This document shows positions 1-64,000 of a stretch of DNA of 64,000 nt, in pieces. Origin of the DNA: an uncultured Lachnospiraceae bacterium (lineage in GTDB: Bacteria > Bacillota > Clostridia > Lachnospirales > Lachnospiraceae); assembly GCA_902777355.1 (NCBI GenBank), contig CACYTU010000004.1, positions 19,910 to 83,909 on the forward strand, given 5' to 3'. How positions within the stretch are numbered: position 1 is the stretch's first letter; each line of letters begins with the position of its first letter. The translations under genes and the position numbers were made by a program. The notes beneath the pieces are model-generated. The model did no database searches. It was not told the origin of the DNA and saw only the letters and a list, made by a program, of their open reading frames with translations.

Positions 1-968
1 CCTCTGGACAAAAGCGGCAGGTACAATTCAGTTCCGCAGGAGAAAAATATATAATTTGCCTCTCCCGGGAAAACCCTGCATCCCATCGATCTGAGAGCCG
101 CCGCCATCCTTTCCCGCTCCTGGGCGACAAGGGACCGGGCCTTCTCCAGATACTCCTCATTTTCCGGCTCAAGCGCCGCAATACCGGCGATCTGTGCCGG
201 CAGGGAGACGCTCCACTCCGCCTGCTGCTTATGTATGGTCTCCAACACAGAGGAATCCGCTGCCATCAGATACCCGAGCCGGATGCCCGGCATGGCAAAG
301 CGCTTGGTAAAGGCATCCAGGACCAGCAGCCTTTGTTTTATCCTATCGTCCGCAGGTTTCTCCGGTTCTCTTTCCAGAAAAGCTTCCGGCGAGAGCAGGC
401 GCCGCATAGTAAGCTGTTTTTCGTCCTGCAAAAAGCCGAGAAAGCATTCATCGACCAGCAGCCAGGTACCCTGGCGCTGACAGATATCCGCAATCCGGAC
501 AAGCAGTCGGGAGTCAATCAGGTTCCCGACCGGGTTGGAGGGTGAACACAGAATGGCCAGATCCGGACCTTCCGCCAGGTCGTCTAGGTACCTGTCTGTC
601 AGGGCGAAATCCTCTTCCCTTTTCAGAATATGATAGCGGACCTGTGCGCCGCAGGCTTTTGCCGCATGCAGGTATCCGGAAAAAGACGGCGCCGTCAGAA
701 GAATACTGCGGGCACCCAGGCCGCGGGCCGCAGCCTCGATCAGCTCCGATGCTCCGTTTCCGCACAGGATCTGTCCCATTGGGACTCCGGTGAACTTCTC
801 CAGGGCCTGCCGGAGCTCAGTGCAGTCCCGGTCCGGATACTGCTTCAGAAGAGGGAGACTGTCCCTCAGCCTGGTCAGGACACCTTCCGGAATCCCCAGG
901 GGATTGATATTGACCGAAAAGTCGTATCTCACCTCTGCGCTATTGTAAATCTCTCCTCCGTGCAGCAT
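1..968 (-). CDS. cobD: CobD-like L-threonine-O-3-phosphate decarboxylase (PLP aminotransferase fold), 3' end off the window
   Basis: The frame runs off the left edge, so about 322 residues are visible and the C-terminus is missing. It reads as a fold-type I PLP enzyme of the HisC/CobD group: an opening MLHGGEIYN, then DFSVNINPLG, CGNGASELI, SPSNPVGN, VDECFLGF and the Schiff-base lysine segment DAFTKRFAMPGIRLGY. CobD makes (R)-1-amino-2-propanol phosphate, the linker between the corrin ring and the lower-ligand nucleotide, in the cytosol. It is the last visible gene of the minus-strand cbi operon, which favours CobD over HisC. The start at 968 is chosen because the family opens with M(L)HGG; the ribosome site there is weak (GAGAGAG). 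Confidence 0.85.
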   Translation of the reverse strand, partial: MLHGGEIYNSAEVRYDFSVNINPLGIPEGVLTRLRDSLPLLKQYPDRDCTELRQALEKFTGVPMGQILCGNGASELIEAAARGLGARSILLTAPSFSGYLHAAKACGAQVRYHILKREEDFALTDRYLDDLAEGPDLAILCSPSNPVGNLIDSRLLVRIADICQRQGTWLLVDECFLGFLQDEKQLTMRRLLSPEAFLEREPEKPADDRIKQRLLVLDAFTKRFAMPGIRLGYLMAADSSVLETIHKQQAEWSVSLPAQIAGIAALEPENEEYLEKARSLVAQERERMAAALRSMGCRVFPGEANYIFFSCGTELYLPLLSR

Positions 969-1010
969 AAGCAGTCAGTTCTCTCTCTGTAAAATAAAAT
1001 GGTTTCTCCG

Positions 1011-1117
1011 GCAGTTCCGGTATTTTATCGGGCGAAAAAGCAGCTCCTGCAGTTCCGGTATTTTGCCGGGCGAAAAAGCAGCTCCTGCAGTTCCGACATT
1101 TTAACGGGCGAAAAAGC
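1011..1117. repeat. 38-bp intergenic tandem repeat, about 3 copies
   Basis: Copies start at 1011, 1049 and 1087. Each begins gcagttccgg and continues to gggcgaaaaag; copy 3 is slightly diverged and cut short. The array fills the space between the stop of the cbiJ/ET fusion and the start of cobD. The 38-bp period is not a multiple of three and there is no gene here. Confidence 0.9.
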
Positions 1118-1155
1118 GTCCGGGCCGGCTTTATTGCTTTATTGTTTTGCTGTGT

Positions 1156-3537
1156 TTAAACAATGTATGATTCGCTGCCGGTAAACGAGATAATAAAAAC
1201 AGGATTTCCGGCGCGCAGGTAATGATAGTGACCCAGCATTTCCTCCCTGTTGACAATTACCTGAGTACACTGAAGATCACGGACCACCAATTCTTTCAAA
1301 GCGGTCTTCAGCGCTGCCAGGGTCTCCGATGTAATACAGTTGACCACAACCCGTGCCTCTGGATTTTTTGAAAAAACTGCCTTCAGGATATCCCCGATTT
1401 CGCCTCCGCTTCCGCCGACGAAAACATGGGTCGGTTCCGGCAGATCCGAAAGCGCCTCAGGGGCCCGCCCCTTAACAATCTCCATATTTTGCAGACAATA
1501 TTTTGCCCGGTTCTGCTCCAGTAACGCCAGGGCATCCTGCTTATATTCAATTGACAGAATCTTCCCTTCCGGGCAGGTAAGGGCGGCTTCGATGCTGACA
1601 GAGCCGGTACCGGCCCCCACATCCCAGAGGACCGCTTCTGATGTGAGTCCCAGGCGGCACAGAGAGAGCGAACGGATTTCCGAAGAAGTCATGGGTGCTT
1701 TTCCCCGTATAAAGGCGTTATCAGGCAGCCCGGGTACAACAGGACAATTTTCCGCATCCAAATGCTTTATATATAGGACATAAAGCCCTTCCCCTTTGAC
1801 CTCTGTCAGCTCATGTGCGGTGCATGTGCAGATTTTTTCCGCAGGGCGGGATAACTCATAGCCGTAGATCAGCCTCAGATTTCCAAGGACGCCCCGCTTC
1901 TGTGCTCTTTCCAGCAATACACCTGTCCATGTGAGATTCTCCACTCCGGCCAAAAGGAGAAAGCACTCTCTGTTCCTGCGCACCTGTCCGACAACGTTGC
2001 AGAATCGGCCGTGGGAGCTGAGAATCTTCCAGTCCTGCCAGGGAATCCCTGCCCTCGAGGCAAACCAGGAAACACAGGAAATACCACAGATCAACTGCAT
2101 TTCAATCCCCCTGTCGTACATCGGCCGTCTGTTCAGAGTGGAATATAAGCGGGCAGCTCCGCTGTAAAAGCCGCTGTCTCCGGAAAAAGCGACCGCTGCC
2201 CTCTCTATTTCTTCATGCTCGAACATATATCTCACAATTGTCAGACTGTCATAAGCGGGGATGATCGTTTTGGAGGAAACCGATTCACAGGCCGCCATGA
2301 GATTGTCAAGGACCGTCTTTGCCCCGAACAGGACTTCAGCCGTTGCAATAGCCTCCTCTGCCTCTTTTGTAATAGCCCCGGCACCGCCGACACCGATTCC
2401 GACCAGAAAAAGCTTTCTCTTCTTTTCGCAGTCCATGTCAGCGGTGTAAACTTCGTCATCCACGTCTTCCGTGATGGTTATACCGCCCATGACTGCCTCG
2501 CCATCCATGACAGCCACATCGCTCAGACCAGCCATGACTGCAGAGTCTTCCATAGCGGCCATATCGCTCATGCCGCTCTTTATTGAGACGTCTTCCATGG
2601 CGGTCACACCGCTCATGCCGCCCTTAACTGCGGCGCTTTCCATGGCGGCCACACCCTTTGCGGGCACATTTTTGTCAACGGACACACCATCCCCGGCACC
2701 ATGGTATGTATCGCTGTCTGCATCGACACCGGCATACCGCAGAGCCGCGGTGATCGTATGCTCCAGGTCCAGGGTCTGTGCGAGGTTTTCCGCAGGGGTG
2801 CGGATCACCACCGCCCGGATGCCGCAGCGCCTGACCGCCTCTGTCTTTTCGGGAAATCCTCCCGCCGCGCCGGTCTCCTTAGTCAGAAGCCAGGAAGCTC
2901 CTGCATAGTGAATCTGGGCGCAGTTCATCTCCACATCAAAAGGTCCCTGCATGGCGAAAATCTGTTTTCCCGCAAGTCCAGCTTCCGCACATGCCTGCAG
3001 GCTCTCCTGAGTGGGAAGCACGCGCGCCGTGATTCTGGACGGATTCCCCAGAGCTTTTGCAAAGCGGACCAGTTCTTTGCTGCCGGTCGTCACCAGAATG
3101 TGTCCCGGAACAGACGCCAGAAAAGCGCCTGCCTGGTCGGCATCAGAGACATAGACAAAGTCATCATCGTCCTGCAATGCATGGTCCTTGGGGCTGCCAG
3201 AAGAATCTCCGGTAAGAACATCTCTCTGCAGGTGCAGATATGGAAGGCCGGTTTCTCTGCAGGCCGCCCCAATCTCTCCCGAGACAATCTGCGCATGGGG
3301 GTGCGTCGCATCGATCACACAGGAAAAAGACCCTTCCCGCATCAACTGTGCCATACCGCTGCGGTCGAGTCTCCCTGCATGGACGGTCATGAGGGGATGA
3401 GGTGTCAGAACCTCTTCGCCGTAATGCGTCGCCACGCTCACAGTGCAGGGAACTCCCGCTGCCAGCAGTCCTTCCGCCGCATTCCGTCCTTCTGTTGTCC
3501 CTCCGAAAATCAAAATACTTCTGCCAGCTGTTTTCAT
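1156..3537 (-). CDS. Fused precorrin-6A reductase (CbiJ/CobK) and cobalt-precorrin-7 methyltransferase/decarboxylase (CbiE-CbiT)
   Basis: This 793-residue protein carries three consecutive cobalamin enzymes. Residues about 1-265 are CbiJ/CobK (IFGGTTEGR nucleotide-binding start, CVIDATHPHAQ), which reduces the macrocycle. Residues about 370-590 are CbiE, a tetrapyrrole methylase (FLVGIGVGGAGAIT, AFSGDSGFYSG). Residues about 600-790 are CbiT, a class I SAM methyltransferase (WDVGAGTGSVSIEAA, FVGGSGGE). CbiE and CbiT together methylate C5 and C15 and remove the acetate at C12. CbiET fusions are common, but fusion to CbiJ as well is less so. The CbiJ and CbiE parts are joined by a Met/Ala/Gly-rich repetitive linker (entry at 2488). 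The start is preceded by GAGGTG at about 10 nt. The operon continues to cobD. Confidence 0.92.
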   Translation of the reverse strand: MKTAGRSILIFGGTTEGRNAAEGLLAAGVPCTVSVATHYGEEVLTPHPLMTVHAGRLDRSGMAQLMREGSFSCVIDATHPHAQIVSGEIGAACRETGLPYLHLQRDVLTGDSSGSPKDHALQDDDDFVYVSDADQAGAFLASVPGHILVTTGSKELVRFAKALGNPSRITARVLPTQESLQACAEAGLAGKQIFAMQGPFDVEMNCAQIHYAGASWLLTKETGAAGGFPEKTEAVRRCGIRAVVIRTPAENLAQTLDLEHTITAALRYAGVDADSDTYHGAGDGVSVDKNVPAKGVAAMESAAVKGGMSGVTAMEDVSIKSGMSDMAAMEDSAVMAGLSDVAVMDGEAVMGGITITEDVDDEVYTADMDCEKKRKLFLVGIGVGGAGAITKEAEEAIATAEVLFGAKTVLDNLMAACESVSSKTIIPAYDSLTIVRYMFEHEEIERAAVAFSGDSGFYSGAARLYSTLNRRPMYDRGIEMQLICGISCVSWFASRAGIPWQDWKILSSHGRFCNVVGQVRRNRECFLLLAGVENLTWTGVLLERAQKRGVLGNLRLIYGYELSRPAEKICTCTAHELTEVKGEGLYVLYIKHLDAENCPVVPGLPDNAFIRGKAPMTSSEIRSLSLCRLGLTSEAVLWDVGAGTGSVSIEAALTCPEGKILSIEYKQDALALLEQNRAKYCLQNMEIVKGRAPEALSDLPEPTHVFVGGSGGEIGDILKAVFSKNPEARVVVNCITSETLAALKTALKELVVRDLQCTQVIVNREEMLGHYHYLRAGNPVFIISFTGSESYIV
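2488..2662 (-). repeat. In-frame 45-bp minisatellite coding the CbiJ-CbiE linker
   Basis: Four imperfect 15-residue units make up the linker between CbiJ and CbiE. Their opening residues are AAMESAAVKGG, TAMEDVSIKSG, AAMEDSAVMAG and AVMDGEAVMGG. The period is 45 bp, so the reading frame is kept. The composition suggests a flexible tether with no catalytic role. Confidence 0.85.
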
Positions 3538-3565
3538 CTTCCGGGTGCACCTCTTTTTTGCCTGT

Positions 3566-3713
3566 ATTTATGAACAGGACTCATTTTCCCCGTCTTGCCG
3601 CTCTCTGGAATAGCCGCGGGGCGTCACCTTTTTATTCTCTGCATTTATGAACAGGAATCATTTTCCCCTGCATGCCGCTCTCTGGAGTAGCCGCGGGGGG
3701 TCACCATTTTATC
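3566..3713. repeat. 77-bp-spaced duplication of the cbiH 3' end
   Basis: About 70 bp beginning atttatgaacagga and ending with the run gccgcggggNgtcacc occurs twice, at 3566-3635 and 3643-3713. The right copy contains the end of cbiH (codons for VTPRGYSRER and the stop). The left copy is a ghost of that end lying between cbiH and the cbiJ/ET fusion, with a few substitutions. Confidence 0.88.
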
Positions 3714-4424
3714 GCCGATCCGCTTTGTCGACTCGTTTCCGATAAAGACGGTTGTAAACATATCCACCTTAACGTCCCGAAGCTGTCCCAGAGTATAAAT
3801 GTGGGTCTCTTCGCCATCCCGTCCGATATTGCGCACGGTACCGCAGACCTGTTCCGGAGGCAGAGTCTCCAGGAGGATATCGCAGGCTCTCTGCAGATAA
3901 TCATGCCGCCTTTTGCTGGAGGGGTTATAGAGGACGATCACAAAATCTCCCTCTGCCGCCATCCGAAGCCGCTTCTCGATCTTCTCCCAGGGGGTCATCA
4001 GGTCGCTGAGGCTGATCAGGACAAAATCGTGGATCAGGGGAGCTCCCAGACGGGCCGCCCCGCTCAGTGCCGCCGTGACACCGGGTATCACCTGAATCTC
4101 CACAGTGGGATAGTCCTTTGCCACCTCGTAAATCAGGCCGGCCATGCCATAGACGCCCGCGTCTCCGCTGCAGATAAAGGCGACGTCCGATCCTTTGGCA
4201 GCCTCGTCCAGGGCAAGCACGCACCGCTGCTCCTCCCGGCGCATTGTCGTTGTGATTATTTTTTTGCCAGGGAAACGCTCCTTCACCAGGTCCACATAGA
4301 CATGGTAGCCTGCAATCACATCGCTCTCTTCAATCGCCCGGTAAGCCTCCATTGTCATCTGGTCAATCTCGCCCGGCCCAATGCCGATCACGATAACTCT
4401 TCCCTTTCCGGCTTCACTGTCCAT
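3645..4424 (-). CDS. cbiH: Cobalt-factor III C17-methyltransferase (CbiH/CobJ)
   Basis: This 259-residue SAM-dependent tetrapyrrole methylase adds the C17 methyl and drives ring contraction in the anaerobic B12 pathway. Family landmarks are VIVIGIGPGEIDQMT at the N-terminus, CSGDAGVYGMAG (SAM site), VIPGVTAALSGAARLGAPL, and the late segment IVLYNPSSKRR, which is typical of CbiH/CobJ. The length is normal for the single-domain enzyme. The start has a good site (CGGAGGAAAGC). The last about 20 codons are duplicated downstream of the stop, which may mark an old slippage event. It lies between cbiF and the cbiJ/ET fusion; the usual neighbour cbiG is not in the window. Confidence 0.93.
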   Translation of the reverse strand: MDSEAGKGRVIVIGIGPGEIDQMTMEAYRAIEESDVIAGYHVYVDLVKERFPGKKIITTTMRREEQRCVLALDEAAKGSDVAFICSGDAGVYGMAGLIYEVAKDYPTVEIQVIPGVTAALSGAARLGAPLIHDFVLISLSDLMTPWEKIEKRLRMAAEGDFVIVLYNPSSKRRHDYLQRACDILLETLPPEQVCGTVRNIGRDGEETHIYTLGQLRDVKVDMFTTVFIGNESTKRIGDKMVTPRGYSRERHAGENDSCS

Positions 4425-4540
4425 GCTTTCCTCCGAAATACAATCTAATCATTCTGTGCCGCATTCCCGCGGGCAGCTATGACCGGCCCGCGTTTTGCAC
4501 ACCATTTTGATAAAACCTCAATAAAAACAGCGGAATTATA

Positions 4541-4649
4541 AAAAAACATCTCACAAAAATATCTCATGAAGATATCCCGCAAAAATATCCCGCAAAAATA
4601 TCTCGCAAAACATCTCTCGATAATATCTCAAATATCTCAGAAAAATATC
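4541..4649. repeat. About 15-bp degenerate tandem repeat downstream of cbiF
   Basis: On the minus strand the unit is close to GAGATATTTTTGCGG, present about seven times with substitutions and small length changes. The array starts immediately after the cbiF stop codon and fills most of the cbiF-cbiH gap. It is A/T-rich and has no coding potential. Confidence 0.85.
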
Positions 4650-5408
4650 TCATTCAGAGGCATCTCTGAATTCGGTGGTAAATCCGGGATCATAGAGTTT
4701 TGAGCGCTCATAGCCGCTCTGGGCGACGGCACTGCCGACAATGATCAGGGCGGTTTTGGTGATTCCGTGTTCCGCGGCGGTCTGCGCCAAAGTCTCCACA
4801 GTGCAGATATATTTTTCCTCATCCGGCCAGGTCGCCTTGTAGACAATGGCGGCCGGTGTCTCCGGAGCATATCCGCCGGCCACCAGCCTGCGGCTGAGTT
4901 TGTCCAGCATCCCTGTGCTCAGAAAGATCACCATGGTCGCGCCGTGTGCGGCGAAGGATTCAATGGATTCTTTCTCCGGCATCGGGGTGCGGCCGGCCAT
5001 GCGGGTGATGATCACGCTCTGCGTGATACCGGGCAGGGTGTACTCCATATCAAGGGCGGAAGCCGCGCCGCAGAAGGCACTCACGCCGGGAGTGTAATCG
5101 TAGGGAATCCTCTCCTCTTCCAGAATATCCATCTGCTCCCGGATAGCGCCGTATATACAGGGGTCCCCTGTGTGCAGGCGCACTGTCGACAGGCCTGCCT
5201 TTTCGGCTTCCCTCATCGCGTCTGTCACCTGCTCCAGGGTCATCTTGGCGCTGTCAAGGACACGGCAGCCCTCTTTTTTTGATTCCAGAAGAGCGGGATT
5301 CACCAGCGATCCCGCGTAAATGATAAGGTCAGCCTGCTCGAGCAGCCTCTGCCCGCGCACTGTGATCAGATCCGGAGCCCCGGATCCCGCTCCCACAAAA
5401 TGTATCAT
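4650..5408 (-). CDS. cbiF: Cobalt-precorrin-4 C11-methyltransferase (CbiF/CobM)
   Basis: This 252-residue tetrapyrrole methylase transfers methyl from SAM to C11 of cobalt-precorrin-4. Landmarks are MIHFVGAGSGAPDLIT at the N-terminus, LIIYAGSLVNP, RLHTGDPCIYGAI (SAM loop) and YTPGVSAFCGAASAL, followed by GITQSVIITR. The length is normal. The next gene upstream in the operon is cbiD and the next downstream is cbiH. A degenerate repeat array follows directly after the stop codon. Confidence 0.94.
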   Translation of the reverse strand: MIHFVGAGSGAPDLITVRGQRLLEQADLIIYAGSLVNPALLESKKEGCRVLDSAKMTLEQVTDAMREAEKAGLSTVRLHTGDPCIYGAIREQMDILEEERIPYDYTPGVSAFCGAASALDMEYTLPGITQSVIITRMAGRTPMPEKESIESFAAHGATMVIFLSTGMLDKLSRRLVAGGYAPETPAAIVYKATWPDEEKYICTVETLAQTAAEHGITKTALIIVGSAVAQSGYERSKLYDPGFTTEFRDASE

Positions 5409-5526
5409 GCCCTACCTCTTGAGTCCTTGTTCTCTGTTTACTGTTTACTGTTTATTGTTATATGCTTTGTGTAAATGTACGCAAATACAGGCAAAGTCTC
5501 TTCACTGTCGTTCTCAGATTCCATAA

Positions 5527-5700
5527 AGCAGTTCCTGCAGAAAAGGAAATTTTATTCAATTGCCCGGAGCTGTTCCTTCGGGAGACGAAACTTATTCAGT
5601 TTTCCCGAGCTGCTCCTGCAGAAGACGAAATCTTATTCAATTGCCCGGAGCTGCTCCTGCAGAAGACGAAATCTTATTCAATTGCCCGGAGCTGTTCCTG
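5527..5700. repeat. 40/41-bp tandem repeat made from the 3' end of cbiD
   Basis: Copies begin near 5527, 5567, 5607, 5648 and 5689. The unit opens gagctgctcctgcag and ends ttcaattgcccg. Read on the minus strand, the copy spanning the stop codes for the last residues of CbiD (LLQEQLRAIE, then stop); the others lie downstream as non-coding ghosts. The identical 41-bp steps indicate recent slippage. Confidence 0.9.
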
Positions 5701-7062
5701 TAGAAGACGCATGTATTCAAGGGCCTTCCCTGTCCTGCCCAGTTCTCCGTGAACATTGGAAAAAACAACAACCTCGACCTGCATTCTGCCCCCGGACCAG
5801 CCTTCCATGACCGCCTGAATACGCCGTGTCATTTCTGCCATCACCGCCTTGTCCAGCCCGTATTTCCGCAGGATATTGATGGCCTCGTCGGTCATGACGC
5901 AGTCCGCCAGTTCCTGTTTCAGGCTGTCAAAGATTTCTTCACGGCTGTAAAGCTCCTCCGACTTCTCTTCCGCCGATTCCCGGGGTACAAAAGCTTCCTG
6001 ACAATTTCCGGAGGAATCTTTCCCATTCCCGAAAAGTACGCTCTCCGCAATGTCTGTCAGGATTTCCATCCTGTGGTCCCCGTACTGTGAGTGGGTATTG
6101 CGGATCCCGCCCGCCACCTTAACGAGCTTGCCGATATGGCCCACGAAGAGCATGCGCCTGAAGCCTGCGTCTGCCGCCATCAGGACGGTGTCATAAATGA
6201 AATTGGAGGCAGTCACTGCCGTCTCCAGCGAAAATCCGTATTTTTCCAGGAAAAAATTTTTGCCGTAATTACCGGGTGCCGCCGGCAGAATCGTCAGCCC
6301 CTCTTCTTTCCTGACCCGCACTTCCACGCGGATTGTATCCAGCAGGGCCTGATCACTCATGGGCTCCACGATCCCGCTGGTCCCCAGGATGGATATGCCG
6401 CCCTCGATGCCCAGTCTGGGATTAAATGTCTTTGCCGCAAGTTCACGTCCTCCAGGAACGGAAATCGTGATGTCCAGCCCCGGCGGAACTGCATCCGGCC
6501 GGTTTTCCCGCTCGTCCCGCAGCACCTCCTGAACCGCCTCCGCGATCATCCGCCTGGGCGTGCTGTTGATGGCAGCGCTGCCCACCGGCTGGTCCAGCCC
6601 GGGTTTTGTCACGCGTCCCACGCCCTCTCCCCCATCGATGTGGATTCCCGGCTTATCGGAGCGGGCTGCAGTGGCATAGATCAGGACATGGTTTGTGATG
6701 TCCGGATCATCTCCGCTGTCCTTGCGGACGGCGCAGGACACAGCTGAAAGTGCTGTATATCCCGGATGTAAAGGACTAAGCCCACCCTGATTCTTTTGAC
6801 AGGGGGCAGGTTCGGACCCGGGGAGAGGTATCTCTTTTCTGTCTTTTCCATGCAGGGAGCAGTTTCCCTGACGGAAACGGATATCCTCTATATCCAGGAT
6901 CAGCTTCAGCCCTTTCGGGGTCTGCAGACTGACCTGCGAAATGATCCTGCCTGTCAGAAGCATAGCGGCTGCCGCTTTTGCCGCTGCCGCGGCGCAGCTT
7001 CCCGTTGTATATCCCAGGCGCAGTTTTTGCCCGCCCTTTTCAATGTACTCGTTCAGTTCCAT
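5674..7062 (-). CDS. cbiD: Cobalt-precorrin-5B C1-methyltransferase (CbiD)
   Basis: This 462-residue enzyme methylates C1 in the anaerobic corrin pathway. Diagnostic segments are LRLGYTTGSCAAAAAKAA at the N-terminus, GEGVGRVTKPGLDQPVG, NPRLGIEGGISILGTSG and VGHIGKLVKVAGGI. The protein is longer than many CbiDs (about 370): an insert at about residues 70-115 (low complexity, PLHPGYTAL) and another near 345-375 account for it. The start has no strong ribosome site but matches the family. The C-terminal codons lie inside a 41-bp repeat array, so the exact C-terminus may vary between strains. Confidence 0.93.
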   Translation of the reverse strand: MELNEYIEKGGQKLRLGYTTGSCAAAAAKAAAAMLLTGRIISQVSLQTPKGLKLILDIEDIRFRQGNCSLHGKDRKEIPLPGSEPAPCQKNQGGLSPLHPGYTALSAVSCAVRKDSGDDPDITNHVLIYATAARSDKPGIHIDGGEGVGRVTKPGLDQPVGSAAINSTPRRMIAEAVQEVLRDERENRPDAVPPGLDITISVPGGRELAAKTFNPRLGIEGGISILGTSGIVEPMSDQALLDTIRVEVRVRKEEGLTILPAAPGNYGKNFFLEKYGFSLETAVTASNFIYDTVLMAADAGFRRMLFVGHIGKLVKVAGGIRNTHSQYGDHRMEILTDIAESVLFGNGKDSSGNCQEAFVPRESAEEKSEELYSREEIFDSLKQELADCVMTDEAINILRKYGLDKAVMAEMTRRIQAVMEGWSGGRMQVEVVVFSNVHGELGRTGKALEYMRLLQEQLRAIE

Positions 7063-7171
7063 TTATCTACCAGAAAGCTATCCGCCGAAACTCGTCTGTC
7101 AAAAAGTCATCCAACGGAAGGTCATTCGTTGAAATCTGTCCGTCTAAAAGCTTGTCCTTCGGAAAGTTCTA

Positions 7172-7813
7172 TCATTTCATGTTATAAAGGATGGCATTGC
7201 AGATTGCGGCCGCGACATTGCTGCCGCCTTTCCTGCCGCGGTTGCAGATATAGGGCACACCGGAGGCCATGATCCTCTCCTTGGCCTGCACGACATTGAC
7301 GAATCCCACGGGAACCGCGATCACCAGTTCAGGCATATAGCCCTGGTGGATTTTTTCCTCCAGAGCCAGAAGGGCTGTCGGGGCATTTCCGACAGCAAAA
7401 ATAAGAGGAATGCCCTTTTCCTTTGCCTCCCGGACCGCCTTGTCCACGGCTGCAGCGGATCTGGTCGTCCCGTCCTCCCCGGCCTGCAGTGCCACTTCGG
7501 GATCCGCGACATAACAGTGAACCTGGCCTCCGAAAGCAGCCAGCTTCCTTTTGTTTATTCCGGACATGGCCATGGTTGTGTCCGTGACAATATGAGCTCC
7601 ACGCCGGATGGCGTCGGAGGCTTTTTCCAGAACCCTTTCACTGAATGCCAGGGTATCAAGATATTCGAAGTCTGCGGTCGTGTGGATTGCCCGCAGGATC
7701 ACATGCTTTTTATCTTCCGGAATCTCTCTTCCCTGCTCCCGCAGTTCCTTCTCTATTATCCGAAAGCTTGTTTTTTCTATATCCGCCGGAAGGACATGTT
7801 CGATTTCAATCAT
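7172..7813 (-). CDS. cbiC: Precorrin-8X/cobalt-precorrin-8 methylmutase (CbiC/CobH)
   Basis: This 213-residue enzyme moves the methyl group from C11 to C12, producing hydrogenobyrinic/cobyrinic acid. Landmarks are RAIHTTADFEY (with the catalytic His), GAHIVTDTTMAMSGI, YVADPEV and IFAVGNAPTALLAL, ending with VPYICNRGRKGGSNVAAA. I start it at 7813 (MIEIEHVLPADI) and not at an upstream in-frame codon because AGAGGAG lies 5 nt before that ATG. It is the first gene of the minus-strand cbi operon; its promoter is described at 7937. Confidence 0.95.
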   Translation of the reverse strand: MIEIEHVLPADIEKTSFRIIEKELREQGREIPEDKKHVILRAIHTTADFEYLDTLAFSERVLEKASDAIRRGAHIVTDTTMAMSGINKRKLAAFGGQVHCYVADPEVALQAGEDGTTRSAAAVDKAVREAKEKGIPLIFAVGNAPTALLALEEKIHQGYMPELVIAVPVGFVNVVQAKERIMASGVPYICNRGRKGGSNVAAAICNAILYNMK

Positions 7814-7936
7814 CTGTTCTCCTCTTAGACGTTTTTTTACAACGCCCGAACCGACATCCCGCAGCGCAGGGCATGACACTGATTCGTCCGAAAATCCACA
7901 TTGTCAGCGCCCTGAGCGCATTTTTTGCCAAATTGT

Positions 7937-7968
7937 ATTATAACATGAATAATAAAACCCTTTGGTAA
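7937..7968 (-). promoter_or_regulatory. Promoter of the cbiC-cobD operon with an AATTACCA upstream element
   Basis: On the minus strand TATAAT (7937-7942) is preceded by TTACCA (7963-7968) with a 20-nt gap and no proper -35 hexamer. The longer element reads AATAATAATTACCAAA, and an inverted partner TTTGGTAATTTTG lies just upstream. The same layout occurs at 29510-29541. The stretch 7814-8293 otherwise holds an untranslated leader of about 115 nt and a terminator; I could not find B12-box sequence in that leader. Confidence 0.6.
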
Positions 7969-8085
7969 TTATTATTGCCATTTACAGTAAAACAAACAAA
8001 ATTACCAAATCAAAATACTAATCACAGTTCCGGTCTGCAGTTTATTTCACACATCTCATGGGAAACCACACGGGTTTTGTAAGGT

Positions 8086-8140
8086 AAAAAAGCCCCGGCT
8101 CTCTGCCATACACAGGCAGTTCTCCGGGGCTTTTGACTTT
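8086..8140 (-). terminator. Rho-independent terminator of the NADAR gene
   Basis: The arms AAAAGCCCCGG and CCGGGGCTTTT pair around an inner GCC/GGC stem. On the minus strand the stem is followed by TTTTTT. It separates the NADAR gene from the cbiC promoter. The symmetrical A/T flanks could let it act in both directions. Confidence 0.85.
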
Positions 8141-8293
8141 TATGAATTATCAGTCTGTATCAGTCTGGTTTTATTTCAGGTAAAGATTCCGGCTTTCGCG
8201 CAAGAGTGTAACCCGCGTGGATTCCCGTTTTTTCCGTATGAGCTTATCCTGCAAGTCTTGCGCGATGAAGCATTAAGCTCAAAGCTGAAAGAC

Positions 8294-9448
8294 TCAGATA
8301 ATCCCCAGTTTCATCATTTCATCCAGATCGTAAAGAAGCGCATAGAATCCCTCTTCGGGGATATCATCAGGCAGATCTTCGGCAGGTACATCGGCTGTGT
8401 TTTCCTGCGAAATGTCGGAAGGCTCTTCTGTCATAGAAAGCGGGACGGGGGCCTCTTCCGATGCAGCCGCAGGCTCGGCACCGAATTCCAGAACAGCCGC
8501 CGGAGCCGCATTTGTATCCTCTTCCGTGCTGACATTAGTATCTCCGGTGTCGGCTTCATCTGCTGCCGGAGCTGCTGCCTGCTCTTCGGGTACGGCAGTG
8601 GTTTCCGAATCGGAAACGGCTTCCGCCGCTGTCTCCTGATCCGGCTCCGGAACTGCCGCCGCTGCTGCCCTTGCTTTGGCACGGTTCAGGGCGTTCTCAA
8701 TGTCAGCCGCATTGCCGGCTATGACGCGCTCCATTGTGACGAGAGGAATTCTGTTGAGATTGCCCACATTATCGGACGTTGCCAGGAAAAGTTCCAGATA
8801 CTGCCTGGCTGTGTCAAGGTAAGCCCGGACGGATTCTTTGGCGCCCGGAAGGGCAGCGATTTCCTGCAGGGTCATCTTTCCGATCGGTGTCTGCAGAATA
8901 AAAGGGGCCTTGGGAAAAACATATGCTTCATCAGCTCCGACAAGACGGTCTGCGCAGCGCAGATCAGCGCGCACCTGCATGAGGGCCTTTCCTGTCATAT
9001 TCCTGTTTTTCCATTTTGCAGGGTCGCGGACCCATTCTTCGCTCGGAGGAAGTATGCGGTCCAGAAGTCCTTCTTTGGGGATTTCAACCAGGAGACGGAA
9101 GCCCGTAGAAAGCAGCTTTTTGCGAAGCTCCGGATTCTGCAGGAACTTTTGGCGCATGCCCAGGCGCATAATCTGCTGGCGCACTTCCTCCCAGCTGTTA
9201 TTTTCCAGCAGCCGCTGCTTCTTGGAGATCTTTACCAGGGCTGCGGAGTCGCCGCCGCATTCAAGGACTTTTTCCGCAGTGGCCTTGCTGCGTCCGAAGA
9301 GCGCCCTCATGTAATAGAGGAATTGTTCTACGGACTCAAAGCGGGTCCCTATATAAGTAAAGGGCGCCTGATATTGGTTGCTGAATTCTCCCCATTCACC
9401 GTCCGGTGTTTTGAAGACGATAATCTTATCTCCGTTCAATTCTGCCAT
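8294..9448 (-). CDS. NADAR (YbiA-like) domain protein with a long acidic tail
   Basis: The protein has 384 residues. Residues about 10-130 match the NADAR/YbiA family (FKTPDGEWGEFSNQY, FESVEQFLYYMRA, MRLGMRQKFLQNPELRKKLL); family members act on ADP-ribosyl or riboflavin-precursor N-glycosidic bonds. A middle part (about 130-240) looks folded but is not recognised. Residues about 250-360 are an Ala/Glu/Pro/Asp-rich, probably disordered tail, and the last about 20 residues (YALLYDLDEMMKLGII) look like a short helix. The start at 9448 is chosen over one eight codons upstream because GAGAGGAGG precedes it. It has its own promoter and terminator inside the cobalamin region, so it is probably not a B12 gene. 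Confidence 0.7.
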   Translation of the reverse strand: MAELNGDKIIVFKTPDGEWGEFSNQYQAPFTYIGTRFESVEQFLYYMRALFGRSKATAEKVLECGGDSAALVKISKKQRLLENNSWEEVRQQIMRLGMRQKFLQNPELRKKLLSTGFRLLVEIPKEGLLDRILPPSEEWVRDPAKWKNRNMTGKALMQVRADLRCADRLVGADEAYVFPKAPFILQTPIGKMTLQEIAALPGAKESVRAYLDTARQYLELFLATSDNVGNLNRIPLVTMERVIAGNAADIENALNRAKARAAAAAVPEPDQETAAEAVSDSETTAVPEEQAAAPAADEADTGDTNVSTEEDTNAAPAAVLEFGAEPAAASEEAPVPLSMTEEPSDISQENTADVPAEDLPDDIPEEGFYALLYDLDEMMKLGII

Positions 9449-9660
9449 GATGCGCAGCCTCCTCTCTTTCATTACGAAGGTGTATCACAGTTCACGCCCC
9501 TCCTGAACCGGGCATCCTTTTAGATTCGGGCATCCCCTTTGATCCGGCCGGATCCGTCCGCCTTGTGCTGCGGAACCGTTGCGCTTGGGGAGGAGTATAG
9601 GACCCCCCTGCCTCACAGGTCCGCTTTTGTCCGCGGTTCACGGGTAAAAATCGTGATTTA

Positions 9661-9689
9661 ATTATATCGCTCTGGCGGGGAATTTACAA
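9661..9689 (-). promoter_or_regulatory. Sigma-70-type promoter for the NADAR gene
   Basis: On the minus strand TTGTAA (9684-9689) and TATAAT (9661-9666) are separated by 17 nt, a near-consensus layout. The leader to the start at 9448 is about 200 nt. I see nothing else clear in the 355-bp gap 9449-9803. Confidence 0.75.
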
Positions 9690-9803
9690 TAAAACCGACT
9701 GTCGTCCGCTGCTGTTTTGTACATGATTTGTGCATGTTTTGCACCTGTTCTGCGTCTTCCGGAGCGTATGTTGTCACCCTGGGGAAATCCCATCCTGAAG
9801 GGC

Positions 9804-11573
9804 TTAAGCGATTGGATTTCCGCCTCCCTGCTCCAGGATCTCGTAAATTTTTTTCATATCCAGATATCTGCGCATGGTGTCCGCCAGAATGTCGTACTGG
9901 GTCTCTTTATAGGTCCGGCTGTCCGTTTCCTGCACGGTCTTTTCCCCTTCTTCCGGGAAAGTCCGCAGCGTCACCCCTTTGTGGTCCGCCAGGATTTCCA
10001 CAATTCTTCGGGCAATGCCGGGAGCATCGAATACGCCGTGGACATATGTGCCGTATATGTTTCCGCAGGCGGTCCCGTCCGGAGATTCGATTCCGGTCCT
10101 CTGAACTTTGATGACGCTGAAACTGCCATCACAAGGGCTTCCGCAGGGAATCCCGGCGGTTTTTCCCGTGGTTTTTCCTGTGGTTTTCCCTGTGATTTTC
10201 CCTGTGTTATTTCCAACGTTTTTTTCAGTGGTGTTTCCGGTGGTATTTCCAACGCTTTTTTCAGTGGGGTTTCCGGTGTTATTTTCAACGCTTTTTTCAG
10301 TGGTGTTTCCGGTGGTATTTCCAACGCTTTTTTCAGTGGGGTTTCCGGTGTTCTGAGAGGTGCGGCCCATGTGGATCTCATAGCCCTCAATCTCCATTCC
10401 GCCCAGGCCCTTTAGGATTCCGGGAAGCTCAGCGATCCTGCCGCTCACGCGGGTGCGCCGCTTTTCCTTTGAAAAAACAGTCTCTGTCTCCAGAAATCCC
10501 AGTCCCGGGGCACTGCCGCCCTCTTCGGTCTGATCGGGGTCAGAGATCGAGCGCCCCAGCATCTGATAACCGCCGCAGACACCGAAAATCGGGCATCCCC
10601 GCATGCGCAGGTCATTTATGGCAGCTGCCATGCCGGTCTCTCTGAGCCAGCGCAGATCCGCCATGGTGTTCTTGGTCCCCGGCAGAATGATCATATCTGG
10701 ATTTCCCAGAGCGGAAGGTTTTGAGACATAGCGCAGGTCCGCTTCCTGTATTCTGGAAAAAACATTGAAATCCGTAAAATTGGACAGATGGGGCAGGCGT
10801 ATGACCACGATCTCCACAGGTTTGCCCGCCGGAGGACGGTTGGTCTGCGAGAGCTGGGGCGAGAGGGAATCCTCATCGTCTATGTCCAGCTGCATAAAGG
10901 GGATCACGCCGACCACAGGTACGCCGCCCCGTTCCTCCAGCATGACAATGCCGGGATCCAGAATGGTCTTGTCCCCGCGGAATTTATTGATGATAAAGCC
11001 CTTGAGCAGGGCCTGTTCGTCCGGCTCCAGCAGCATATGGGTTCCCAGCAGCTGGGCAAAGACGCCGCCGCGGTCAATGTCGCCCGCCAGCAGTACAGGC
11101 GCGCCGACCGCTTTGGCAAGTCCCATATTTACAATATCGTCTTTCTTCAGATTGATCTCCGCCGGACTCCCCGCGCCCTCGATCACGATAATGTCGTACT
11201 CAGCAGCGAGCGAGTTGTAGGCCTCCAGAACCATGGGCATCAGGCTCTTTTTATAGGCAAAATATTTCCGGGCATCCATATCGCCCAGGACCTCTCCGTT
11301 GACGATCACCTGGGAGCCCGTATCTGTCGTGGGCTTGAGCAGAATGGGGTTCATCCGCACATCCGGCGCAATGCCTGCCGCCTCCGCCTGCATGACCTGG
11401 GCGCGGCCCATCTCCAGACCGTCCTCCGTGATAAAAGAGTTCAGGGCCATATTCTGGGATTTAAAGGGAGCGACCCGATATCCGTCCTGGCGGAAGATCC
11501 TGCACAGGCCGGCTGCCAGAAGGCTCTTGCCGGCGTTGGACATGGTTCCCTGGATCATGATTGCTTTTGCCAT
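9804..11573 (-). CDS. cobQ: Cobyric acid synthase (CobQ/CbiP), with an internal repeat insert
   Basis: CobQ amidates four side chains of adenosyl-cobyrinic acid diamide using glutamine and ATP. The N-terminal half is the dethiobiotin-synthase-like ATP domain ([20 protein letters not shown] with the P-loop, [32 protein letters not shown]). The C-terminal half is a class I glutamine amidotransferase ([25 protein letters not shown] with nucleophile Cys, GTYVHGVFD with the catalytic His). At 589 residues it is about 80 longer than usual; the excess is a Thr/Asn/Gly/Lys repeat inside the amidotransferase domain (entry at 10155). Ribosome site TTGGAG precedes the ATG. It follows cobT in the same direction. 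Confidence 0.95.
10155..10355 (-). repeat. In-frame 36-bp minisatellite inside cobQ
   Basis: Four 12-residue units alternate between [12 protein letters not shown]-like and [12 protein letters not shown]-like forms, followed by shorter GK-T repeats ([11 protein letters not shown]). The insert lies in the amidotransferase domain between the Cys and His active-site segments, at a place that must tolerate a surface loop. The frame is kept throughout. Confidence 0.9.
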
Positions 11574-11661
11574 AAAGTATGTTCTCCAAAATCTGTTTCG
11601 CGGACATTCCCCGCCCGTCAGTTTTCGCGGATAATTCCGGCAAGCTGCTTTTTTCCGGGCA

Positions 11662-13014
11662 CTACTGTTTCTGCATGGCGCGCAGTTCTGTCAGGTATCC
11701 GTCGTCGATCCTCGCCTGTTCGAAGGTAGCCATTTCATTCATCAGGGCGCAGGATGCCTCCAGAATCTGAAATGCCAGAGGACACCCGCTGCCCTCCCCC
11801 AGTCTCATGTTCATGTGCAGCCAGGGATCCAGACCAAGCTCCTGAGCCGCACGCATATATCCGATTTCATCCGAGACATGGGAGGGGAACATGAAATCTC
11901 TGGAAAAACCGCACAGCCGCTGGGCGCAGAGCGCCGCGACAATGGAAATAAATCCGTCGATCACCACAGGGATTCTATAGATGGCGGCTCCCAGGAAAAC
12001 GCCGCACATGCCGGCTATGTCCAGTCCCCCGACCTTTGCGATCACGTCGATGGGGTCCGGATCGATATGGGGATCCTCGCTTTTATCTTCCGCATTCTCC
12101 CTGTCGCAGGAACACTTCAGTCCGTGCAGTTCCAGGGCCCGGACAATCACTTTTTTCTTTTTTTCGAATGCGGCGTCAGTGAGGCCGCCGCCCCGGCCGG
12201 TGACGTCCTCCACCGCAAGGTCCGTCAGTGCAGCCAGCACCGCGGAGGAAGTCGTCGTATTTCCGATTCCCATTTCACCGACTCCGATCACGTCGATCCC
12301 GTCCTCACAGGCCTGCCCGGCACGCTCGATTCCGACCATTATTGCCTTCACGGCCTCCTGACGGGTCATGGCGGCTTCCCTGACCAGATTTCCGGTTCCG
12401 CGGCGGATCCGGCGCTGCAGGATTCCGCATCCCTCCTCTTCATAGGGAGTGGCGATTCCGATATCGACTACCTCGACTTCATTTCCGAAATGCGCTGCCA
12501 GTGAGGACATTCCGGTGAGGTGCCTGGTCATATTCAAGGCCTGGGCAAGCGTGACGATCTGCGGTGTGGAAGAGACTCCCTCTTCCACGACGCCATTGTC
12601 CGCGCACATGACGATGATCCGCCTCCGGTCCAGAGTGTTTTTCACTTTTCCTGTGATGCCGGCAAGCTGAACTGCCGCGTCTGTGAGTTTTCCCAGACTT
12701 CCGGGCGGTGCCGCCAGGGACTGCACATAGTCCTCCGCCGCGCGCGCCGCTGCCGGGTCCGCTCCCCGGATCTCTTCTATCCGCTCTCTGAGTTTTTCTT
12801 CCAGGTCTGTTTTCATTTCTTCCGCATCTATTTTCATTTCTTCTGAACCCGCTTTTATCTCTTCCACATCTATTATGCTCTCTTCTGAACCTGTTTTTAT
12901 TTCTTCCGGGTCTTTTCTCTTTTCTTCTGAGCCTGCTCTCATTTCCTCCGGGTCTTTTCTCTTTTCTTCTGAGCCTGCTCTCATTTCCTCCGGGTCTTTT
13001 CTCTTTTTTACCAT
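11662..13014 (-). CDS. cobT: Nicotinate-nucleotide-dimethylbenzimidazole phosphoribosyltransferase (CobT), repetitive N-terminus
   Basis: CobT activates the lower-ligand base by making alpha-ribazole phosphate. The enzyme proper starts near residue 80: [38 protein letters not shown] (phosphoribose site), [10 protein letters not shown], and the catalytic Glu near [11 protein letters not shown]. The normal length is about 350; this one has 450 because of an N-terminal Glu/Lys-rich tract of 14-residue repeats (entry at 12795). Translation could in principle begin later inside the tract, but AGGA precedes the ATG at 13014 and every unit is in frame. It is divergent from the CobC-like gene and first in its transcript with cobQ. 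Confidence 0.94.
12795..13005 (-). repeat. In-frame 42-bp minisatellite at the CobT N-terminus
   Basis: Five 14-residue units follow the start codon: two of [14 protein letters not shown], then [28 protein letters not shown] and [14 protein letters not shown]. The units nearest the start are almost identical at DNA level and diverge toward the enzyme. They look like a charged, helical or disordered leader. Confidence 0.92.
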
Positions 13015-13022
13015 GTTTTTTT

Positions 13023-13083
13023 CCTGCCTTACGCCGCCGGATGATTTCCTGGTTTTTATCCTACCTTACGCCGCCGGATGATT
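13023..13083. repeat. Two copies of a 37-bp-spaced repeat upstream of cobT
   Basis: The string ccttacgccgccggatgatt appears at about 13027 and 13064. It lies in the cobT leader between the promoter region and the ribosome site. Confidence 0.8.
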
Positions 13084-13109
13084 TTTTAAAAATTTTTTCA
13101 GTAAGAACA

Positions 13110-13146
13110 ATTATATCACGCGCACGGGATTCTCTTTTGCTATAAT
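13110..13146. promoter_or_regulatory. Divergent promoter pair between cobT and the CobC-like gene
   Basis: TGATATAAT reads leftward (-10 at 13110-13115) toward cobT. TTGCTATAAT reads rightward (-10 at 13141-13146) toward the phosphatase gene. Both have the extended TGn-type -10 context and neither has a good -35. The two overlap closely enough to be co-regulated. Confidence 0.5.
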
Positions 13147-13298
13147 TTCAGATTTTTTGCACTTTATGTCCAGTTCCTGATACACTATGTTTGAGGCTGT
13201 GTTTGAGGTGCAAAACATTATCATCAAGCCGACAGGAACTGCACCGGACTGCGGGCTTCTGCCCGCCGCAGAGACTGCGGGACAGGGAGTTTTTTTGT

Positions 13299-14111
13299 AT
13301 GAATATCTATTTGATCAGACATGGTCTGACGACCCCCGGCGAAGAGGGAAGATATCAGGGTTTTCTGGACGAAAGTCTGTCGGACAAGGGCAGGGCGCAG
13401 CTGGCAGAAGCTCCGCAAAAGCCCTCTCACGTCTATGTCTCCCCAGCGAAACGCGCGCGCGAAACCGCCTCGATCCTGTTTCCCGGGGCAGAACAGATCT
13501 GTGTGCCCGGACTTTGGGAGATGAACTTCGGGATTTTTGAGGGCCGCACCTGGAAAGAGATGGAAAACGATGCCCGCTACCGCGAATGGGTGGACGGCAT
13601 GTGTCTTGGCACCTGCCCCGGCGGCGAGAGCCACGCCTCCTTCTCAGCCCGTGTCTGCAGGGCTTTCCAATTTGTTCTCGACACAGAAAAAAAATGGCAG
13701 AAAAAAAACGAGACCAGTGGTCTGTCTGTTCCTTCCGCCGGAGAAGGACGCTTCGAAGAAGACATTTTCATCGTGTCCCACGGCGGTACCCAGATGGCCA
13801 TCCTTGAGAGATGGGGACGTCCCGCCCGCGACTATTACAGCTGGCAGCGCCCATGCGGCTGCGGCTGGAAGCTGTCTCTGAAAGAACCTGAAAAAAAGCC
13901 GGCCGGCAACGATGAACAGAAAGCCTCTGAACCGGACATAAAATTCTCAGATGACTGTGGAAAAAATCCCGATAACTGCGATAAGAATACAGATGACTGC
14001 GGGGAAAGTACAGATAACTGCGTAAAGAAACGAAATGAATGCGGAAGGAATACGTATAACAGCGGCTGTATGGAACTGCTGGTTCTGGAGGAAGTGACTC
14101 TGATTCGCTGA
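13299..14111 (+). CDS. cobC: Histidine phosphatase, probable alpha-ribazole phosphatase (CobC-like), with a Cys/Asp/Asn repeat tail
   Basis: Residues 1-200 are a branch-1 histidine phosphatase: IYLIRHGLT with the phosphorylated His, SPAKRARETAS, WEMNFGIFEGRTW, FIVSHGGTQMAIL. In the B12 pathway such an enzyme removes the 5'-phosphate of alpha-ribazole phosphate or adenosylcobalamin phosphate; its position opposite cobT supports that role. The start at 13299 is the family start and has AGGGAG upstream. The C-terminal about 60 residues are a 7-residue repeat with regularly spaced Cys, Asp and Asn that is not part of the fold. A phosphoglycerate-mutase-like function is the alternative. Confidence 0.8.
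   Translation: MNIYLIRHGLTTPGEEGRYQGFLDESLSDKGRAQLAEAPQKPSHVYVSPAKRARETASILFPGAEQICVPGLWEMNFGIFEGRTWKEMENDARYREWVDGMCLGTCPGGESHASFSARVCRAFQFVLDTEKKWQKKNETSGLSVPSAGEGRFEEDIFIVSHGGTQMAILERWGRPARDYYSWQRPCGCGWKLSLKEPEKKPAGNDEQKASEPDIKFSDDCGKNPDNCDKNTDDCGESTDNCVKKRNECGRNTYNSGCMELLVLEEVTLIR
13948..14070 (+). repeat. In-frame 21-bp minisatellite coding a Cys-rich tail
   Basis: About five to six 7-residue units code for DDCGKNP, DNCDKNT, DDCGEST, DNCVKKR, NECGRNT and YNSG. The even Cys spacing (every seventh residue) could bind metal or could be an accident of the repeat. Confidence 0.88.
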
Positions 14112-14127
14112 AGAGGAGGATAGAAAT

Positions 14128-14418
14128 ATGCTTAAAAAAGCCGGACTTATGGCTGCAGGCATCGTGGTCGGACTGGTGATCACCGGAGTGCTGATGGAGC
14201 AGGAACGGCGTCGGGAGGAAGAATCCTCCGGCGGCGCGGAAAAAAAGAACGGTCTCTACGCCGAGATCAGCGGAAACACTGTGCGCATGTATGAATTAAA
14301 AGACGGACATTTCTGCGGATATACCGAGACAAAAGTCTTTGAGAGCAGCGACAAGGCCATGGAATGGGTGGTCAAAGAGACCGATGCCAAGCTGATCATC
14401 AAGGGAGAGGACACCTGA
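14128..14418 (+). CDS. Small single-pass membrane protein of unknown function
   Basis: The 96-residue product has an N-terminal hydrophobic segment (residues about 5-22, AGLMAAGIVVGLVITGVL) followed by a charged stretch and a small C-terminal domain (YAEISGNTVRMYEL and onward). I do not recognise a family. It starts 16 nt after the phosphatase stop with a strong site (GAGGAGGATAG), so the two are probably co-transcribed. The domain probably lies in the cytosol if the charged residues follow the positive-inside rule, but the topology is uncertain. Confidence 0.6.
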   Translation: MLKKAGLMAAGIVVGLVITGVLMEQERRREEESSGGAEKKNGLYAEISGNTVRMYELKDGHFCGYTETKVFESSDKAMEWVVKETDAKLIIKGEDT

Positions 14419-14580
14419 CTGCTGCCGGCAGGCACAGGATGACCACTGGCAGGCATGCTGCCATTTACAGCTGCGGATGACAGCAGGCCTGAGGCTTGCA
14501 GAATACTTTTACGGGCGAGGTCAGCAGCAATCATTTCAGGCAGAAAAGCCTGACCGTAATCGTTTGAGGAGACACAGCAT

Positions 14581-17085
14581 ATGAGTGCTTTCGGTCATTT
14601 TTATCTTGATAAGGAAAAAGACATCATCGTCGACCTCTTCATGGAGAGTGGTGCGCTTTCCTATGTGCTGCGCACCCCCAACCACTCGACGGGCAATCTG
14701 ATCACTAATCTGGCAGACCTCTGCGGTCTCTCGATCAGCTTCGACGAGGACGGTCTCAAAGTAGTAAGGGGAGAGATTCCCTGCTATATCGACGACTCCA
14801 ACAGGGCTGTCTATATCCTGCGGCTGGGCGACACCAAAGTCGCCAATATTTATCCCGACGGAACCATAGAGCGGAAGGCCTCCATTCCTGCCATCGCCAA
14901 GACCCTGATGAGCCAGACCAAAAATTATGACCTGGGTACCTGGCACACACTGGTCAAGACATATATTCCGAGGGACTATAAATTCCGCACAGACCTCCAC
15001 ACCCATATGAACGCGAATCTGGATCCCGACATCCTGATCGCTCTGGGCATCCACCACCAGATCCGTTATCCCCTCTACTACATACGCAAACTGAAGCTGC
15101 GCTGCACACCGGAGCAGGAAAAAATTCTGGCGCGGCGGAGGGCTGTAACCGCTGAGCGCTTCACGGATTCGCCCCTGCGGGGGAAATATCTGACCCGCAG
15201 GATCAACGACAACACCTTCATCAATTTCGCGGATTTCATCCTGGCGGACCCCGAAAACGCCGCCTATAACATTCCACTCATCCGTGCCTCCCTGGCTATC
15301 CTCAAGGACGGACAGGCAGTCTTTTCCAATCTGGAAAAAGTCTACCTCTACCGCTATGTTTTTACCAAGGGCGTGCCCGCTGACGACTCTGTGGATCTGA
15401 GTAGATATCAGCCCGTGCCGGACAGGGAAATCGCCGACGCGCTTGTCCGTATGGAAAAAGACCGCACCAACCCTGACTATGCCGGTTTTTCCCTGCTGCA
15501 GAACAAACTTCTCTGGGTCGCCAGAGGCTGTCAGAAGCGCGGGATCTGCTACATGGAAATCTCCGACACCGGGCTGGTAAAGCCCGACCAGGCAGCGTCG
15601 CTTCTGGGTCAGATCCATGAATGCATGCCCGCCATTATCCGGGATACGGGCGTCGTGCTCCGCTTTCTGGCTTCTTTCAGACGGATCCCGCTGACCATCG
15701 TCCGCGATCAGGTGGAACCCCAGAGGGTGGTCCAGGATCAGGTCCGGACTCTTCGCGCCGTCGCCTGCGACCCCTACGTGGCCGGATCCGACATCATCGG
15801 CGAAGAGATCAACGATATCCGTGACCTGAAACCGTTGATCAAAGAGCTTGTCTCCATAGCCGGAGCGCATCCGGGTTTTGTCATCCGGATCCATGCCGGC
15901 GAGAACGACTCCCTCAAAAATAATGTGGCGGAGAGCCTGCGATGTGTAAAAGATTCCCTGGCCCCTGGCCAGCCCATGCCTGCCGTGAGGATCGGCCACG
16001 GCCTCTATACCGCCAACCTGAAATCCCGCAGAGGAAAACAGCTCATCGAAGACCTGAAGGAATCCGGCACCGTTCTGGAATTCCAGCTGACCTCCAATGT
16101 CCGTCTCAACAATCTCAGCATCCTGCGCCGGCACCCCCTGAAACAGTACCTGGCAAACGGCGTTTACTGTGTCCAGGGCACCGACGGAGGCGCCATCTAC
16201 GGGACAGATTCCATCGATGAACAACTGGCTCTGGAGCGCCTTCTGGACCTCTCCTATGAAGAGATGCTGGCCATGCGCAAGGCAGAGGACCGGGTGCTTG
16301 CAGCCTGCCTCGATACTTTCAGCCGCAAAAAGACTGCGTTTGCGAATCTCTGCGGAAATGATAAGCCGGAGGTCTACCTGGAAAAACAGATCCGGAAAGA
16401 ACCCGTCCCGGACCGCCCCCTCATGATCGGCCGCGGCCACCTGGAGAGCCTTGCCTGTCTGGGAGACCGTGTCAGGGAAATGCCCAGGGACAAAGTCCCT
16501 GTCATTGTCCTGGGCGGCAGTTTCAACACCGACCGCAGGGCCACCCGCATGCAGGAATGGGCCGGGGAACTGCTGCGGCGCATTGTGAAGGGATCCGACC
16601 CCGAAAAGGTCTTTTTCGTGATCGGCTACAAAATGCTGGCCTATGAAAGAGAACTGGTCCGTCTCTGCGAGGGCAGGTTCGAGATTTTTGCGATCGTCCC
16701 CACACAGCTGACAGAACAGGAAGCCGCCAGGCTGAAAAAGAGCGGTGTCGGAATCCGAATCTCCATCGAGTCCGTCGGAATGGGACTGTACAAAAGTTTT
16801 TCTTATGAAATCTTCAAGCGCCGCCCCTCAGTCGTCGCGGCCCTGGACGGCAACTCCGCCGGCACCAACGTGATCCAGGAGGCCAGAAACGGCAAGCGCA
16901 GATCCAGAATCTTCGTCAACCGCCACGCTGTCAGCCTCTATTCCAAGGCACAGACTCTGCAGGGATACGCCGGGATCATAGACAACCCCGACGCGGCAGG
17001 CCGGATCCTCAGGGCAATAGACAGTGTTTGGAAAGAGATGCAGGAAGGTGACTGGTTCGTGGCCGATGAAACTACCACACAGTAA
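14581..17085 (+). CDS. Large adenosine-deaminase-like amidohydrolase with an extra C-terminal domain
   Basis: The protein has 834 residues against about 340 for housekeeping adenosine deaminase. Residues 1-135 are an unrecognised N-terminal domain. Residues about 136-560 carry metal-dependent deaminase motifs: RTDLHTHMN (His140, His142), RIHAGEN (His438, Glu441), RIGHGLY (His473) and QGTDGGAIYGTD (Asp535). Together these resemble the ADA/ADGF zinc site. Residues about 638-830 form an alpha/beta domain starting VPVIVLGGSFNTDRRA, with FFVIGYKM and VAALDGNSAGTN; it recalls nucleotide-binding Rossmann-type (SLOG-like) domains, but that is only an impression. The ribosome site is TGAGGAGAC. Substrate unknown. 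Size and layout bring to mind the large deaminases of bacterial defence, but no ATPase partner is adjacent. Confidence 0.65.
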   Translation: MSAFGHFYLDKEKDIIVDLFMESGALSYVLRTPNHSTGNLITNLADLCGLSISFDEDGLKVVRGEIPCYIDDSNRAVYILRLGDTKVANIYPDGTIERKASIPAIAKTLMSQTKNYDLGTWHTLVKTYIPRDYKFRTDLHTHMNANLDPDILIALGIHHQIRYPLYYIRKLKLRCTPEQEKILARRRAVTAERFTDSPLRGKYLTRRINDNTFINFADFILADPENAAYNIPLIRASLAILKDGQAVFSNLEKVYLYRYVFTKGVPADDSVDLSRYQPVPDREIADALVRMEKDRTNPDYAGFSLLQNKLLWVARGCQKRGICYMEISDTGLVKPDQAASLLGQIHECMPAIIRDTGVVLRFLASFRRIPLTIVRDQVEPQRVVQDQVRTLRAVACDPYVAGSDIIGEEINDIRDLKPLIKELVSIAGAHPGFVIRIHAGENDSLKNNVAESLRCVKDSLAPGQPMPAVRIGHGLYTANLKSRRGKQLIEDLKESGTVLEFQLTSNVRLNNLSILRRHPLKQYLANGVYCVQGTDGGAIYGTDSIDEQLALERLLDLSYEEMLAMRKAEDRVLAACLDTFSRKKTAFANLCGNDKPEVYLEKQIRKEPVPDRPLMIGRGHLESLACLGDRVREMPRDKVPVIVLGGSFNTDRRATRMQEWAGELLRRIVKGSDPEKVFFVIGYKMLAYERELVRLCEGRFEIFAIVPTQLTEQEAARLKKSGVGIRISIESVGMGLYKSFSYEIFKRRPSVVAALDGNSAGTNVIQEARNGKRRSRIFVNRHAVSLYSKAQTLQGYAGIIDNPDAAGRILRAIDSVWKEMQEGDWFVADETTTQ

Positions 17086-17149
17086 AAATCATCAGCGGGA
17101 ATGTCCATGCTAAAAACACCGGGGAACACTGTTAGAAAAAACTGCGAAA

Positions 17150-17385
17150 AAAAGCTAAGAAAAAAAAGCTAAGAAAAAAAGCTAAATAATAAAAACGGTA
17201 ACAAAATCCAGTGAAAAGGCTTTGGTGAAACAGCTTTAGTGAAACAGTTTCAGTGAAACAGGTTTTTGGATGAAATAGTTTTTGTGAAACAGTTTCAGTG
17301 AAACAGGTTTTTGGATGAAATAGTTTTTGTGAAACAGTTTCAGTGAAACAGGTTTTTGGATGAAATAGTTTTTGTGAAACAGGTC
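17150..17385. repeat. Two intergenic repeat arrays between the deaminase-like and hydantoinase-like genes
   Basis: First comes a 13-bp unit around gctaagaaaaaaa (three copies, 17150-17190). Then comes a 45-bp unit at 17241, 17286 and 17331 with a partial fourth copy at 17376. Each 45-bp unit contains the 13-bp palindrome TGAAACAGTTTCA. The arrays occupy most of the 323-bp gap 17086-17408; I see no gene and no clear promoter there. Confidence 0.9.
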
Positions 17386-17408
17386 TGTAAGAAATAATCG
17401 GGAAAAAA

Positions 17409-19436
17409 ATGAAGGGAATCGGAATTGACACCGGCGGAACCTGCACGGATGCCGTCATATATGACTTTGAAAACGGCCGTGTGCTCGCGGAAGCCAAAAC
17501 ACTGACTACACACCAGGATCTGAAAATCGGTATCGGGGAAGTCCTGCGGCAGCTCCCGCAGGATCTGCTGAAAGAGTGCAGGCAGGCTGCGCTGTCAACG
17601 ACACTGGCCACCAACGCCTGCGTTGAAAATCTGGGAGGAAAGGGAAAAATCATTTTCCTGGGCGTATCCCGGAAAGTCTTCATGAATACATGGCGCAGCT
17701 ATGGATTCCGCTCCCTCGACGACATCATGCTTGTAGACTGCCGCATTCTGCCTGATCCCGCAGCGTCAGAAGAGCCCGACTGGGAAATGCTGCGCAGCAG
17801 AATCCCGGCCTTTCTGGCAGACTGCGACTGCGTCAGTATCGTGCAGCTTTTCTCCGCGGATCACAATGGGGCCTATGAACTGCGGACCAGAGATATTATA
17901 CGGGAATTCCCCCAGTTTCAGAACATACCTGTTATTCTGGGCAATACCCTCTTTGCCGACCGCAATGCCATCCGACGCGGTGCCGGCGCGCTTTTAAATG
18001 CCCGCCTGGTCCCCGTTATCCACGCTTTCATGGCTGCCATCAAAGAAGTCTTCGCCTCCATGAACCTGGACATGCCCATCACTATCATCCGCAGCGACGG
18101 CTCGCAGATGTCCGACTCCTTCGCACAGGAACGCCCTGTCGAGACGCTGCTGTGCGGTCCTGCCGCCAGCGTGATCGGCGCCTGCTCCCTGTCTGATTCA
18201 CCCAATGCCATCGTGGTCGACATGGGAGGAACCACCACGGATATAGCCCTGGTCAAAAACCGCATCGTCAGACGGGCGGAAGCCGGCATAAAGGTGGGTG
18301 ACTGGAAAACTTTTGTCAAGGGACTCTATGTCGACACATTCGGTCTGGGAGGCGATACCCGCGTCTATTACGACCGCGGAGGCCGGGTCCGCCTGGGAAA
18401 AAACCGCGTCCAGCCTCTCTGCGTCCTGGCATCGGAATACCCCTGGGTCCTGGAAGAACTGCGGTCTCTCGATGAGTCGGGCCGTCTGAATATAATCCCC
18501 TTACATGAATATTTTATTCTTCTGAGAGATATCGAAGACGACGGATCCGGACATTTTTTCAACAGTGAGCGCGCCCTCTGCCGTGCCCTCAAAGAAGGCC
18601 CTCTCTCCTACGAAAAGGCCTGTGCCGCCATCGGAAAAGATATTTATACCGCTGATTTCAGCAGACTGGAATCTGCCCGGGTCATCCTTCGATGTGGCCT
18701 GACACCCACAGATTTCATGCATATCCGCGGGGATTTCAGCGCTTTTTCCACAGAGGCATCCATGCGGGCTGCCGCATTTTTCGTCCGCAGCTGCGAGGCG
18801 GAAGACATTGAATCCCTCGCCCGTATGGCCTACGACCTGGTGACCGAGCGCCTTTACAAAAACATCGTTCGGGTCCTCCTGACCACAGAGTGCGCTCCCC
18901 TCTCAAAAGATCCTTTTGACAAACAGCTGAACGACCTCATCGACTGCTCCTGGCAGCTGGCGTATAAGGGCCGCAGAGCAAACAGCTGCTTCCTCCCCGG
19001 TATATTCGAGACACATGCCAGGCTTGTCGGCGCGGGGGCCCCGACCCATATCTTCCTGCCCCGGGTCGCTAAAATGCTGGGCACAAGAGCAGTGCTCCCC
19101 AAACACGCGGCCGTAGCCAACGCAGTAGGCGCGATCACAGGCCAGGTCACTGCCATCACTGAAATCACCCTCACCCCCCTGGCGGGAGATGACTACGGCG
19201 CTGTCGTTGTCGTCACTCCCCGGATCCGCAGGACCTTCAATTCCCGCGCGAAGGCACTCTCCTTTGCAAAAAAAGAAGGCCGCAGAATCGCTGAGGAAAA
19301 AGCCCGCTCCCAGGGCGCCAGGGGCAGCATTACTGTCCGGGAAGAAATCATCCGCAACGACTCTACAATGGGCTACGGAAAGATCTGGCTGGGCGATACC
19401 CTGCGCTATACGGCTTCCGGAAGCACCATCCGGTAA
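17409..19436 (+). CDS. Hydantoinase/oxoprolinase-family (HyuA-like) protein
   Basis: The 675-residue protein has the ASKHA-type pattern of the HyuA family: GIDTGGTCTDAVIYD at residues 5-19, STTLATNACVE, then DMGGTTTDIALV about 270 residues in, and FGLGGDTRVYYD. Family members hydrolyse ATP to open hydantoin or 5-oxoproline rings. The usual HyuB partner is not beside it, and in clostridia single HyuA proteins are often poorly characterised, so the substrate is open. The start is preceded only by CGGGA. It shares orientation with the upstream deaminase-like gene across a repeat-filled gap and is closed by a terminator at 19531. Confidence 0.75.
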   Translation: MKGIGIDTGGTCTDAVIYDFENGRVLAEAKTLTTHQDLKIGIGEVLRQLPQDLLKECRQAALSTTLATNACVENLGGKGKIIFLGVSRKVFMNTWRSYGFRSLDDIMLVDCRILPDPAASEEPDWEMLRSRIPAFLADCDCVSIVQLFSADHNGAYELRTRDIIREFPQFQNIPVILGNTLFADRNAIRRGAGALLNARLVPVIHAFMAAIKEVFASMNLDMPITIIRSDGSQMSDSFAQERPVETLLCGPAASVIGACSLSDSPNAIVVDMGGTTTDIALVKNRIVRRAEAGIKVGDWKTFVKGLYVDTFGLGGDTRVYYDRGGRVRLGKNRVQPLCVLASEYPWVLEELRSLDESGRLNIIPLHEYFILLRDIEDDGSGHFFNSERALCRALKEGPLSYEKACAAIGKDIYTADFSRLESARVILRCGLTPTDFMHIRGDFSAFSTEASMRAAAFFVRSCEAEDIESLARMAYDLVTERLYKNIVRVLLTTECAPLSKDPFDKQLNDLIDCSWQLAYKGRRANSCFLPGIFETHARLVGAGAPTHIFLPRVAKMLGTRAVLPKHAAVANAVGAITGQVTAITEITLTPLAGDDYGAVVVVTPRIRRTFNSRAKALSFAKKEGRRIAEEKARSQGARGSITVREEIIRNDSTMGYGKIWLGDTLRYTASGSTIR

Positions 19437-19530
19437 ATTCCTTTCCTTTGCCATTGCGCCGTTGGAAAAAACTTTTCCCAGTACTTTTTTCCGATACTTT
19501 TCACGATCTCCCGAGACTTCCCGGGGAATC

Positions 19531-19590
19531 AAAAAACAGGGTGGAACCTGTTCGCGGACTGCGAATGGGCTCCACCCTTCTGTTTTTTAT
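19531..19590 (+). terminator. Rho-independent terminator after the HyuA-like gene
   Basis: The arms AAACAGGGTGGA and TCCACCCTTCTGTTT pair and are followed by TTTTTT. It sits 95 nt after the stop codon. Confidence 0.85.
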
Positions 19591-19658
19591 ATTTTACTAT
19601 AATCTTTCCATTATCTTTTCAGCATATTGCCTTATCATGAATATTTAAAAGCTTCTGA

Positions 19659-20435
19659 TTACAATGAAAATCCCCAGGCCTTCTCAATCTCTTCCCTTAT
19701 AACGCGCAGCTGTTCGATCTGCTTAACATTTTGGCCGTTCTGCAGGATCTGCAGCAGGTATCCCTGGTCTTTCACTATGGTCCGGGTGACTTCCAGTTCC
19801 AGGTCAAATGCCATGCAGCAATAAAGAATGGTATTATCAAAGACACTTTTCACAAGCTTGCGGGGTACACACTGATGTGCATAGACACAGTCCATCAGCT
19901 CCTTACCCGCTTCGGGCTCATCCGTAAATCTGCTTCTTCCCGCTCCCGCGATATCTTCAAAAGGAGTGGTCGCAATGACCCTGAAAATATCTGTTTTATC
20001 GGCATCCCGGATCAGCTGACAGAAAAGACGGGTGCGGGGATCCAGATCAGACGGCAGAGCCAGCTTATTATGAAGGCGCACCGCCGTCTCGCAAAGAGCC
20101 CGCCATCCTTCCGGCAGCCCCTGAGTCGGATATCTGTCGATCAGTCCGTCCACAAACAAAATATCCGCACCCAGCTCGGCATGATCCACAGAAAGAGAAT
20201 CCACAAAGGTCCCATATCTTCTCTCCTGCTCAAACCTGCCAGTATCATGCAGAATCCCGAGAAACCAGGCCAGATCGATATCGTCACTTCCCAACCTCAG
20301 CCCCTCAGCTATCGTCTGCGCATTTTTTGCGACACGGAAGGTGTGGAGGATTTTCCGGTCTATATCTTTCAGCGCCTCATTATAATCTTTTGTGTAATTT
20401 TGAAAAACGGATATTGTTTCAATGTGATCGATCAT
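19659..20435 (-). CDS. HD-domain phosphohydrolase
   Basis: The product of about 258 residues has the HD metal motif: HTFRVAKNAQ supplies the first His, and WFLGILHDTGRFEQ supplies the His-Asp pair and the downstream Arg. HLHNKLALP-like and LIRDADKTDIFRV segments fit the remaining metal ligands. Such enzymes hydrolyse phosphate esters or nucleotides; the substrate here is unknown. I start it at 20435 (MIDHIETI); a start ten codons further upstream is possible, and neither has a strong ribosome site. It is a monocistronic minus-strand gene between the HyuA terminator and the cbiK-type gene. Confidence 0.75.
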   Translation of the reverse strand: MIDHIETISVFQNYTKDYNEALKDIDRKILHTFRVAKNAQTIAEGLRLGSDDIDLAWFLGILHDTGRFEQERRYGTFVDSLSVDHAELGADILFVDGLIDRYPTQGLPEGWRALCETAVRLHNKLALPSDLDPRTRLFCQLIRDADKTDIFRVIATTPFEDIAGAGRSRFTDEPEAGKELMDCVYAHQCVPRKLVKSVFDNTILYCCMAFDLELEVTRTIVKDQGYLLQILQNGQNVKQIEQLRVIREEIEKAWGFSL

Positions 20436-20486
20436 ATTTTTCTTTAGTTTCCAGCAAGTATACATCGTGAACAGGAATACAGCAAA

Positions 20487-20509
20487 CGCCCGGCCATGGC
20501 GGCCGGGCG
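20487..20509 (-). terminator. Hairpin between the tandem-CbiK gene and the HD gene
   Basis: CGCCCGGCC and GGCCGGGCG form a perfect 9-bp G/C stem with a 5-nt loop. On the minus strand it is followed by TTTGC, a short T-run, so it is a plausible but not ideal terminator for the gene ending at 20566. Confidence 0.6.
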
Positions 20510-20565
20510 TCTGTTATTTCCGCAATAGGCCGGCGCACACAATGGCGCGCAGGCATTGTCTTTTC

Positions 20566-23439
20566 TTATTCGGCTTTCACCACATCCGTCACTTTGACCT
20601 TGTGATCATACCAATTTCCCTTTGTGCCGACAAGCGCGCAGTCAAATTCCTGGTCGATCGCAGGCACGGGGATATCAAATCCGTACACTTCATCTGTAGT
20701 TCCGTCGGTGTAGTCCACCTTGTCAGTTGTGGGCTGCAGCAGGGCTGCGCCCTCTTTCTGTGCCTCCTCGGCAGTTCCCTGGAAGAGGTTGACGATTTTT
20801 TTGGAAGCCAGGCTGACATGGATGGTCATCTTTCCGTCTTTCACGGTCAGAATGCCCTTATCCTCTTTTGCCTCGTTCACATGGAACATACCGCTGTCGG
20901 TGGTAAAGGTCGCTGTATAGGTTCCGTCCTCAAGGGCTGCGCTTTCTGCTGCTGCAGCGGATGTGGAGCCTTCGTCAGCTTTTGCCTCTCCGTTGATTGC
21001 CTCTCCGGCGTGCTCGACATAGAGTGCCTGGACTTCCGGAATGCGGCCAAGGCCTTCAATCTGGGTATCGATCTTCTCGAAGCCGCCGTCGGCGGTAAAC
21101 ATGCTCTTCCAGGAATCCTCGTCGTCGCCTGCCATGTCGTTGTTGGCGTGATCGCCTGCCACGACCATCAGGGGGCGAAGGATCACCTTCTTATAACCTG
21201 CCTTTTTGACTGCGGCAATGATGTTTTCACAGGAAGTCTCTTCGGGCTCACCCTCGACAGTTCCGACAAAAACATTCTTGTAGCCCAGCTTGTCCATCTG
21301 GGTCTGCATCTGGCTGTAGGTCACTTTGGCGACATGCGCGGTCCCGTGTCCCATGAAGACAAAAGCGGTTCCGTCTTCTGCCGCTGCATCGATGCTGTCA
21401 AATCCGGCGACTTTGACGGCCTCTGCCACGACTGCCTTTGCGACTGTTTCCTTGTCGTCATTGATGACTGTGGCATCCTCCCCGACTTCGCCCAGAAGGG
21501 GCTCCGCGACCTTTACAGATTCAAAATCGCCTTCGACAGCCTTTACGGCTTCCATGAGTTCATCGTACTCAGCGCCGTGCATCAGGTGTGTGGGCTGGAT
21601 CACAAGGTTCTTGACACCGTTTTCTTTTGCGCGGGCAAGAGCCTGAGCTACGTTGTCGATGACCTCGCCGTCGCGGGCCTGCACATGGTTGATGATGATC
21701 TGGGCAGTGAATCCTCTGCGGACCGACCAGTCGGGATAGGCCTCCTGCAGAGCCTTCTCGATCCCGCCGATATCTGTAGCGCGGCTCTCATTGAAGGAAG
21801 TACCGAAACTCACGACCAGCAGCTCGTTCTCGCCAATCTCATCCCCATTGAGCGGGTCGTCCAGGGAAGCGTCGCCCGTATCGCGTCCGAAGTAATCAGG
21901 GTCTGCTTCTTCGCCTTCCACCATAGCCTTCTGCTCATCTGTCAGGGCATCCCAGGCAGCCTTTGCTGCTGCGATGTCGTCGTCAGTTGTATCAGTGCGC
22001 TCCTGCACATAAATGGCATCGATCAGAGCTCCGCACTCTTTTGCCAGTTCTTCGTCTGTCTTGTCTGTGTCCGCCGCCGCATCCGCTGTGATCGGATCTT
22101 CCTCCATGGCGTCCTCAGCGTGCTCGACATAGAGTGCCTGGACTTCCGGAATGCGTCCGAGACCCTCGATCTGGGTGTCAACCTTCTCGAAGCCGCCGTC
22201 GGCGGTAAACATGCTCTTCCAGGAATCTTCTTCGTCACCTGCCATGTCGTTGTTGGCGTGATCGCCTGCCACGACCATCAGGGGACGGAGGATTACCTTC
22301 TTGTAGCCGGCATCTTTGACTGCAGCAATGATATTTTCGCAGGAAGTCTCTTCGGGCTCGCCCTCGACGGTTCCGACAAAAACATTCTTATAACCGAGCT
22401 CATTCATCTGGGCCTGCATCTGGCTGTAGGTCACTTTGGCGACGTGTGCGGTCCCGTGTCCCATGAAGACAAAAGCGGTTCCGTCTTCTGCCGCCGCGTC
22501 GATGCTGTCAAATCCGGCGGTCTTGACGGCCTCCGCCACGACTGCCTTGGCAACTGTTTCCTTGTCGTCATTGATGTCTGTGGCATCCTCGCCGACTTCA
22601 CCCAGAAGGGGCTCCGCAACGCGGACTGTCTCAAAATCGCCTGCTGCCGCTTTCACGGCTTCCATCAGCTCATCGTACTCAGCGCCATGCATCAGGTGTG
22701 TGGGCTGAATCAGGAGGTTCTTGACACCGTTTTCTTTCGCGCGGGCAAGTGCCTGAGCTACGTTGTCGATGACCTCGCCGTCACGGGCCTGCACATGGTT
22801 GATGATGATCTGGGCTGTGAAACCTCTGCGGACAGACCAGTCGGGATAGGCCGCCTGCAGAGCCTTTTCGATACCGCCGATATCTGTTGCGCGGCTTTCG
22901 TTGAAGGAAGTGCCGAAGCTCACGACCAGCAGCTCGTTCTCGCCGATCTCATCCGCATTGAGCGGATCATCTGCAGCGGCATCACCGGTATCGCGTCCGA
23001 AGTAATCGGGATCCGCAAATTCTCCGGCTACCATTTCTTTCTGCTCGTCTGTCAGGGCATCCCAGGCATCCTTAGCCGCCGCGATGTCCGCATCGGTCGT
23101 CTCTGTGCGCTCCTGCACATAGATGGCATCAATCAGAGCCGCGCACTCCGCAGCCAGCTCCTCATCTGTTTTAGCGGCCTGTGCGCCTGTATCCGCTGCA
23201 GCAGCCATCTCTGCCCCTGTTTCCGCCACGGGCGCAGCATCTGTCACCGCCACAGTATCCGCCACGGGCGCGGCATCCGTCACTGCACCGCTGTCTGCGG
23301 TGGAAACAGCCGCGTCAGTGCTCTCTGTCGTCTGGCTGGTATCTGTTGCCGGAGCGGTTCCGGCTGCGCTGCCGCAGCCTGCCAGAAGCGCTCCCGTGAG
23401 GGCGGATGCCAATAGGATTGCTGTCAATTTCTTTTTCAT
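20566..23439 (-). CDS. cbiK: Exported lipoprotein with two CbiK-type cobalt chelatase domains
   Basis: The 957-residue product begins with a lipoprotein signal ending LLAGC (Cys22) and an Ala/Thr/Asp-rich spacer, so it should sit outside the membrane. Two CbiK domains follow, residues about 169-440 and 539-810. Each begins ELLVVSFGTSFNESRATDIGG and has two conserved His sites: MGHGTAH (His328 and His698) and GDHANNDMAG (His394 and His764). CbiK inserts Co2+ into sirohydrochlorin; exported relatives have been linked to metal or haem handling. Residues about 845-957 form a further domain (DGTYTATF, PVPAIDQEFDCALVGTK) of the sort seen on surface proteins of Gram-positives. Each chelatase is preceded by a 75-residue helical segment. 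The ribosome site is GAGGAGG. It is the last gene after the riboswitch-led hsp70 cluster. Confidence 0.85.
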   Translation of the reverse strand: MKKKLTAILLASALTGALLAGCGSAAGTAPATDTSQTTESTDAAVSTADSGAVTDAAPVADTVAVTDAAPVAETGAEMAAAADTGAQAAKTDEELAAECAALIDAIYVQERTETTDADIAAAKDAWDALTDEQKEMVAGEFADPDYFGRDTGDAAADDPLNADEIGENELLVVSFGTSFNESRATDIGGIEKALQAAYPDWSVRRGFTAQIIINHVQARDGEVIDNVAQALARAKENGVKNLLIQPTHLMHGAEYDELMEAVKAAAGDFETVRVAEPLLGEVGEDATDINDDKETVAKAVVAEAVKTAGFDSIDAAAEDGTAFVFMGHGTAHVAKVTYSQMQAQMNELGYKNVFVGTVEGEPEETSCENIIAAVKDAGYKKVILRPLMVVAGDHANNDMAGDEEDSWKSMFTADGGFEKVDTQIEGLGRIPEVQALYVEHAEDAMEEDPITADAAADTDKTDEELAKECGALIDAIYVQERTDTTDDDIAAAKAAWDALTDEQKAMVEGEEADPDYFGRDTGDASLDDPLNGDEIGENELLVVSFGTSFNESRATDIGGIEKALQEAYPDWSVRRGFTAQIIINHVQARDGEVIDNVAQALARAKENGVKNLVIQPTHLMHGAEYDELMEAVKAVEGDFESVKVAEPLLGEVGEDATVINDDKETVAKAVVAEAVKVAGFDSIDAAAEDGTAFVFMGHGTAHVAKVTYSQMQTQMDKLGYKNVFVGTVEGEPEETSCENIIAAVKKAGYKKVILRPLMVVAGDHANNDMAGDDEDSWKSMFTADGGFEKIDTQIEGLGRIPEVQALYVEHAGEAINGEAKADEGSTSAAAAESAALEDGTYTATFTTDSGMFHVNEAKEDKGILTVKDGKMTIHVSLASKKIVNLFQGTAEEAQKEGAALLQPTTDKVDYTDGTTDEVYGFDIPVPAIDQEFDCALVGTKGNWYDHKVKVTDVVKAE
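20950..23169 (-). repeat. Internal 1,110-bp tandem duplication inside the CbiK gene
   Basis: Residues 91-460 and 461-830 align without gaps at an offset of 370 residues, and long DNA stretches are nearly identical (for example around 21330 and 22440). This is a recent in-frame duplication of helical segment plus chelatase domain. The boundary is near 22060. Confidence 0.9.
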
Positions 23440-23487
23440 AGTTATCCTCCTCGTTTTGAAAAAATGATAAGTTACAAGAGATCACCG

Positions 23488-23558
23488 GGGACGGTTCCGG
23501 CTGACTCATAAAAAAGCCCGCAGTTCTGCGGAAAAAATGAGTCAGGAAGAACCGTCCC
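23488..23558 (-). promoter_or_regulatory. Nested hairpin with an internal terminator upstream of the CbiK gene
   Basis: An outer 22-bp inverted repeat pairs GGGACGGTTC..CTGACTCAT (23488-23509) with ATGAGTCAG..GAACCGTCCC (23537-23558). Inside it, CCGCAG and CTGCGG form a short stem that on the minus strand is followed by GCTTTTTT, the layout of an intrinsic terminator. It lies between the upstream gene's stop at 23587 and the chelatase start at 23439. Two further gactca repeats sit at 23560-23580. It could be an attenuator or a mobile REP-like palindrome. Confidence 0.7.
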
Positions 23559-23586
23559 TATTGACTCACTATTGACTCATAGCGTC

Positions 23587-26010
23587 TTAAACATCGGATA
23601 TGATTATCAGGGCTGCCACGAGCGACAGGATCACGTACAGGATTCCATAGAGGACGTACAGTACGATCCCCCAGATCGGAACCGGCAGTCTGCCAAAGAA
23701 TTCAAGGATCTTGTAGAAGGTGAAGGGGGCTAAGAGCAGGCAGGCCTGGGTCAGCACATATTTCCACAAGGACGGGTGCGGCGTTTTATTTTTCAGACAG
23801 CCCAAAGCAAAACCAATCAGGAGACAGAACATAACGGCGATCCGGGACAGCATCTGTAAGAACTGCGCGGGTCCGGGGAGCCCTCCCGCGACGCGGTCCC
23901 AGATCGTCAGGATCAGCCAGAAGAGGAAGGGCGGAAGGACCTTTTTGATCGTTGCCGCGATGACCTTGCTGCGATAGCCGGGTTTAAACCGGTGGCTGCC
24001 GAAATGTATGCCGTCCCCGCCTCGAAAAGGCATGCCGTTACCACGGCGGAAAAGCATGCCGCCACCGCTCCTGAATCCGGCAGTTTTCCTGGCCTTGTTC
24101 GCTCTTCTGCGCAGGGCGGAGTCGATGTGCAGGTTCAGCCGCTTTTCCAGAAAGGACAGGGACACTGACATGCTGCCTGTGGCAGGAAATTCATATTTTG
24201 CCGGCAGGAAGCTGGCCGCGAGCTCCATCGTAGGTTTGAAATCGTGTTCAAAACTTATATCGCTGACATCATTTTTTTCGTTCAGACAGCTGATAAAGGC
24301 GTACCGGCAGCATCTTTCAGCCCGCTTGATGTATTTTTCGCCGTGGACCTCCTCCTTCGGGTTCTTAAGTGCATAATCGATGACTCTGCGGAGCGCGTCA
24401 CGCTGTGCGCTCGATCCCGCGAAGGCGGAGGTAAAATCAGCGAGAGCTTTTAAACCTTCACGCTCTTTCGGGATACTTCCGGGAGCAGAGGGGTCTCCGC
24501 TCCCGCCGCTTTCTTCGTCAATGTCAGTCACATGAAAGTGGAACATTCTTCTATAGCCGCCTATGGTCCTGAGCTGCTCATCCACGATTGGCTGTTTGTC
24601 GTCGTAGCACTTGAGGAAAGCGCGCTGCAGACGGCTGCTCATCCCGGACTGCTGCAGCATGACAAGCAGGTTCTGATGGAGATGCCGCAGGAGCTCCTGT
24701 CTGCGGGCGTCGGGCAGACCGGGCATTGCGCAGGTCATGATCTCCTGATGCACAGATTCGCCCAACTTGCGCGCACTGTATTCAGAGCGGACGCTCTTGA
24801 ACCTGTCCAGGTATTCGCTGCGGATTTTTGCGGTGATACACAGGCCGATGACATCTGCACGGTGGAGCTTTTTTTTATTGCCGGAAGTGGCGATGACGAT
24901 GTCATCCGGGATCATGCCGGCGAGATTGTCGGCATACTTCGCCTGCGCGTGTTTTTCGTGATTGATCACGTTCCGCACGTAGCAGGCGCATTCTTCATAG
25001 AAGCCGACGGCGGCCTCCCTGACCAGCGACGTCCCTTCCCTGTACATCTTTTCGACATCCAGCCTGTTGATCCACTGGAGGAGTGTCTGGACGCTGTTTC
25101 CGTCAGCTTGCAGGCGCGTCACTTCTTTCGACATGGCGAAGAGCATGGCGCGTGCAAACGCCTGCTGTGTATCCTTTTCCCCGAGCTGTCCGGGGGTTTT
25201 TTCGTAGAGGTCCGCAGCCTCCTCGAGGTCTTTTGAGAACCGGATGGCATTGGCATAAGGGATCAGACACCTGCTGACCGCCCGGTCGACAGCGCCGTTT
25301 TCGACAGCCCGCGCGCCGGGGGTGCCGAGGACATCGATGCAGGCGGAGACGTTCGCCGGCCTGCCGTCCCAGCTATAGTCTTCGACGCGGCATACGATCT
25401 CTTCCACCAGCTTCCGACGGAACCCGTTCCAGGCCGCGATGGTTTCCTCCTTGAACTTTTCGTCCTTCTGCTGCCTGTAAGTGGTGGATTCCTCCACCTT
25501 CGTGTTTTTGAAAAAAATATTATACAGTGAAAAAGCCATATCCCAGGCCGCGGCGGCGTGCTCCGTGTCCTCGGTCTCGCTGTTCAGCGCGATGCGGGCG
25601 CAGAGCGCGGCGTATGCCTGAATCCGCCAGGGATCCCGGAGATTCAGGACAGTTTCCCGGATCCGGTCCGGCTTAAACAGATCCACGCTGTCCTCCGCCT
25701 CTTCCTGGACGACGATGTCGTCTTTCAGTCTGACAAATTCCTCCTTGAAAAAGCGGTACGGGATGGGCGTGCCGGACGCGCCGCTCAGGGCGATACAGGC
25801 TTTCCGGTACGCGGTGTTTTCCTCGTCCGGCCCCGGACGGGTGAAGCGGAGCGTGGTCAGCTCGTCATAGAGACGTATCTCCGGTATCAGCATTTGCGCG
25901 CGATAAGTGCCGGCTTCGCTGAGGGAGACCTCTTTCTGCATTCTGACATGCATGGCCATTTCCCTGCCGCTCAGTGTCGGCGGCGCAAGCAAGGCTTCGA
26001 ACCGGTTCAT
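23587..26010 (-). CDS. Unrecognised 807-residue protein with four C-terminal membrane segments
   Basis: I do not recognise a family. Residues 1-640 are soluble and mostly helical, rich in Arg, Glu and Ala, without repeats or obvious catalytic motifs. Residues about 650-690 form a Gly/Arg/Phe-rich loop (RRGNGMPFRGGDG). Residues about 695-805 contain four hydrophobic segments (FLFWLILTIWD, IAVMFCLLIGFALG, LLLAPFTFYKIL, GIVLYVLYGILYVILS), so a large cytosolic domain is probably anchored by a C-terminal membrane bundle. The start is preceded by GGAGGAAGGAG. It follows the Hsp70-like gene in the same direction, which suggests it is that chaperone's partner or client, but this is inference. Confidence 0.6.
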   Translation of the reverse strand: MNRFEALLAPPTLSGREMAMHVRMQKEVSLSEAGTYRAQMLIPEIRLYDELTTLRFTRPGPDEENTAYRKACIALSGASGTPIPYRFFKEEFVRLKDDIVVQEEAEDSVDLFKPDRIRETVLNLRDPWRIQAYAALCARIALNSETEDTEHAAAAWDMAFSLYNIFFKNTKVEESTTYRQQKDEKFKEETIAAWNGFRRKLVEEIVCRVEDYSWDGRPANVSACIDVLGTPGARAVENGAVDRAVSRCLIPYANAIRFSKDLEEAADLYEKTPGQLGEKDTQQAFARAMLFAMSKEVTRLQADGNSVQTLLQWINRLDVEKMYREGTSLVREAAVGFYEECACYVRNVINHEKHAQAKYADNLAGMIPDDIVIATSGNKKKLHRADVIGLCITAKIRSEYLDRFKSVRSEYSARKLGESVHQEIMTCAMPGLPDARRQELLRHLHQNLLVMLQQSGMSSRLQRAFLKCYDDKQPIVDEQLRTIGGYRRMFHFHVTDIDEESGGSGDPSAPGSIPKEREGLKALADFTSAFAGSSAQRDALRRVIDYALKNPKEEVHGEKYIKRAERCCRYAFISCLNEKNDVSDISFEHDFKPTMELAASFLPAKYEFPATGSMSVSLSFLEKRLNLHIDSALRRRANKARKTAGFRSGGGMLFRRGNGMPFRGGDGIHFGSHRFKPGYRSKVIAATIKKVLPPFLFWLILTIWDRVAGGLPGPAQFLQMLSRIAVMFCLLIGFALGCLKNKTPHPSLWKYVLTQACLLLAPFTFYKILEFFGRLPVPIWGIVLYVLYGILYVILSLVAALIIISDV

Positions 26011-26062
26011 TCGTTTCTCCTTCCTCCGGGGAAAAAGTTGACAAAGGGATGGTTCTTTTGTC

Positions 26063-26188
26063 GTTTCTGGTCACACTGTGACCGGAAACGGGGCGTTTTC
26101 CATTCCAAATCGCGTTTCATGCGATGGAAAACGCCCTTGAGCCCGGTAAAGGCTGCCGGCCCGCACCAAACAGCGGAGTGTTTGGTGC
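26063..26188. other. Three consecutive perfect stem-loops
   Basis: Hairpin 1 (26063-26089) pairs GTTTC.GGTCAC with GTGACC.GAAAC. Hairpin 2 (26091-26136) pairs GGGCGTTTTCCAT with ATGGAAAACGCCC. Hairpin 3 (26163-26188) pairs GCACCAAAC with GTTTGGTGC. They lie in the 288-bp gap between the Hsp70-like gene and the membrane-protein gene. None has a T-run on the minus strand, so they look more like RNA processing, stability or small-RNA structures than terminators. Confidence 0.8.
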
Positions 26189-26298
26189 GTGTGACTTGTA
26201 ACCTTTTGTCAGCTTACTTCCGGCAGTTTACAATTTCACAGATCCGCATAGGGTTTCGTTGAACAGCAGGAGCGGACAAGCGATTTATGAAAAGATTT

Positions 26299-28875
26299 TT
26301 ACGGAGTTTCCGGGGCGTTCCCCGTTTGGACTCTCAACAGTTGCATGGCCTTCTCCCAGCGAGGATATATCTCACGGATGGTCTGCAGGTATGGCTCACA
26401 TTCCTCGTCCGAAGGCTGGAAACGGCAGACGAGCAAGATCTCCTGGCAGGCGCGGAGATCATCCTGGGCATGTATGTCGAAATCCTTTCGTCTGTCAGGC
26501 GGGACCTGGTTATATTGCTCGTTATATTTGTTGATGTATTTTTCGATTCTATGGGCAATGAAGGTGCAGGTTAGCCACATCGGAGGATTTTGGGGCGGCG
26601 GCGGTGGATATTCTTTGAGTATCTCCTCGAGTTCTTCAAGGATGCGCCAGGCATAGGACAGAGCAGGCTGGTCTTCGCTGTCATAAGCCTGCTGACCGGC
26701 ATTTGCGGCGTTGTGGATTTCCCTGGCGATAACCCCGCCGCCTTTTTCGGATTCGGAGTTTTTCCTTTCCAGTTCACGGACCTTCTGATCGAAGACATCC
26801 TTCGGCGGATGCATTTCGATGGGCATTACGAACCCATTGATTTTTTCAAGGATCTCGTCAGCCGAAACCGCATCTCCCTCTTCAATTGCTTCCTGAAGAG
26901 CCGCGGCCATGCAGCTGAGCATCCTGTCAGCCGCGACACGCCTTTCTTCTTCGGGGTGCAGAGCGATGCGGGAGCGCGCCGCCGCGACGATCCGATTGAC
27001 CTCGTCCGATGCGGGAAGCTTCGGCGGCGGAGAGGGTTCCATCTCCAGGGAAAGCCTGCTGCTTCTTGTTTCAGCCTGCGCAGTGAAACGGCTGGAGCAG
27101 TCACAGGTAATGAAGAGATAGACCTCCGTGCCGGGCGGCAGGGGTTCCTCCAGGTTTATCCGGATTTGCTTAAGCGGTTTTTTTCCTTCGAATAAGCGCA
27201 GACAGACAGCATCGGAGGTTTCCTCATTGATTGTGAATGTATGCATCCGCGTGCAGGGAAGGCCGAATCCCTTCTCCATAATCTTTAAATGCCTGCGCGC
27301 GCCGGTGATTTTGCTGTCGGTTTCTATGTAATAGTCTCTGGACAATACTGCCTTCGGGTTCAGAATCTCTCCGGGCGCGGCATCAAAACCTGTTTCGAGG
27401 AGGACCCTGCCGTCAGCGATGAATTCACAACTGTAGAATTCTCCCCTGCTTTCGTCTTCATACGGCAGTTCTTCGAAAACGAAGGCACCATTTTCCTCGA
27501 GCATAAATTCCTTCCCGCATGCATGCGTGCATCCACCGGCTTTACGCGTGACTCTGGCGTAAATGCTTTCGGGCAGATTGCCGCCCTCCGCCTGGAGGCT
27601 TCCTCTGACATTGCTTAAACCGCCGTAGCCGACTGCGGGAGCAAAGTGGGAGGTCACGGAGATGCCGGCTCCTTCCCAGGGCTCTGTCTGATGGTGCCGA
27701 TAGACGCCAAACGCCGCCGCCGCGATCGCCGCGCCGTATCCAACGGCCAGGTCGGGCTCATCGATCAGTGGCTTCGGCTGTTTGGTGTGCTCGGGCAGCA
27801 AGGGAGATGTGAAGTTCTCCTCAAGAATCCTGGATACAAGCGGGATGTGCGTACTGCCGCCGACGAGAAGAACGCTGTCGATTTTGTCAAGCGAAATATA
27901 GTAATGCTCTGCCGCCTCCCGCAGCGCTCTGCGGCACTCGTCAATTGTACTTTCGAGCAGAGGGCGGATCAGGTCTTCGAATTCACTTCGGCTCACGGTC
28001 GCGCTGAGGTCGACTTTCGCGCCGCTTTTATCTTCAAAAATGCCGTTCGTGGACTCGAAAAACACCTCCCCGGAACTGAGCGCTTTTTTGATGATTTCCG
28101 CACGCATCTTCAGGCGGGAGAAGCGGTGCCGGTCTTCTTCATTGTGGAAGATATCCATGCCATCGAGATCGTACCCCTTGTCAGAGTTCCGGAGCTTCTC
28201 GAGCAGATGACGCGCGAGGATGTCGTCAAAGCTGTCCCCGCCCAGGCAGCTGCTGCCAGCGATGCTCAGCACGAAAGCATCGCCTTCGTACAGACGGACG
28301 ATGGAGACGTCGAACGTTCCGCCGCCAAGGTCATAGACCATGAAAATGCCATTGTCGATCTTATTTTTGAAGCAGTGGTACATCACGGCTGCTACAGGAT
28401 CCTGCAGGGTGAACTCCACCTTCAGCCCGGCGAGTTCCCCGGCTTTTGTCGTGTTTTCGCGGGCATTGGAAGCAAAACATGCGGGGATCGTGACAACCGC
28501 GTGGTCCACGACATAGTCCGCGTACTCCGGGAACCCGTGCAGATACTCCTCCATCTGCTTTTTCATCTCCTTCAGGATTTTCGCGGAGACCTCGACAGGG
28601 GAGAGTTTCAGGGGGCCCGTACTGACGCGGTAACTCTCGTCACCTATGTGGCGCTTAACCGAGACGATGGGCTCAGGTACCAGGCCGCGCCGGTCTGCCG
28701 CGAACTGCCCGGCCCTGACGCCTCCGGCTTCCCCGTCATAGACAATGGCTGAAGGGAAGGTCCTGCACCCGGTTCTGTCCGTGCAGCAGACAATAGTACT
28801 GTTATCATCAGCCATCATGGCAATGACACTGCTGGTCGTTCCGAGATCGATTCCCACGCATTTGCTGATTTGCAT
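26299..28875 (-). CDS. Hsp70 (DnaK)-family protein with a non-canonical C-terminus
   Basis: The protein has 858 residues. Residues 1-400 are an Hsp70 ATPase domain with all signature segments: GIDLGTTSSVIA (phosphate 1), VYDLGGGTFDVSIV (phosphate 2), VLLVGGSTHIPLV (adenosine) and AVGYGAAIAAA. The rest does not follow DnaK's substrate domain: a beta-rich part (about 420-620) leads into a helical, Pro-containing tail (PPPPPQNPP near 765). I start it at 28875 (MQISKCVGI) because AAGGGAGGG precedes that ATG; an in-frame start 69 nt upstream lacks a site. A cobalamin riboswitch with a terminator lies in the leader (29183-29475), an unusual control for a chaperone. The next gene codes for a large membrane-anchored protein. 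Confidence 0.85.
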   Translation of the reverse strand: MQISKCVGIDLGTTSSVIAMMADDNSTIVCCTDRTGCRTFPSAIVYDGEAGGVRAGQFAADRRGLVPEPIVSVKRHIGDESYRVSTGPLKLSPVEVSAKILKEMKKQMEEYLHGFPEYADYVVDHAVVTIPACFASNARENTTKAGELAGLKVEFTLQDPVAAVMYHCFKNKIDNGIFMVYDLGGGTFDVSIVRLYEGDAFVLSIAGSSCLGGDSFDDILARHLLEKLRNSDKGYDLDGMDIFHNEEDRHRFSRLKMRAEIIKKALSSGEVFFESTNGIFEDKSGAKVDLSATVSRSEFEDLIRPLLESTIDECRRALREAAEHYYISLDKIDSVLLVGGSTHIPLVSRILEENFTSPLLPEHTKQPKPLIDEPDLAVGYGAAIAAAAFGVYRHHQTEPWEGAGISVTSHFAPAVGYGGLSNVRGSLQAEGGNLPESIYARVTRKAGGCTHACGKEFMLEENGAFVFEELPYEDESRGEFYSCEFIADGRVLLETGFDAAPGEILNPKAVLSRDYYIETDSKITGARRHLKIMEKGFGLPCTRMHTFTINEETSDAVCLRLFEGKKPLKQIRINLEEPLPPGTEVYLFITCDCSSRFTAQAETRSSRLSLEMEPSPPPKLPASDEVNRIVAAARSRIALHPEEERRVAADRMLSCMAAALQEAIEEGDAVSADEILEKINGFVMPIEMHPPKDVFDQKVRELERKNSESEKGGGVIAREIHNAANAGQQAYDSEDQPALSYAWRILEELEEILKEYPPPPPQNPPMWLTCTFIAHRIEKYINKYNEQYNQVPPDRRKDFDIHAQDDLRACQEILLVCRFQPSDEECEPYLQTIREIYPRWEKAMQLLRVQTGNAPETP

Positions 28876-29182
28876 AGATATCCCTCCCTTGAGAAATGGG
28901 CAGTTACATGACTTCTTTATCTGTTGCCTGATCCTTTTGTGCAAAAACCCCTTAAACAGATAAAAAGCGGCTGGAGAGTGCCGCCTTTTACCTTATTTCA
29001 TCACGTTAAAAACCGGGAATTTTTAACAGAGCTGACAATATAAAACGAAGGCAGGAATAAGCGCTCCATTTCGTGCCGGATCATGAAATGAAACAGGGCT
29101 GAGTCCGGTCCTGCTTCCATCTGCCCCCGGCCGGGCCGTGTCCGCTGCAGGGCGGAAAAACACCTCACGCGGGCCGTGTCAT

Positions 29183-29225
29183 AAAAAGAGGAGGCATTTC
29201 GCTGCATACACGCGAAAATGCCCCC
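29183..29225 (-). terminator. Riboswitch expression platform (terminator hairpin)
   Basis: On the minus strand GGGGGCATTTTCGC pairs with GCGAAATGCCTCC and is followed by TCTTTTT, a standard intrinsic terminator. It begins about 55 nt downstream of the B12-box of the aptamer, the usual distance for a transcription-attenuating cobalamin riboswitch. Confidence 0.85.
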
Positions 29226-29280
29226 GCAAATTCATCACGTCACCGCTGTTCCCACCGAACAGGGCATCCAGTCTGCATCT

Positions 29281-29475
29281 GCAGCAAGTATCCTGGCTTG
29301 GCTTCATCCTCCGTCCCGTCTTCCCGGAATGATTTTCAGAAAATCTCAAATAATCTCTTCCAGTGACTCCCGCGGCATTGTTTTCACGGCGCCGCAGGCA
29401 GGGACTTTGTCTGCCTCACAGTAGCGGGGGCTGCTCCGGTTTTGAACCGGATTCCTTGTCAGGCTCCGAAGAGCA
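29281..29475 (-). ncRNA. Cobalamin riboswitch aptamer
   Basis: Read on the minus strand, the order of conserved elements fits the AdoCbl/Cbl aptamer: GGAATCCGG, CCGGAGCAGCCCCCGCTACTGTG (core; only partly quoted in standard descriptions), GGGAGTCACTGG, GGGAAGACGGG and the B12 box AAGCCAGGATACTTGC at 29281-29300. Ligand binding should favour the terminator at 29183 and so repress the downstream Hsp70, membrane protein and possibly the CbiK gene when B12 is plentiful. The rest of the 820-bp gap 28876-29695 is leader; no other gene is convincing. Confidence 0.93.
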
Positions 29476-29509
29476 CTGCAAATGCTTTTCAATTTTTCTG
29501 ACTATCGGT

Positions 29510-29541
29510 ATTATAGCATATCTACCTGCCGATATTGGTAA
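29510..29541 (-). promoter_or_regulatory. Promoter of the riboswitch transcript with an AATTACCA upstream element
   Basis: On the minus strand TGCTATAAT (-10, TATAAT at 29510-29515) is preceded by ATGCAAAATAATTACCA, whose TTACCA is at 29536-29541: the same 20-nt gap as at the cbiC promoter. There is no consensus -35, so an activator is likely. Confidence 0.6.
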
Positions 29542-29695
29542 TTATTTTGCATAAATTAGCCCGAATTTCACAGGCTGCTACTGTGCGAAGCCTTTATAAG
29601 AGCAGCATCTTCCGTACTGCATCCGTGGCTGCAGTAAACAACACACCTTCGCTGTGTACACCTTCGCTGTGTACATCTTCGGTGTGCCGGAGCGT

Positions 29696-31078
29696 TTATT
29701 TCTTCATCGCGTCCAGAGCTTCCTGGATGGTCTTCTGAAGTTCTTCTTTCGAAGGGATGATAGAACGCCATTTCAGCTCGCCGTTCAGATACATGGAAGG
29801 AAGGTTGGGAACACCCATCTTGATGCAGCGTGCGACGTTTTCCTTGTAGATGTATTTGTACTCGACCACGTCGATCTGATCGCCGAACATTTCGATGGCC
29901 TGGTTGGCGGCGCCCATCATGTAGCCGCAGGCTGCGCACTGGGCGGAATCCAGTGTGAAGACTTCCAGGAAAGGCTTCTCCAGGTGCTCGTAATCGGGAA
30001 GCACGACACCGGAGGTATCGATTTCCTCTGCCTGATAGTTTTTGACCATCTCGCGGACAGCATCTGTCTCAAGCGCTGCCTGTGCGATGCCGATGCAGTT
30101 CTCGATCGGGACTTTGTAGGGCATGTCACAGCCGGGAGCGATGATGAAATTGGTCTTGTCCGGAATGCTGTCGAGAAGTTCCACTGCGAACTTCATGTTG
30201 TCCTGCTGATTGCCGAGCAGCATGATGGAGGTCAGCGGAATATTTCCGCCGATCGCGATGTTGTACTCGTCAGTAATCTTCTTGGCTGCCAGGATATCGA
30301 CGTTCTCATCGACAGAAATGGAATCGGGGCCGGTCTGGCACATGACATCAATATTTCTGGTAGCGTCGCCGCATACAAAGAAGGAAGAGAAAGCACCCTT
30401 CTCGCGGATGAACGCGAAGATGTCCTTATAGGGTTCCATGCAATAGGTCTCGAAATCATCCGAAGAGATCTGGGAGATCAGCGGATCGACCATGGCGATG
30501 ACGTCCATGCCGGCTTCGATGTAGTACTCGGCAACCTTATTGCAGACGCGGGCGCAGAAGGCCATCAGATCGCAGACTTCATCCTCAAAGTCATACATAT
30601 CTGTGAAGAGCTGGTTTCCGCGCAGGTGAGAAGCCAGTGTGAAAGGACCGCAGATCAGGCCGTACAGGGCGGTCGTATCTCCGACGGCTTCTTTCATGCG
30701 CTTCATAACTTCCAGAACATAAGGGATACGGCCGGATTCCTTTGTGGGAATCTTGCAGTCGCAGGGAGTTACGGGGGGCTCATCCTCGTCCTCGGTCTCC
30801 AGCGGGTGGGCAGATACGGAAGGCGGGCAGTCGTCCGCCCATCTCAGCTCGCAGCCAAGGCACTCGGCCTCGATCTGCAGATCAAAGATCACGGGCTGTC
30901 CATCCGGACGATACAGGCGGTTGACTTCCATCAGGGACTCGAATGCCGCATCTGCATTTGTAAGCATCTCAGTCGCAGTGTAGCCTTTCAGAAAGCCGGC
31001 ATGCACGCCTGCAAAAGGCACCCACGGAGCACGCTCGACCGGCTCATGTTTCAGACAACGGATCAACAGATCTTTCAT
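29696..31078 (-). CDS. UroD/MtaA-family protein fused to a thioredoxin-like domain
   Basis: Residues about 1-365 belong to the uroporphyrinogen-decarboxylase superfamily that includes the MtaA/MtbA methylcobamide methyltransferases (CLKHEPVERAPWVPFAG, MVDPLISQISSDDFE, FFVCGDATRNID, APGCDMPY). Residues about 375-460 are a thioredoxin-like domain with a CAAC pair (SAQCAACGYM) and a cis-Pro-like GVPNLPSMYLNG. The zinc His-x-Cys of MtaA appears as Val-x-Cys here, so the metal site may differ. I start it at 31078 (MKDLLIRC), preceded by AAGGAGGT, not 13 codons upstream. Likely role: methyl transfer with a thiol-redox partner domain. It follows the other UroD-type gene in the same direction after a 304-bp gap. 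Confidence 0.8.
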   Translation of the reverse strand: MKDLLIRCLKHEPVERAPWVPFAGVHAGFLKGYTATEMLTNADAAFESLMEVNRLYRPDGQPVIFDLQIEAECLGCELRWADDCPPSVSAHPLETEDEDEPPVTPCDCKIPTKESGRIPYVLEVMKRMKEAVGDTTALYGLICGPFTLASHLRGNQLFTDMYDFEDEVCDLMAFCARVCNKVAEYYIEAGMDVIAMVDPLISQISSDDFETYCMEPYKDIFAFIREKGAFSSFFVCGDATRNIDVMCQTGPDSISVDENVDILAAKKITDEYNIAIGGNIPLTSIMLLGNQQDNMKFAVELLDSIPDKTNFIIAPGCDMPYKVPIENCIGIAQAALETDAVREMVKNYQAEEIDTSGVVLPDYEHLEKPFLEVFTLDSAQCAACGYMMGAANQAIEMFGDQIDVVEYKYIYKENVARCIKMGVPNLPSMYLNGELKWRSIIPSKEELQKTIQEALDAMKK

Positions 31079-31299
31079 CTTTACCTCCTTACGCAAATCC
31101 ATTACTGCTGCATCATTTTATTATACTTTTGGCTATGGTCTCGCATTCACAGCGATCTCATTACATGCCGGATAAAATACAAAAAATTTTCATCTGACGC
31201 AGAATGTGATTTCTGTTTTTAACATTATAGGCGAAATCCACCCATTCTTTTTAGAATAAAAATTTATTTTTTTAGTAATTTCTTTGCGCATTTGCCTGG

Positions 31300-31385
31300 T
31301 GCTCACGTCCTGCCGTCCGCTCCGTCTTCCTCCGTCTTCTGCTCCGTCTGCTCACCTGCCCGTCCGCTCACCTGCCGTCTGCTCA
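31300..31385. repeat. Degenerate GC-rich repeat after the UroD-type stop codon
   Basis: On the minus strand short units such as GCAGGTGAGC and AGACGGAG alternate several times directly after the stop at 31383. The rest of the 304-bp gap 31079-31382 holds a possible minus -10 (TATAAT near 31118) and an AGTAATTTCTTTGCGC stretch resembling the recurring upstream element. Confidence 0.6.
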
Positions 31386-32426
31386 TTTTTTATAAGCGCC
31401 GTAGGTTTTGGCGATCTCCACCATACGCCTGGCATGAGGGAAGGCATCGGGAGAGATCAGTTCGCAGCCGGTCGCCAGTATAAAACCGCCGCCCTTTGCC
31501 ATGGCATCAATGCTGGCCTTGCACTCTGCTTCGAGCTTCTCGGGTGTTCCGACGGTCGCGGTCGTAGGCGCGACACAGCCGATCAGGGTCGTCACATCGC
31601 CGTATTTCTCCTTGCACTCGGCAAAATCGGCACAGTCATCCGGCGGATAAAGGAAGGAGATGGCTTCGGGATGCATGCGATTGATCTGTGCGTCAAAATA
31701 AATCTTGCCGCCGCAGTTGTGGATCATGACCATGGCGCCTTTGGAATGCACATGCTCGGCAAGTTCCTGTACCAGATCTCCTTCGAGTTCGTCCCACATG
31801 TCCTTGCTCATAATACTGCCGGACGCAAACAGAGTGTCAAACATGATGCCCTGCACGCCGGTCTCCAGAAGCGCGTCGCAATACTCTTTGAGCACCTGAG
31901 TAATGATACCGGCCGTGTCATGTACGACCTCGGGCTGTTCAATGCAGTCCACATACATCTCCGCCTGGTTGCGGAGCATGGAAAGTGTTCCGAGAGGTCC
32001 GAAGACAAAGGCTATCACAGGATATTCTCCCTTGGCGGCCTCCACCAGCTGCCTGCAGACATCGATATGCATCATCATGCGGTCACAGGTGCGGTAGTCG
32101 ACATACTGGATCTTGTCGTACTCATCTTCATCGCTGATGACCTGATTTTTATAATTGGGATGAGCCGCCTCATGATCAGGGAAGACCAGCTCCTGGCCCC
32201 AGGCCGTACATTCGACAGACAGATCGATCAGTGTCACAATGCAGTCCAGATCAAATTCCTCTTTGGCTTTTAAAAGACCCTTCACACAGGTGTCGGCGTC
32301 TGTCGACCACTCGCGGCAGTTCGCTCCGATCAGATGTCTGGATACGCCTGCCAGCAGAGGATATGCCGGTACATGGTCAGGTTCCTGATGGTTTAAAGCC
32401 ATGACAACTCTTTCCATTGAATTCAT
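31383..32426 (-). CDS. UroD/MtaA-family methyltransferase
   Basis: The 347-residue product is a single-domain member of the uroporphyrinogen-decarboxylase superfamily: MERVVMALNHQEPDHVPAYP, ECTAWGQEL, FVFGPLGTLSML. Zinc-type ligands are visible: MIHNCGGKI (His-x-Cys) and LIGCVAPT (second Cys about 60 residues later), the spacing seen in MtaA/MtbA-type methyltransferases that pass methyl between a corrinoid and a thiol. A haem-pathway UroD is less likely because of these Cys. The start at 32426 has AAGGAGG upstream. It has its own promoter with a palindromic operator (32537) next to the padR gene. Substrate unknown. Confidence 0.8.
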   Translation of the reverse strand: MNSMERVVMALNHQEPDHVPAYPLLAGVSRHLIGANCREWSTDADTCVKGLLKAKEEFDLDCIVTLIDLSVECTAWGQELVFPDHEAAHPNYKNQVISDEDEYDKIQYVDYRTCDRMMMHIDVCRQLVEAAKGEYPVIAFVFGPLGTLSMLRNQAEMYVDCIEQPEVVHDTAGIITQVLKEYCDALLETGVQGIMFDTLFASGSIMSKDMWDELEGDLVQELAEHVHSKGAMVMIHNCGGKIYFDAQINRMHPEAISFLYPPDDCADFAECKEKYGDVTTLIGCVAPTTATVGTPEKLEAECKASIDAMAKGGGFILATGCELISPDAFPHARRMVEIAKTYGAYKK

Positions 32427-32536
32427 CGTATATCCTCCTTGGTACATCAATTGAAAAAGTATTTGTCTTTTCCTTCTCTATTGTTTCAGAGGACCTCCCG
32501 ACCTCCGGATGTCAGAATGTTCTCTTCACATGCAGG

Positions 32537-32557
32537 ATAGTAGACTATATCTACTAT
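32537..32557. promoter_or_regulatory. Palindromic operator overlapping the UroD-type promoter
   Basis: ATAGTAGA and TCTACTAT are perfect 8-bp arms separated by 5 nt (ctata). The site lies immediately downstream of the minus-strand -10 (TATTAT/TTATAC region 32562-32569), whose -35 TGGACA is at 32584-32589. A matching palindrome with the same 5-nt gap is at 40833. The adjacent PadR gene is the obvious candidate regulator. Confidence 0.7.
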
Positions 32558-32679
32558 GTGTATAATAATAAAAAGCTATGCCCTGTCCAGTATTTGATAA
32601 GCTGTTGTCACGTCCCTTCAGGGGATCAACAGCTGTTTTACTGGCTCCCGGAAGTTGGTACCGGGGCAGCCCGCACGGT

Positions 32680-33072
32680 TCACAGCTTCTGAAAAATCTC
32701 AGTAACTCCCGCTGTCTCTTCCATACTGCTGACCAGATCCGCAATAGACGCTGCATAGCTGCGCAGCGTCACCTGCCAGTTTCCCAGACAGGCTTTTCCC
32801 TTTTCCGTGATGGAATACACTCTCCTGGAAACATCCTTGTCCTGCGCGTTTTCCAGCCTGGAAGTCAGATATCCCGAGGCCTCCATCTTCTTCAGATAAC
32901 GGTAGACACCGGTCTTATCCGGCTCGATGCCTCCGAACATGGGATTTTTGCCCAGATCCCGAATGATCAGCCAGCCGTATTTGTCCTGCCGGTACAAGCT
33001 CATCAGGATACCGGGCTGCAGCATCTTGTCCAGATTTTTCCCTTTGCAGGGACAGTCCATTTCAAAATACAT
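32680..33072 (-). CDS. PadR-family transcriptional regulator with a Cys-rich N-terminus
   Basis: This 130-residue winged-helix protein is of the PadR type: MLQPGILMSLYRQDKYGWLI, then a recognition region GVYRYLKKMEASGYLTSR and the wing RRVYSITEKGKACL, ending in a C-terminal helix. The N-terminus has an unusual DCPCKGK pair that might bind metal or sense thiols. I start it at 33072 (MYFEMDC) because AGAGGAG precedes it. It lies between the CobW-type and UroD-type genes, in the same direction, and probably controls the palindromes at 32537 and 40833. Confidence 0.82.
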   Translation of the reverse strand: MYFEMDCPCKGKNLDKMLQPGILMSLYRQDKYGWLIIRDLGKNPMFGGIEPDKTGVYRYLKKMEASGYLTSRLENAQDKDVSRRVYSITEKGKACLGNWQVTLRSYAASIADLVSSMEETAGVTEIFQKL

Positions 33073-33097
33073 TGGATGATCTCCTCTATCCTGCTTC

Positions 33098-34036
33098 TCA
33101 GCCAAGTGTGATCTCTCCGATCTCATCGGGGTACCAGGCAGCAGCTTCGCGCACACGTTTTCTCACAGGCATTCCGGATCCGGACAAAACGGTGAGAAGA
33201 CCTTGCAGGTGTACAGGCACCGGTCTTTCCCAGGCCGACACAGACACGACATTGCCGGTACAGCTGACCAGCATCATCCCCTCTTTCGTCTGTACAAATC
33301 CCTTCACACGAAAGGTTGTCTCCGAGAACATTTCAATAAATTTCCGCAGCTGATATACAGTAATCTGCGGATTGACGCGGACTGACAGCCGCATCGTTGT
33401 TATGTCCGCGATCAGCGGCATCTCCCGGTCACCGCCGTCTGCTGTTTTCTGAAGACTGCAAAGGAGATCCGGAAGGCTGCTGTCCACCTGTCCGAACGAT
33501 GTCTCCAGGACCGGCATGTCGGGGCGATGTCCCCTGATCAGTTCCCTGGTACTCTCCAGCTGTTCAGGCGAAGCCAGGTCCGTCTTGTTGATCAGGGCAA
33601 TATCCGAAGCGGAAACCTGCCGCAGGCATGCGCGTGATTTGGCGTAAACTTTCGGAAAACGCACCGCATCCACCAGGCATACCGCACCGGCGTATTCTAT
33701 GTCGGGAAAGCGGCTTTGATCCGCGAAGAGCCGTCGTACACCCGTGGGGTCCGAGAGTCCGGAGGCTTCCACCAGGACTACGTCGGTATCCGGTTCCACA
33801 AAGGTCGTCAGCGCCTGCTCAAACTGGTCGAGCCGGCAGGAGCAGAAGACAGACCCTCCGGTAATCTCCTCCATCCCTATGCCGAGTTCCTCCAGCAGCA
33901 TGCCGTCGATTCCCTCCCTGCCGAACTCGTTGATGATCAGCTGCATTTTTTCTCCCGGGAAAAGCCTTATGAAGTTTTTCAGAAAAGTGCTCTTCCCGGA
34001 TCCCAGAAATCCGGTGATCAGATACAGTCTGCTCAT
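33098..34036 (-). CDS. CobW/P47K-family (G3E) GTPase
   Basis: The 312-residue product has the G3E P-loop ITGFLGSGKST, a switch region GGSVFCSCRLDQ corresponding to the family's Cys motif, DVVLVEASGLSDP (Walker B and Glu) and INKTDLAS (base recognition). The C-terminal domain is the CobW-C type. Such proteins deliver metals or, in methyltransferase clusters, help cofactor loading. I start it at 34036 (MSRLYLITG); a TTG five codons upstream is possible. It overlaps nothing and lies 25 nt from padR, consistent with one transcript. Confidence 0.82.
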   Translation of the reverse strand: MSRLYLITGFLGSGKSTFLKNFIRLFPGEKMQLIINEFGREGIDGMLLEELGIGMEEITGGSVFCSCRLDQFEQALTTFVEPDTDVVLVEASGLSDPTGVRRLFADQSRFPDIEYAGAVCLVDAVRFPKVYAKSRACLRQVSASDIALINKTDLASPEQLESTRELIRGHRPDMPVLETSFGQVDSSLPDLLCSLQKTADGGDREMPLIADITTMRLSVRVNPQITVYQLRKFIEMFSETTFRVKGFVQTKEGMMLVSCTGNVVSVSAWERPVPVHLQGLLTVLSGSGMPVRKRVREAAAWYPDEIGEITLG

Positions 34037-34152
34037 GATCTCATCCGCCAAAGCTGCTGATAGCAGGTAAAGCTTTTTTTCCGCTGCTTCAAATCTTAAT
34101 GTAAAGTATAATTTTTACCAATTTGGGTTTATCGAAAAAACATCTCATGTTT

Positions 34153-34169
34153 TTGTAATTATTTTGCAT
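34153..34169 (-). promoter_or_regulatory. Copy of the ATGCAAAATAATTACA element before the CobW-type gene
   Basis: On the minus strand ATGCAAAATAATTACAA sits at the 3' end of the lipoate-ligase gene and 117 nt before the GTPase start. It matches the elements at 29536 and 40887. A TATAAT-like box is not well placed, so an internal promoter is possible but uncertain; part of the sequence is coding (stop codon of the ligase). Confidence 0.35.
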
Positions 34170-35010
34170 CCATCAATATATCGGTACTTTCAGAGATGAT
34201 TGCCCCCATGACGGTCTCCATTTTCAGGTCGGGATAGCGGTCGCACAGATTGGTCACACGGCTCCTTACAGAGGCGATTCTGTGGCGCGCGAGCTTGGCC
34301 GGAGAAGCATTCAGGACTGCCGCCATCCGGTCCAGATCCACATCAAACATGAGCGTCGCATGGAACAAAAAGAACCCTTCCGGAGTCTCCCGGGAAGCCG
34401 AACCGGAAAATTTTCCTCCTTCTCCGAAAGGCTCTTCCGTCCTGAAATCCCCTTCCTCTTTGACGGATCCAGAGGTTTTCATCCCGGAAATCCCCGGTCC
34501 GGCATCCTTGAGTACAAGGTCGTTTCTTCCTGTTTTACAGGCGTCAACTCCGCATTTTACAAGGGCTTTCAGCAATATTTCCTGACAAATCGCTTCATCG
34601 AGGCTGTCCGCATACGCTATAAAGGAGACGTTCAGATTGCCCGGATCCTGGAAGACCGCGCCCCCGCCGGTGCGGCGTCTGACGATCCGGATTCCCATCT
34701 TCTCCGCGGCATCCAGGCGGCACTCCGCCTCAGCATCCTGGTGTCGTCCGATCACGACACAGTCCTCATTCCGCCAGAAAAGCAGGCAGAGCACACCCCG
34801 CTCTGCCTGCCCTGTAAGCTCCTCCTCGATGGACAGATTCTCCTCTGCATCTCTGCTGTCACTTTGCAGAACCCGGATTCCGCAAAAGCGTCCTGCTCTG
34901 TCTTCACAAGAACTGTTTCCATACTCAGAGATTTGTTCCGAATACCCAAAAAGACCCGTTTTCTCCCGAAAACAAATCTGCCGGACACCTTTTGGTAATT
35001 TCTTTGGCAC
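34159..35010 (-). CDS. lplA: Lipoate-protein ligase (LplA/LipM-like), dedicated to the adjacent carrier
   Basis: This 283-residue ligase attaches lipoyl (or octanoyl) groups to a lysine of a carrier domain. Landmarks are CVVIGRHQDAE, RRRTGGGAVFQDPGNLNVSF (the family's GGG motif), GRNDLVL, KFSGSA and GFFLFHATLMFDVDL. There is a 25-residue insert (about 190-215) between GRNDLVL and the KFSGSA strand. The start is GTG at 35010: it lies one nucleotide after the carrier gene's stop codon and has AGGAG 6 nt upstream, and there is no in-frame ATG before the core. The accessory C-terminal domain of E. coli LplA is absent. The pairing with the lipoyl carrier suggests co-function. Confidence 0.85.
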   Translation of the reverse strand: MPKKLPKGVRQICFREKTGLFGYSEQISEYGNSSCEDRAGRFCGIRVLQSDSRDAEENLSIEEELTGQAERGVLCLLFWRNEDCVVIGRHQDAEAECRLDAAEKMGIRIVRRRTGGGAVFQDPGNLNVSFIAYADSLDEAICQEILLKALVKCGVDACKTGRNDLVLKDAGPGISGMKTSGSVKEEGDFRTEEPFGEGGKFSGSASRETPEGFFLFHATLMFDVDLDRMAAVLNASPAKLARHRIASVRSRVTNLCDRYPDLKMETVMGAIISESTDILMDAK

Positions 35011-35011
35011 T

Positions 35012-35305
35012 TTATTCTCCTGTTTCGATATATCCAAGAACGTCTCCGTAGGTAAATTCCTCCCCGTCTTCAATGCAGATTTCCGCAAACTGCCCGCTAC
35101 AGGGCGCACGAAATTCGAAGGTCTTTTTTTCTATCTCTCCTTCGCAGATCACCTGGTCCTGCTCCACAGAGTCTCCCGGTCTGACCAGCCAGAAGATCTC
35201 TCCTGTCTTGTGGCGGATATGATACTCCCTGTTCTGGCACTCGCAGGGGTGCTCCGGATCCTTTTTGGGTCTTGCCTTGGGGGGCACTAATATTTCCACT
35301 CTCAT
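35012..35305 (-). CDS. Free-standing lipoyl-carrier (biotinyl/lipoyl-attachment) protein
   Basis: The 97-residue product is a single lipoyl-type domain: WLVRPGDSVEQDQVICEGEI leads to the hairpin turn with EIEKKT, where Lys60 (or Lys61) sits at the usual lipoylation position, then APCSGQFAEICIEDGEEF and GDVLGYIETGE. A 20-residue N-terminal extension (PPKARPKKDPEHPCEC) carries Cys21 and Cys23. The ribosome site GGAGGAG is well placed. It is immediately followed by a lipoate ligase gene and preceded by a DUF5714 gene and a lipoamide-dehydrogenase-like gene, so it is probably a swinging-arm redox or methyl/acyl carrier for this locus and not part of a 2-oxoacid complex, since no E1/E2 genes are present. 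Confidence 0.82.
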   Translation of the reverse strand: MRVEILVPPKARPKKDPEHPCECQNREYHIRHKTGEIFWLVRPGDSVEQDQVICEGEIEKKTFEFRAPCSGQFAEICIEDGEEFTYGDVLGYIETGE

Positions 35306-35478
35306 CTTAATTTACTCCTCCATATCTGCCCTGCTTCGAAGCGGCTCCGGGAGAATCGCGCGTGCCCGGCTTTTCAGAGACAAGCCGGCATCTTCCCCGC
35401 TGTGTGCGTGCTGCATCCAACACTCCTTCGGCCTGTCGGAGCCTTTTTGCTGCTGTTCCGCTGTTCTCTCCGGTGCAA

Positions 35479-36081
35479 TCAGTCCTTGTCATTCAGGGGA
35501 TAGTAGGGACATTCCCCATGCCGGCATTCTTTGTTCTTTTCGTAATATTTACAGACCACACGGGGGCTGTTCTGCAGATGCAGACCGAGCTTTTCATTGA
35601 TATAGGGAACCGATTCGGAGACAGACAGATAGGCTGTGCGCTTGCAGCATCTGGGCCCCTCCACCGACGCGATCTTCTGCAGACAGAGCCCTGTCAGTTC
35701 ATTGCACCACTGCCAGGTCTTTCCGGAAACCGGCGTTGTCTGAGTCCAGACACTCATAAAAATACCCGCCCCGACACCTGCTCCGCATGCGCCGAAGTTT
35801 CCGCAGACTCCTCCGGGAACCTGCAAGGAACGGGTTTTGGCTGTGTCGAGCATTTCCTCCAGCGCCTCGCGGGGCTCCGACTGTTCCATGGCGGCCAGTG
35901 TCAGGAGCGCCGCAGGCATGATGAAATGATGATAGGGATAGTGGATGGGAACCTCGGGATGATCCATCATCTTTTCGAGCAGTTCTTCAACCGTCAGCTT
36001 TTGCCCTGCATCATAGACGCCCAGGCAGATCTGCTGCAGATCCGCTAAAACAGAATCCTTCAAAATAATCTGATGTACCAT
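35479..36081 (-). CDS. DUF5714-type Cys-rich protein
   Basis: The 200-residue product has the pattern GGVCGNFGACGAGVGAGIF followed by TTPVSGKTWQWCN, GPRCCKRTAYL and a C-terminal CKYYEKNKECRHGECPYYP. This is what I recall of DUF5714 proteins, which occur near corrinoid methyltransferases and anaerobic C1 genes; their biochemistry is not established. The eight or more Cys suggest metal or Fe-S binding. I start it at 36081 (MVHQII) because GGGAGGAAT precedes it. It lies between the flavoprotein and the lipoyl carrier in the same operon. Confidence 0.7.
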   Translation of the reverse strand: MVHQIILKDSVLADLQQICLGVYDAGQKLTVEELLEKMMDHPEVPIHYPYHHFIMPAALLTLAAMEQSEPREALEEMLDTAKTRSLQVPGGVCGNFGACGAGVGAGIFMSVWTQTTPVSGKTWQWCNELTGLCLQKIASVEGPRCCKRTAYLSVSESVPYINEKLGLHLQNSPRVVCKYYEKNKECRHGECPYYPLNDKD

Positions 36082-36221
36082 AATCGATTCCTCCCTATGC
36101 AATCAAGCTCTTTCTCTTTCACATGCATTTATTCTACATCGCGCAATAACCAGTGACTACATAACAGACGCGGGATACAAACGCAGCTAAGCAAACTCGT
36201 TTCATCGCAGGTACAATCCTC

Positions 36222-37868
36222 TCATCTCCGTCGTTTGACGGGAAGCTCAGGAGAGCCGCCGCAGGCATCCTCCACTGCCATTCGCACAAGCTCGCTCAGA
36301 GAAGGATGGGCGAAGACCTGCCTGCAAATCTGACTGCAGGGAATCCGGTAGAGGATATAGGACTGCAGCAGATGGATCATTTCCTCTGCTTCAGGTGCGA
36401 TGACACAGGCCCCCAGAAGAAGATCGGTCTTTGTGTCGCGCCATACTGTCACTGAACCGTCTGTATATTGCCTGATTCGTGCTGCTCCGGATGCATAAAC
36501 AGGCGCCTTGCCGGTTCTGATAATAAACCCCCGGGCACGGATTTCTTCGATCGACATGCCCACACAGGCTGCCGGAGGGTCGATATGAAGACATGCGGGC
36601 GCGCACATCCTCTCCCATCCCCGAGAGATATCCGCCTCCGGGTGAGTTTTCCAGCCCATATCGGGAAAGAGCTGAATGCTTTCACCGGTGTCCATATCCT
36701 TCTGCAGGATCACTTCTGCCGCCTGTTCCGCCTGCCATGTCCCATAATAAGCTGTCTTCTCCTGTCCGTTTGCATCCCCGATGCAAAAAACGTGCGGATT
36801 TGCAGTTCTTCCGCAGGCATCCGCCCGGATATAACCGTCCTGTGTCAGATGAAGGCCGAGAGCGTGGGCTTTTCTGGCAGGAAACACAGGTCTTCGCCCC
36901 ACGGCAGTCAAAACAGCCGTCCTGACCTCTTTCTCCGGCATATGTCCTGCTTCCCTTTGTACAGGGTCCGGCTCCTGCAGGCCGCCTTGGGGATCCTCTT
37001 GTTTTTCCCGCTTTTCCCGGCAGGGCGGCATGCTTTTCAGGACCTCATCCAGCCAGGCATCGTACGACCGGCAATTCTCCCGTATCCTGACCCCGTGCCT
37101 CTCCAGGATTCTCCGGACAGCCCTTCGCGGTTCTCTGCTCCAGGATGCCAGGATCTGCTCTCCCGCCTCGCAGAGTTCTACGGCCGGCACAAAAGCGGAC
37201 ATGGCATCCGCTATCTCGCATCCTGCTGTCCCGCCGCCAATCACGATCAATCTGTCCGGAAGAGTTTTCATCTCTCTCAAAGTGTCCGTTGTATAAAAGC
37301 CGACCGAGGGGTTCTTTTTTGCCGAAAGCAGAACAGACTCCGGAACCATGGGGGCTGATCCGGGCGCCAGAACAATGTCCCTTGCGGAATATTTTTCTCC
37401 GCCCGTCTCAATTTGCAGCCCTTCCGGGCCTCTCTCCGGAAAAATCTCTTCTCCTTCCAGAAGGCGGACGCGCCGGGACATCTGCACCAGCCGGATCCCT
37501 TCTGTCATCTCTTTTGCGGTCTGCGCGGTCTCTTGCAGAAAGTCTTCCCAGGCAGCCTGCCTTATATCATCCTTCAGGTGCCGGTTTTCCCGATTTGCAG
37601 GGGATCCGTTGTTTTTCATGTTCCCTGAATCGGGGCATTGTGGGGAGAGCTGACTGCCCGCAGGCTCCTCTCTGAGCCTCCGGCGCAGCCCGGCCGCCGC
37701 CAGGGAAAGTTTTTTTGTCGGAATGCAGCCGGTTCTGAGGCAGGTCCCGCCCGGAGACACGCAGTCGGCCAGGGCAGTCCGTTTTCCGTTTTCAGCAAGG
37801 ACAGCGGCTGCCCGGCACCCTGCAGGTCCTGCGCCGATCACGATCACATCATAGCGTCTGTCCTCCAT
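36222..37868 (-). CDS. Lipoamide-dehydrogenase-like flavoprotein (pyridine nucleotide-disulfide oxidoreductase)
   Basis: The 548-residue product has the FAD site VIVIGAGPAGCRAAAV, the redox disulfide GGTCLRTGCIPTKK, the NAD(P) site IVIGGGTAGCEIA, the second FAD site VFCIGDANG and a C-terminal dimer domain ending FAHPSLSE, the His-Glu pair used by dihydrolipoamide dehydrogenases. It is about 80 residues longer than a typical Lpd owing to low-complexity inserts near residues 70-110 and 295-325. It should oxidise or reduce a dithiol such as the adjacent lipoyl carrier. The start at 37868 has AAAGGAG and follows the ABC permease stop by 11 nt, so the operon includes the importer. Mercuric or glutathione reductase roles are less likely by context. 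Confidence 0.85.
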   Translation of the reverse strand: MEDRRYDVIVIGAGPAGCRAAAVLAENGKRTALADCVSPGGTCLRTGCIPTKKLSLAAAGLRRRLREEPAGSQLSPQCPDSGNMKNNGSPANRENRHLKDDIRQAAWEDFLQETAQTAKEMTEGIRLVQMSRRVRLLEGEEIFPERGPEGLQIETGGEKYSARDIVLAPGSAPMVPESVLLSAKKNPSVGFYTTDTLREMKTLPDRLIVIGGGTAGCEIADAMSAFVPAVELCEAGEQILASWSREPRRAVRRILERHGVRIRENCRSYDAWLDEVLKSMPPCREKREKQEDPQGGLQEPDPVQREAGHMPEKEVRTAVLTAVGRRPVFPARKAHALGLHLTQDGYIRADACGRTANPHVFCIGDANGQEKTAYYGTWQAEQAAEVILQKDMDTGESIQLFPDMGWKTHPEADISRGWERMCAPACLHIDPPAACVGMSIEEIRARGFIIRTGKAPVYASGAARIRQYTDGSVTVWRDTKTDLLLGACVIAPEAEEMIHLLQSYILYRIPCSQICRQVFAHPSLSELVRMAVEDACGGSPELPVKRRR

Positions 37869-37879
37869 CTGCGTCTCCT

Positions 37880-38788
37880 TTACATCTCCCAGACAATCAG
37901 TTTTTTCTGTAAAACATCGATACATTTGTTAAGAGCCGTCACGACAGTCCCCACTACTATAATCCCTGCGACAACCTTTGTGTAGTTGCCGTATGTATTA
38001 TAGTTTACTATATAATACCCCATTCCGCTTGTCGCGCCCATCATCTCAGCAAAAGTCAGCAGCATGATTCCTGTCGTGAAAGTAACCTTCAGACTTCCGA
38101 CCACCCCTGCAAACGCATAGGGAAAGAGGATCTCCAGGATCATGGAGGTATTGCTCAGATTCATGGCGCGCGCACTGTCCATGATCCCCTTGTCCATGCC
38201 GTCAATGCGGACGATCATTCCCAGGAAAGTCGGCCAGAAGATTCCCAGGATCAGGACCACTGCGGAGGCACTTCGAAAGGTCGGCATCAGGGCCACAACA
38301 TAAGGGGCAAAAACAGTGGACGGAATCGGGGCAAGTACGCCGGCGATCGGATGAAAAAGGTCCCGAAGGCGCCGGATCCATCCGCAGATCAGGCCGGCTG
38401 CCATTCCCGCCGCCAGTCCCGCGATCATGCTGCTCAAAAACAGCCTGAGAGAAGAAAAAACACCCGTCGCGATCACTCTGCGGTCATCCGCAAAAACCTG
38501 AAAGACATTCTCCGGCGCAGGGACAAGAACCGGGTGCATAAGGGCCAGTTTTGTCACTGCGCACTCCCAGACTATGAGAAATCCCCACAAAACGACCATC
38601 AGGTCGGACGCTGCGCGCAGCTGCTCTCTGTTCCGGGTGACCCGGATCAGGTACAGGATTTCCATAAGGGCGATCGCAGCCAACATGGCAAAAGGAGGCT
38701 GCACCTCTTTTTTTCCGGGCAGCCGGATCAATATGCAGAGAACGATGAGAAGAATGTGACTGAGTATGCTTGTACGTTTACGATTCAT
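37880..38788 (-). CDS. ABC transporter permease (SsuC/TauC/nitrate type)
   Basis: The 302-residue product has about six to seven membrane segments and the binding-protein-dependent transport signature near residues 200-220 (KGIMDSARAMNLSNTSMILEI is the EAA-loop region). It belongs to the family of permeases for sulfonates, nitrate or pyrimidine precursors. I start it at 38788 (MNRKRTS), 8 nt after GGAG, overlapping the ATPase gene by 11 bp, a sign of translational coupling. The imported compound is unknown; the downstream lipoyl and methyltransferase genes suggest a methylated or sulfur-containing small molecule (inference). Confidence 0.82.
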   Translation of the reverse strand: MNRKRTSILSHILLIVLCILIRLPGKKEVQPPFAMLAAIALMEILYLIRVTRNREQLRAASDLMVVLWGFLIVWECAVTKLALMHPVLVPAPENVFQVFADDRRVIATGVFSSLRLFLSSMIAGLAAGMAAGLICGWIRRLRDLFHPIAGVLAPIPSTVFAPYVVALMPTFRSASAVVLILGIFWPTFLGMIVRIDGMDKGIMDSARAMNLSNTSMILEILFPYAFAGVVGSLKVTFTTGIMLLTFAEMMGATSGMGYYIVNYNTYGNYTKVVAGIIVVGTVVTALNKCIDVLQKKLIVWEM

Positions 38789-39521
38789 GGAACCACTCCT
38801 CCAAAGACGCTCGAAGCTCTCTGCAGTCTGAATACCCCTTGGACCCGGCACAGCATTCACTGATCCTTTCAGATATTTCCATTTCCCGCTCAATCGCTCC
38901 GTTTCTCATAAACACGATCCTGGTCCCCATAGCCAGCGCCTCATCGAGGTCATGTGTGACGAAAATCACGGTCTTCTTCTCCTCCTTCCAGAGTTTCCGC
39001 AGAAGCTTCTGCAGGTCCGCACGGATCGCGGGATCCAGCGCACCGAAGGGCTCGTCCAGAAGAAGCACCTCCGCGCCCGAAGCCAGTGCTCTGGCTATGG
39101 CCGTGCGCTGCCTCATACCGCCGGAAAGCTGATAGGGGTATTTGTCCTGCGCATTCTCCATCCCGGTTTTCCCGAGAAAAAGATCCGCCCGCCGCTCCAT
39201 CTCCTCTTTCCCGAAACGGCGGCTCTTTTTCATTGCAAACAGGACATTTCCCCGCACCGTCTGCCAGGGAAAAAGGGAATACTGCTGAAACACCACCGCG
39301 CGGTCCATGCCCGGCACATTCATATTGCGGCCATCCCTTGTGATAGAGCCCGACTGCAGAGGAAGAAGACCCGCCAGCAGATGGATCAGGGTGCTCTTTC
39401 CGCAGCCCGAGTGCCCCAGAACACACACAAATTCTCCATCCTGTACAGTGAGGGAGAGATCACGGATCACCGTCTCTTTGCTGTTTTCGTAAGTATATTG
39501 AAGATTTTTAATTTCAATCAC
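38778..39521 (-). CDS. ABC transporter ATP-binding protein (SsuB/TauB type)
   Basis: The ATPase of about 247 residues has Walker A GHSGCGKST, the Q-loop FQQYSLFPWQTV, signature LSGGMRQRTAIARALA, Walker B VLLLDEPFGALD and the H-loop FVTHDLDEALAMG. The order and sequence are typical of sulfonate/nitrate/taurine importers. I prefer the GTG at 39521 (MIEIKNLQYTYE) because AGGGGAAGG precedes it and the family starts there; an ATG at 39569 is possible. It lies between the binding-protein gene and the permease gene. Confidence 0.87.
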   Translation of the reverse strand: MIEIKNLQYTYENSKETVIRDLSLTVQDGEFVCVLGHSGCGKSTLIHLLAGLLPLQSGSITRDGRNMNVPGMDRAVVFQQYSLFPWQTVRGNVLFAMKKSRRFGKEEMERRADLFLGKTGMENAQDKYPYQLSGGMRQRTAIARALASGAEVLLLDEPFGALDPAIRADLQKLLRKLWKEEKKTVIFVTHDLDEALAMGTRIVFMRNGAIEREMEISERISECCAGSKGYSDCRELRASLEEWFHES

Positions 39522-39585
39522 AGCCTGTTTCCTTCCCCTGCCCCGGTTTGTCAGAACATCTTTTTGCATCGCCCCTGCATCTTGA

Positions 39586-40785
39586 TCAATTGGTCTCTTT
39601 CGCCTCCTGCATGAGATCCTGCCAGAGAGTATTGTCCGCCTCGCGGTCCGCCAGGGTCTGCAGCGCGGTCTCATAAACAGTGGTGTCGACGTGGTCTGCC
39701 ATATCGACAGGGGTATTTGCGTCAATATCACCGTTCAGCTTCATGGTCTCATAGAAATCCAAAACTTTCTTTTTGTTGGGGTTGAGAGAGACGATCATGG
39801 CATTTCTGTATGTGTCCGTTCCGTACATGACCGCCTCTGTGTAGGCCGCGTCCTGCCCTGAATAGGCCGACAGCACTTCGATGGTCTTTGCATGGTCGTT
39901 CAAATAGATCTCATAGGCACGCAGCGCAGCAATCTCAAACTTCACAAGGGCATCCTTCTTTTCCGCAAGGGTCTTTCCGGAAGTCGACTGGCGGCAGCAG
40001 GGGAAGCCTTCCACAAAATCGCCTGCGTGAAATGCCACCTTCAGGCCGTTTCCCTCCGCAACATAACCGAACCCGCTGTTGACAAAGCCCAGATCAACCT
40101 CTCCTTTTTTTACGGCTTCTGCGATGGATGCCTGAGAATCCAGATAAACATACTGGACATCCACATCGGGCTCCAGCCCGTGCTCACGCAGGTATCCCTT
40201 CATGACCATATGTCCGGTCTCCATGCGGAAGCACCCGATCTTTTTGCCGCGGAAATCCTCCGCTTCTTTGTAAAGGTCCGCATTCTCGGGAAGGGTCACA
40301 CACTCGCTGCCCTCTGAAATCGTTCCGCCGAACACACACACATCCGCGCCCTGGGAGGCGAAGCTCAGCGTGGGGATGGCCCCGTAGGGAAGGACATCCA
40401 GCTTGCCCTCACTGACAGCCGTGATTCCCTCCGCAAGATTGGAGACCTTCTCAAACTGCACATCGACACCCTCTTCTTCAAACAGCCCCAGCTCCTTTGC
40501 CATGATGACGCAGGCTGTCTTCATATCCTGCCCCAGCATACCCACTTTGAGAGTTTCCATCTCTTCTGCAGGCACCTGCGCAGAAACACTTTCCGATGCG
40601 GTTTCCGAAGCAGCTTCTGTTCCGGCAGCCCCGGTATTTTCCGCCTCCTGCCCGGCCTGCTGATCAGCCCCGGCAGCTTCCTGGCCTGCACTGTCCGCTG
40701 CCGATGAACCTCCTCCGCACCCGGACAGAAGAACTGCCCCCGTGATCATTCCTGCCAGTACTGCCGCGACCCATCTCTTCTTCAT
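39586..40785 (-). CDS. ABC transporter substrate-binding lipoprotein (NMT1/SsuA-like)
   Basis: The 399-residue product begins with a lipoprotein signal MKKRWVAAVLAG...LLSGC and an Ala/Gly/Glu-rich spacer, then the binding-protein fold: LKVGMLGQDMKTACVIMAKELG, VDVQFEKV, GKLDVLPYGAIPTLSFASQGADV, GKKIGCFRMETGHM, VDLGFVNSGFGYV. It resembles periplasmic-type proteins for nitrate, sulfonate or thiamine precursors. The ribosome site AAAGGAGG is strong. The gene starts the operon that runs through the importer to the lipoyl and methyltransferase genes; its promoter has a palindromic operator (40833) and a conserved upstream element (40887). Confidence 0.85.
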   Translation of the reverse strand: MKKRWVAAVLAGMITGAVLLSGCGGGSSAADSAGQEAAGADQQAGQEAENTGAAGTEAASETASESVSAQVPAEEMETLKVGMLGQDMKTACVIMAKELGLFEEEGVDVQFEKVSNLAEGITAVSEGKLDVLPYGAIPTLSFASQGADVCVFGGTISEGSECVTLPENADLYKEAEDFRGKKIGCFRMETGHMVMKGYLREHGLEPDVDVQYVYLDSQASIAEAVKKGEVDLGFVNSGFGYVAEGNGLKVAFHAGDFVEGFPCCRQSTSGKTLAEKKDALVKFEIAALRAYEIYLNDHAKTIEVLSAYSGQDAAYTEAVMYGTDTYRNAMIVSLNPNKKKVLDFYETMKLNGDIDANTPVDMADHVDTTVYETALQTLADREADNTLWQDLMQEAKETN

Positions 40786-40832
40786 GCCTGTATCCTCCTT
40801 TAATTATGTAGCTGATGGTGTATTTGGCCCGC

Positions 40833-40849
40833 AGTAGACCAAGTCTATT
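40833..40849. promoter_or_regulatory. Palindromic operator before the ABC importer operon
   Basis: AGTAGA and TCTATT are separated by 5 nt (ccaag), matching the arms and spacing of the palindrome at 32537 with one mismatch. It sits just downstream of the -10 at 40860-40865, where a bound repressor would block transcription. Confidence 0.65.
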
Positions 40850-40859
40850 ACTTGAGAAT

Positions 40860-40892
40860 ATCATACACCTTACCGAGCTCTTTTTTTTGTAA
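40860..40892 (-). promoter_or_regulatory. Promoter of the ABC importer operon with the AATTACA upstream element
   Basis: On the minus strand TATGAT (40860-40865) lies 21 nt from TTACAA (40887-40892), itself part of CCAAAATAATTACAA. The arrangement resembles the promoters at 7937 and 29510. Confidence 0.5.
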
Positions 40893-40979
40893 TTATTTTG
40901 GAATTAAGGAAAAAGCGGATTATTTCCGGGCAGATGGGACACTTGTGACTCAATAAAATGGACATAGCCGGTATCAAAA

Positions 40980-41040
40980 AGGGAACTCCCGGCAGGGACA
41001 CCGGATTTTTCCTGTTCGGTATCCCCGCCGGGAGTTTTCA
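40980..41040 (-). terminator. Rho-independent terminator after the DUF2284 gene
   Basis: AACTCCCGGC and GCCGGGAGTT pair, with a second inner stem (ACCG/CGGT). On the minus strand it is followed by CCCTTTTTG. It sits 11 nt after the DUF2284 stop and separates that unit from the importer operon. Confidence 0.8.
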
Positions 41041-41050
41041 TCTTTTTACA

Positions 41051-41593
41051 TCATTTAAACAGCACACAGCCTGTAAAGGTAACGGTATTTCTGCCGTAAT
41101 AATAGGGCGTATCCGCGCTTTTGCATACGTCCGTGACCAGCAGTCCGTAGGCTTCCATTGAAGTAAATGCCCTGTCGGGAAAGCGGCAGGGCGCATCCGG
41201 ATAGGTGCAGCTCGCACACTGCTGTCCGCATCCTCCGCTTCCCATGGGCAGAAAAGCTTCCTCCCCCATTTCGCGCAGGCGGCCGACATATTTCAGGAAG
41301 CGGTCGCGCTGTGTCACCTGGGCTTCTTCGATCGCTTCTCCGTCGAATTCATCCTCCATCTGGGCAGTAGTCTGCAGAACGATTCCCCATTTAAACTGCT
41401 TCGCCTTTTTCCTGCTGTCTGCAAGGGTTCCGCAGGCAGGCGGACATGTCCAGAGCCTTCCGTAGTTGCCGCATTTGTTGGCCTTGCACATATCGCGGAC
41501 TTCCTTGAGAAAGTTCAAGTCCTTTGTTTCAAAAATGCCTCTGCCTTTAAATCCAATCTCCTCCGCCAAAGCGGCGGCTGTCTCTTTGGTCAT
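41051..41593 (-). CDS. DUF2284-type Cys-rich metal-binding protein
   Basis: The 180-residue product has the pattern MCKANKCGNYGRLWTCPPACG, then GGCGQQCASCTYPDAPCRFP and a C-terminal CVLFK, that is, four Cys-based clusters as in DUF2284 proteins. These proteins are found beside corrinoid methyltransferase and B12-reactivator genes and probably bind Fe-S or other metal; the function is not established. The start at 41593 is the only ATG in frame with a nearby GAGG site. It follows the RACo-type gene with a gap of about 107 nt and is closed by a terminator at 40980. Confidence 0.75.
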   Translation of the reverse strand: MTKETAAALAEEIGFKGRGIFETKDLNFLKEVRDMCKANKCGNYGRLWTCPPACGTLADSRKKAKQFKWGIVLQTTAQMEDEFDGEAIEEAQVTQRDRFLKYVGRLREMGEEAFLPMGSGGCGQQCASCTYPDAPCRFPDRAFTSMEAYGLLVTDVCKSADTPYYYGRNTVTFTGCVLFK

Positions 41594-41700
41594 ATTTGTG
41601 ATGAACCTCCTCTGTAAAGTTGCTCTGTCCGTGCGGAAGATTGATCCTTCCTGATCACGCCCAAAACCTCTCGAATTTCATGGTAGTCTGAAAACAGCAA

Positions 41701-43191
41701 TCAATCCTGTTCCGGGAAAAATATATTGTCCATGTAGAGATCGCTGAAGAGAGGGTTCTCCGCGAGAGCCGTCTCCTCCGCGTTCTCTCCAACAGCGCGC
41801 ATGCGCTCCAGAACAGAAGGATCGCAGGCTGCCATCACGGCGCCGGCAAGGGAACTGTTGCCCACAGGAACCATCCTGTCCAGCAGTTCCTCCGGAAGCA
41901 GGCCGATCCCGACCGCCTTTTCCAGATTGATCTTCTGGCCGAAGCCTCCGGCAATATAGAGCTTTCCGATCTGATCATAGTCTGCTCCGTACTCTTCCAG
42001 CAGGACCTCCAGTCCCGCGCGCACGGCGGACTTGGCCAGCTGTACCTCACGGACATCCTTGTTGGTAAACACAATTCCTTCCGCGACAGGGAATCCGTCG
42101 TCAAAATATTTATCATCCAGAAGGCCGGTCTCATCGACCAGCTCCTCCTTCAGGAGCTCGTAGACAGTCTCCAAAACACCCGTCCCGCAAAGACCGACAG
42201 GAGGCAGATTCCCGATCGTCTGCACCCTTGCATTGCCGTCAGTGATCTCCACGCTGCTGACCGCGCCCGGGATGCCCGCAACGCCGCAGCTGATATTGCC
42301 GCCCTCAAAAGCGGGGCCGGCCGCCGTGGACGCCGATATGATGCGGTCACGGTTTCCGATCGCCATCTCGCCGTTGGTACCAAGGTCAACGAGGATACAG
42401 ATCTCCTCGCTCTGATCGATCCCGCATGCCACGATGCCGCTCACAATATCCGCGCCGACAAAGGTACTGATCCCCGGAAGAATCGTCATGTTTTCATATT
42501 CATGCAGGGAGATATCGACCGGCGTGTAGGGGGCAGCTCCCAGAGTCTTGCAGGAAAGTCCCTGCAGCAGGTGTTCCATGGTTGAATTTCCGCTGATCAC
42601 CATCCGGGTATCCTGCGCCAGTCCCAGTTTTTCCCGCAGCAGATCCAGATCAGCGCGAATGCTCTTCTGCAACAGGCCGCCCTTACCCTGATTGGAAGCC
42701 TCCATCCTGCTGATGACATCGGCTCCCCAGCTTCTCTGGTGATTAATGCCCGTGGAAGTCCCCAGAATCCGTCCGCTGCCGATTTCCACAGCGGACATTG
42801 CGATGGTTGTCGTACCGATATCGACAGCCGCCGTTATGGTTCCGCCTTCCTCAGGTTCTTTCTGTCCCGGGATCCTGCCGGGGGCTCCATTCAGCACAAA
42901 GCCGGACGCAACGTCCATCTGTTTCTCGTCCCCTGCTTCGATTTCAATGACAGCGCCCTTCACGGCTGCAGTCCTGCAGGCAAGGCGCACGCCTGCCGCA
43001 ATCTCCGCTTCTGTCAGAACTTTGCGGTCTGCCTGCGATGGTGCGGGCGGATCCTGGACAAAGCGGACCCGGCACTTACCGCAGGTACCGTTCCCGCCGC
43101 AGGGAGCCAGGATATATTCCCCTTGTGCCTGCAGTGCCTGCAAAATACTTGTGCCCTCTACTGTGTTCTCTATCCGGATCCTGTGTCCCAC
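41701..43191 (-). CDS. RACo/RamA-type corrinoid reactivator (2Fe-2S plus ASKHA, DUF4445)
   Basis: The 496-residue product restores Co(I) in corrinoid methyl carriers using ATP and low-potential electrons. Residues 1-90 are a ferredoxin-like domain with Cys31, Cys37, Cys40 and Cys72 (PCGGNGTCGKCRV, LACRTA). The rest is the ASKHA domain: AVDIGTTTIAMSAV, SGNSTMEHLLQGLS, ILVDLGTNGEMAIG, TGVLETVYELL and YIAGGFGQKINLEKAVGIGLLP. I start it at GTG 43191 because GAGGAGG lies 8 nt upstream and the family begins there; an ATG 18 codons upstream lacks a site. It follows the corrinoid protein gene after a hairpin at 43305. Confidence 0.9.
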   Translation of the reverse strand: MGHRIRIENTVEGTSILQALQAQGEYILAPCGGNGTCGKCRVRFVQDPPAPSQADRKVLTEAEIAAGVRLACRTAAVKGAVIEIEAGDEKQMDVASGFVLNGAPGRIPGQKEPEEGGTITAAVDIGTTTIAMSAVEIGSGRILGTSTGINHQRSWGADVISRMEASNQGKGGLLQKSIRADLDLLREKLGLAQDTRMVISGNSTMEHLLQGLSCKTLGAAPYTPVDISLHEYENMTILPGISTFVGADIVSGIVACGIDQSEEICILVDLGTNGEMAIGNRDRIISASTAAGPAFEGGNISCGVAGIPGAVSSVEITDGNARVQTIGNLPPVGLCGTGVLETVYELLKEELVDETGLLDDKYFDDGFPVAEGIVFTNKDVREVQLAKSAVRAGLEVLLEEYGADYDQIGKLYIAGGFGQKINLEKAVGIGLLPEELLDRMVPVGNSSLAGAVMAACDPSVLERMRAVGENAEETALAENPLFSDLYMDNIFFPEQD

Positions 43192-43304
43192 TCTTTTTTC
43201 CTCCTCGGGCAGATTATACCTTGCGCGGTCGTGTGATAAGATCACACAGCTATTTTACAGGTGTTGCTTATTTACTGCACCTGATATTTCCTTTTTTTAC
43301 AAAT

Positions 43305-43333
43305 CATGCCCCCGCTTGATCTGCGGGGGCATG
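43305..43333 (-). terminator. Hairpin between the corrinoid protein and RACo-type genes
   Basis: CATGCCCCCGC and GCGGGGGCATG form a perfect 11-bp stem with a 7-nt loop. On the minus strand it is followed by ATTTGTAAAAAAA, so the T-run is weak. It may partially terminate and set the ratio of corrinoid protein to reactivator. Confidence 0.65.
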
Positions 43334-43400
43334 TATTTCTCCTTACAATAGCGCCCTGGGGCGCAGGCTCTGCTTCAAGCCGCACAAATCACCCTGAAAA

Positions 43401-44039
43401 TCAGGCGCTGACAAACTCAAGCGCTTTTTCCGCCGCGCTGGGAGCATCCTCTGTGTAGGCATCAGCGCCGATGCTTTCCGCAAACTCCTGGGTGACGGGA
43501 GCACCGCCGACCATGATCTTGACCTTGTCGCGGATTCCGGCTTCCTCGGCCGCTTTGATGACTTCGCCCATCATAGGCATTGTGGTCGTGAGCAGGGCAG
43601 ACATTCCGATGATGTCAGCGTTTTCGTCGATTGCCGCCTGGATAAATTTTTCCGGGGCCACGTCGACGCCAAGATCGACGACCTCGAAACCCTTGCCCTC
43701 AAACATCATGATGACCAGATTCTTGCCGATATCATGCAGGTCGCCCTGGACTGTGCCCATGACGATCTTGCCCTTGCCGGTCGCGCTGTCATCGGAAAGA
43801 TAGGGTTTGAGCACCTCGGAACCGGCCTTCATGGCTCGCGCCGATACCAGAACCTGAGGCACGAAAATCTCATTTGCCTTGAACTTTGCTCCGACGACAT
43901 CCATGCCCGCGAGAAGTCCTTTGGTCAGAATATCATTGGGGGCCAGTCCCTCATCGATTGCCTGCTGACAGAGTTTCTTTACGTCTTTTCTTTTGCCTTT
44001 CTGTAACATCTCGGAAATCTGTTCAAGCACTTCACTCAT
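43401..44039 (-). CDS. Corrinoid (B12-binding) methyl-carrier protein
   Basis: The 212-residue product has the two-domain layout of MtaC/MtbC/MtvC-type carriers: an N-terminal helical cap (residues 1-85, ILTKGLLAGMDVVGAKFKANEIFVPQ) and a Rossmann-type B12 domain with the cobalt-ligand motif GDLHDIGKN (His102 of DxHxxG), then DLGVDVAPEKF, GMSALLTTTMPMM and GGAPVT. It accepts methyl from a substrate-specific methyltransferase and hands it on. The ribosome site AAAGGAG is strong. A minus -10 (TATAAT, 44137-44142) lies upstream. The likely partners are the UroD-type genes in this region and the RACo-type reactivator just downstream. Confidence 0.93.
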   Translation of the reverse strand: MSEVLEQISEMLQKGKRKDVKKLCQQAIDEGLAPNDILTKGLLAGMDVVGAKFKANEIFVPQVLVSARAMKAGSEVLKPYLSDDSATGKGKIVMGTVQGDLHDIGKNLVIMMFEGKGFEVVDLGVDVAPEKFIQAAIDENADIIGMSALLTTTMPMMGEVIKAAEEAGIRDKVKIMVGGAPVTQEFAESIGADAYTEDAPSAAEKALEFVSA

Positions 44040-44208
44040 CTGCGTTTCTCCTTTCGTAAAAATTCCCGGTTTTCTTTAATTTTTGCTCTTGGATGAATGC
44101 GGACTCTCCACTTTCCGCAGTATCCTTCTTTAAAACATTATATAGTAAATAATGAGTGGCTTCTTGTATTTTTTTTGAATAAAAAAGCGATTTTATTTGC
44201 CGCTTCGC

Positions 44209-45459
44209 TCACCTGTACTGTTTGGGGGTGAGTCCGGTCAGTTTTTTAAACACTTTGGTAAAATAGCTCTGGTCCCTGTAGCCGCATGCGACAGCGATCT
44301 CCATGACCGAATAGTCTGTGTTTGACAAGAGGCGGGCAGCCTCCTCCACGCGCACCCGGTTCAGGTATTCCTTGAAAGTGATGCCGGTCACCTGCCGGAA
44401 CAGAGTGGACAGATAAGAGGTGTTCACGTGCAGTTCGTCTGCAATGACCGCCAGAGAGATGTCCTCCGAAAAATGCCGGGAGATATACTCGGCGGCATTC
44501 TTTACGATCCTGCCGCTCTTGTCCGGCATCATGGACAGACTGTCCGTGAATATCTCGATATTATCCTGAAATGTGTAGCAAATATCGTAAAAACTCCTGG
44601 AGTTGACCAGGGATGTGATGAGCCGCCGGTTCATTTCCAGAACCTTGTTGGCATCGGAGCCGCGGTTGATGGACGCGCGGGACAGAACCGAGCACAATTC
44701 GATAATCCGAATCTTGATGCGGTCCAGATCGTGGCTCTCATACAGCAGAATATTTCCCAGAAGGGTATTGAGGATCTCCCGGGCGCGCCCGGTGTTGTTG
44801 ACCTTGATGCAGCTGATCAGCTCGTTTTCCAGTTCAATGGGATATTCTCTCTCGTCCCGGACGCCGCTGTTTTTATACATCTGGATCGACTCGTTGATTC
44901 TGGACTGCTGCAGGAGTTTTTCCTTGTTGGAAGCAATGACCTGCCTGCTCTCAACCAGAATGCTGCGCATCAGATAATTAAAAAGCTCGCTGATCCGGGC
45001 AGCGCGGTCAGGGTCGATCAGGGGGATCCCGGCAGAGTATTCCAGCAGACGCTCCGCACCCTCAGGGGGAATCTTATTTTCCCTGTTCAGATCCGAGATC
45101 ATGGATACGTCGGGGGCCTCCATCAGGAAGGGACCCGCCACCACCGATCCGAACTGCCTTCCCTTGATCATGACGGGATAGACGATGTGGTTCATGCCGG
45201 AGTGACAGCTGAAAACATAGGACTCACCGAAATCTCTTGCCATCTCCCCCGCCCGGACATGCTCCTGGGCACAGCTGCGTCCGGATTGATTGTGGCGGGC
45301 AAATTCTACGCAAAAGGCATATTTTTCCCCGTAATGGAGAATCTCTTTTCCATTTTCATCAATCAGGATGACATTGAGCCGGGTAACAGCATGGAAGGCT
45401 GTCAGCATGCCTTTCAGGTCAGGCTCGGATATGTACTTGAAAATATGGCTTTTTTCCAT
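44209..45459 (-). CDS. PocR-domain AraC-family transcriptional regulator
   Basis: The 416-residue product carries an N-terminal PocR ligand-sensing domain (FKYISEPDLKGMLTAFHAVT, FCVEFARHNQSGRSC, VYPVMIKGRQFGSVVAGPF), a middle helical region, and two C-terminal AraC helix-turn-helix units (YISRHFSEDISLAVIADELH, YLSTLFRQVTGITFKEYL, IAVACGYRDQSYFTKVFKKL). PocR-type proteins sense small alcohols, diols or similar and activate nearby operons, here probably the methyltransferase genes. I start it at 45459 (MEKSHIFKYIS) because GAGGAC lies 8 nt upstream; the 63 in-frame codons before it fall in a repeat and look non-coding. A terminator follows toward 45693 on the far side. Confidence 0.85.
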   Translation of the reverse strand: MEKSHIFKYISEPDLKGMLTAFHAVTRLNVILIDENGKEILHYGEKYAFCVEFARHNQSGRSCAQEHVRAGEMARDFGESYVFSCHSGMNHIVYPVMIKGRQFGSVVAGPFLMEAPDVSMISDLNRENKIPPEGAERLLEYSAGIPLIDPDRAARISELFNYLMRSILVESRQVIASNKEKLLQQSRINESIQMYKNSGVRDEREYPIELENELISCIKVNNTGRAREILNTLLGNILLYESHDLDRIKIRIIELCSVLSRASINRGSDANKVLEMNRRLITSLVNSRSFYDICYTFQDNIEIFTDSLSMMPDKSGRIVKNAAEYISRHFSEDISLAVIADELHVNTSYLSTLFRQVTGITFKEYLNRVRVEEAARLLSNTDYSVMEIAVACGYRDQSYFTKVFKKLTGLTPKQYR

Positions 45460-45640
45460 GCTGCCGTCCTCTGATGTCATCCGCCTGTCCGGTATGCTAT
45501 CGTCCTTTAATGCCATCCAACATCTGCCGGCTTCAGTACGCTGCTGTCCTCTGATGCCATCCGACGTCCGTCTGCTCCGGTATGCCGCCGTCCGCCTGCT
45601 CCGGTCCCTTGGATCCGTATCGATTTCCTGCCGGCCGGCC
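45460..45640. repeat. Degenerate repeat upstream of the PocR-AraC gene
   Basis: On the minus strand GGATGGCATCAGAGGAC-like units recur about three times with variable spacers of 35-45 nt, ending at the chosen start codon. Related CGGAGCAGACGGAC units precede them. The frame is open but the composition changes sharply at the start of the PocR domain, so I read it as leader. Confidence 0.75.
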
Positions 45641-45692
45641 TCTGCCATCGACTCTCACCCGCACCGGATTTCAATTCCGCATATGTGCAAAA

Positions 45693-45735
45693 CAGCTGTC
45701 GTTTATCGTCCTGGTCAGACCGTAAACGACAGCTG
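45693..45735 (-). terminator. Terminator of the 45772 UroD-type gene
   Basis: CAGCTGTCGTTTA and TAAACGACAGCTG form a perfect 13-bp stem with a 17-nt loop, followed on the minus strand by TTTTGC. It separates this gene from the PocR-AraC gene. Confidence 0.75.
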
Positions 45736-45771
45736 CCTGTTCCCTGCATGGGATTCAGCCATACTTACTGA

Positions 45772-47031
45772 TCACTTATCACCATTGAACTCTTTGACTG
45801 CTTCAACCATGGCCGCGATATTCTCGATGGGAGTGTTGGCCTGAATGTTGTGGATGGTATTGAAGATATAACCGCCGTCTTTGGAGAAGATCTCCAGTCT
45901 GCGCAGGACCTGCTCGCGCACCTCTTCGGGGGTTCCGAAAGGAAGGGTGTGCTGGGTGTCGACGCCGCCGCCCCAGAACAGAATGTCCTTGCCGTAGGCA
46001 TCCTTGAGTCTCTGGGGATCCATGCCGGTCGCGGAGCACTGGACAGGATTGAGGGCGTCAAAGCCGCTCTCGATAAAGAGGGGAATCATATCAAAGACTG
46101 CGCCGCAGGAGTGCTTGAGGGTCTTCCATGTGGTGTGCTCATGGATCCAGTCGCACATCTTCTTGTAGTAGGGAAGATAGATTTCTTCGTAAGTATCAGG
46201 AGACATCATCAGGCTGTTCTGTGAGCCGTAGTCTGTTCCGCAGATGTAGACGATATCGATGTCAGAGCCGAACTCATCCCAGTATTTCTGGAAGTTCTGA
46301 ATGGCGATGTCTGTACCCTGGTCGAAGACCTCCTCCACCTCATCGGGATAGAGCAGGGGAGCCATGTACCAGTCCGCGATCCTGCGGACGCCGCGGGGAT
46401 GACGGATGTTGGGGCCGGGAATGTTGTTGGCATCGCCCAGGCAGGAATAACCCGGGATGACCTGGATGGCGCGCTGCAGAGGCTTGTACTCCTCCAGCTT
46501 TTTGTGGTGGAAGGCGATCTGCTCATCAGAGGCCAGCATATAGTCCTCGACGTTGCCGGACAGATCGGGATCATCCTCGTCGATCTCCTCTTCGGGGCGC
46601 TCCAGATTATCGAAATAGTAGCCGCCGGCAGGCAGGTGGCCGCTGGGCGCGACGGAATCGTCGCCTTCAGGATAAACAAAGGTGCCGCCCTTGCCGTCGT
46701 CATGAAGAGTGGCATTGGCGGGGATCAGGATCGGTGTGCCGCGGTATTCCCACTCCTTCCATGCGTCATTGTGATGTCCGTAGGTGTCGCCGAAATTGTC
46801 AAGATTCTGCACATCGACGCCCATGACTTCTCCCAGGTCAGGATCCACAAAGGCTGTCATCGTGCTCATGTCGTTGATTCTGGGCAGCTTCTTCTCCAGT
46901 CCGTAATAATCACGCAGCTGCGCGACGACCTGGCAGTTGACCATGGATGTGCACATTCCGCCGAAGTCCACCGGCACCTTATCGGGCTCCTTATGTGCAA
47001 ATGCTGTCAAAACTCTTTCTTTGGATGTCAT
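45772..47031 (-). CDS. UroD-family corrinoid methyltransferase homologue
   Basis: The 419-residue product is a longer UroD-superfamily member: MTSKERVLTAFAHKEPDKVPVDFGG, TWKTLKHSCGAVFDM (His-x-Cys), SGFDALNPVQCSATGMDP, DILFWGGGVDTQHTLPFGTPEEV and NTIHNIQANTPIENI. Many such proteins near corrinoid carriers act as substrate-specific O-, N- or S-methyltransferases; this one has no second Cys at the usual zinc position, so its chemistry may differ from the 31383 gene. The ribosome site GGGGAGG is well placed. It has its own terminator and lies between the PocR-AraC regulator and a divergent AraC regulator, either of which could control it. Confidence 0.8.
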   Translation of the reverse strand: MTSKERVLTAFAHKEPDKVPVDFGGMCTSMVNCQVVAQLRDYYGLEKKLPRINDMSTMTAFVDPDLGEVMGVDVQNLDNFGDTYGHHNDAWKEWEYRGTPILIPANATLHDDGKGGTFVYPEGDDSVAPSGHLPAGGYYFDNLERPEEEIDEDDPDLSGNVEDYMLASDEQIAFHHKKLEEYKPLQRAIQVIPGYSCLGDANNIPGPNIRHPRGVRRIADWYMAPLLYPDEVEEVFDQGTDIAIQNFQKYWDEFGSDIDIVYICGTDYGSQNSLMMSPDTYEEIYLPYYKKMCDWIHEHTTWKTLKHSCGAVFDMIPLFIESGFDALNPVQCSATGMDPQRLKDAYGKDILFWGGGVDTQHTLPFGTPEEVREQVLRRLEIFSKDGGYIFNTIHNIQANTPIENIAAMVEAVKEFNGDK

Positions 47032-47200
47032 GTGCTTTTACCTCCCCTGAAATATCTTATAAAAATGACTTTGCTTTCCTTTTGGATTATTGCTTTTACT
47101 GTCGGTATACGGCGGTATTTTGAAGGAATTTTGCTGTAATTCCGATACAGTTCCGGTTCTTCCGCAAAACTTTTGCGGATAATCCGGGATTCATTCCTTT

Positions 47201-47228
47201 TTGATTTCCACTGTATACATGATACAAT
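47201..47228 (+). promoter_or_regulatory. Possible promoter for the 47499 AraC gene
   Basis: TTGATT (47201-47206) and TACAAT (47223-47228) are spaced by 16 nt, with the palindrome TGTATACATGATACA between. Upstream at 47162-47178 is the inverted repeat CCGCAAAACTTTTGCGG. The rest of the 467-bp gap 47032-47498 holds degenerate AGACAGACA/AAACCGC repeats and no gene. Confidence 0.4.
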
Positions 47229-47498
47229 GAAAAAGGAAAAAGGGCACTTGCAATTACTATCATCAAATATGCAAATACTATCATTTTTTCATCTGCCCGC
47301 GGCAGTGCGTCGGACATGCCGGCAGAAGAGCTGGCGGGCAGACACGAAGGCCGCAGGAGAGCGGACAGGTGCATGAACGTGCCGGCATAAAAACCGCGTG
47401 GTTAGACAGACACAAGAACCACATACGATACAGACCTGAAAGCTGTGTGCTGATGAAACAAAAAACCGCATGTGAGACAGACATGAGAAGGAGCAGAT

Positions 47499-48371
47499 AT
47501 GCGGCAGATTCCGGAAGAATATCTGGTAAAAAGAGAACAGGACATTCAGGAGGCGGAAGGGATCTTTGTACACACGCCCTCCTCCTTCGCTCTGGACAAC
47601 CTCTTCTATATCCGGCTGGAGGCCCTCTATACCTGCGGTCCCAGGTATGAGGTGAAGAGATCAGGGCTGAATTCTTTTTTGATGTTTTATATAAAAGAGG
47701 GGGAGCTGCTCTTCGAATACGAGGGGCGCAGTTTTGTCGCGCACAAGAAGGACATCGTGATCCTGGACTGCATGAAGCCCCAGCGCTATCAGGCGCTGAC
47801 GCGGACTTCCTTCTACTGGTTCCACTTTGACGGCAGCGCTTCCAGGGCATACTTTGAGCATTTTAAAGAGAACCGCGGAATCCATTTCCAGAATACCCGG
47901 GGTATGGAGGAACATTTCGTCCTGATCCATGACCTGATGCGGAGCGGCTGCCCCGATGAAGGGATCATGTCGGTCCATATTCACCGGATCATGGCCCTGC
48001 TCTTCTCCTCTGTGGGGACCGGAGGGACTCCCTCCGACATCGTGGCCCGAGCAAGGGTCTATATGGACGCCCACTACATGGAAAAGCTGTCCGCGGAGCA
48101 GATCGCCGAAGCTTCCAGGGTAAGCCCGTCCCACCTCTTCCGCCTCTTCCGCAAGGAGACCGGCCTGACGCCCTATGCCTATCTCACCAACGTGCGGATG
48201 GAGCACGCCATGAAGATGCTGCTGAACACCTCCTACACAGTGGAGGAGATCGCGGATTACTGTGCTTTCTGCTCTTCCGCCAATTTCATACGGGCCTTCC
48301 GCCAGAGTACCGGAGTGACACCCAGAAAGTACAGAAAGCTGATCAGCGGCATCACATCGGCAGCGCCGTAA
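47499..48371 (+). CDS. AraC-family transcriptional regulator with an N-terminal cupin-like domain
   Basis: The 290-residue product has an N-terminal ligand domain (residues about 1-150; LMFYIKEGELLFEYEGRSF, YWFHFDGSASR) like the AraC cupin, and two HTH motifs at the C-terminus (EQIAEASRVSPSHLFRLFRKE, YLTNVRMEHAMKML, EIADYCAFCSSANFIRAFRQ). Start with AAGGAGC. It is divergent from the UroD-type gene at 45772, so that gene is a natural target; the ligand is unknown. Confidence 0.82.
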   Translation: MRQIPEEYLVKREQDIQEAEGIFVHTPSSFALDNLFYIRLEALYTCGPRYEVKRSGLNSFLMFYIKEGELLFEYEGRSFVAHKKDIVILDCMKPQRYQALTRTSFYWFHFDGSASRAYFEHFKENRGIHFQNTRGMEEHFVLIHDLMRSGCPDEGIMSVHIHRIMALLFSSVGTGGTPSDIVARARVYMDAHYMEKLSAEQIAEASRVSPSHLFRLFRKETGLTPYAYLTNVRMEHAMKMLLNTSYTVEEIADYCAFCSSANFIRAFRQSTGVTPRKYRKLISGITSAAP

Positions 48372-48410
48372 AACGCGGCAGTGTGCAGCAGGGCCGCCGA
48401 ATGCAAATAA

Positions 48411-48460
48411 AAGAGTTTCCTGACACTTACCTCCTAATGGTCACGGAAACTCTTTTTCTT
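48411..48460 (+). terminator. Rho-independent terminator after the AraC gene
   Basis: AGAGTTTCC and GGAAACTCT pair, followed by TTTTTCTTTT. It sits 40 nt after the stop codon. Confidence 0.8.
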
Positions 48461-48576
48461 TTATTGAATGTATTTATTCTTTGTCTTTTTTATCTGTTTT
48501 CTGTATCTTATACCTTTTTCTTATGTTTCTTCGATATAGCATCCCCCTTTCTTTGTCTACGAAATGTTATGGCTGA

Positions 48577-49332
48577 TCAGGTAAGAAAGTCCCTGATCAT
48601 ATCTGCGTAAGCCTGGCCGATGGGCAGATCATAGCAGACCTTGATCCGGTTTCTGATCGTTTTCACTGCTTCCTTTTTGATCGGGTCATACCCTTCTTTT
48701 TCATAGGTCTCTTTCCAGATTCCCACCCCGCGTTTCTGCCAGGCCGGCAGTTTATCATAGTTGATGCCTCTGGAAAACAGAAGTTCGTTTTTAAAGCTGA
48801 CTCCTTTTCCTGTCAGCTCCTTTGTAGCCTGCCTGGCTGTTTTTCCTTCTTTACGCAGCATCCAGTAGCAGCAGGAGTTCAGGGCGTTCCTGTTGGCGTC
48901 CTCCTGTCTCCAGCGGAAGTAATCCTGAACCTTGCCGATGTTGGGAAGCGGAACCACCCTGCAGTCAAAAACTGCAGTCTGCCCCAGCATCAGGGAGAAG
49001 GCGGCGCTTGCCTCTCCTGCCAGTGTGGAATTGAATTTCCTTGTCTTCCTTCCGAAGGCGTCCTCCTCCGGCGCAAAGAGCAGGGATATCTCATCGCTTT
49101 CCGTATATGCATAAATGACACGGAATCCGCAGTCCATCAGGGCTTTCGCCGTATTGACCATCAGATCCCTGAAGCGGACGTCAAAAGGTGCCTCGAATTT
49201 GCAGACTTCCTTCGTCAGGCGGGTGAATCCCCTGCCGTCAAGCCTTGCCGCAAGATACATTTCCGGCAGAATCACCTGATCCAGGGACTGCTCGTAAATA
49301 CGCATTTTTTTATCAAACTCATCAAAATTCAT
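48577..49332 (-). CDS. tRNA-His guanylyltransferase-like protein (Thg1 family)
   Basis: The 251-residue product is a Thg1-type 3'-to-5' nucleotide-adding enzyme: residues about 25-35 ARLDGRGFTRLTKE (first catalytic Asp), YAYTESDEISLLF (second acidic pair) and GRKTRKFNSTLAGEASAAF, followed by the family's WRQEDANRNALNSCCYW. In eukaryotes Thg1 adds G-1 to tRNA-His; bacterial Thg1-like proteins repair or extend 5'-truncated RNAs, and G-1 is normally genome-encoded in bacteria. The length matches the family. The start is preceded by GGAGGGAG. It sits alone, without a recognisable RNA-repair partner nearby. Confidence 0.85.
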   Translation of the reverse strand: MNFDEFDKKMRIYEQSLDQVILPEMYLAARLDGRGFTRLTKEVCKFEAPFDVRFRDLMVNTAKALMDCGFRVIYAYTESDEISLLFAPEEDAFGRKTRKFNSTLAGEASAAFSLMLGQTAVFDCRVVPLPNIGKVQDYFRWRQEDANRNALNSCCYWMLRKEGKTARQATKELTGKGVSFKNELLFSRGINYDKLPAWQKRGVGIWKETYEKEGYDPIKKEAVKTIRNRIKVCYDLPIGQAYADMIRDFLT

Positions 49333-49632
49333 TTCTGCTTGTCTCCCTCCGCTTCTCCTTCCATAAAACGCTCACTGCTCTTATTGAGTCAAGAGTATGT
49401 TGCGAGATGATTATCAGATATTACTTAATACAGAATAAACTGCTTTCACAAAATAGTCATTCGACCCGTAGTATAAATGAATAGTATAAAATCAATCAGG
49501 TCACTGTCAGATAATCGCTTATTACGCTATAATGATTCCATGGTCAAAAGCCTGGAAAAAACAATCTTCTCACCCCTTTCTGCATAAATATGCCGGAGAT
49601 ACAAAATAAAGATTGGAGGATTGAAAAGTCAT

Positions 49633-50631
49633 ATGAAAAAAGAGACGAATACGATCAGTGATATCATCAGCCGCAACGGCATTATGGTCATCGACGGCTC
49701 GATGTCCACAGCTCTCGAGCATCTGGGAGCCGACCTGAATTCAAAGCTGTGGACCGCCAGGGCCCTGGCGGAGTCCCCGGAACTGGTCAGACAGGTACAC
49801 CTGGATTATTTCCGCGCGGGCGCGGACTGCGGGATCACCTGCAGCTATCAGGCGACCATCCCGGGGCTGACCGCAAACGGGTACACGCGTGAAGAGACGG
49901 AGAAGCTGATCGCCCGCTCTGTTGAGATATTCATCGAAGCCCGTCAGCAGTGGTGGGAAGAGGAAGGCGAAAAGGCAGGACGCGCCTGGCCCCTGTGCCT
50001 GGCAGGCATCGGACCTTACGGAGCCTATCTGGCAGACGGATCCGAATACCGGGGAAAATACGGAGTAGGCGATGATGTCCTGGACAGCTTCCACCGGCGC
50101 AGAATGGAAATCCTCCATCAGGCAGGCGCGGACATCCTGCTCATCGAGACCCAGCCATCACTCCACGAGGCACTTCTGGCGGCAGGCATCGCAGAGGAAC
50201 TGGGAGCAGACTACTGGATCAGCTTTTCCTGTGCGGACGAAAAACATATCTGCGAGGGTGACCCCATCCGCAAATGTGCGGAAGCCTTCGCCAAAGACCA
50301 TCCCCACCTGCAGATGATCGGTGTCAACTGCACCAAGCCGGTCTATATCACCGGCCTGATCAAAGAACTGCGCGCCGGCCTGCTGGCAGCGGGCAGCACA
50401 CTTCCCATCGGTGTCTACCCCAACAGCGGCGAAGAGTATGATCCCGTCACCAAGTCCTGGCACGGCACAGGAGACGCGAAAAACTTCGGGGAATACGCCC
50501 TCGACTATATGCGGGCCGGGGCGGATGCCGTCGGCGGCTGCTGCACGACAGTGGCTTCCCACGTAGAGCAGGTCGTCGCAGCCAGAAAAGCCTTCATCGA
50601 CGGCGGCAGGGCCCGCGTAATAAGTCCCTGA
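49633..50631 (+). CDS. mmuM: Homocysteine S-methyltransferase (MmuM-like)
   Basis: This 332-residue zinc-dependent enzyme makes methionine from homocysteine and S-methylmethionine or SAM. Landmarks are MVIDGSMSTALEHLGADLN, ADCGITCSYQATIPGLTANGY, IGPYGAYLADGSEYRGKYG, MIGVNCTKP (first zinc Cys) and GADAVGGCCTTVASHV (the Cys pair). The length is normal. I start it at the ATG at 49633; a TTG four codons upstream is too close to the GGAGGA site. A plus-strand TATAAT at 49528 may be its promoter. It might accept methyl groups linked to the corrinoid locus, but it is on the opposite strand and separate. Confidence 0.9.
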   Translation: MKKETNTISDIISRNGIMVIDGSMSTALEHLGADLNSKLWTARALAESPELVRQVHLDYFRAGADCGITCSYQATIPGLTANGYTREETEKLIARSVEIFIEARQQWWEEEGEKAGRAWPLCLAGIGPYGAYLADGSEYRGKYGVGDDVLDSFHRRRMEILHQAGADILLIETQPSLHEALLAAGIAEELGADYWISFSCADEKHICEGDPIRKCAEAFAKDHPHLQMIGVNCTKPVYITGLIKELRAGLLAAGSTLPIGVYPNSGEEYDPVTKSWHGTGDAKNFGEYALDYMRAGADAVGGCCTTVASHVEQVVAARKAFIDGGRARVISP

Positions 50632-50738
50632 CACACGGCGGCAAAAAGGTTCAAGGCTCAATATATAAACACTTATAAGGCTCCCGGATTCCGGACAAAA
50701 ATCATATACGGCTCCAAAAAACCTACAATCCTTTCAGG

Positions 50739-50803
50739 ATGCCGGGAGTAAAGTCAGGCAGAGGATCTGAAACCGGATCTCTTTCTGCCTGCGGCATTTT
50801 TTC
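50739..50803 (+). terminator. Nested terminator after mmuM
   Basis: GGCAGAGGATC and GATCTCTTTCTGCC form a stem inside a GATGCC/GGCAT outer pair, followed by TTTTTTCTT. It lies 108 nt after the stop codon. Confidence 0.7.
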
Positions 50804-50852
50804 TTAACTGCAGCACTTTTTCACTGCAGGAATTTTTCAAGGGGGAGACACT

Positions 50853-52292
50853 ATGGGTGATGCTGTGGAATATGATGCTTTTACTGCTTTTCTGTATAGG
50901 ATCGATGATTTTATGTGGGGTACCTGGATGACCGTCCTGCTGGTCGGCATCGGGATCATCCTGAGCATCCGGTTCGCATTCCGCTACCAGCGAAAGATCA
51001 TCTTCAATTTTAAAAACACCTACGGCAGAATCGGCGCCAAGGGCGAAGGCGAGGGCACGATCTCAGGCTTCCGTGCCGCCTGCACCGCACTTGCCAACAC
51101 AGTCGGCACCGGCAATATCAGCGGCGTAGCAACGGCGATTGTCTCGGGCGGTCCCGGCGCCCTGGTCTGGATGTGGGTGTCTGCCTTTTTCGGCATGTCC
51201 ACCAAGGCCTGCGAGATCATCATCGGACAGCGCTATCGCGAGCACTACAAAAAATCCATGAATGAGTATGTCTGCGACCGGTCCTTCGTCCTCAAAAACG
51301 CCTTCGGCTGGAAAAAGGGGGCGGTTCTGCTGGCAGTCTTCTGTTTCGTGTTCGGCCCCTGGACCTGCTGCGTCCAGACTGAGGCCGTGACCAGTTCCAT
51401 GAACCAGGCCTTCGGCATCAGTCCCCTGATCTCGGTCATCATCATCGGTATCACCTGTATGGTGACGATCTGGGGCGGACTCAGACGCATCTCGGACGTC
51501 ATGTCCCGCGCCGTACCCATCATGGCAGTCCTCTACATCCTCATGGGCCTGGGTGTCCTGATTCTCAACTTCCAGCATATTCCCGCGGTCATAGCCCTCA
51601 TTTTCAAGAGCGCTTTCAGCCCTACTGCCGCTGTCGGCGGCTTCGCGGGCGCCACTGTCCGCGACGCGATCCAGTACGGTGTCGCACGGGGCATCTATTC
51701 CAACGACGCAGGCACCGGCTACGGCATGATCGCACACGCTTCCGCCCAGACTGATCATCCGGTCCGTCAATCCCTCTGGGGCTGGGGCGAAGTCTTCATC
51801 GACACCTTCATTATCTGCTCGATCACAGCCTTCACGATCATCATGACCGGCTCCTACACCACCAGCAATGCCACCAGCGGCGCCCTGACCACCATCGCCT
51901 TCACCAACGCCTACGGCGCGGTCGGCGGCAAGCTTACCGCAATCGCCATCGCGGTCTTCGCCTGGACGACCATCATCGGCATGTATTATACCTGCGAGAA
52001 ATCAGTCAACTACGCCTTCGGCGACACCGAAAACAACAAAAAAATGATGCCGGTCTATATGATCTACTACATGCTTCCCTGTGTCATTTTCTACAACATC
52101 AAAGCGGAAGCGCTCTGGGCCTTCACGGATATCCTCTCCGCCCTCTATGTGTGCATCACGGTCTTCATCATCGTCGCCAAGCGCAAAGAGATCTTCCGTC
52201 TCTTCGACGATTTCTGGCAGCGCTACCTGCCCGAAAAAGAGGCCGGCAAAAATCCTCCCTATGTCACATTTGACTGCAGGGAGGACAACTAA
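50853..52292 (+). CDS. Alanine/glycine:cation symporter (AgcS family)
   Basis: The 479-residue protein has about ten membrane segments and imports alanine or glycine with Na+ or H+. Landmarks are GEGTISGFRAACTALANTVGTGNISGVATAI, VQTEAVTSSMNQAF, RRISDVMSRAVP, GIYSNDAGTGYGMIAHASAQTDHPVRQSLWG and TTIIGMYYTCEKSVNYAFGD, all typical of AgcS/SodiumAla symporters. The start has AAGGGGGAG. It lies between terminators (50739 and 52461), so it is monocistronic. Confidence 0.92.
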   Translation: MGDAVEYDAFTAFLYRIDDFMWGTWMTVLLVGIGIILSIRFAFRYQRKIIFNFKNTYGRIGAKGEGEGTISGFRAACTALANTVGTGNISGVATAIVSGGPGALVWMWVSAFFGMSTKACEIIIGQRYREHYKKSMNEYVCDRSFVLKNAFGWKKGAVLLAVFCFVFGPWTCCVQTEAVTSSMNQAFGISPLISVIIIGITCMVTIWGGLRRISDVMSRAVPIMAVLYILMGLGVLILNFQHIPAVIALIFKSAFSPTAAVGGFAGATVRDAIQYGVARGIYSNDAGTGYGMIAHASAQTDHPVRQSLWGWGEVFIDTFIICSITAFTIIMTGSYTTSNATSGALTTIAFTNAYGAVGGKLTAIAIAVFAWTTIIGMYYTCEKSVNYAFGDTENNKKMMPVYMIYYMLPCVIFYNIKAEALWAFTDILSALYVCITVFIIVAKRKEIFRLFDDFWQRYLPEKEAGKNPPYVTFDCREDN

Positions 52293-52460
52293 TCCCTCCC
52301 CTGACTTTTCTCCATCATCCGTTTTGACCCGGAACAATTTCCCAGTCAGGCGGCAGCGTCGTTTTATTCGTGACAAATCCTTACTTTTGATATGTTAAAG
52401 TGGTAATAGGGTAGAGGCGGCCACGCCGCCCTCTCGCCTCCGGCCGGCCCTTGTCATATT

Positions 52461-52502
52461 AAAGGTCCCGCAAATGACGCATTGTCATTTGCGGGACCTT
52501 TT
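52461..52502 (+). terminator. Strong Rho-independent terminator after the alanine symporter
   Basis: AAAGGTCCCGCAAATGAC and GTCATTTGCGGGACCTTT are perfectly complementary around a 5-nt loop, followed by TTTT. It is one of the strongest hairpins in the window. Confidence 0.9.
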
Positions 52503-52583
52503 CCATGCTCCTCCGCGAATAGATTTCCTTAGCGCTTTGGAATGCGGTTTTTTCTCCGGTTACTTACTCACACCCCTGCCACA

Positions 52584-53115
52584 TTATTCGGGGATGCTGC
52601 CATCTTCCGGGCTCTCTGTTTTCTCGAATTCGATCCACTGATCGTCCAGGTTGAGCATGAGCATCTCACCTTCGATTGTATACTCATAGGTCCTTCCTGT
52701 GTTTTTCTCTGTCAGCAGATAACTGCCCCAGTAGACAGGGATCTGGTCCTGAAAAATAATCGAACCCGTGTGGTCTTTTTTCAAAATGATCTTGTCTGCG
52801 GCGTCGCCGTCGGATTCCGTCCTCAAATATGTTCCCGGAACGTAAGAAAATTCTGTCTGCGCGTCGTAATGATAGAAGGCGAGAGTTTCCACTATCTTTC
52901 TGAGTGCGACATCCATTTCCCTTTCAAGGACACTTTCATCCGTCATGTGCTCCAGAAGCTTTGTCAGTATGACGCCGCCATTATACTCATGTGCTCCAGA
53001 AGCTTTGTCAGTATGACGCCGCCATTATACTCCGCGGCCTGATACAAGACCGTCACGTCCCCGTCAGCAAGCAGACTATGGCAAGTCCAATACTGCACAA
53101 ACGCATTTTTTTCAT
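52584..53115 (-). pseudogene. Small secreted-protein gene broken by a G-tract slip and a 44-bp duplication
   Basis: Starting at 53115 (site GGGGGAGGAG) the frame gives a signal peptide, MKKMRLCSIGLAIVCLLTG, and then a stop at a GGGG tract (about 53060). One extra G would restore a frame reading DVTVLYQAAEYNGG. A 44-bp tandem duplication (52943-53030) breaks the frame a second time. The intact tail, residues of MTDESVLEREMDVALR onward, codes for 120 residues of an unrecognised domain (YEYTIEGEMLMLNLDDQWIEF). Either it is dead or it is switched on and off by slippage. Its stop lies 82 nt beyond the symporter terminator (52461-52502). Confidence 0.75.
52943..53030. repeat. 44-bp tandem duplication inside the broken gene
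   Basis: The string beginning tcatgtgctccagaagcttt and ending gccgccattatac is present twice without any mismatch (52943-52986 and 52987-53030). 44 is not divisible by three, so the reading frame shifts. Confidence 0.95.
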
Positions 53116-53315
53116 ATTTCTCTCCTCCCCCTGATCCCGGACTGATTATTATTGTATGGAGATTTTGCCCGGCTGAATTCTGCCCGGCTGAATGTTTTCA
53201 GCCGGCGCAGCCCCCCTTTTCATGATCAGAGATTGAATATTGAAAGTTCTTTCCATCCAGCAGCGGTTCAGACACAGCCTGCGGGCTATTCCGCCTGCAT
53301 CGTTTGTCCTTTCCG

Positions 53316-54908
53316 TCACTTTTCCAGAATGGTCTGCCGGTCTGCCTTTTGAAATGCGTATGCCTCCAGCAGCAGTTCCAGATGCGATATACCGATCTTG
53401 AATCCCGTCGCAATAAAATCAGTGACGATTCCAAGTATGCCCGCTATGGCGATGCCCTCCATAGGGATGTTCAATTGTGTCATAAGCATGCCGATGCAGA
53501 CCAGCATTCCGCCTGAAACCGGCGGGGAGGTCACGCTGAAGACACAGGCCATGATCAGCAGGATGATCTTCCATGTGAGGTTGGCCGGAGTCCGGTACAG
53601 CTCCGCCAGGTAAAACAGTATCACCGTATAGGAAATACCACCGGGCGAATCAACAAAGAAAAGGGCAAAAGGACTTGCGAACTGGTTGAAGTCAGACGCG
53701 ATTCCCAGATCCTTTTCGTTGACAGACATCATCTGGCTGAAAACAGCCGATGACGATGCAGTCATGAACCCCATGCCCATGTTTTTTATAATCTTTCTGA
53801 CGACTGTCGCAACGGGGACACCTATTCTGAGACGAACCCAGATCACTTTCAGGATAAATACCAGAAAGTTTGCCAGAAACGCGAACAGAATCGGCTTCCA
53901 GAGTTGTATAAATACCCCTGCTCCGTTTTTCCACAGAAAAATAGTGAGAGTAGTATAAATGTACAGGGGAAGCAGTTTACACACCACGCTGATCATTTCC
54001 ATAAAAAGATCTATGAATTCATGAATCAGCTCACGAATCCTTACCGCCTTCTCCCCAAGAACCAGAATTCCCGCTCCCGTCATCAGGGCTATAAAGACGA
54101 TCTGCAGCATGTTGTTATCGATAAAAGGAGATATAGGATTTGACGGGACGATCGAAAACAGAAGGTCTACGATCTCCCCCGCGTCCAGCCTGCCGCCCGC
54201 CGCGTTCCCGGTTCCAATGTTGAAAAAGGGAAGCATGAGAGCAAAACAGAGCGCAGTTTCCACGAAAGTGAGCCCGATCATTCTGAAAATGATCCGCTTT
54301 CCCATTCTGCTGAAATCCGCCACGCTCCCGATTGAACAGATTCCGCCCAAAATGGTGAACAGAATCATAAATCCGATGAATGTGTTCAGGGCATCCATAA
54401 ATGTCTCCGAAACCGGGTCATAAAGATATTCCAGCAGGCCTGACCGCAGGCCTCCCGGTATCCCGGGTGCCAGAATTCCGGACAGAACAGCCAGAAGCAC
54501 AGCTCCCACCAGCAGTGCCTCCATGCGAATGGTCCGTCCGGGGCATCTGAACAGGATCCTGTTGGCGCCCTTCTTGTAACTCCACTCAGGCTGAAGTCCC
54601 AGCCTGGCCATTATCTCCGGAAATACAGTGTCATCCTGTTCCTCTCTCCGGGAAATCGGATTGTAGGCTTCTTCTTTATAGGAAATAATGAACCGGGTCG
54701 TTCCCAATCCCCTTTTAGTCTGGAGCTCGCCCACGATTTCTCCGTCATAATGCTCATAAATCCGAAGCAGCAGTTCTTCCATGGCCAGACGGATCCTGAT
54801 TTGGGAACTTTTGGAAATCCCGGCGCGCTTCAACCATTTATCCAATACTTCCACAGCCTCATCGATGCCGGGACGATTCAGTACAAACTCTTTTTTCAAA
54901 ACACCCAC
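53316..54908 (-). CDS. Dicarboxylate/amino-acid:cation symporter fused to an HATPase-like N-terminal domain
   Basis: The protein has 530 residues. Residues about 1-130 look like the ATP-binding fold of RsbW-type anti-sigma kinases (RIRLAMEELLLRIYEHYDGEI, FIISYKEEAYNP). Residues about 150-520 are a DAACS transporter with a serine/glycine-rich core (MTASSSAVFSQMM, FVDSPGGISYTV, VTSPPVSGGMLVCIGML, GIVTDFIATGFKIG). Transporters of this family carry glutamate, aspartate or C4-dicarboxylates with Na+/H+. The start at 54908 follows the family-like MGVLKKEF; its ribosome site is weak. The fused domain is unusual and might gate the carrier. The 118-bp gap to the LUD gene contains a TCCTGAA/TTCAGGA inverted repeat (54969-54990). 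Confidence 0.82.
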   Translation of the reverse strand: MGVLKKEFVLNRPGIDEAVEVLDKWLKRAGISKSSQIRIRLAMEELLLRIYEHYDGEIVGELQTKRGLGTTRFIISYKEEAYNPISRREEQDDTVFPEIMARLGLQPEWSYKKGANRILFRCPGRTIRMEALLVGAVLLAVLSGILAPGIPGGLRSGLLEYLYDPVSETFMDALNTFIGFMILFTILGGICSIGSVADFSRMGKRIIFRMIGLTFVETALCFALMLPFFNIGTGNAAGGRLDAGEIVDLLFSIVPSNPISPFIDNNMLQIVFIALMTGAGILVLGEKAVRIRELIHEFIDLFMEMISVVCKLLPLYIYTTLTIFLWKNGAGVFIQLWKPILFAFLANFLVFILKVIWVRLRIGVPVATVVRKIIKNMGMGFMTASSSAVFSQMMSVNEKDLGIASDFNQFASPFALFFVDSPGGISYTVILFYLAELYRTPANLTWKIILLIMACVFSVTSPPVSGGMLVCIGMLMTQLNIPMEGIAIAGILGIVTDFIATGFKIGISHLELLLEAYAFQKADRQTILEK

Positions 54909-55026
54909 CTTTTGTTTTTTATATTCCGGTCAATACCATGAAGCAATGTTATGATTGAATGCCGCGATTCCTGAAAACTATAATTCAGGACTAACCCGCG
55001 AGTCTTACACTATGAAAAACTAAACA

Positions 55027-55656
55027 TCAGAATCCCAGGTTATCATTGACCAGAATGACGTGGATCCTGCCGGGATGTTTTGAGTAGCGGGTGATCAGAA
55101 ACTGACAGCAGATGGTGTCGGGGGACTTGCAGTTCATGCAGGAACCAGTCGCCGAACAGGGAGTCTTCAGCCCGAATCTCTGCGCATTGATGGGTGCAGC
55201 CACATTGCGTGCCCGCTTCATGGCACCGTCCACATCGTCACAGATCTTGTTCATTCCGACAATGAATAGTACGTGTTTGGGACCCTGGGCAATTGCCGAG
55301 ACGCGGTTGGCGTTTCCGTCGATATTGACGATGATGCCGTCCTCTGTCATGGCATTGGCACTGGCGAGGAAATAATCCGCGTCATAGGCCGCCAGCATGG
55401 CAGCGCGCTTGTCTTCCATCTTATCCCTGTCGATAAAATGGTAGTTTCCTTCCGCGAGAGCTTTAGGAAGGCCGATCTCATGCGCGCTCATTGCGCCGCC
55501 CATCGTGACTGTGTTTCCCTCCGGGATCAGTTCCAGCGCGATTTTGAGCGCTTCTTTCTTGTTTGCCGCGTAATAGCCGGTCATGTTGCGGGATTCCAGT
55601 CCCTTGATCACCTTCTGAGCCAGCAGTTCATTCCTTTTTACGATATTTTCGTTCAT
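55027..55656 (-). CDS. LUD-domain protein (LutC/DUF162 family)
   Basis: The 209-residue product matches the lactate-utilisation (LutC/YkgG) domain: LESRNMTGYYAANKKEALKIAL, TVTMGGAMSAHEIGLPKAL, DADYFLASANAMTEDGIIVNIDGNANRVSAI and PKHVLFIVGMNKI. The C-terminal CSATGSCMNCKSPDTICC adds several Cys that are absent from short LutC proteins, so it may bind Fe-S. I start it at 55656 (MNENIVKRNE) because GAGGAAG precedes it; a codon four residues upstream is possible. No lutA/lutB neighbours are present, so the role is open. Confidence 0.82.
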   Translation of the reverse strand: MNENIVKRNELLAQKVIKGLESRNMTGYYAANKKEALKIALELIPEGNTVTMGGAMSAHEIGLPKALAEGNYHFIDRDKMEDKRAAMLAAYDADYFLASANAMTEDGIIVNIDGNANRVSAIAQGPKHVLFIVGMNKICDDVDGAMKRARNVAAPINAQRFGLKTPCSATGSCMNCKSPDTICCQFLITRYSKHPGRIHVILVNDNLGF

Positions 55657-55980
55657 TTTCTTCCTCATTTCCTCAGCGCGAAACCGTATTGACGGTACGG
55701 GCCTCTTTTTGCGGGTTTTCTCTTCGATTTTTAATCTTACCATATATCGATGGTTTTAAAAACTAACTCCCGAAGCCCCTCAGACCTCCTCAGTCCTTTT
55801 ACACGCATAGCTGAAATAAGACGGATCATTCTTGCAAGGCATTCATTCCATGATAAAATTATTACATGGTAAGGCACCTGCGGACGTCTTCGTCTGCCGG
55901 GGCATACGCACCGTTTCGATGAATGAAATAGAGAATCTTTTCAATGCGTAAACAGTCACGTGTTTCAGTGAGGTGTCATT

Positions 55981-56589
55981 ATGTCAAAAAAACTGGGTAA
56001 TCTGATCAAAGAAGCGCGCACGGCAAAGGGGCTCACGCAGGCAGCTCTGGCGGATCAGACCGGCGGAATCACTTCCTCGGACATCAGCAAAATCGAAAGA
56101 GGTGAGAAAGAGCCTGCGCAGGATGTGCTGAAAAAAATGGCCAAAGTACTGGGTGTCACACAGAAATCTCTTCTGGAGGCAGCCTCCGGCAGCACTGCTT
56201 CATCGGGGAAAAAGCCTTCCTCCGGAACTACCGGAAAAACTGCCGGAAAAACAGGTTCGTCAGGGAAAAGGCCTTCCTCTTCCTCCGGTAAAACTTCTTC
56301 CGGAAAGACGTCTTCCTCCGGCAAGACCTCATCGTCCGGCAGCCTGAATCTCACAGCCACTGAAAAGAGGCTGGTGGAGCTCTACCGCAAGGCCGACAGC
56401 AGTACTAAAAAGGCTGCCATGAACCTGCTGAAGGGGGATGGGAATCCGCTTGAACTGCTCGGTACAATGCTGACCTCCGGTTCGGATGTCTCTGAAATGG
56501 CTTCCGGCCTCTTCGGTTCACTCCTGTCCGGAAAAAAGGAAATGCCTGAAGAGCTGACGCGTTCACCTGAGGTTCCGGAGGAAGAATAA
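55981..56589 (+). CDS. XRE-family HTH protein with a Ser/Gly/Lys repeat linker
   Basis: The 202-residue product starts with a Cro/CI-type HTH (residues about 5-65, LIKEARTAKGLTQAALADQTG, SDISKIERGEKEP). Residues about 70-125 are a low-complexity Ser-Gly-Lys linker built of SSGKT units. Residues 125-202 form a helical C-terminal domain (LTATEKRLVELYRKADS). It is a probable DNA-binding regulator; the target is unknown. Start preceded by GAGGTG. A TTGCAA...TAAAAT pair (55832-55859, 16-nt gap) may be the promoter; the 324-bp gap 55657-55980 otherwise holds only an ACCAT/ATGGT inverted repeat. Confidence 0.72.
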   Translation: MSKKLGNLIKEARTAKGLTQAALADQTGGITSSDISKIERGEKEPAQDVLKKMAKVLGVTQKSLLEAASGSTASSGKKPSSGTTGKTAGKTGSSGKRPSSSSGKTSSGKTSSSGKTSSSGSLNLTATEKRLVELYRKADSSTKKAAMNLLKGDGNPLELLGTMLTSGSDVSEMASGLFGSLLSGKKEMPEELTRSPEVPEEE

Positions 56590-56590
56590 A

Positions 56591-56616
56591 AAAAAACGCT
56601 CGATAGCGTTTTTTTC
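56591..56616 (+). terminator. Short Rho-independent terminator after the XRE gene
   Basis: AAAACGCT and AGCGTTTT pair around a 4-nt loop, followed by TTTTT. It lies 2 nt after the stop codon. Confidence 0.8.
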
Positions 56617-56646
56617 ACTCCGAAAGTTTTTCCGCGAAGGAGGGAG

Positions 56647-56676
56647 GAGGGGGACGGTTCTGCGTCTCCTTTGACA
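56647..56676. repeat. GGGGGACGGTTCT motif, second copy of a REP-like sequence
   Basis: GGGGGACGGTTCTGCG here matches the outer arm of the hairpin at 23488. A looser match, GGGATGGTTCTTTTGTC, is at 26047. I see no complementary arm nearby. Confidence 0.5.
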
Positions 56677-56752
56677 ATGCCTGCGCACTTGCTTGCTCCG
56701 GCATGGTAAAAAGAGCGAAAAGCTCTGAAAAAACAGACAGATTTGGTAAGAT

Positions 56753-56802
56753 AAGCGGCCGCAAAGACGGATAATCAAGCGTATCCGTCTTTACTGCCGC
56801 TT
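56753..56802 (-). terminator. Terminator of the HTH-Uma2 gene
   Basis: AAGCGGC plus AAAGACGGATA pair with TATCCGTCTTT plus GCCGCTT. On the minus strand it is followed by a short run ending TTATC. It lies about 90 nt after the gene's stop codon; no other feature is clear between 56617 and 56889. Confidence 0.75.
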
Positions 56803-56889
56803 TCTCGTTCCTTTAATATATTCGCAGCTATGAGCATGGCTCAGGGCCCCATACGATTAAAGCTGCGTGCCGCTTCGCGCATCCCGTGC

Positions 56890-57885
56890 TCACAGCCCCG
56901 GGATCCTCCTTCTGATCTCGCTGAAGTCTATGGCACATCTTCCCTCCGAAAGATGAACAGGCACTTTGCCGTCAAAAGTATATGTTACCGGTTCCTCTTC
57001 GTTTTCAAACAGATGCACTTCCACTGTCTGTTTTTCCGGGGAGACCAGCCATACCTCCTTTACACCGGCTTCACGGTATTTAAAGAGCTTCAGATGCCGG
57101 TCCCTGAAGGCCGTTGATCTGGTGAGGACTTCTATCACAAAGTCCGGAGGGGTCGTTGCCCTCACTGCAAAAGCCTGAGACGGATCCCGGCAGAACACCA
57201 TGACATCCGGCTGAACGATCGTGTGGAGATCGAGCTGGACATCAAAGGCAGCCGCCTGAACACTGCAGGGCATTCCATGATCTTCAATACACTGAAACAG
57301 TTCTCTCCAGATCAAAAGAGAAATCTGCTGATGGATTCCGGTCGGCGATGCCATATTATAAAAGCGACCGTCTATCATTTCCACACGGCGCTCATCCGGA
57401 AGAGCAAGATAATCTTCAATCGTATGCAGAGGTTCTGTAAAAAGAGAGTTCTCCCTGCGGTGTGCCTCTGCTTCATATTCCTCATTTCCACATCTGACAG
57501 AATATCCATGAAGCCTGTCTGTCTCGTGTAAGGTCCCGGAACCCTCTTCAGCCGGAGCCGGCATATTATCATTTGACCGTATTGCCCTTTCCTGATCTGC
57601 ATTTGCTCCGAAAATATACTGACCTTGTGGTTCATACAGCATTTCCCGGGAACCTTCTCCCGTGTCATTCTTCTTCGGTTTATTCTTCTCCGATCCTTCA
57701 ATGCCTCTCGATTTGAGAGCCAGTTCCAAAGCCATCACTGTATCAATCCTGGGATGCTTTGTCGTACCTCCAAGCACCTTGCCGACAGTGGACAGGGGAA
57801 CATTTGCAAGGTCAGCAAGTTCCTGATTTGTCAATCCCAGAACTTCTTTCTGCTTCTTAATCTCTTCGATCGTCATCATCTTCAT
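56890..57885 (-). CDS. HTH (XRE)-Uma2 endonuclease-fold protein
   Basis: The 331-residue product has an N-terminal Cro/CI-like HTH (residues about 5-60, GLTNQELADLANVPLSTVGKVLGG), a linker, and a C-terminal Uma2 (PD-(D/E)XK-like) domain: MIDGRFYNMASPTGIHQQI, LDLHTIVQPDVMVF (the metal Asp), PPDFVIEVLTRS (Glu-x-Leu) and KLFKYREAGVKEVWLV (Lys), the usual order of Uma2 residues. The biological role of Uma2 proteins is largely unknown. I start it at 57885 (MKMMTIEE). Two TTCCAT/ATGGAA palindromes upstream (57971 and 58107) flank its promoter and are likely its own operators. Confidence 0.78.
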   Translation of the reverse strand: MKMMTIEEIKKQKEVLGLTNQELADLANVPLSTVGKVLGGTTKHPRIDTVMALELALKSRGIEGSEKNKPKKNDTGEGSREMLYEPQGQYIFGANADQERAIRSNDNMPAPAEEGSGTLHETDRLHGYSVRCGNEEYEAEAHRRENSLFTEPLHTIEDYLALPDERRVEMIDGRFYNMASPTGIHQQISLLIWRELFQCIEDHGMPCSVQAAAFDVQLDLHTIVQPDVMVFCRDPSQAFAVRATTPPDFVIEVLTRSTAFRDRHLKLFKYREAGVKEVWLVSPEKQTVEVHLFENEEEPVTYTFDGKVPVHLSEGRCAIDFSEIRRRIPGL

Positions 57886-57970
57886 CAATCCCCATCCCTC
57901 AAACAATGATGTAAAGCGCTAAAGAACTTGAAATGAGGGCTGCTTCATAAAACCCGACAACTGCAGGCAA

Positions 57971-58121
57971 ATTCCATTTATGGAATGATTGCAGGAACAG
58001 ATTGTTTCTTGATCTGTCTCAGTTTAATAATAATTCTATTTTTCAAGTTGTCAAGGAGTAAAATGGAACTGTTTTTCCACCTGTTTTCCGATGCGGAGGC
58101 GCGTTTTTCCATATATGGAAT
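57971..58121. promoter_or_regulatory. Promoter of the HTH-Uma2 gene flanked by two matching palindromes
   Basis: ATTCCATTTATGGAAT (57971-57986) and TTCCATATATGGAAT (58107-58121) are near-identical palindromes. Between them, on the minus strand, TTGACA (58049-58054) is followed after 17 nt by ATTATT (58026-58031). One site lies in the leader, the other upstream of the -35, as for an autoregulated HTH protein. The rest of the 339-bp gap 57886-58224 is otherwise empty. Confidence 0.6.
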
Positions 58122-58224
58122 CCAATTTCAAAATTCAAAGGTTGATTTGAAGAGTATTGTTTTTGCCTAAAAACCTTCTCTATTTATTTCTCTTATTTCA
58201 GAAAATTCCATATTTAACCTTCCA

Positions 58225-60034
58225 CTATTCATAATTGTTTGTTTCCGCATCAGGCAGCATTTCTTCTGCCAGCCTGGGGCATAAGCTGAACGCCTTGAAC
58301 CCTATATAATTCAGCTTGCCGACTGAATTGAGTTCCGTGAGTTTTTCGCAGTTATAAAATGCATAATCTCCTATATCAGTAAGACTTTGCGGCAAAATGA
58401 CCTTCTCCAGAAACCTGCAGGATCCAAAGGCATAGGGGCCAATCACTTCCGTTCCTTCCGGAATCTCATATTCTGTCAGCTTCCGTTTCCGGGGGTAAAG
58501 AACGATCGTCCTGCCGTCTGCACTGAACAGAACACCATCAAGAACTTTCAGGGATGAATTCCCCTCGGAGACCCTGATCTCCTCAAGAGAACTGCATCCG
58601 GCAAAAGAACTGCCTTCGATCACTTCAAGACTGTCAGGGATCGTGATGGTACTCAGATTTTTGCAATCCCCAAATGCCCCGTATCCAATCGATTTGATGC
58701 CGGAAGGGAGCTCCAGCCTGGTTATTCCTGAGTCAGAAAAAGCCATCTTCCCGATCGAACGGACTGTTTCAGGAATTGAACAGGATCTCAGCTGTCCGCA
58801 CCCGTAAAACATCGACTCAGGGATTTCTTCTATCAGCCGGGGAATGTTCACTGTTCGAAGACTGTCACAGCCAGAGAACATGTGATTTCCAAGTTCTTCA
58901 ACAGAATCAGGAATATGCATTTCTGTAAGGCTGTCGCAATAAGCAAATGCAGAATCTCCTATACTTTTTAATCCATCAGGAAGTTCTACTTCTTTCAACC
59001 TATAACAGCCGTTAAAAGCAGAATTCCCTATACTTTTTAATCCATCAGGAAGTTCTTATACTTTTTAATCCATCAGGAAGTTCTACTTCTTTCAACCCAT
59101 CACAGCCACTAAAAGCAGAATTCCCTATACTTTTTAATCCATCAGGGAGTTCTGCTTCTTTCAACTCATAACAGTTCTCAAAAGCAGAATCCCCTATTTC
59201 AACAATTCCATCGGGAAGCTCAACAGATAAAAGCTCATAATTTCCCTTAAACGCTTCTGGACCGATTATCGAAACAGGATGTCCGTCCAGAGAGTCGGGA
59301 ATAATTACCTGTGGCTCTTTTCCAAAGTAACTGATAATTTCTGCGCTGTTGTCTTCAAGAATCTGATATTCACAGCTATACTGTCGATTTTTTTTCGGTC
59401 CCGGCCCCAGACCGATGTATTCATCAACTGCCTTGTAAATGATTACAGCCAGACAAAGCAGTAGAACCGCCGCAGCTGCGCGAATGACCTGCCATCTCTT
59501 TCGATCCTGATCCCCAAGGAATCTTTGCCGGTAATCCTTGTATATATCGTAGAGTATCTGAAAATGCGAAACACATTCTTCTTCACTGCAGACCGACAGG
59601 AATTCCTCGTCCCGGCATTTCCGAATAATGCCTCTCTGTTTTTTCCAATCCTCATAAGAAAAGAGTCCAAAAAGAGCAAAAATGCACAAACTCATTGGAA
59701 AAGTAAAGCGCAATGCTTCGCCAAAATCAGTATCCGCAGACATCCATACGCCAAAAAAGATCAAAAAGGATAATAATGAACTAATTACTGCAAATAAAGT
59801 AATACTACATACCTTAAAATGCATTGTCAGATAATCAAAAAAGCCAATCTCCTCAAACACCTGTCCCATGGCGACAGCATCTTCTTTGGTTTTTGGCTGC
59901 TCAAGTTCAGGAACGGCTTTGACCATTTGCTTTTTCAATGCCTTGCGAAAGGCAATTGTCTTTCCTAATGCCAGGACACATAAAAAAAATGGAATAATAA
60001 TTAATACTGCTATTAATCCTCCTATGACTCCCAC
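58225..60034 (-). pseudogene. Leucine-rich-repeat (BspA-like) membrane protein gene, frame-broken by a 28-bp duplication
   Basis: The 5' part (to 59045) codes for two or more membrane segments (VIGGLIAVLIIIPFFLCVLALG, YLTMHFKVCSITLFAVISSLLSF), a cytosolic region and another segment (AAAVLLLCLAVIIYKAVD), followed by BspA-type repeats of about 23 residues with the pattern ELPDGxxxIGxSAFxxCxxLKE. A perfect 28-bp duplication at 59029-59084 shifts the frame to a stop, and the remaining repeats continue in another frame to 58225. Removing one copy restores one protein of about 590 residues. Such proteins display their repeats outside the cell. GTG start at 60034, preceded by GGAGGG. Confidence 0.8.
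59029..59084. repeat. 28-bp perfect tandem duplication inside the LRR gene
   Basis: The string tatactttttaatccatcagg plus aagttct occurs twice in direct contact (59029-59056 and 59057-59084). The same sequence also occurs as the natural LRR unit nearby, which explains how slippage could generate it. 28 is not a multiple of three. Confidence 0.95.
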
Positions 60035-60144
60035 TATTGCCTCGCCCTCCCGTAAAGAATACTTTCCTGCATTTCCATTTTCTTTTCTATCATCAAAACC
60101 ATCCGGCTGAACAATCCTTTACCAATCCCCTTGATGTATAAAAT

Positions 60145-60186
60145 GTAAATGCCCCTTAGCCGGGTACCGGCCATGGGGCATTTACT
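60145..60186 (-). terminator. Bidirectional-looking terminator between pheT and the LRR gene
   Basis: GTAAATGCCCC pairs with GGGGCATTTAC, with a GCCGG/CCGGC inner stem. It lies in the 249-bp gap 60035-60283 and could serve pheT on the minus strand. Confidence 0.65.
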
Positions 60187-60283
60187 TTACCTATATCTGA
60201 AAGCTCTGAACATTCCGGTGTTTTCGATATATTTGAAGTGCGTTTTTTATATCAGTACTGAGGAACTCCCGCAGTGATCCAAC

Positions 60284-62728
60284 TCACTGTGTGCGCAGGA
60301 CTGCGCCCAGCTTCTTGCTCAGCTTGGTCATGACCTGGCCGGCCGCCTTCTCGATCTCCTGGGAAGTCAGTGTCTTCTCATTGGAGCCGATCACCAGGCG
60401 GATGGTCACGGACTTCTTGCCGGCAGGGATCTGTTTTCCTCTGTACTCGTCTACGAAGGAAGCGGCCTTGACCAGGGCGGAAGCTTTCTTCTTGCCCATG
60501 ATGACATCATAGATATCGCTCCAGACCGCGTTGGAGTCGAAGAGCATGGAGATGTCGAAGTCGTTCTCCGGATACTCGGCCAGGTGCTCGAAGCGGTTGG
60601 TCCTGGATTTCAGGGGCTGCAGCTTCGTGGCGTCGATCTCAAAGAGCATGACGGACAGGTTCTTGATGCCACAGTCCATGGAGACCTTCTTGGCCACCAG
60701 GCCCAAGTCGCCGATCTTGTCGTCGCCCAGGAAAATGTTGAGCCAGACCACGTTGTCGGACCAGACGGGCTTTTCTTCCTTGCGGAATGTGAAGCCGGTC
60801 ATGTGGGTGTAGCGGGGCATATACTCGAGCACGCCCTTGGCCTCGCGGAAGAGCTCATCGATCTTCCTGGTGCTGCTGGCAAAAGCAGCCGCAATGTGTC
60901 TCTTCTGCTCGGGAAGTGACTCGGTGGGGTCATAGGGAGAGCTGTAATTTCTGTCAAAGAAGACCTGTGCCTCCTCGAAGATAGAGAAGTCGTTGAAATA
61001 GCGCTCATTTTTGACCACTGCCTCGCAGAGGTTGGGAAGCAGGGAGGAGCGGATATAGCTGAGGTCGGGTGCCGGCGGTGTGGACAGACGCAGAACGCCG
61101 TCCGTGTTCTGGAGAACGGCGTTGACAAAGACGTCATTCATCCAGGGATAGGTGTAGACTTCCTGCATGCCGCAGCGGATGGCCAGATATTCCTTGATAT
61201 TGCGGATCAGATCCTGGTCCTTCTGGTTGATCGCGCCCTCGAAAGCGGTCGTGAAAGAAGTGGCCTCGAAGTTGTCGTAGCCATACATTCTGGCGACTTC
61301 TTCCATCACGTCGTCCTTGATGGAGATGTCGCCGGTGGAGCGCCAGGTAGGAGCCGTGACGTGCATGTTGTCGCCGTCGATCTCAACGTCGAAGCCAAGG
61401 ATCTCCAGTTTGCCCCTGATCACGTCATTTTCCAGGTGCTTGCCCAGTCTCTTTTCCAGCCATGCCAGGCTGACGTCGATCTGGGCCCGCTCAAGCTTCT
61501 TCTCATAGCGGTCACAGAAGCCGGTCACCTTCATTTCGGGATAGAGTTCTTTGAAGAACTTCATGGACAGGGACAGAGCCTGGTCGCATCTCTCGGGATC
61601 GACCGCCTTCTCATATCTGGAAGAAGCCTCTGTGCGGTTGTCATAGCGGAGAGCGGTCCTGCGGATGCCGGTCGCCTCAAAGTTGGCCACTTCCAGGATG
61701 ACGCGCTCGGTCTTGGGCAGGATGGAGTCCTTGGAGCCGCCCATGACGCCTGCAAGGGCGACGGGGCCCTCGGAGTCGGTGATCACCAGGTCGTCTGTGC
61801 AGAGCTCGAGTTCCTTGTCATTGAGCAGAAGGAGTTTCTCTCCCTCTTTGGCGCGGCGCACGACGATGTGGTCGGAGATATTGTCAGCGTCAAAAGCGTG
61901 GGTAGGATTGCCGGTCGCCAGCATGACGTAGTTGGTGATGTCGACAAGGGCATTGATGGGGCGCATGCCCACCTTCCAGATGCGGTTCTGCATCTTATAG
62001 GGAGAGGGTTTGACTGAAACGCCTTCCATCTCCACGCCGATGTAGCGGGGGCATCTGTCGCTGTCCTCAATCTCCACCTTGAAATCGGACTGCACGTCTG
62101 TCGTGAAGGGCTCGAACTTTTTCAGGGTGAGGTTATAGAGGGCCGCAATCTCACGGGCGATGCCGTAGTGTCCCCAGAGGTCAGGGCGGTTGGTCATGGA
62201 CTTGTTGTCGATCTCGAGGAGAACATCCTTGAGGTCCAGAGCGTCCGCCAGAGTGGTGCCTGCGGGCACTTCAAAGGCAGACAGGTCAAGGATCTCCGCC
62301 TCCTGGGTGGACGGGAAAAGATCACCCAGTCCGATCTCATCAGAAGCGCAGATCATACCGAAGGAAGCTACTCCGCGAAGCTTGCTGTTCTTGATCTCCA
62401 CGGGCTCGCCTTCGCCGTGCCAGCGCACCAGGGCGCCGGGGCAGGCGACTGCCACGCGCATTCCCTCTTTGAGGTTGATGCCGCCGCAGACGATGTCCTT
62501 GATCTCGTCGATGCCGATATCGACCTTGCAGATGCGGAGCTTGTCAGCGTTGGGGTGAGGCAGGACTTCATTGATCACACCGACGACCATGTTGCGGAAG
62601 CGGTTCTCCATAAACTCCACATCCTCGACCTCGACGGTGTCCATTGTAAGGTCATAAGCCAGTTTCTTTAAATCTGTATCTGCAGGGAGGTCCACATAAT
62701 CCCTGATCCAGGATAATGATAATTTCAT
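60284..62728 (-). CDS. pheT: Phenylalanine-tRNA ligase beta subunit (PheT)
   Basis: This 814-residue beta subunit forms the alpha2-beta2 enzyme that charges tRNA-Phe. Landmarks are MKLSLSWIRDYVDLP, the tRNA-binding OB-type domain (MVVGVINEVLPHPNADKLRICKVDIG), ITNYVMLATGNPTHAFDAD, TEASSRYEKAVDPERC, EVARMYGYDNFEAT, and the C-terminal ferredoxin-like domain (DFDISMLFDSNAVWSDIYDVI, VKAASFVDEYRGKQIPAGKKS). The length is normal. It follows pheS in the same direction after a 187-bp gap, larger than usual for pheST, filled with short repeats. Confidence 0.96.
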   Translation of the reverse strand: MKLSLSWIRDYVDLPADTDLKKLAYDLTMDTVEVEDVEFMENRFRNMVVGVINEVLPHPNADKLRICKVDIGIDEIKDIVCGGINLKEGMRVAVACPGALVRWHGEGEPVEIKNSKLRGVASFGMICASDEIGLGDLFPSTQEAEILDLSAFEVPAGTTLADALDLKDVLLEIDNKSMTNRPDLWGHYGIAREIAALYNLTLKKFEPFTTDVQSDFKVEIEDSDRCPRYIGVEMEGVSVKPSPYKMQNRIWKVGMRPINALVDITNYVMLATGNPTHAFDADNISDHIVVRRAKEGEKLLLLNDKELELCTDDLVITDSEGPVALAGVMGGSKDSILPKTERVILEVANFEATGIRRTALRYDNRTEASSRYEKAVDPERCDQALSLSMKFFKELYPEMKVTGFCDRYEKKLERAQIDVSLAWLEKRLGKHLENDVIRGKLEILGFDVEIDGDNMHVTAPTWRSTGDISIKDDVMEEVARMYGYDNFEATSFTTAFEGAINQKDQDLIRNIKEYLAIRCGMQEVYTYPWMNDVFVNAVLQNTDGVLRLSTPPAPDLSYIRSSLLPNLCEAVVKNERYFNDFSIFEEAQVFFDRNYSSPYDPTESLPEQKRHIAAAFASSTRKIDELFREAKGVLEYMPRYTHMTGFTFRKEEKPVWSDNVVWLNIFLGDDKIGDLGLVAKKVSMDCGIKNLSVMLFEIDATKLQPLKSRTNRFEHLAEYPENDFDISMLFDSNAVWSDIYDVIMGKKKASALVKAASFVDEYRGKQIPAGKKSVTIRLVIGSNEKTLTSQEIEKAAGQVMTKLSKKLGAVLRTQ

Positions 62729-62765
62729 ATTTTATACCTCTTCTATTCCTCTCAATCTTCTCTAT

Positions 62766-62860
62766 TCGTATATTATCGAATATTACCGTACATTATCGAA
62801 TATTGCCGAATATTTCCGTACGTTTTCCTGATTGTTCCCGGTTGATTTTCCCTGTATTTT
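62766..62860. repeat. 20-bp repeat between pheS and pheT
   Basis: The unit close to attatcgaatattaccgtac recurs at 62771 and 62791 with a partial third copy at 62811, followed by TTTTCCCGATTG-type short repeats. It occupies most of the gap between the two subunit genes. Confidence 0.8.
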
Positions 62861-62915
62861 CCCGATTGCTTTTGCGGCCGTTTACAGGTATTTTTCAGGT
62901 TCCGGGAATCGCTTA

Positions 62916-63953
62916 TTACCTGAACTGTTTCAGGAAACGCAGGTCGGCGCTGTGGAACAGTCTGACATCATCGACGCCGTAGCGCATCATGACCAGTCTG
63001 TCCAGGCCGATATTTACATAGAATCCGGTGTACTCATCGGGATCCAGGCCTGCGGCGCGCAGTACGTTGGGATGAGGGGAACCTCCGGGCATGACTTCGA
63101 TCCAGCCGACATGTTTGCAGACGCTGCAGCCTTTGCCGCCGCAGACCTGGCACTGCATGTCGATCTCAAATCCGGGCTCGACGAAGGGGAAGAAACCGGA
63201 GCGCATGCGGACGGGCACGTCCGTGCCGAACACCTTGCTCAGGATGCTCTTGATCATGACCTTGCCGGAAGTGAAGGTGATGTCTTTGTCGACGATAAGT
63301 GCCTCATACTGGAAGAAAGCTCTCTCGTGGTGGGCGTCCGTGGTCTCGTTGCGGTAGACGCGTCCGGGATATACGAAGCGGTAAGGGGGCTTGTGTGTCT
63401 GCATGTAGCGCACACTGCCGCCGGTCAGGTGAGGGCGGAGGCAGAGCTTCTCGTTTGTGCCGCCGCTGTCGTGTCCCTCCAGCCAGTAGGTGTCCATGCT
63501 CTCACGGGCGGGGTGATTCTGAGGGAAATTCAGCTTGTCGAAAGCGTACATTTCACTGGTGATATCATCCTCCTGGTAGATCTCAAATCCCATGGAACGA
63601 AAGGCGTCGTTGAGGTCATAGCACATCTGTGTGATCGGATGAAGACCGCCGCCGGAAGGCATGATGCCCGGTACAGAGCAGTCAAAATCGGGAGACACTT
63701 CGGAAGCCTTGAGCTTGAGTTCCATCCTCTTGCTGTCAATCAGCTCTGTGACCTGATTCTTGGCCTGGTTGAGCAGCTTGCCCATCTGGGGACGATCCTT
63801 GGGATCCAGTTTGGGAAGCTCCTTCATCAGAGAACTCAATGAGCCCTGTTTGCCGACAAACGCGCCCTTGACGTTCTGCAGCTCGCTCTCACTGGCAGCC
63901 TTCTCGATCCTCTCTTTCACTTCCGATAAAATGTCATTAATCTTATCGATCAT
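62916..63953 (-). CDS. pheS: Phenylalanine-tRNA ligase alpha subunit (PheS)
   Basis: This 345-residue class II catalytic subunit makes phenylalanyl-adenylate and charges tRNA-Phe. Landmarks are an N-terminal coiled coil (residues 1-80), HPITQMCYDLNDAFRSMGFEIY (motif 1 region), HDSGGTNEKLCLRPHLTGGSVRYMQTH, GRVYRNETTDAHHERAFFQYEALIVDK (motif 2) and CSVCKHVGWIEVMPGGSPHPNVLRAAGLDP, with GLDRLVMMRYG (motif 3). The ribosome site AAAGGAG is good. The promoter and any T-box leader lie beyond the right edge. Confidence 0.96.
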   Translation of the reverse strand: MIDKINDILSEVKERIEKAASESELQNVKGAFVGKQGSLSSLMKELPKLDPKDRPQMGKLLNQAKNQVTELIDSKRMELKLKASEVSPDFDCSVPGIMPSGGGLHPITQMCYDLNDAFRSMGFEIYQEDDITSEMYAFDKLNFPQNHPARESMDTYWLEGHDSGGTNEKLCLRPHLTGGSVRYMQTHKPPYRFVYPGRVYRNETTDAHHERAFFQYEALIVDKDITFTSGKVMIKSILSKVFGTDVPVRMRSGFFPFVEPGFEIDMQCQVCGGKGCSVCKHVGWIEVMPGGSPHPNVLRAAGLDPDEYTGFYVNIGLDRLVMMRYGVDDVRLFHSADLRFLKQFR

Positions 63954-64000
63954 TGCAATACTCCTTTCCTTTATATCCTTATACCGCTTAAAGCGTTTTT

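Follow-up and report, generated by a model that had tools for sequence, protein, structure and literature searches.

The methylamine pathway of methanogens consists of MtmB, MtmC and MtbA. LbpA, a free single lipoyl domain that acts outside dehydrogenases, belongs with its dedicated lipoate ligases to the Hdr-like sulfur oxidation pathway; the published account describes it as GcvH-like, hdr-linked and equipped with extra conserved Cys, and proposes that it hands electrons over to NAD (PMC6067878). Sulfur oxidation already offers a precedent for a free lipoyl carrier that has a ligase to itself. In anaerobes, type 1 mlp clusters hold UroD proteins (Mlps) akin to coenzyme M (CoM) methyltransferases, accompanied by a corrinoid protein and a reactivator; they have at least two Mlps with a His-Cys-Cys site, Mlp2 and Mlp3, and those detailed in PMC10418091 include no folate methyltransferase. 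The SAO (selenocysteine-assisted organometallic) operon contains an ABC importer and Cys-rich partners (PMC13188914).

Gene content and relation to described systems

The window, meaning the whole stretch of 64,000 nucleotides that was analysed, resembles each of these systems in part. Every gene named in the initial annotation was found in its place as an open reading frame, all on the minus strand. The locus and its surroundings contain the following features.

29696..31078, minus: UroD/MtaA-like protein with a fused thioredoxin-like CAAC domain (URO-D 1.9e-53; Phe in place of the Zn-site His, FVCG ... PGCD)
31383..32426, minus: second UroD protein, His-Cys-Cys metal site HNCG ... TGCE (URO-D 2.1e-50)
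32680..33072, minus: PadR-type regulator (Pfam/NCBIfam PadR)
33098..34051, minus: CobW-type GTPase, start unsettled (Pfam/NCBIfam cobW)
34159..35010, minus: lipoate-protein ligase consisting of just the catalytic domain, with a likely GTG start at 35010 (Pfam LplA-B_cat 1.3e-44)
35012..35305, minus: free lipoyl carrier, 97 aa, with CxCQ (C21, C23, Q24), Lys60, C54 and C77 (Pfam Biotin_lipoyl 8.9e-12)
35479..36081, minus: DUF5714 protein, likely ATG start 36081 (Pfam DUF5714 1.1e-55)
36222..37868, minus: lipoamide-dehydrogenase-like (LPD-like) flavoprotein, likely ATG start 37868 (Pyr_redox_2 and dimerisation domain; CxxxxC and HPSLSE motifs)
37880..38893, minus: ABC importer permease, TauC/SsuC/SaoP-like, start unsettled (Pfam/NCBIfam)
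38778..39521, minus: ABC importer ATPase (Pfam/NCBIfam; start from Shine-Dalgarno scan)
39586..40785, minus: ABC importer binding protein, NMT1/SsuA family (Pfam/NCBIfam)
41051..41593, minus: DUF2284 metal-binding protein (Pfam/NCBIfam)
41701..43191, minus: RACo-type corrinoid reactivator, likely start 43191 (Pfam/NCBIfam)
43401..44039, minus: corrinoid protein, MtgC/MtbC-like (Pfam/NCBIfam)
44209..45648, minus: PocR-domain AraC regulator, just beyond the range of the initial annotation (Pfam/NCBIfam)
45772..47031, minus: third UroD protein, likely substrate:corrinoid methyltransferase, also just beyond that range (Pfam/NCBIfam)
17391..19433, plus: hydantoinase/oxoprolinase-like ASKHA protein, possibly a displaced member (identity to relatives near UroD-Trx genes)

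Carrier 35012 shares with LbpA the free single lipoyl domain, the extra Cys, the ligase (dedicated by linkage, its specificity being predicted) and a proposed electron hand-over to NAD. It differs in being E2-like, in its N-terminal CxC and in its linkage to DUF5714 and corrinoid genes, and no hdr-like gene was found among the 19 window proteins scanned. As in type 1 mlp clusters, a corrinoid protein and a Ram/RACE-type activator accompany the UroD proteins, and no pterin-binding methyltransferase was found among the window genes scanned. Here, however, the hallmark UroD lacks the His ligand, is fused to a thioredoxin-like (Trx) domain, and keeps company with CobW, DUF5714 and lipoyl parts. 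By motif, the full HxC...GC set is found only in 31383, while 29696 has FxC...GC and 45772 keeps HxC but not the second Cys. A word search of the main text of PMC10418091 returned no lipoate, DUF5714 or PadR. The importer belongs to the same broad family as that of the SAO operon, and Cys-rich partners are common to both, but the Sao models score far below their cut-offs (SaoX 28 bits against 300, SaoP 61 against 295, SaoA 220 against 360), and a search of the window's assembly turned up no selD. All NCBIfam scores shown for the importer lie below curated cut-offs; its family resemblance is to sulfonate importers. No description of this carrier family and its partnership was found in the literature searched.

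The carrier, its ligase and DUF5714

The comparison covered nine carrier loci; one belongs to Sporomusa ovata (Negativicutes), the other eight to members of the window's phylum. When a profile of carrier 35012 was compared with the PDB, E2 lipoyl domains ranked first and biotin carriers were far weaker. A GCV_H search of its own assembly did not return it, the sole match being an oxaloacetate-decarboxylase-type biotin carrier (22.5 bits). In alignments with E2 chains of solved structures, the match does not begin until about residue 29 of the carrier, so the CxC part is extra. Both the lipoyl lysine and the N-terminal CxC are kept in eight of the nine carriers; a fused DUF5714-lipoyl protein (L023) lacks the lysine, and in the carrier of L059 the second Cys of the CxC is missing. 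The assignment of Lys60 as the lipoyl lysine is borne out by its invariance in the seven aligned carriers.

The constant partner of the carrier is DUF5714 and not a methyltransferase. DUF5714 adjoins the carrier or is fused to it in 9/9 loci, against none of 34 other lipoyl/biotin-domain loci, where neither DUF5714 nor a CxC in the domain's own reading frame was found. The DUF5714 alignment has a conserved HxPxHH and seven Cys, including GPRCCKR and a C..C..C tail. It gave no fold match, and it scores 76 bits against the NCBI ‘metal-binding double selenoprotein’ MbdU, whose cut-off is 600. DUF5714 also accompanies the UroD-Trx fusion where there is no carrier (L093, L094 and L103, the last with DUF5714 fused to CobW beside UroD-Trx and an importer), and can therefore do without the lipoyl arm.

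The ligase had been placed one nucleotide past the carrier stop, which is plausible, as GTG at 35010 is preceded by AGGAG. In the window's genus it lacks the C-terminal accessory domain that most homologues have in the alignment, and so may not activate free lipoate alone. Ligase and carrier share a cluster in 5/9 loci, directly adjoining in the window and G055 and separated by one gene in G239, G441 and S. ovata; in G438 the ligase adjoins a second DUF5714 gene (L073). A single LplA was counted in the window's assembly, as in seven of the nine carrier genomes. Within the assembly, which is 84% complete, no lipoyl-type candidate besides carrier 35012 was found; by inspection, the other Biotin_lipoyl matches are pyruvate carboxylase, the biotin carrier already mentioned and an RND-type membrane-fusion protein. 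The claim that E2 and glycine-cleavage genes are absent thus holds for lipoyl domains, the parts searched for, in an assembly of this completeness.

Flavoprotein 36222 is closest to lipoamide dehydrogenase (227 bits, under that model's cut-off of 408.8). An LPD-like gene lies near four of the nine carriers and near none of the other five. The four include L022 and L023, both without UroD, in keeping with a redox role that does not depend on methyl transfer.

The link to corrinoid methyl transfer

Judged by sequence, the signature enzyme of the methyl-transfer link is 29696, in which a UroD protein is joined to a thioredoxin-like CxxC domain. Its residues 386-459 match Thioredoxin_3 weakly (23.1 bits, below the 24.8 cut-off). 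LDSxxCxxC is present in 19/19 homologues listed, and the His ligand is absent in all 20 sequences listed. The structure model has a pLDDT of 34, so no geometry supports a link between the Trx domain and the metal site. The nearest match of both 29696 and 31383 is to CoM methyltransferases of the MtaA/CmuA type (PDB match 4ay7); their TIGR01463 scores are 140 and 82 bits, respectively, against a cut-off of 235. With the window included, CobW accompanies UroD-Trx in 19/22 loci, and a corrinoid protein and/or RACo does so in 14/22. UroD-Trx also occurs in the MtmB clusters of S. ovata (L070, with a second, shorter UroD) and G110 (L104), where methanogen MtmB clusters have MtbA; compared with the methanogen pathway, the Trx domain and CobW are additions, and coenzyme M is not known from these bacteria.

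Other members of the locus have relatives too. UroD 31383 is 68% identical to its homologue in L019, and 45772 is 42% identical to the UroD of corrinoid cluster L067. PadR is found in L059, L093-L095 and L101; in L100 it forms a fusion with CobW. The ASKHA protein 17391 has relatives near UroD-Trx genes in L100 (56%), L019 (44%) and L095 (39%).

The initial annotation had the carrier serving the methyl-transfer pathway. The link is real, but looser than assumed there. Carrier, ligase, DUF5714, CobW and Trx-fused UroD also stand together in a second genus, as a recurrence of the five-gene cluster (L019, G239); the carrier there shows 59% identity. Among 397 family genomes, four of the five lysine-bearing carriers fall within the 17 UroD-Trx holders (hypergeometric p 1.1e-5, kinship uncorrected). 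UroD-Trx is present in seven of the nine carrier genomes, in three of them at the carrier's locus; G438 and G369 gave no match. On the other hand, a carrier match is missing from 13 of these 17 UroD-Trx genomes, and the sequence retrieved around six of the nine carriers contains no UroD gene (those of L020 and L022 are short, L020 ending about 200 bases past the carrier). L022 and L023 pair the carrier module with HgdB-like proteins and a TrsS radical-SAM protein; L023 also has a DVU_1553-type ligase, and L022 a DVU_1556-like methyltransferase below its cut-off.

Possible roles of the carrier

The carrier's pairing recurs among relatives, and it is probably a thiol-based redox helper. Our tentative preference is that the dihydrolipoyl arm, the CxC pair and DUF5714 keep CxxC/Cys-metal enzymes reduced, or relay electrons to or from NAD(H). 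A dithiol redox module of carrier, DUF5714 and ligase, joined here by an NAD(P)H-linked LPD-like reductase, would have been enlisted by a corrinoid methyltransferase system marked by the His-less, MtaA-like UroD-Trx and the CobW GTPase. The SsuABC/NMT1-type importer would take up the substrate or a thiol. From their families, UroD 45772 would transfer the methyl group to corrinoid protein 43401, which RACo would maintain in its active state. UroD-Trx 29696, possibly with UroD 31383, may then pass it to a soft, probably thiol, acceptor, with metal provided by CobW. The ligase is predicted to lipoylate Lys60, because of the sequence and because no other target was found in the assembly. The reduced arm would then act on the Cys-metal enzymes, or shuttle electrons from these to NAD(H), or back, by way of the flavoprotein.

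This redox reading draws on the invariant Cys-rich motifs of carrier, DUF5714 and UroD-Trx, on the DUF5714 linkage, the clustered ligase and the LPD-like genes, on the cluster in G239, on the DUF5714-CobW fusion of L103, and on the occurrence of UroD-Trx with corrinoid genes and in seven carrier genomes. Against it count the many UroD-Trx genomes without a carrier, where an ordinary thioredoxin could fill the role, the two carrier genomes without UroD-Trx, the missing lysine of L023, the incomplete CxC of L059, the five carriers without an LPD-like neighbour, the loci where DUF5714 meets UroD-Trx but no carrier, and the truncated ligase.

An unlikely alternative is that the arm carries sulfide or persulfide, as proposed for LbpA, and is methylated by methyl-corrinoid to give a methyl thiol. 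The nearest precedent is indeed a sulfur-pathway carrier (PMC6067878), the importer is akin to sulfonate importers, and UroD S-methyltransferases are described as using soft ligands (PMC10418091). However, this carrier is not GcvH-like, the importer scores are below cut-off, and no Hdr-like or sulfurtransferase gene was found among the window genes scanned with Pfam/NCBIfam.

A separate function for the module of carrier, DUF5714 and ligase, with the methyltransferase genes as mere neighbours, is rather unlikely. The six carriers without UroD nearby (two in short stretches) and the different partners in L022/L023 would suit this, but the same five genes are clustered in the window's genus and in G239, DUF5714 stays with UroD-Trx and CobW even without a carrier, and the statistical association, uncorrected for kinship, points the same way.

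The initial annotation also offered the arm as a methyl acceptor. UroD-Trx or 31383 would methylate the lipoyl thiol from methyl-corrinoid in place of CoM, and this is doubtful. The kinship of both enzymes with CoM methyltransferases and the lack of a pterin-binding methyltransferase among scanned genes argue for it. So does the failure to find acetyl-CoA synthase in the window's assembly or G055, which means that acetate formation is no obvious fate. In addition, 31383 retains the His-Cys-Cys site linked to S/Se methyl transfer (PMC10418091). Carrier and UroD-Trx nevertheless occur apart in both directions, UroD-Trx has no His ligand in the sequences listed, and there is no evident gene to remove the methyl group from the arm. 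The fuller version, in which non-methanogenic bacteria use protein-bound dihydrolipoyl for CoM, the Trx-fused, His-less MtaA relative makes the transfer, DUF5714 processes methyl-lipoyl and lipoamide dehydrogenase resets the disulfide, is more doubtful still. The electron relay, the other option of the initial annotation, fits the evidence better than this one.

There is little chance of an organometal-type system for methylated compounds of a metalloid, a metal or selenium, in which the dithiol would bind the metal. The resemblance to MbdU and the Sao-type ABC scores, though far under cut-off, point that way, and PMC10418091 connects type 1 mlp clusters with methyl-selenium. But selD was found neither in the window's assembly nor in G055, it is over cut-off in 9/17 UroD-Trx family genomes against 18/58 others (p 0.15), and no MerB- or ArsM-type family is among the Pfam/NCBIfam matches of the window genes. 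Finally, an ordinary role in a 2-oxoacid dehydrogenase or glycine-cleavage system encoded elsewhere, although the usual job of lipoyl carriers and conceivable in an incomplete assembly, is highly improbable given that no other E2 or GcvH lipoyl domain was found there, that DUF5714 linkage is constant, that the CxC part lies outside the E2 match, and that 0/34 ordinary loci share either feature.

S. ovata DSM 2662, a cultured acetogen, has both halves, carrier and UroD-Trx, at separate loci (L028 and L070), so the question is testable there. The comparison also defines a recurring corrinoid-linked enzyme, a UroD-thioredoxin fusion with CobW, which by its gene content appears in the MtbA position of bacterial methylamine clusters.

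The gene cluster in the window

Every gene that the initial annotation had placed in the corrinoid cluster was found at its position, on the - strand, and the assigned families were all borne out by Pfam and NCBIfam. The lipoate ligase does appear to start one base past the stop codon of the 97-residue lipoyl carrier (35012), with GTG 35010 as the likely start as judged by Shine-Dalgarno matches. From 29696 to 44039, the gaps between open reading frames range from overlaps up to 280 bases, and the cluster continues with a PocR/AraC regulator and with 45772, its third UroD protein. Cobalamin-biosynthesis-like genes, named by inspection only, occur within the first 13 kb of the window. Further features are listed here, where UroD-Trx denotes the fusion of a UroD/MtaA-like protein to a thioredoxin-like domain seen at 29696, and L numbers denote loci fetched from the compared genomes (G numbers).

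17391-19433, +, hydantoinase/oxoprolinase-like protein, 56% to a homologue in L100 that adjoins an importer and UroD-Trx; probably a displaced member of the UroD-Trx system
23587-26010 and 26299-28944, -, 807-aa protein without Pfam matches at E <= 0.001, and its long HSP70-like neighbour
36222-37925, -, LPD-like protein, about 90 residues longer than the L022 and L023 homologues, with charged stretches inserted
48577-49332, -, Thg1 (tRNAHis guanylyltransferase) homologue (Pfam E 8.5e-31), beside the corrinoid genes
49588-50628, +, homocysteine S-methyltransferase-like gene, about 2.5 kb from UroD 45772 (named by sequence inspection only)
50808-52289, +, alanine/glycine symporter-like gene, following the previous one (named by sequence inspection only)

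The lipoyl carrier, its ligase and DUF5714

Genuine carriers turned up in 2/61 genus genomes, 6/397 family genomes (one of them a fusion) and 2/398 phylum genomes, the own genome being counted in the last two figures. The genome_contigs search placed the carrier in S. ovata, from another class within Bacillota, and in a record sharing the 13,717-base contig of G055. A second family draw, at completeness >= 97, gave no new carriers at E <= 1e-12; 3/396 genomes matched, all of them known. Rows matching other lipoyl or biotin domains were for that reason left out (G017, G046, G172, G348, G368, G430, L029, and 24 of the 26 genomes matched in the phylum search), among them G738, which aligned at 5-93, nearly full length. 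The 34 loci behind these rows (33 of about 3 kb each, and L029 of 11 kb) served as controls: CxC[QN] is missing from the matching frame of every one, and BLAST matched DUF5714 in none.

Nine carriers were examined, from G000 (the own assembly), G055 (L025/L027), G239 (L019), G350 (L020), G441 (L021), G438 (L022), G369 (L023), G767 (L059) and S. ovata (L028). Residues C21, C23, Q24, C54, K60 (the predicted lipoyl lysine) and C77 are invariant across seven aligned carriers. The L059 carrier keeps the lysine and lacks the second Cys of CxC, while the L023 fusion keeps CECQ and lacks the lipoyl lysine.

DUF5714 adjoins the carrier in 8/9 loci and is fused to it in L023. An LplA gene is present in the carrier's stretch in 5/9 (window, G055, G239, G441 and S. 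ovata), an LPD-like gene in 4/9 (window, G055, G438 and G369) and CobW in 4/9 (window, G055, G239 and G441); three genes each occur in 3/9, namely an NMT1-type importer (window, G055 and S. ovata), PadR (window, G055 and G767) and UroD-Trx (window, G055 and G239). Two of the stretches are cut short: L020 stops about 200 bases past the carrier gene, L022 about 1.3 kb past it. The order in S. ovata is LplA-DUF5714-carrier-binding protein-permease-ATPase, and its importer is distant from that of the window (21% for the permease and 44% for the ATPase; the binding proteins share a Pfam family). L022 and L023 have HgdB-like proteins instead; L022 also encodes a DVU_1556-like methyltransferase, scoring under the model's cut-off, and L023 also encodes TrsS-type radical SAM proteins along with a DVU_1553-type ligase. 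The L023 fusion itself (L023:9069-10175) has a second DUF5714 and two of the TrsS-type genes beside it. In G438, a second locus (L073:30-5370) holds in a row a TrsS-like pair and a DVU_1553-like ligase, both identified by BLAST to L023, then DUF5714 and the genome's only LplA.

The own assembly (84% complete) contains one LplA. Its other Biotin_lipoyl matches, named by inspection, are a pyruvate carboxylase, an oxaloacetate-decarboxylase-type biotin carrier and a membrane-fusion protein, and a GcvH search of the same 84% complete assembly gave none, the sole match, at 22.5 bits, being the biotin carrier just named. Against solved structures, the carrier profile matched E2 lipoyl domains first (best E 2.3e-12), with biotin carriers at E 0.0017 and weaker. 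This leaves the carrier as the one plausible substrate for lipoylation found in the assembly at this completeness. By alignment, the ligases of the window and G055 have an intact catalytic core, carry an insertion, and are without the C-terminal accessory domain present in the L019, L021, L028, L071 and L072 homologues; the L073 ligase frame likewise ends early. A 3-kb locus of G697, L033, combines a lipoyl domain, encoded in an open frame of 89 aa, with an LplA-like gene; it has neither DUF5714 nor CxC, and may represent a further free carrier paired with a dedicated ligase.

Nine DUF5714 sequences share invariant HxPxHH, CGxxGxCG, GPRCCKR and C-C-C tail residues. The predicted structure, built from 3 sequences, is all-helical (mean pLDDT 73.6), and comparison with the PDB gave 91 matches at E <= 10 and none at E <= 0.001. 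A phmmer match to phloretin hydrolase (E 0.061) was put down to chance.

The UroD-Trx system

The 29696 protein is an MtaA/CmuA-type UroD with a C-terminal thioredoxin-like CAAC domain. Compared with structure 4ay7, its metal-site His is replaced by Phe and both Cys are retained; UroD 31383 has the complete His-Cys-Cys set. The window protein and 19/19 homologues listed share the motif F-x-CG[DN] ... [AS]PGCD ... LDSxxCxxC; the list does not include the L104 and L025 proteins. The structure prediction failed (pLDDT 33.8) and was not used.

The C-terminal profile matched in 17/397 family genomes. Carriers with the lysine occur in 5/397, and 4 of these 5 are UroD-Trx holders, an overlap with p 1.1e-5, or 3.3e-5 if the lysine-less G369 is counted, genome kinship being ignored. 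The two draws were treated as identical because their size and listed handles agree.

We examined 22 UroD-Trx loci (window, L025, L019, L065-L070 and L092-L104). Contig ends cut several stretches, so the counts are lower bounds: CobW in at least 19/22, a corrinoid protein and/or RACo in at least 14/22, PadR in at least 7/22, DUF5714 in at least 6/22, the importer in at least 5/22, and MtmB and the carrier each in at least 3/22. The exceptions for CobW are L065 (a 4-kb contig), L067 (a distant CobW only) and L069. In S. ovata L070, UroD-Trx comes after the genes for a corrinoid protein, MtmB (with TAG in frame) and RACo and after pyrrolysine genes; the MtmB clusters of L070 and L104 both hold UroD-Trx and CobW. 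In MtmB identity L104 is close (72-75%) and L066 distant (31-33%).

Several further observations were made at these loci. The L070:1493-2881 and L104:11960-13342 genes are of pyrrolysine-type MtmB, split by one codon (read as TAG in L070), and L104:13614-16226 encodes a RACo protein with a tail that, by inspection, resembles UroD. One protein family lies beside or close to UroD-Trx in five loci (L092:4875-5894, L095:6878-7954, L096:7541-8581, L097:10881-11891 and L098:7644-8654), its L096 member resembling biotin synthase/HydE radical SAM enzymes. L103:6780-8540 and L100:5819-7261 are DUF5714-CobW and PadR-CobW fusions, with BLAST matches spanning both parts; such fusions tie the parts of the system together.

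Methyl fate and the role of the carrier

A thiol is a plausible methyl acceptor, judging by the UroD family. The available text of PMC10418091 makes the case for S or Se as the target of UroD proteins with a His-Cys-Cys site, and puts forward a thiol (sulfide, for example) as the acceptor in its own clusters. Acetogenesis was considered as the methyl fate. Acetyl-CoA synthase occurs in 8/22 genomes (the G141 match being weak) and was not found in the own assembly (84% complete) or G055 (81% complete); at this completeness acetate is therefore no evident end point, and this fate was rejected. A selenium route was rejected too, as selD was not found in the same assemblies (84% and 81% complete) and was not clearly enriched with UroD-Trx: it scored over the cut-off in 9/17 UroD-Trx family genomes vs 18/58 others (p 0.15). 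Outside this count are G055 (no selD), G767 and S. ovata (selD and UroD-Trx both present), and G438 and G369 (selD present, UroD-Trx absent). The SAO system, listed with MbdU and related families in the available text of PMC13188914, was rejected as well, its scores lying under the cut-off.

A literature search on DUF5714 found nothing, most subscription journals being outside its reach. Searches for lipoate with corrinoid methyltransferases, and for UroD with thioredoxin, corrinoid and CobW, likewise gave no description of the carrier family or its pairing among the sources covered, which include few subscription journals. The nearest precedent, as far as the available text of PMC6067878 goes, is free lipoyl carriers with dedicated ligases.

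Judged from gene content, two modules appear to meet in the window. One is a corrinoid methyl-transfer system with UroD-Trx and CobW as its hallmarks; DUF5714, PadR and the importer can be members of it even where a lipoyl carrier is missing. The other is a putative DUF5714-carrier-ligase module, which in some genomes has no UroD nearby. DUF5714 would be where the two meet. Since 13/17 UroD-Trx genomes show no carrier match, an accessory redox role would be more economical for the carrier than that of an obligatory methyl acceptor. The conserved CxC, CxxC and Cys-rich motifs, together with the LPD-like reductase in 4/9 loci, also point to such an accessory redox role.
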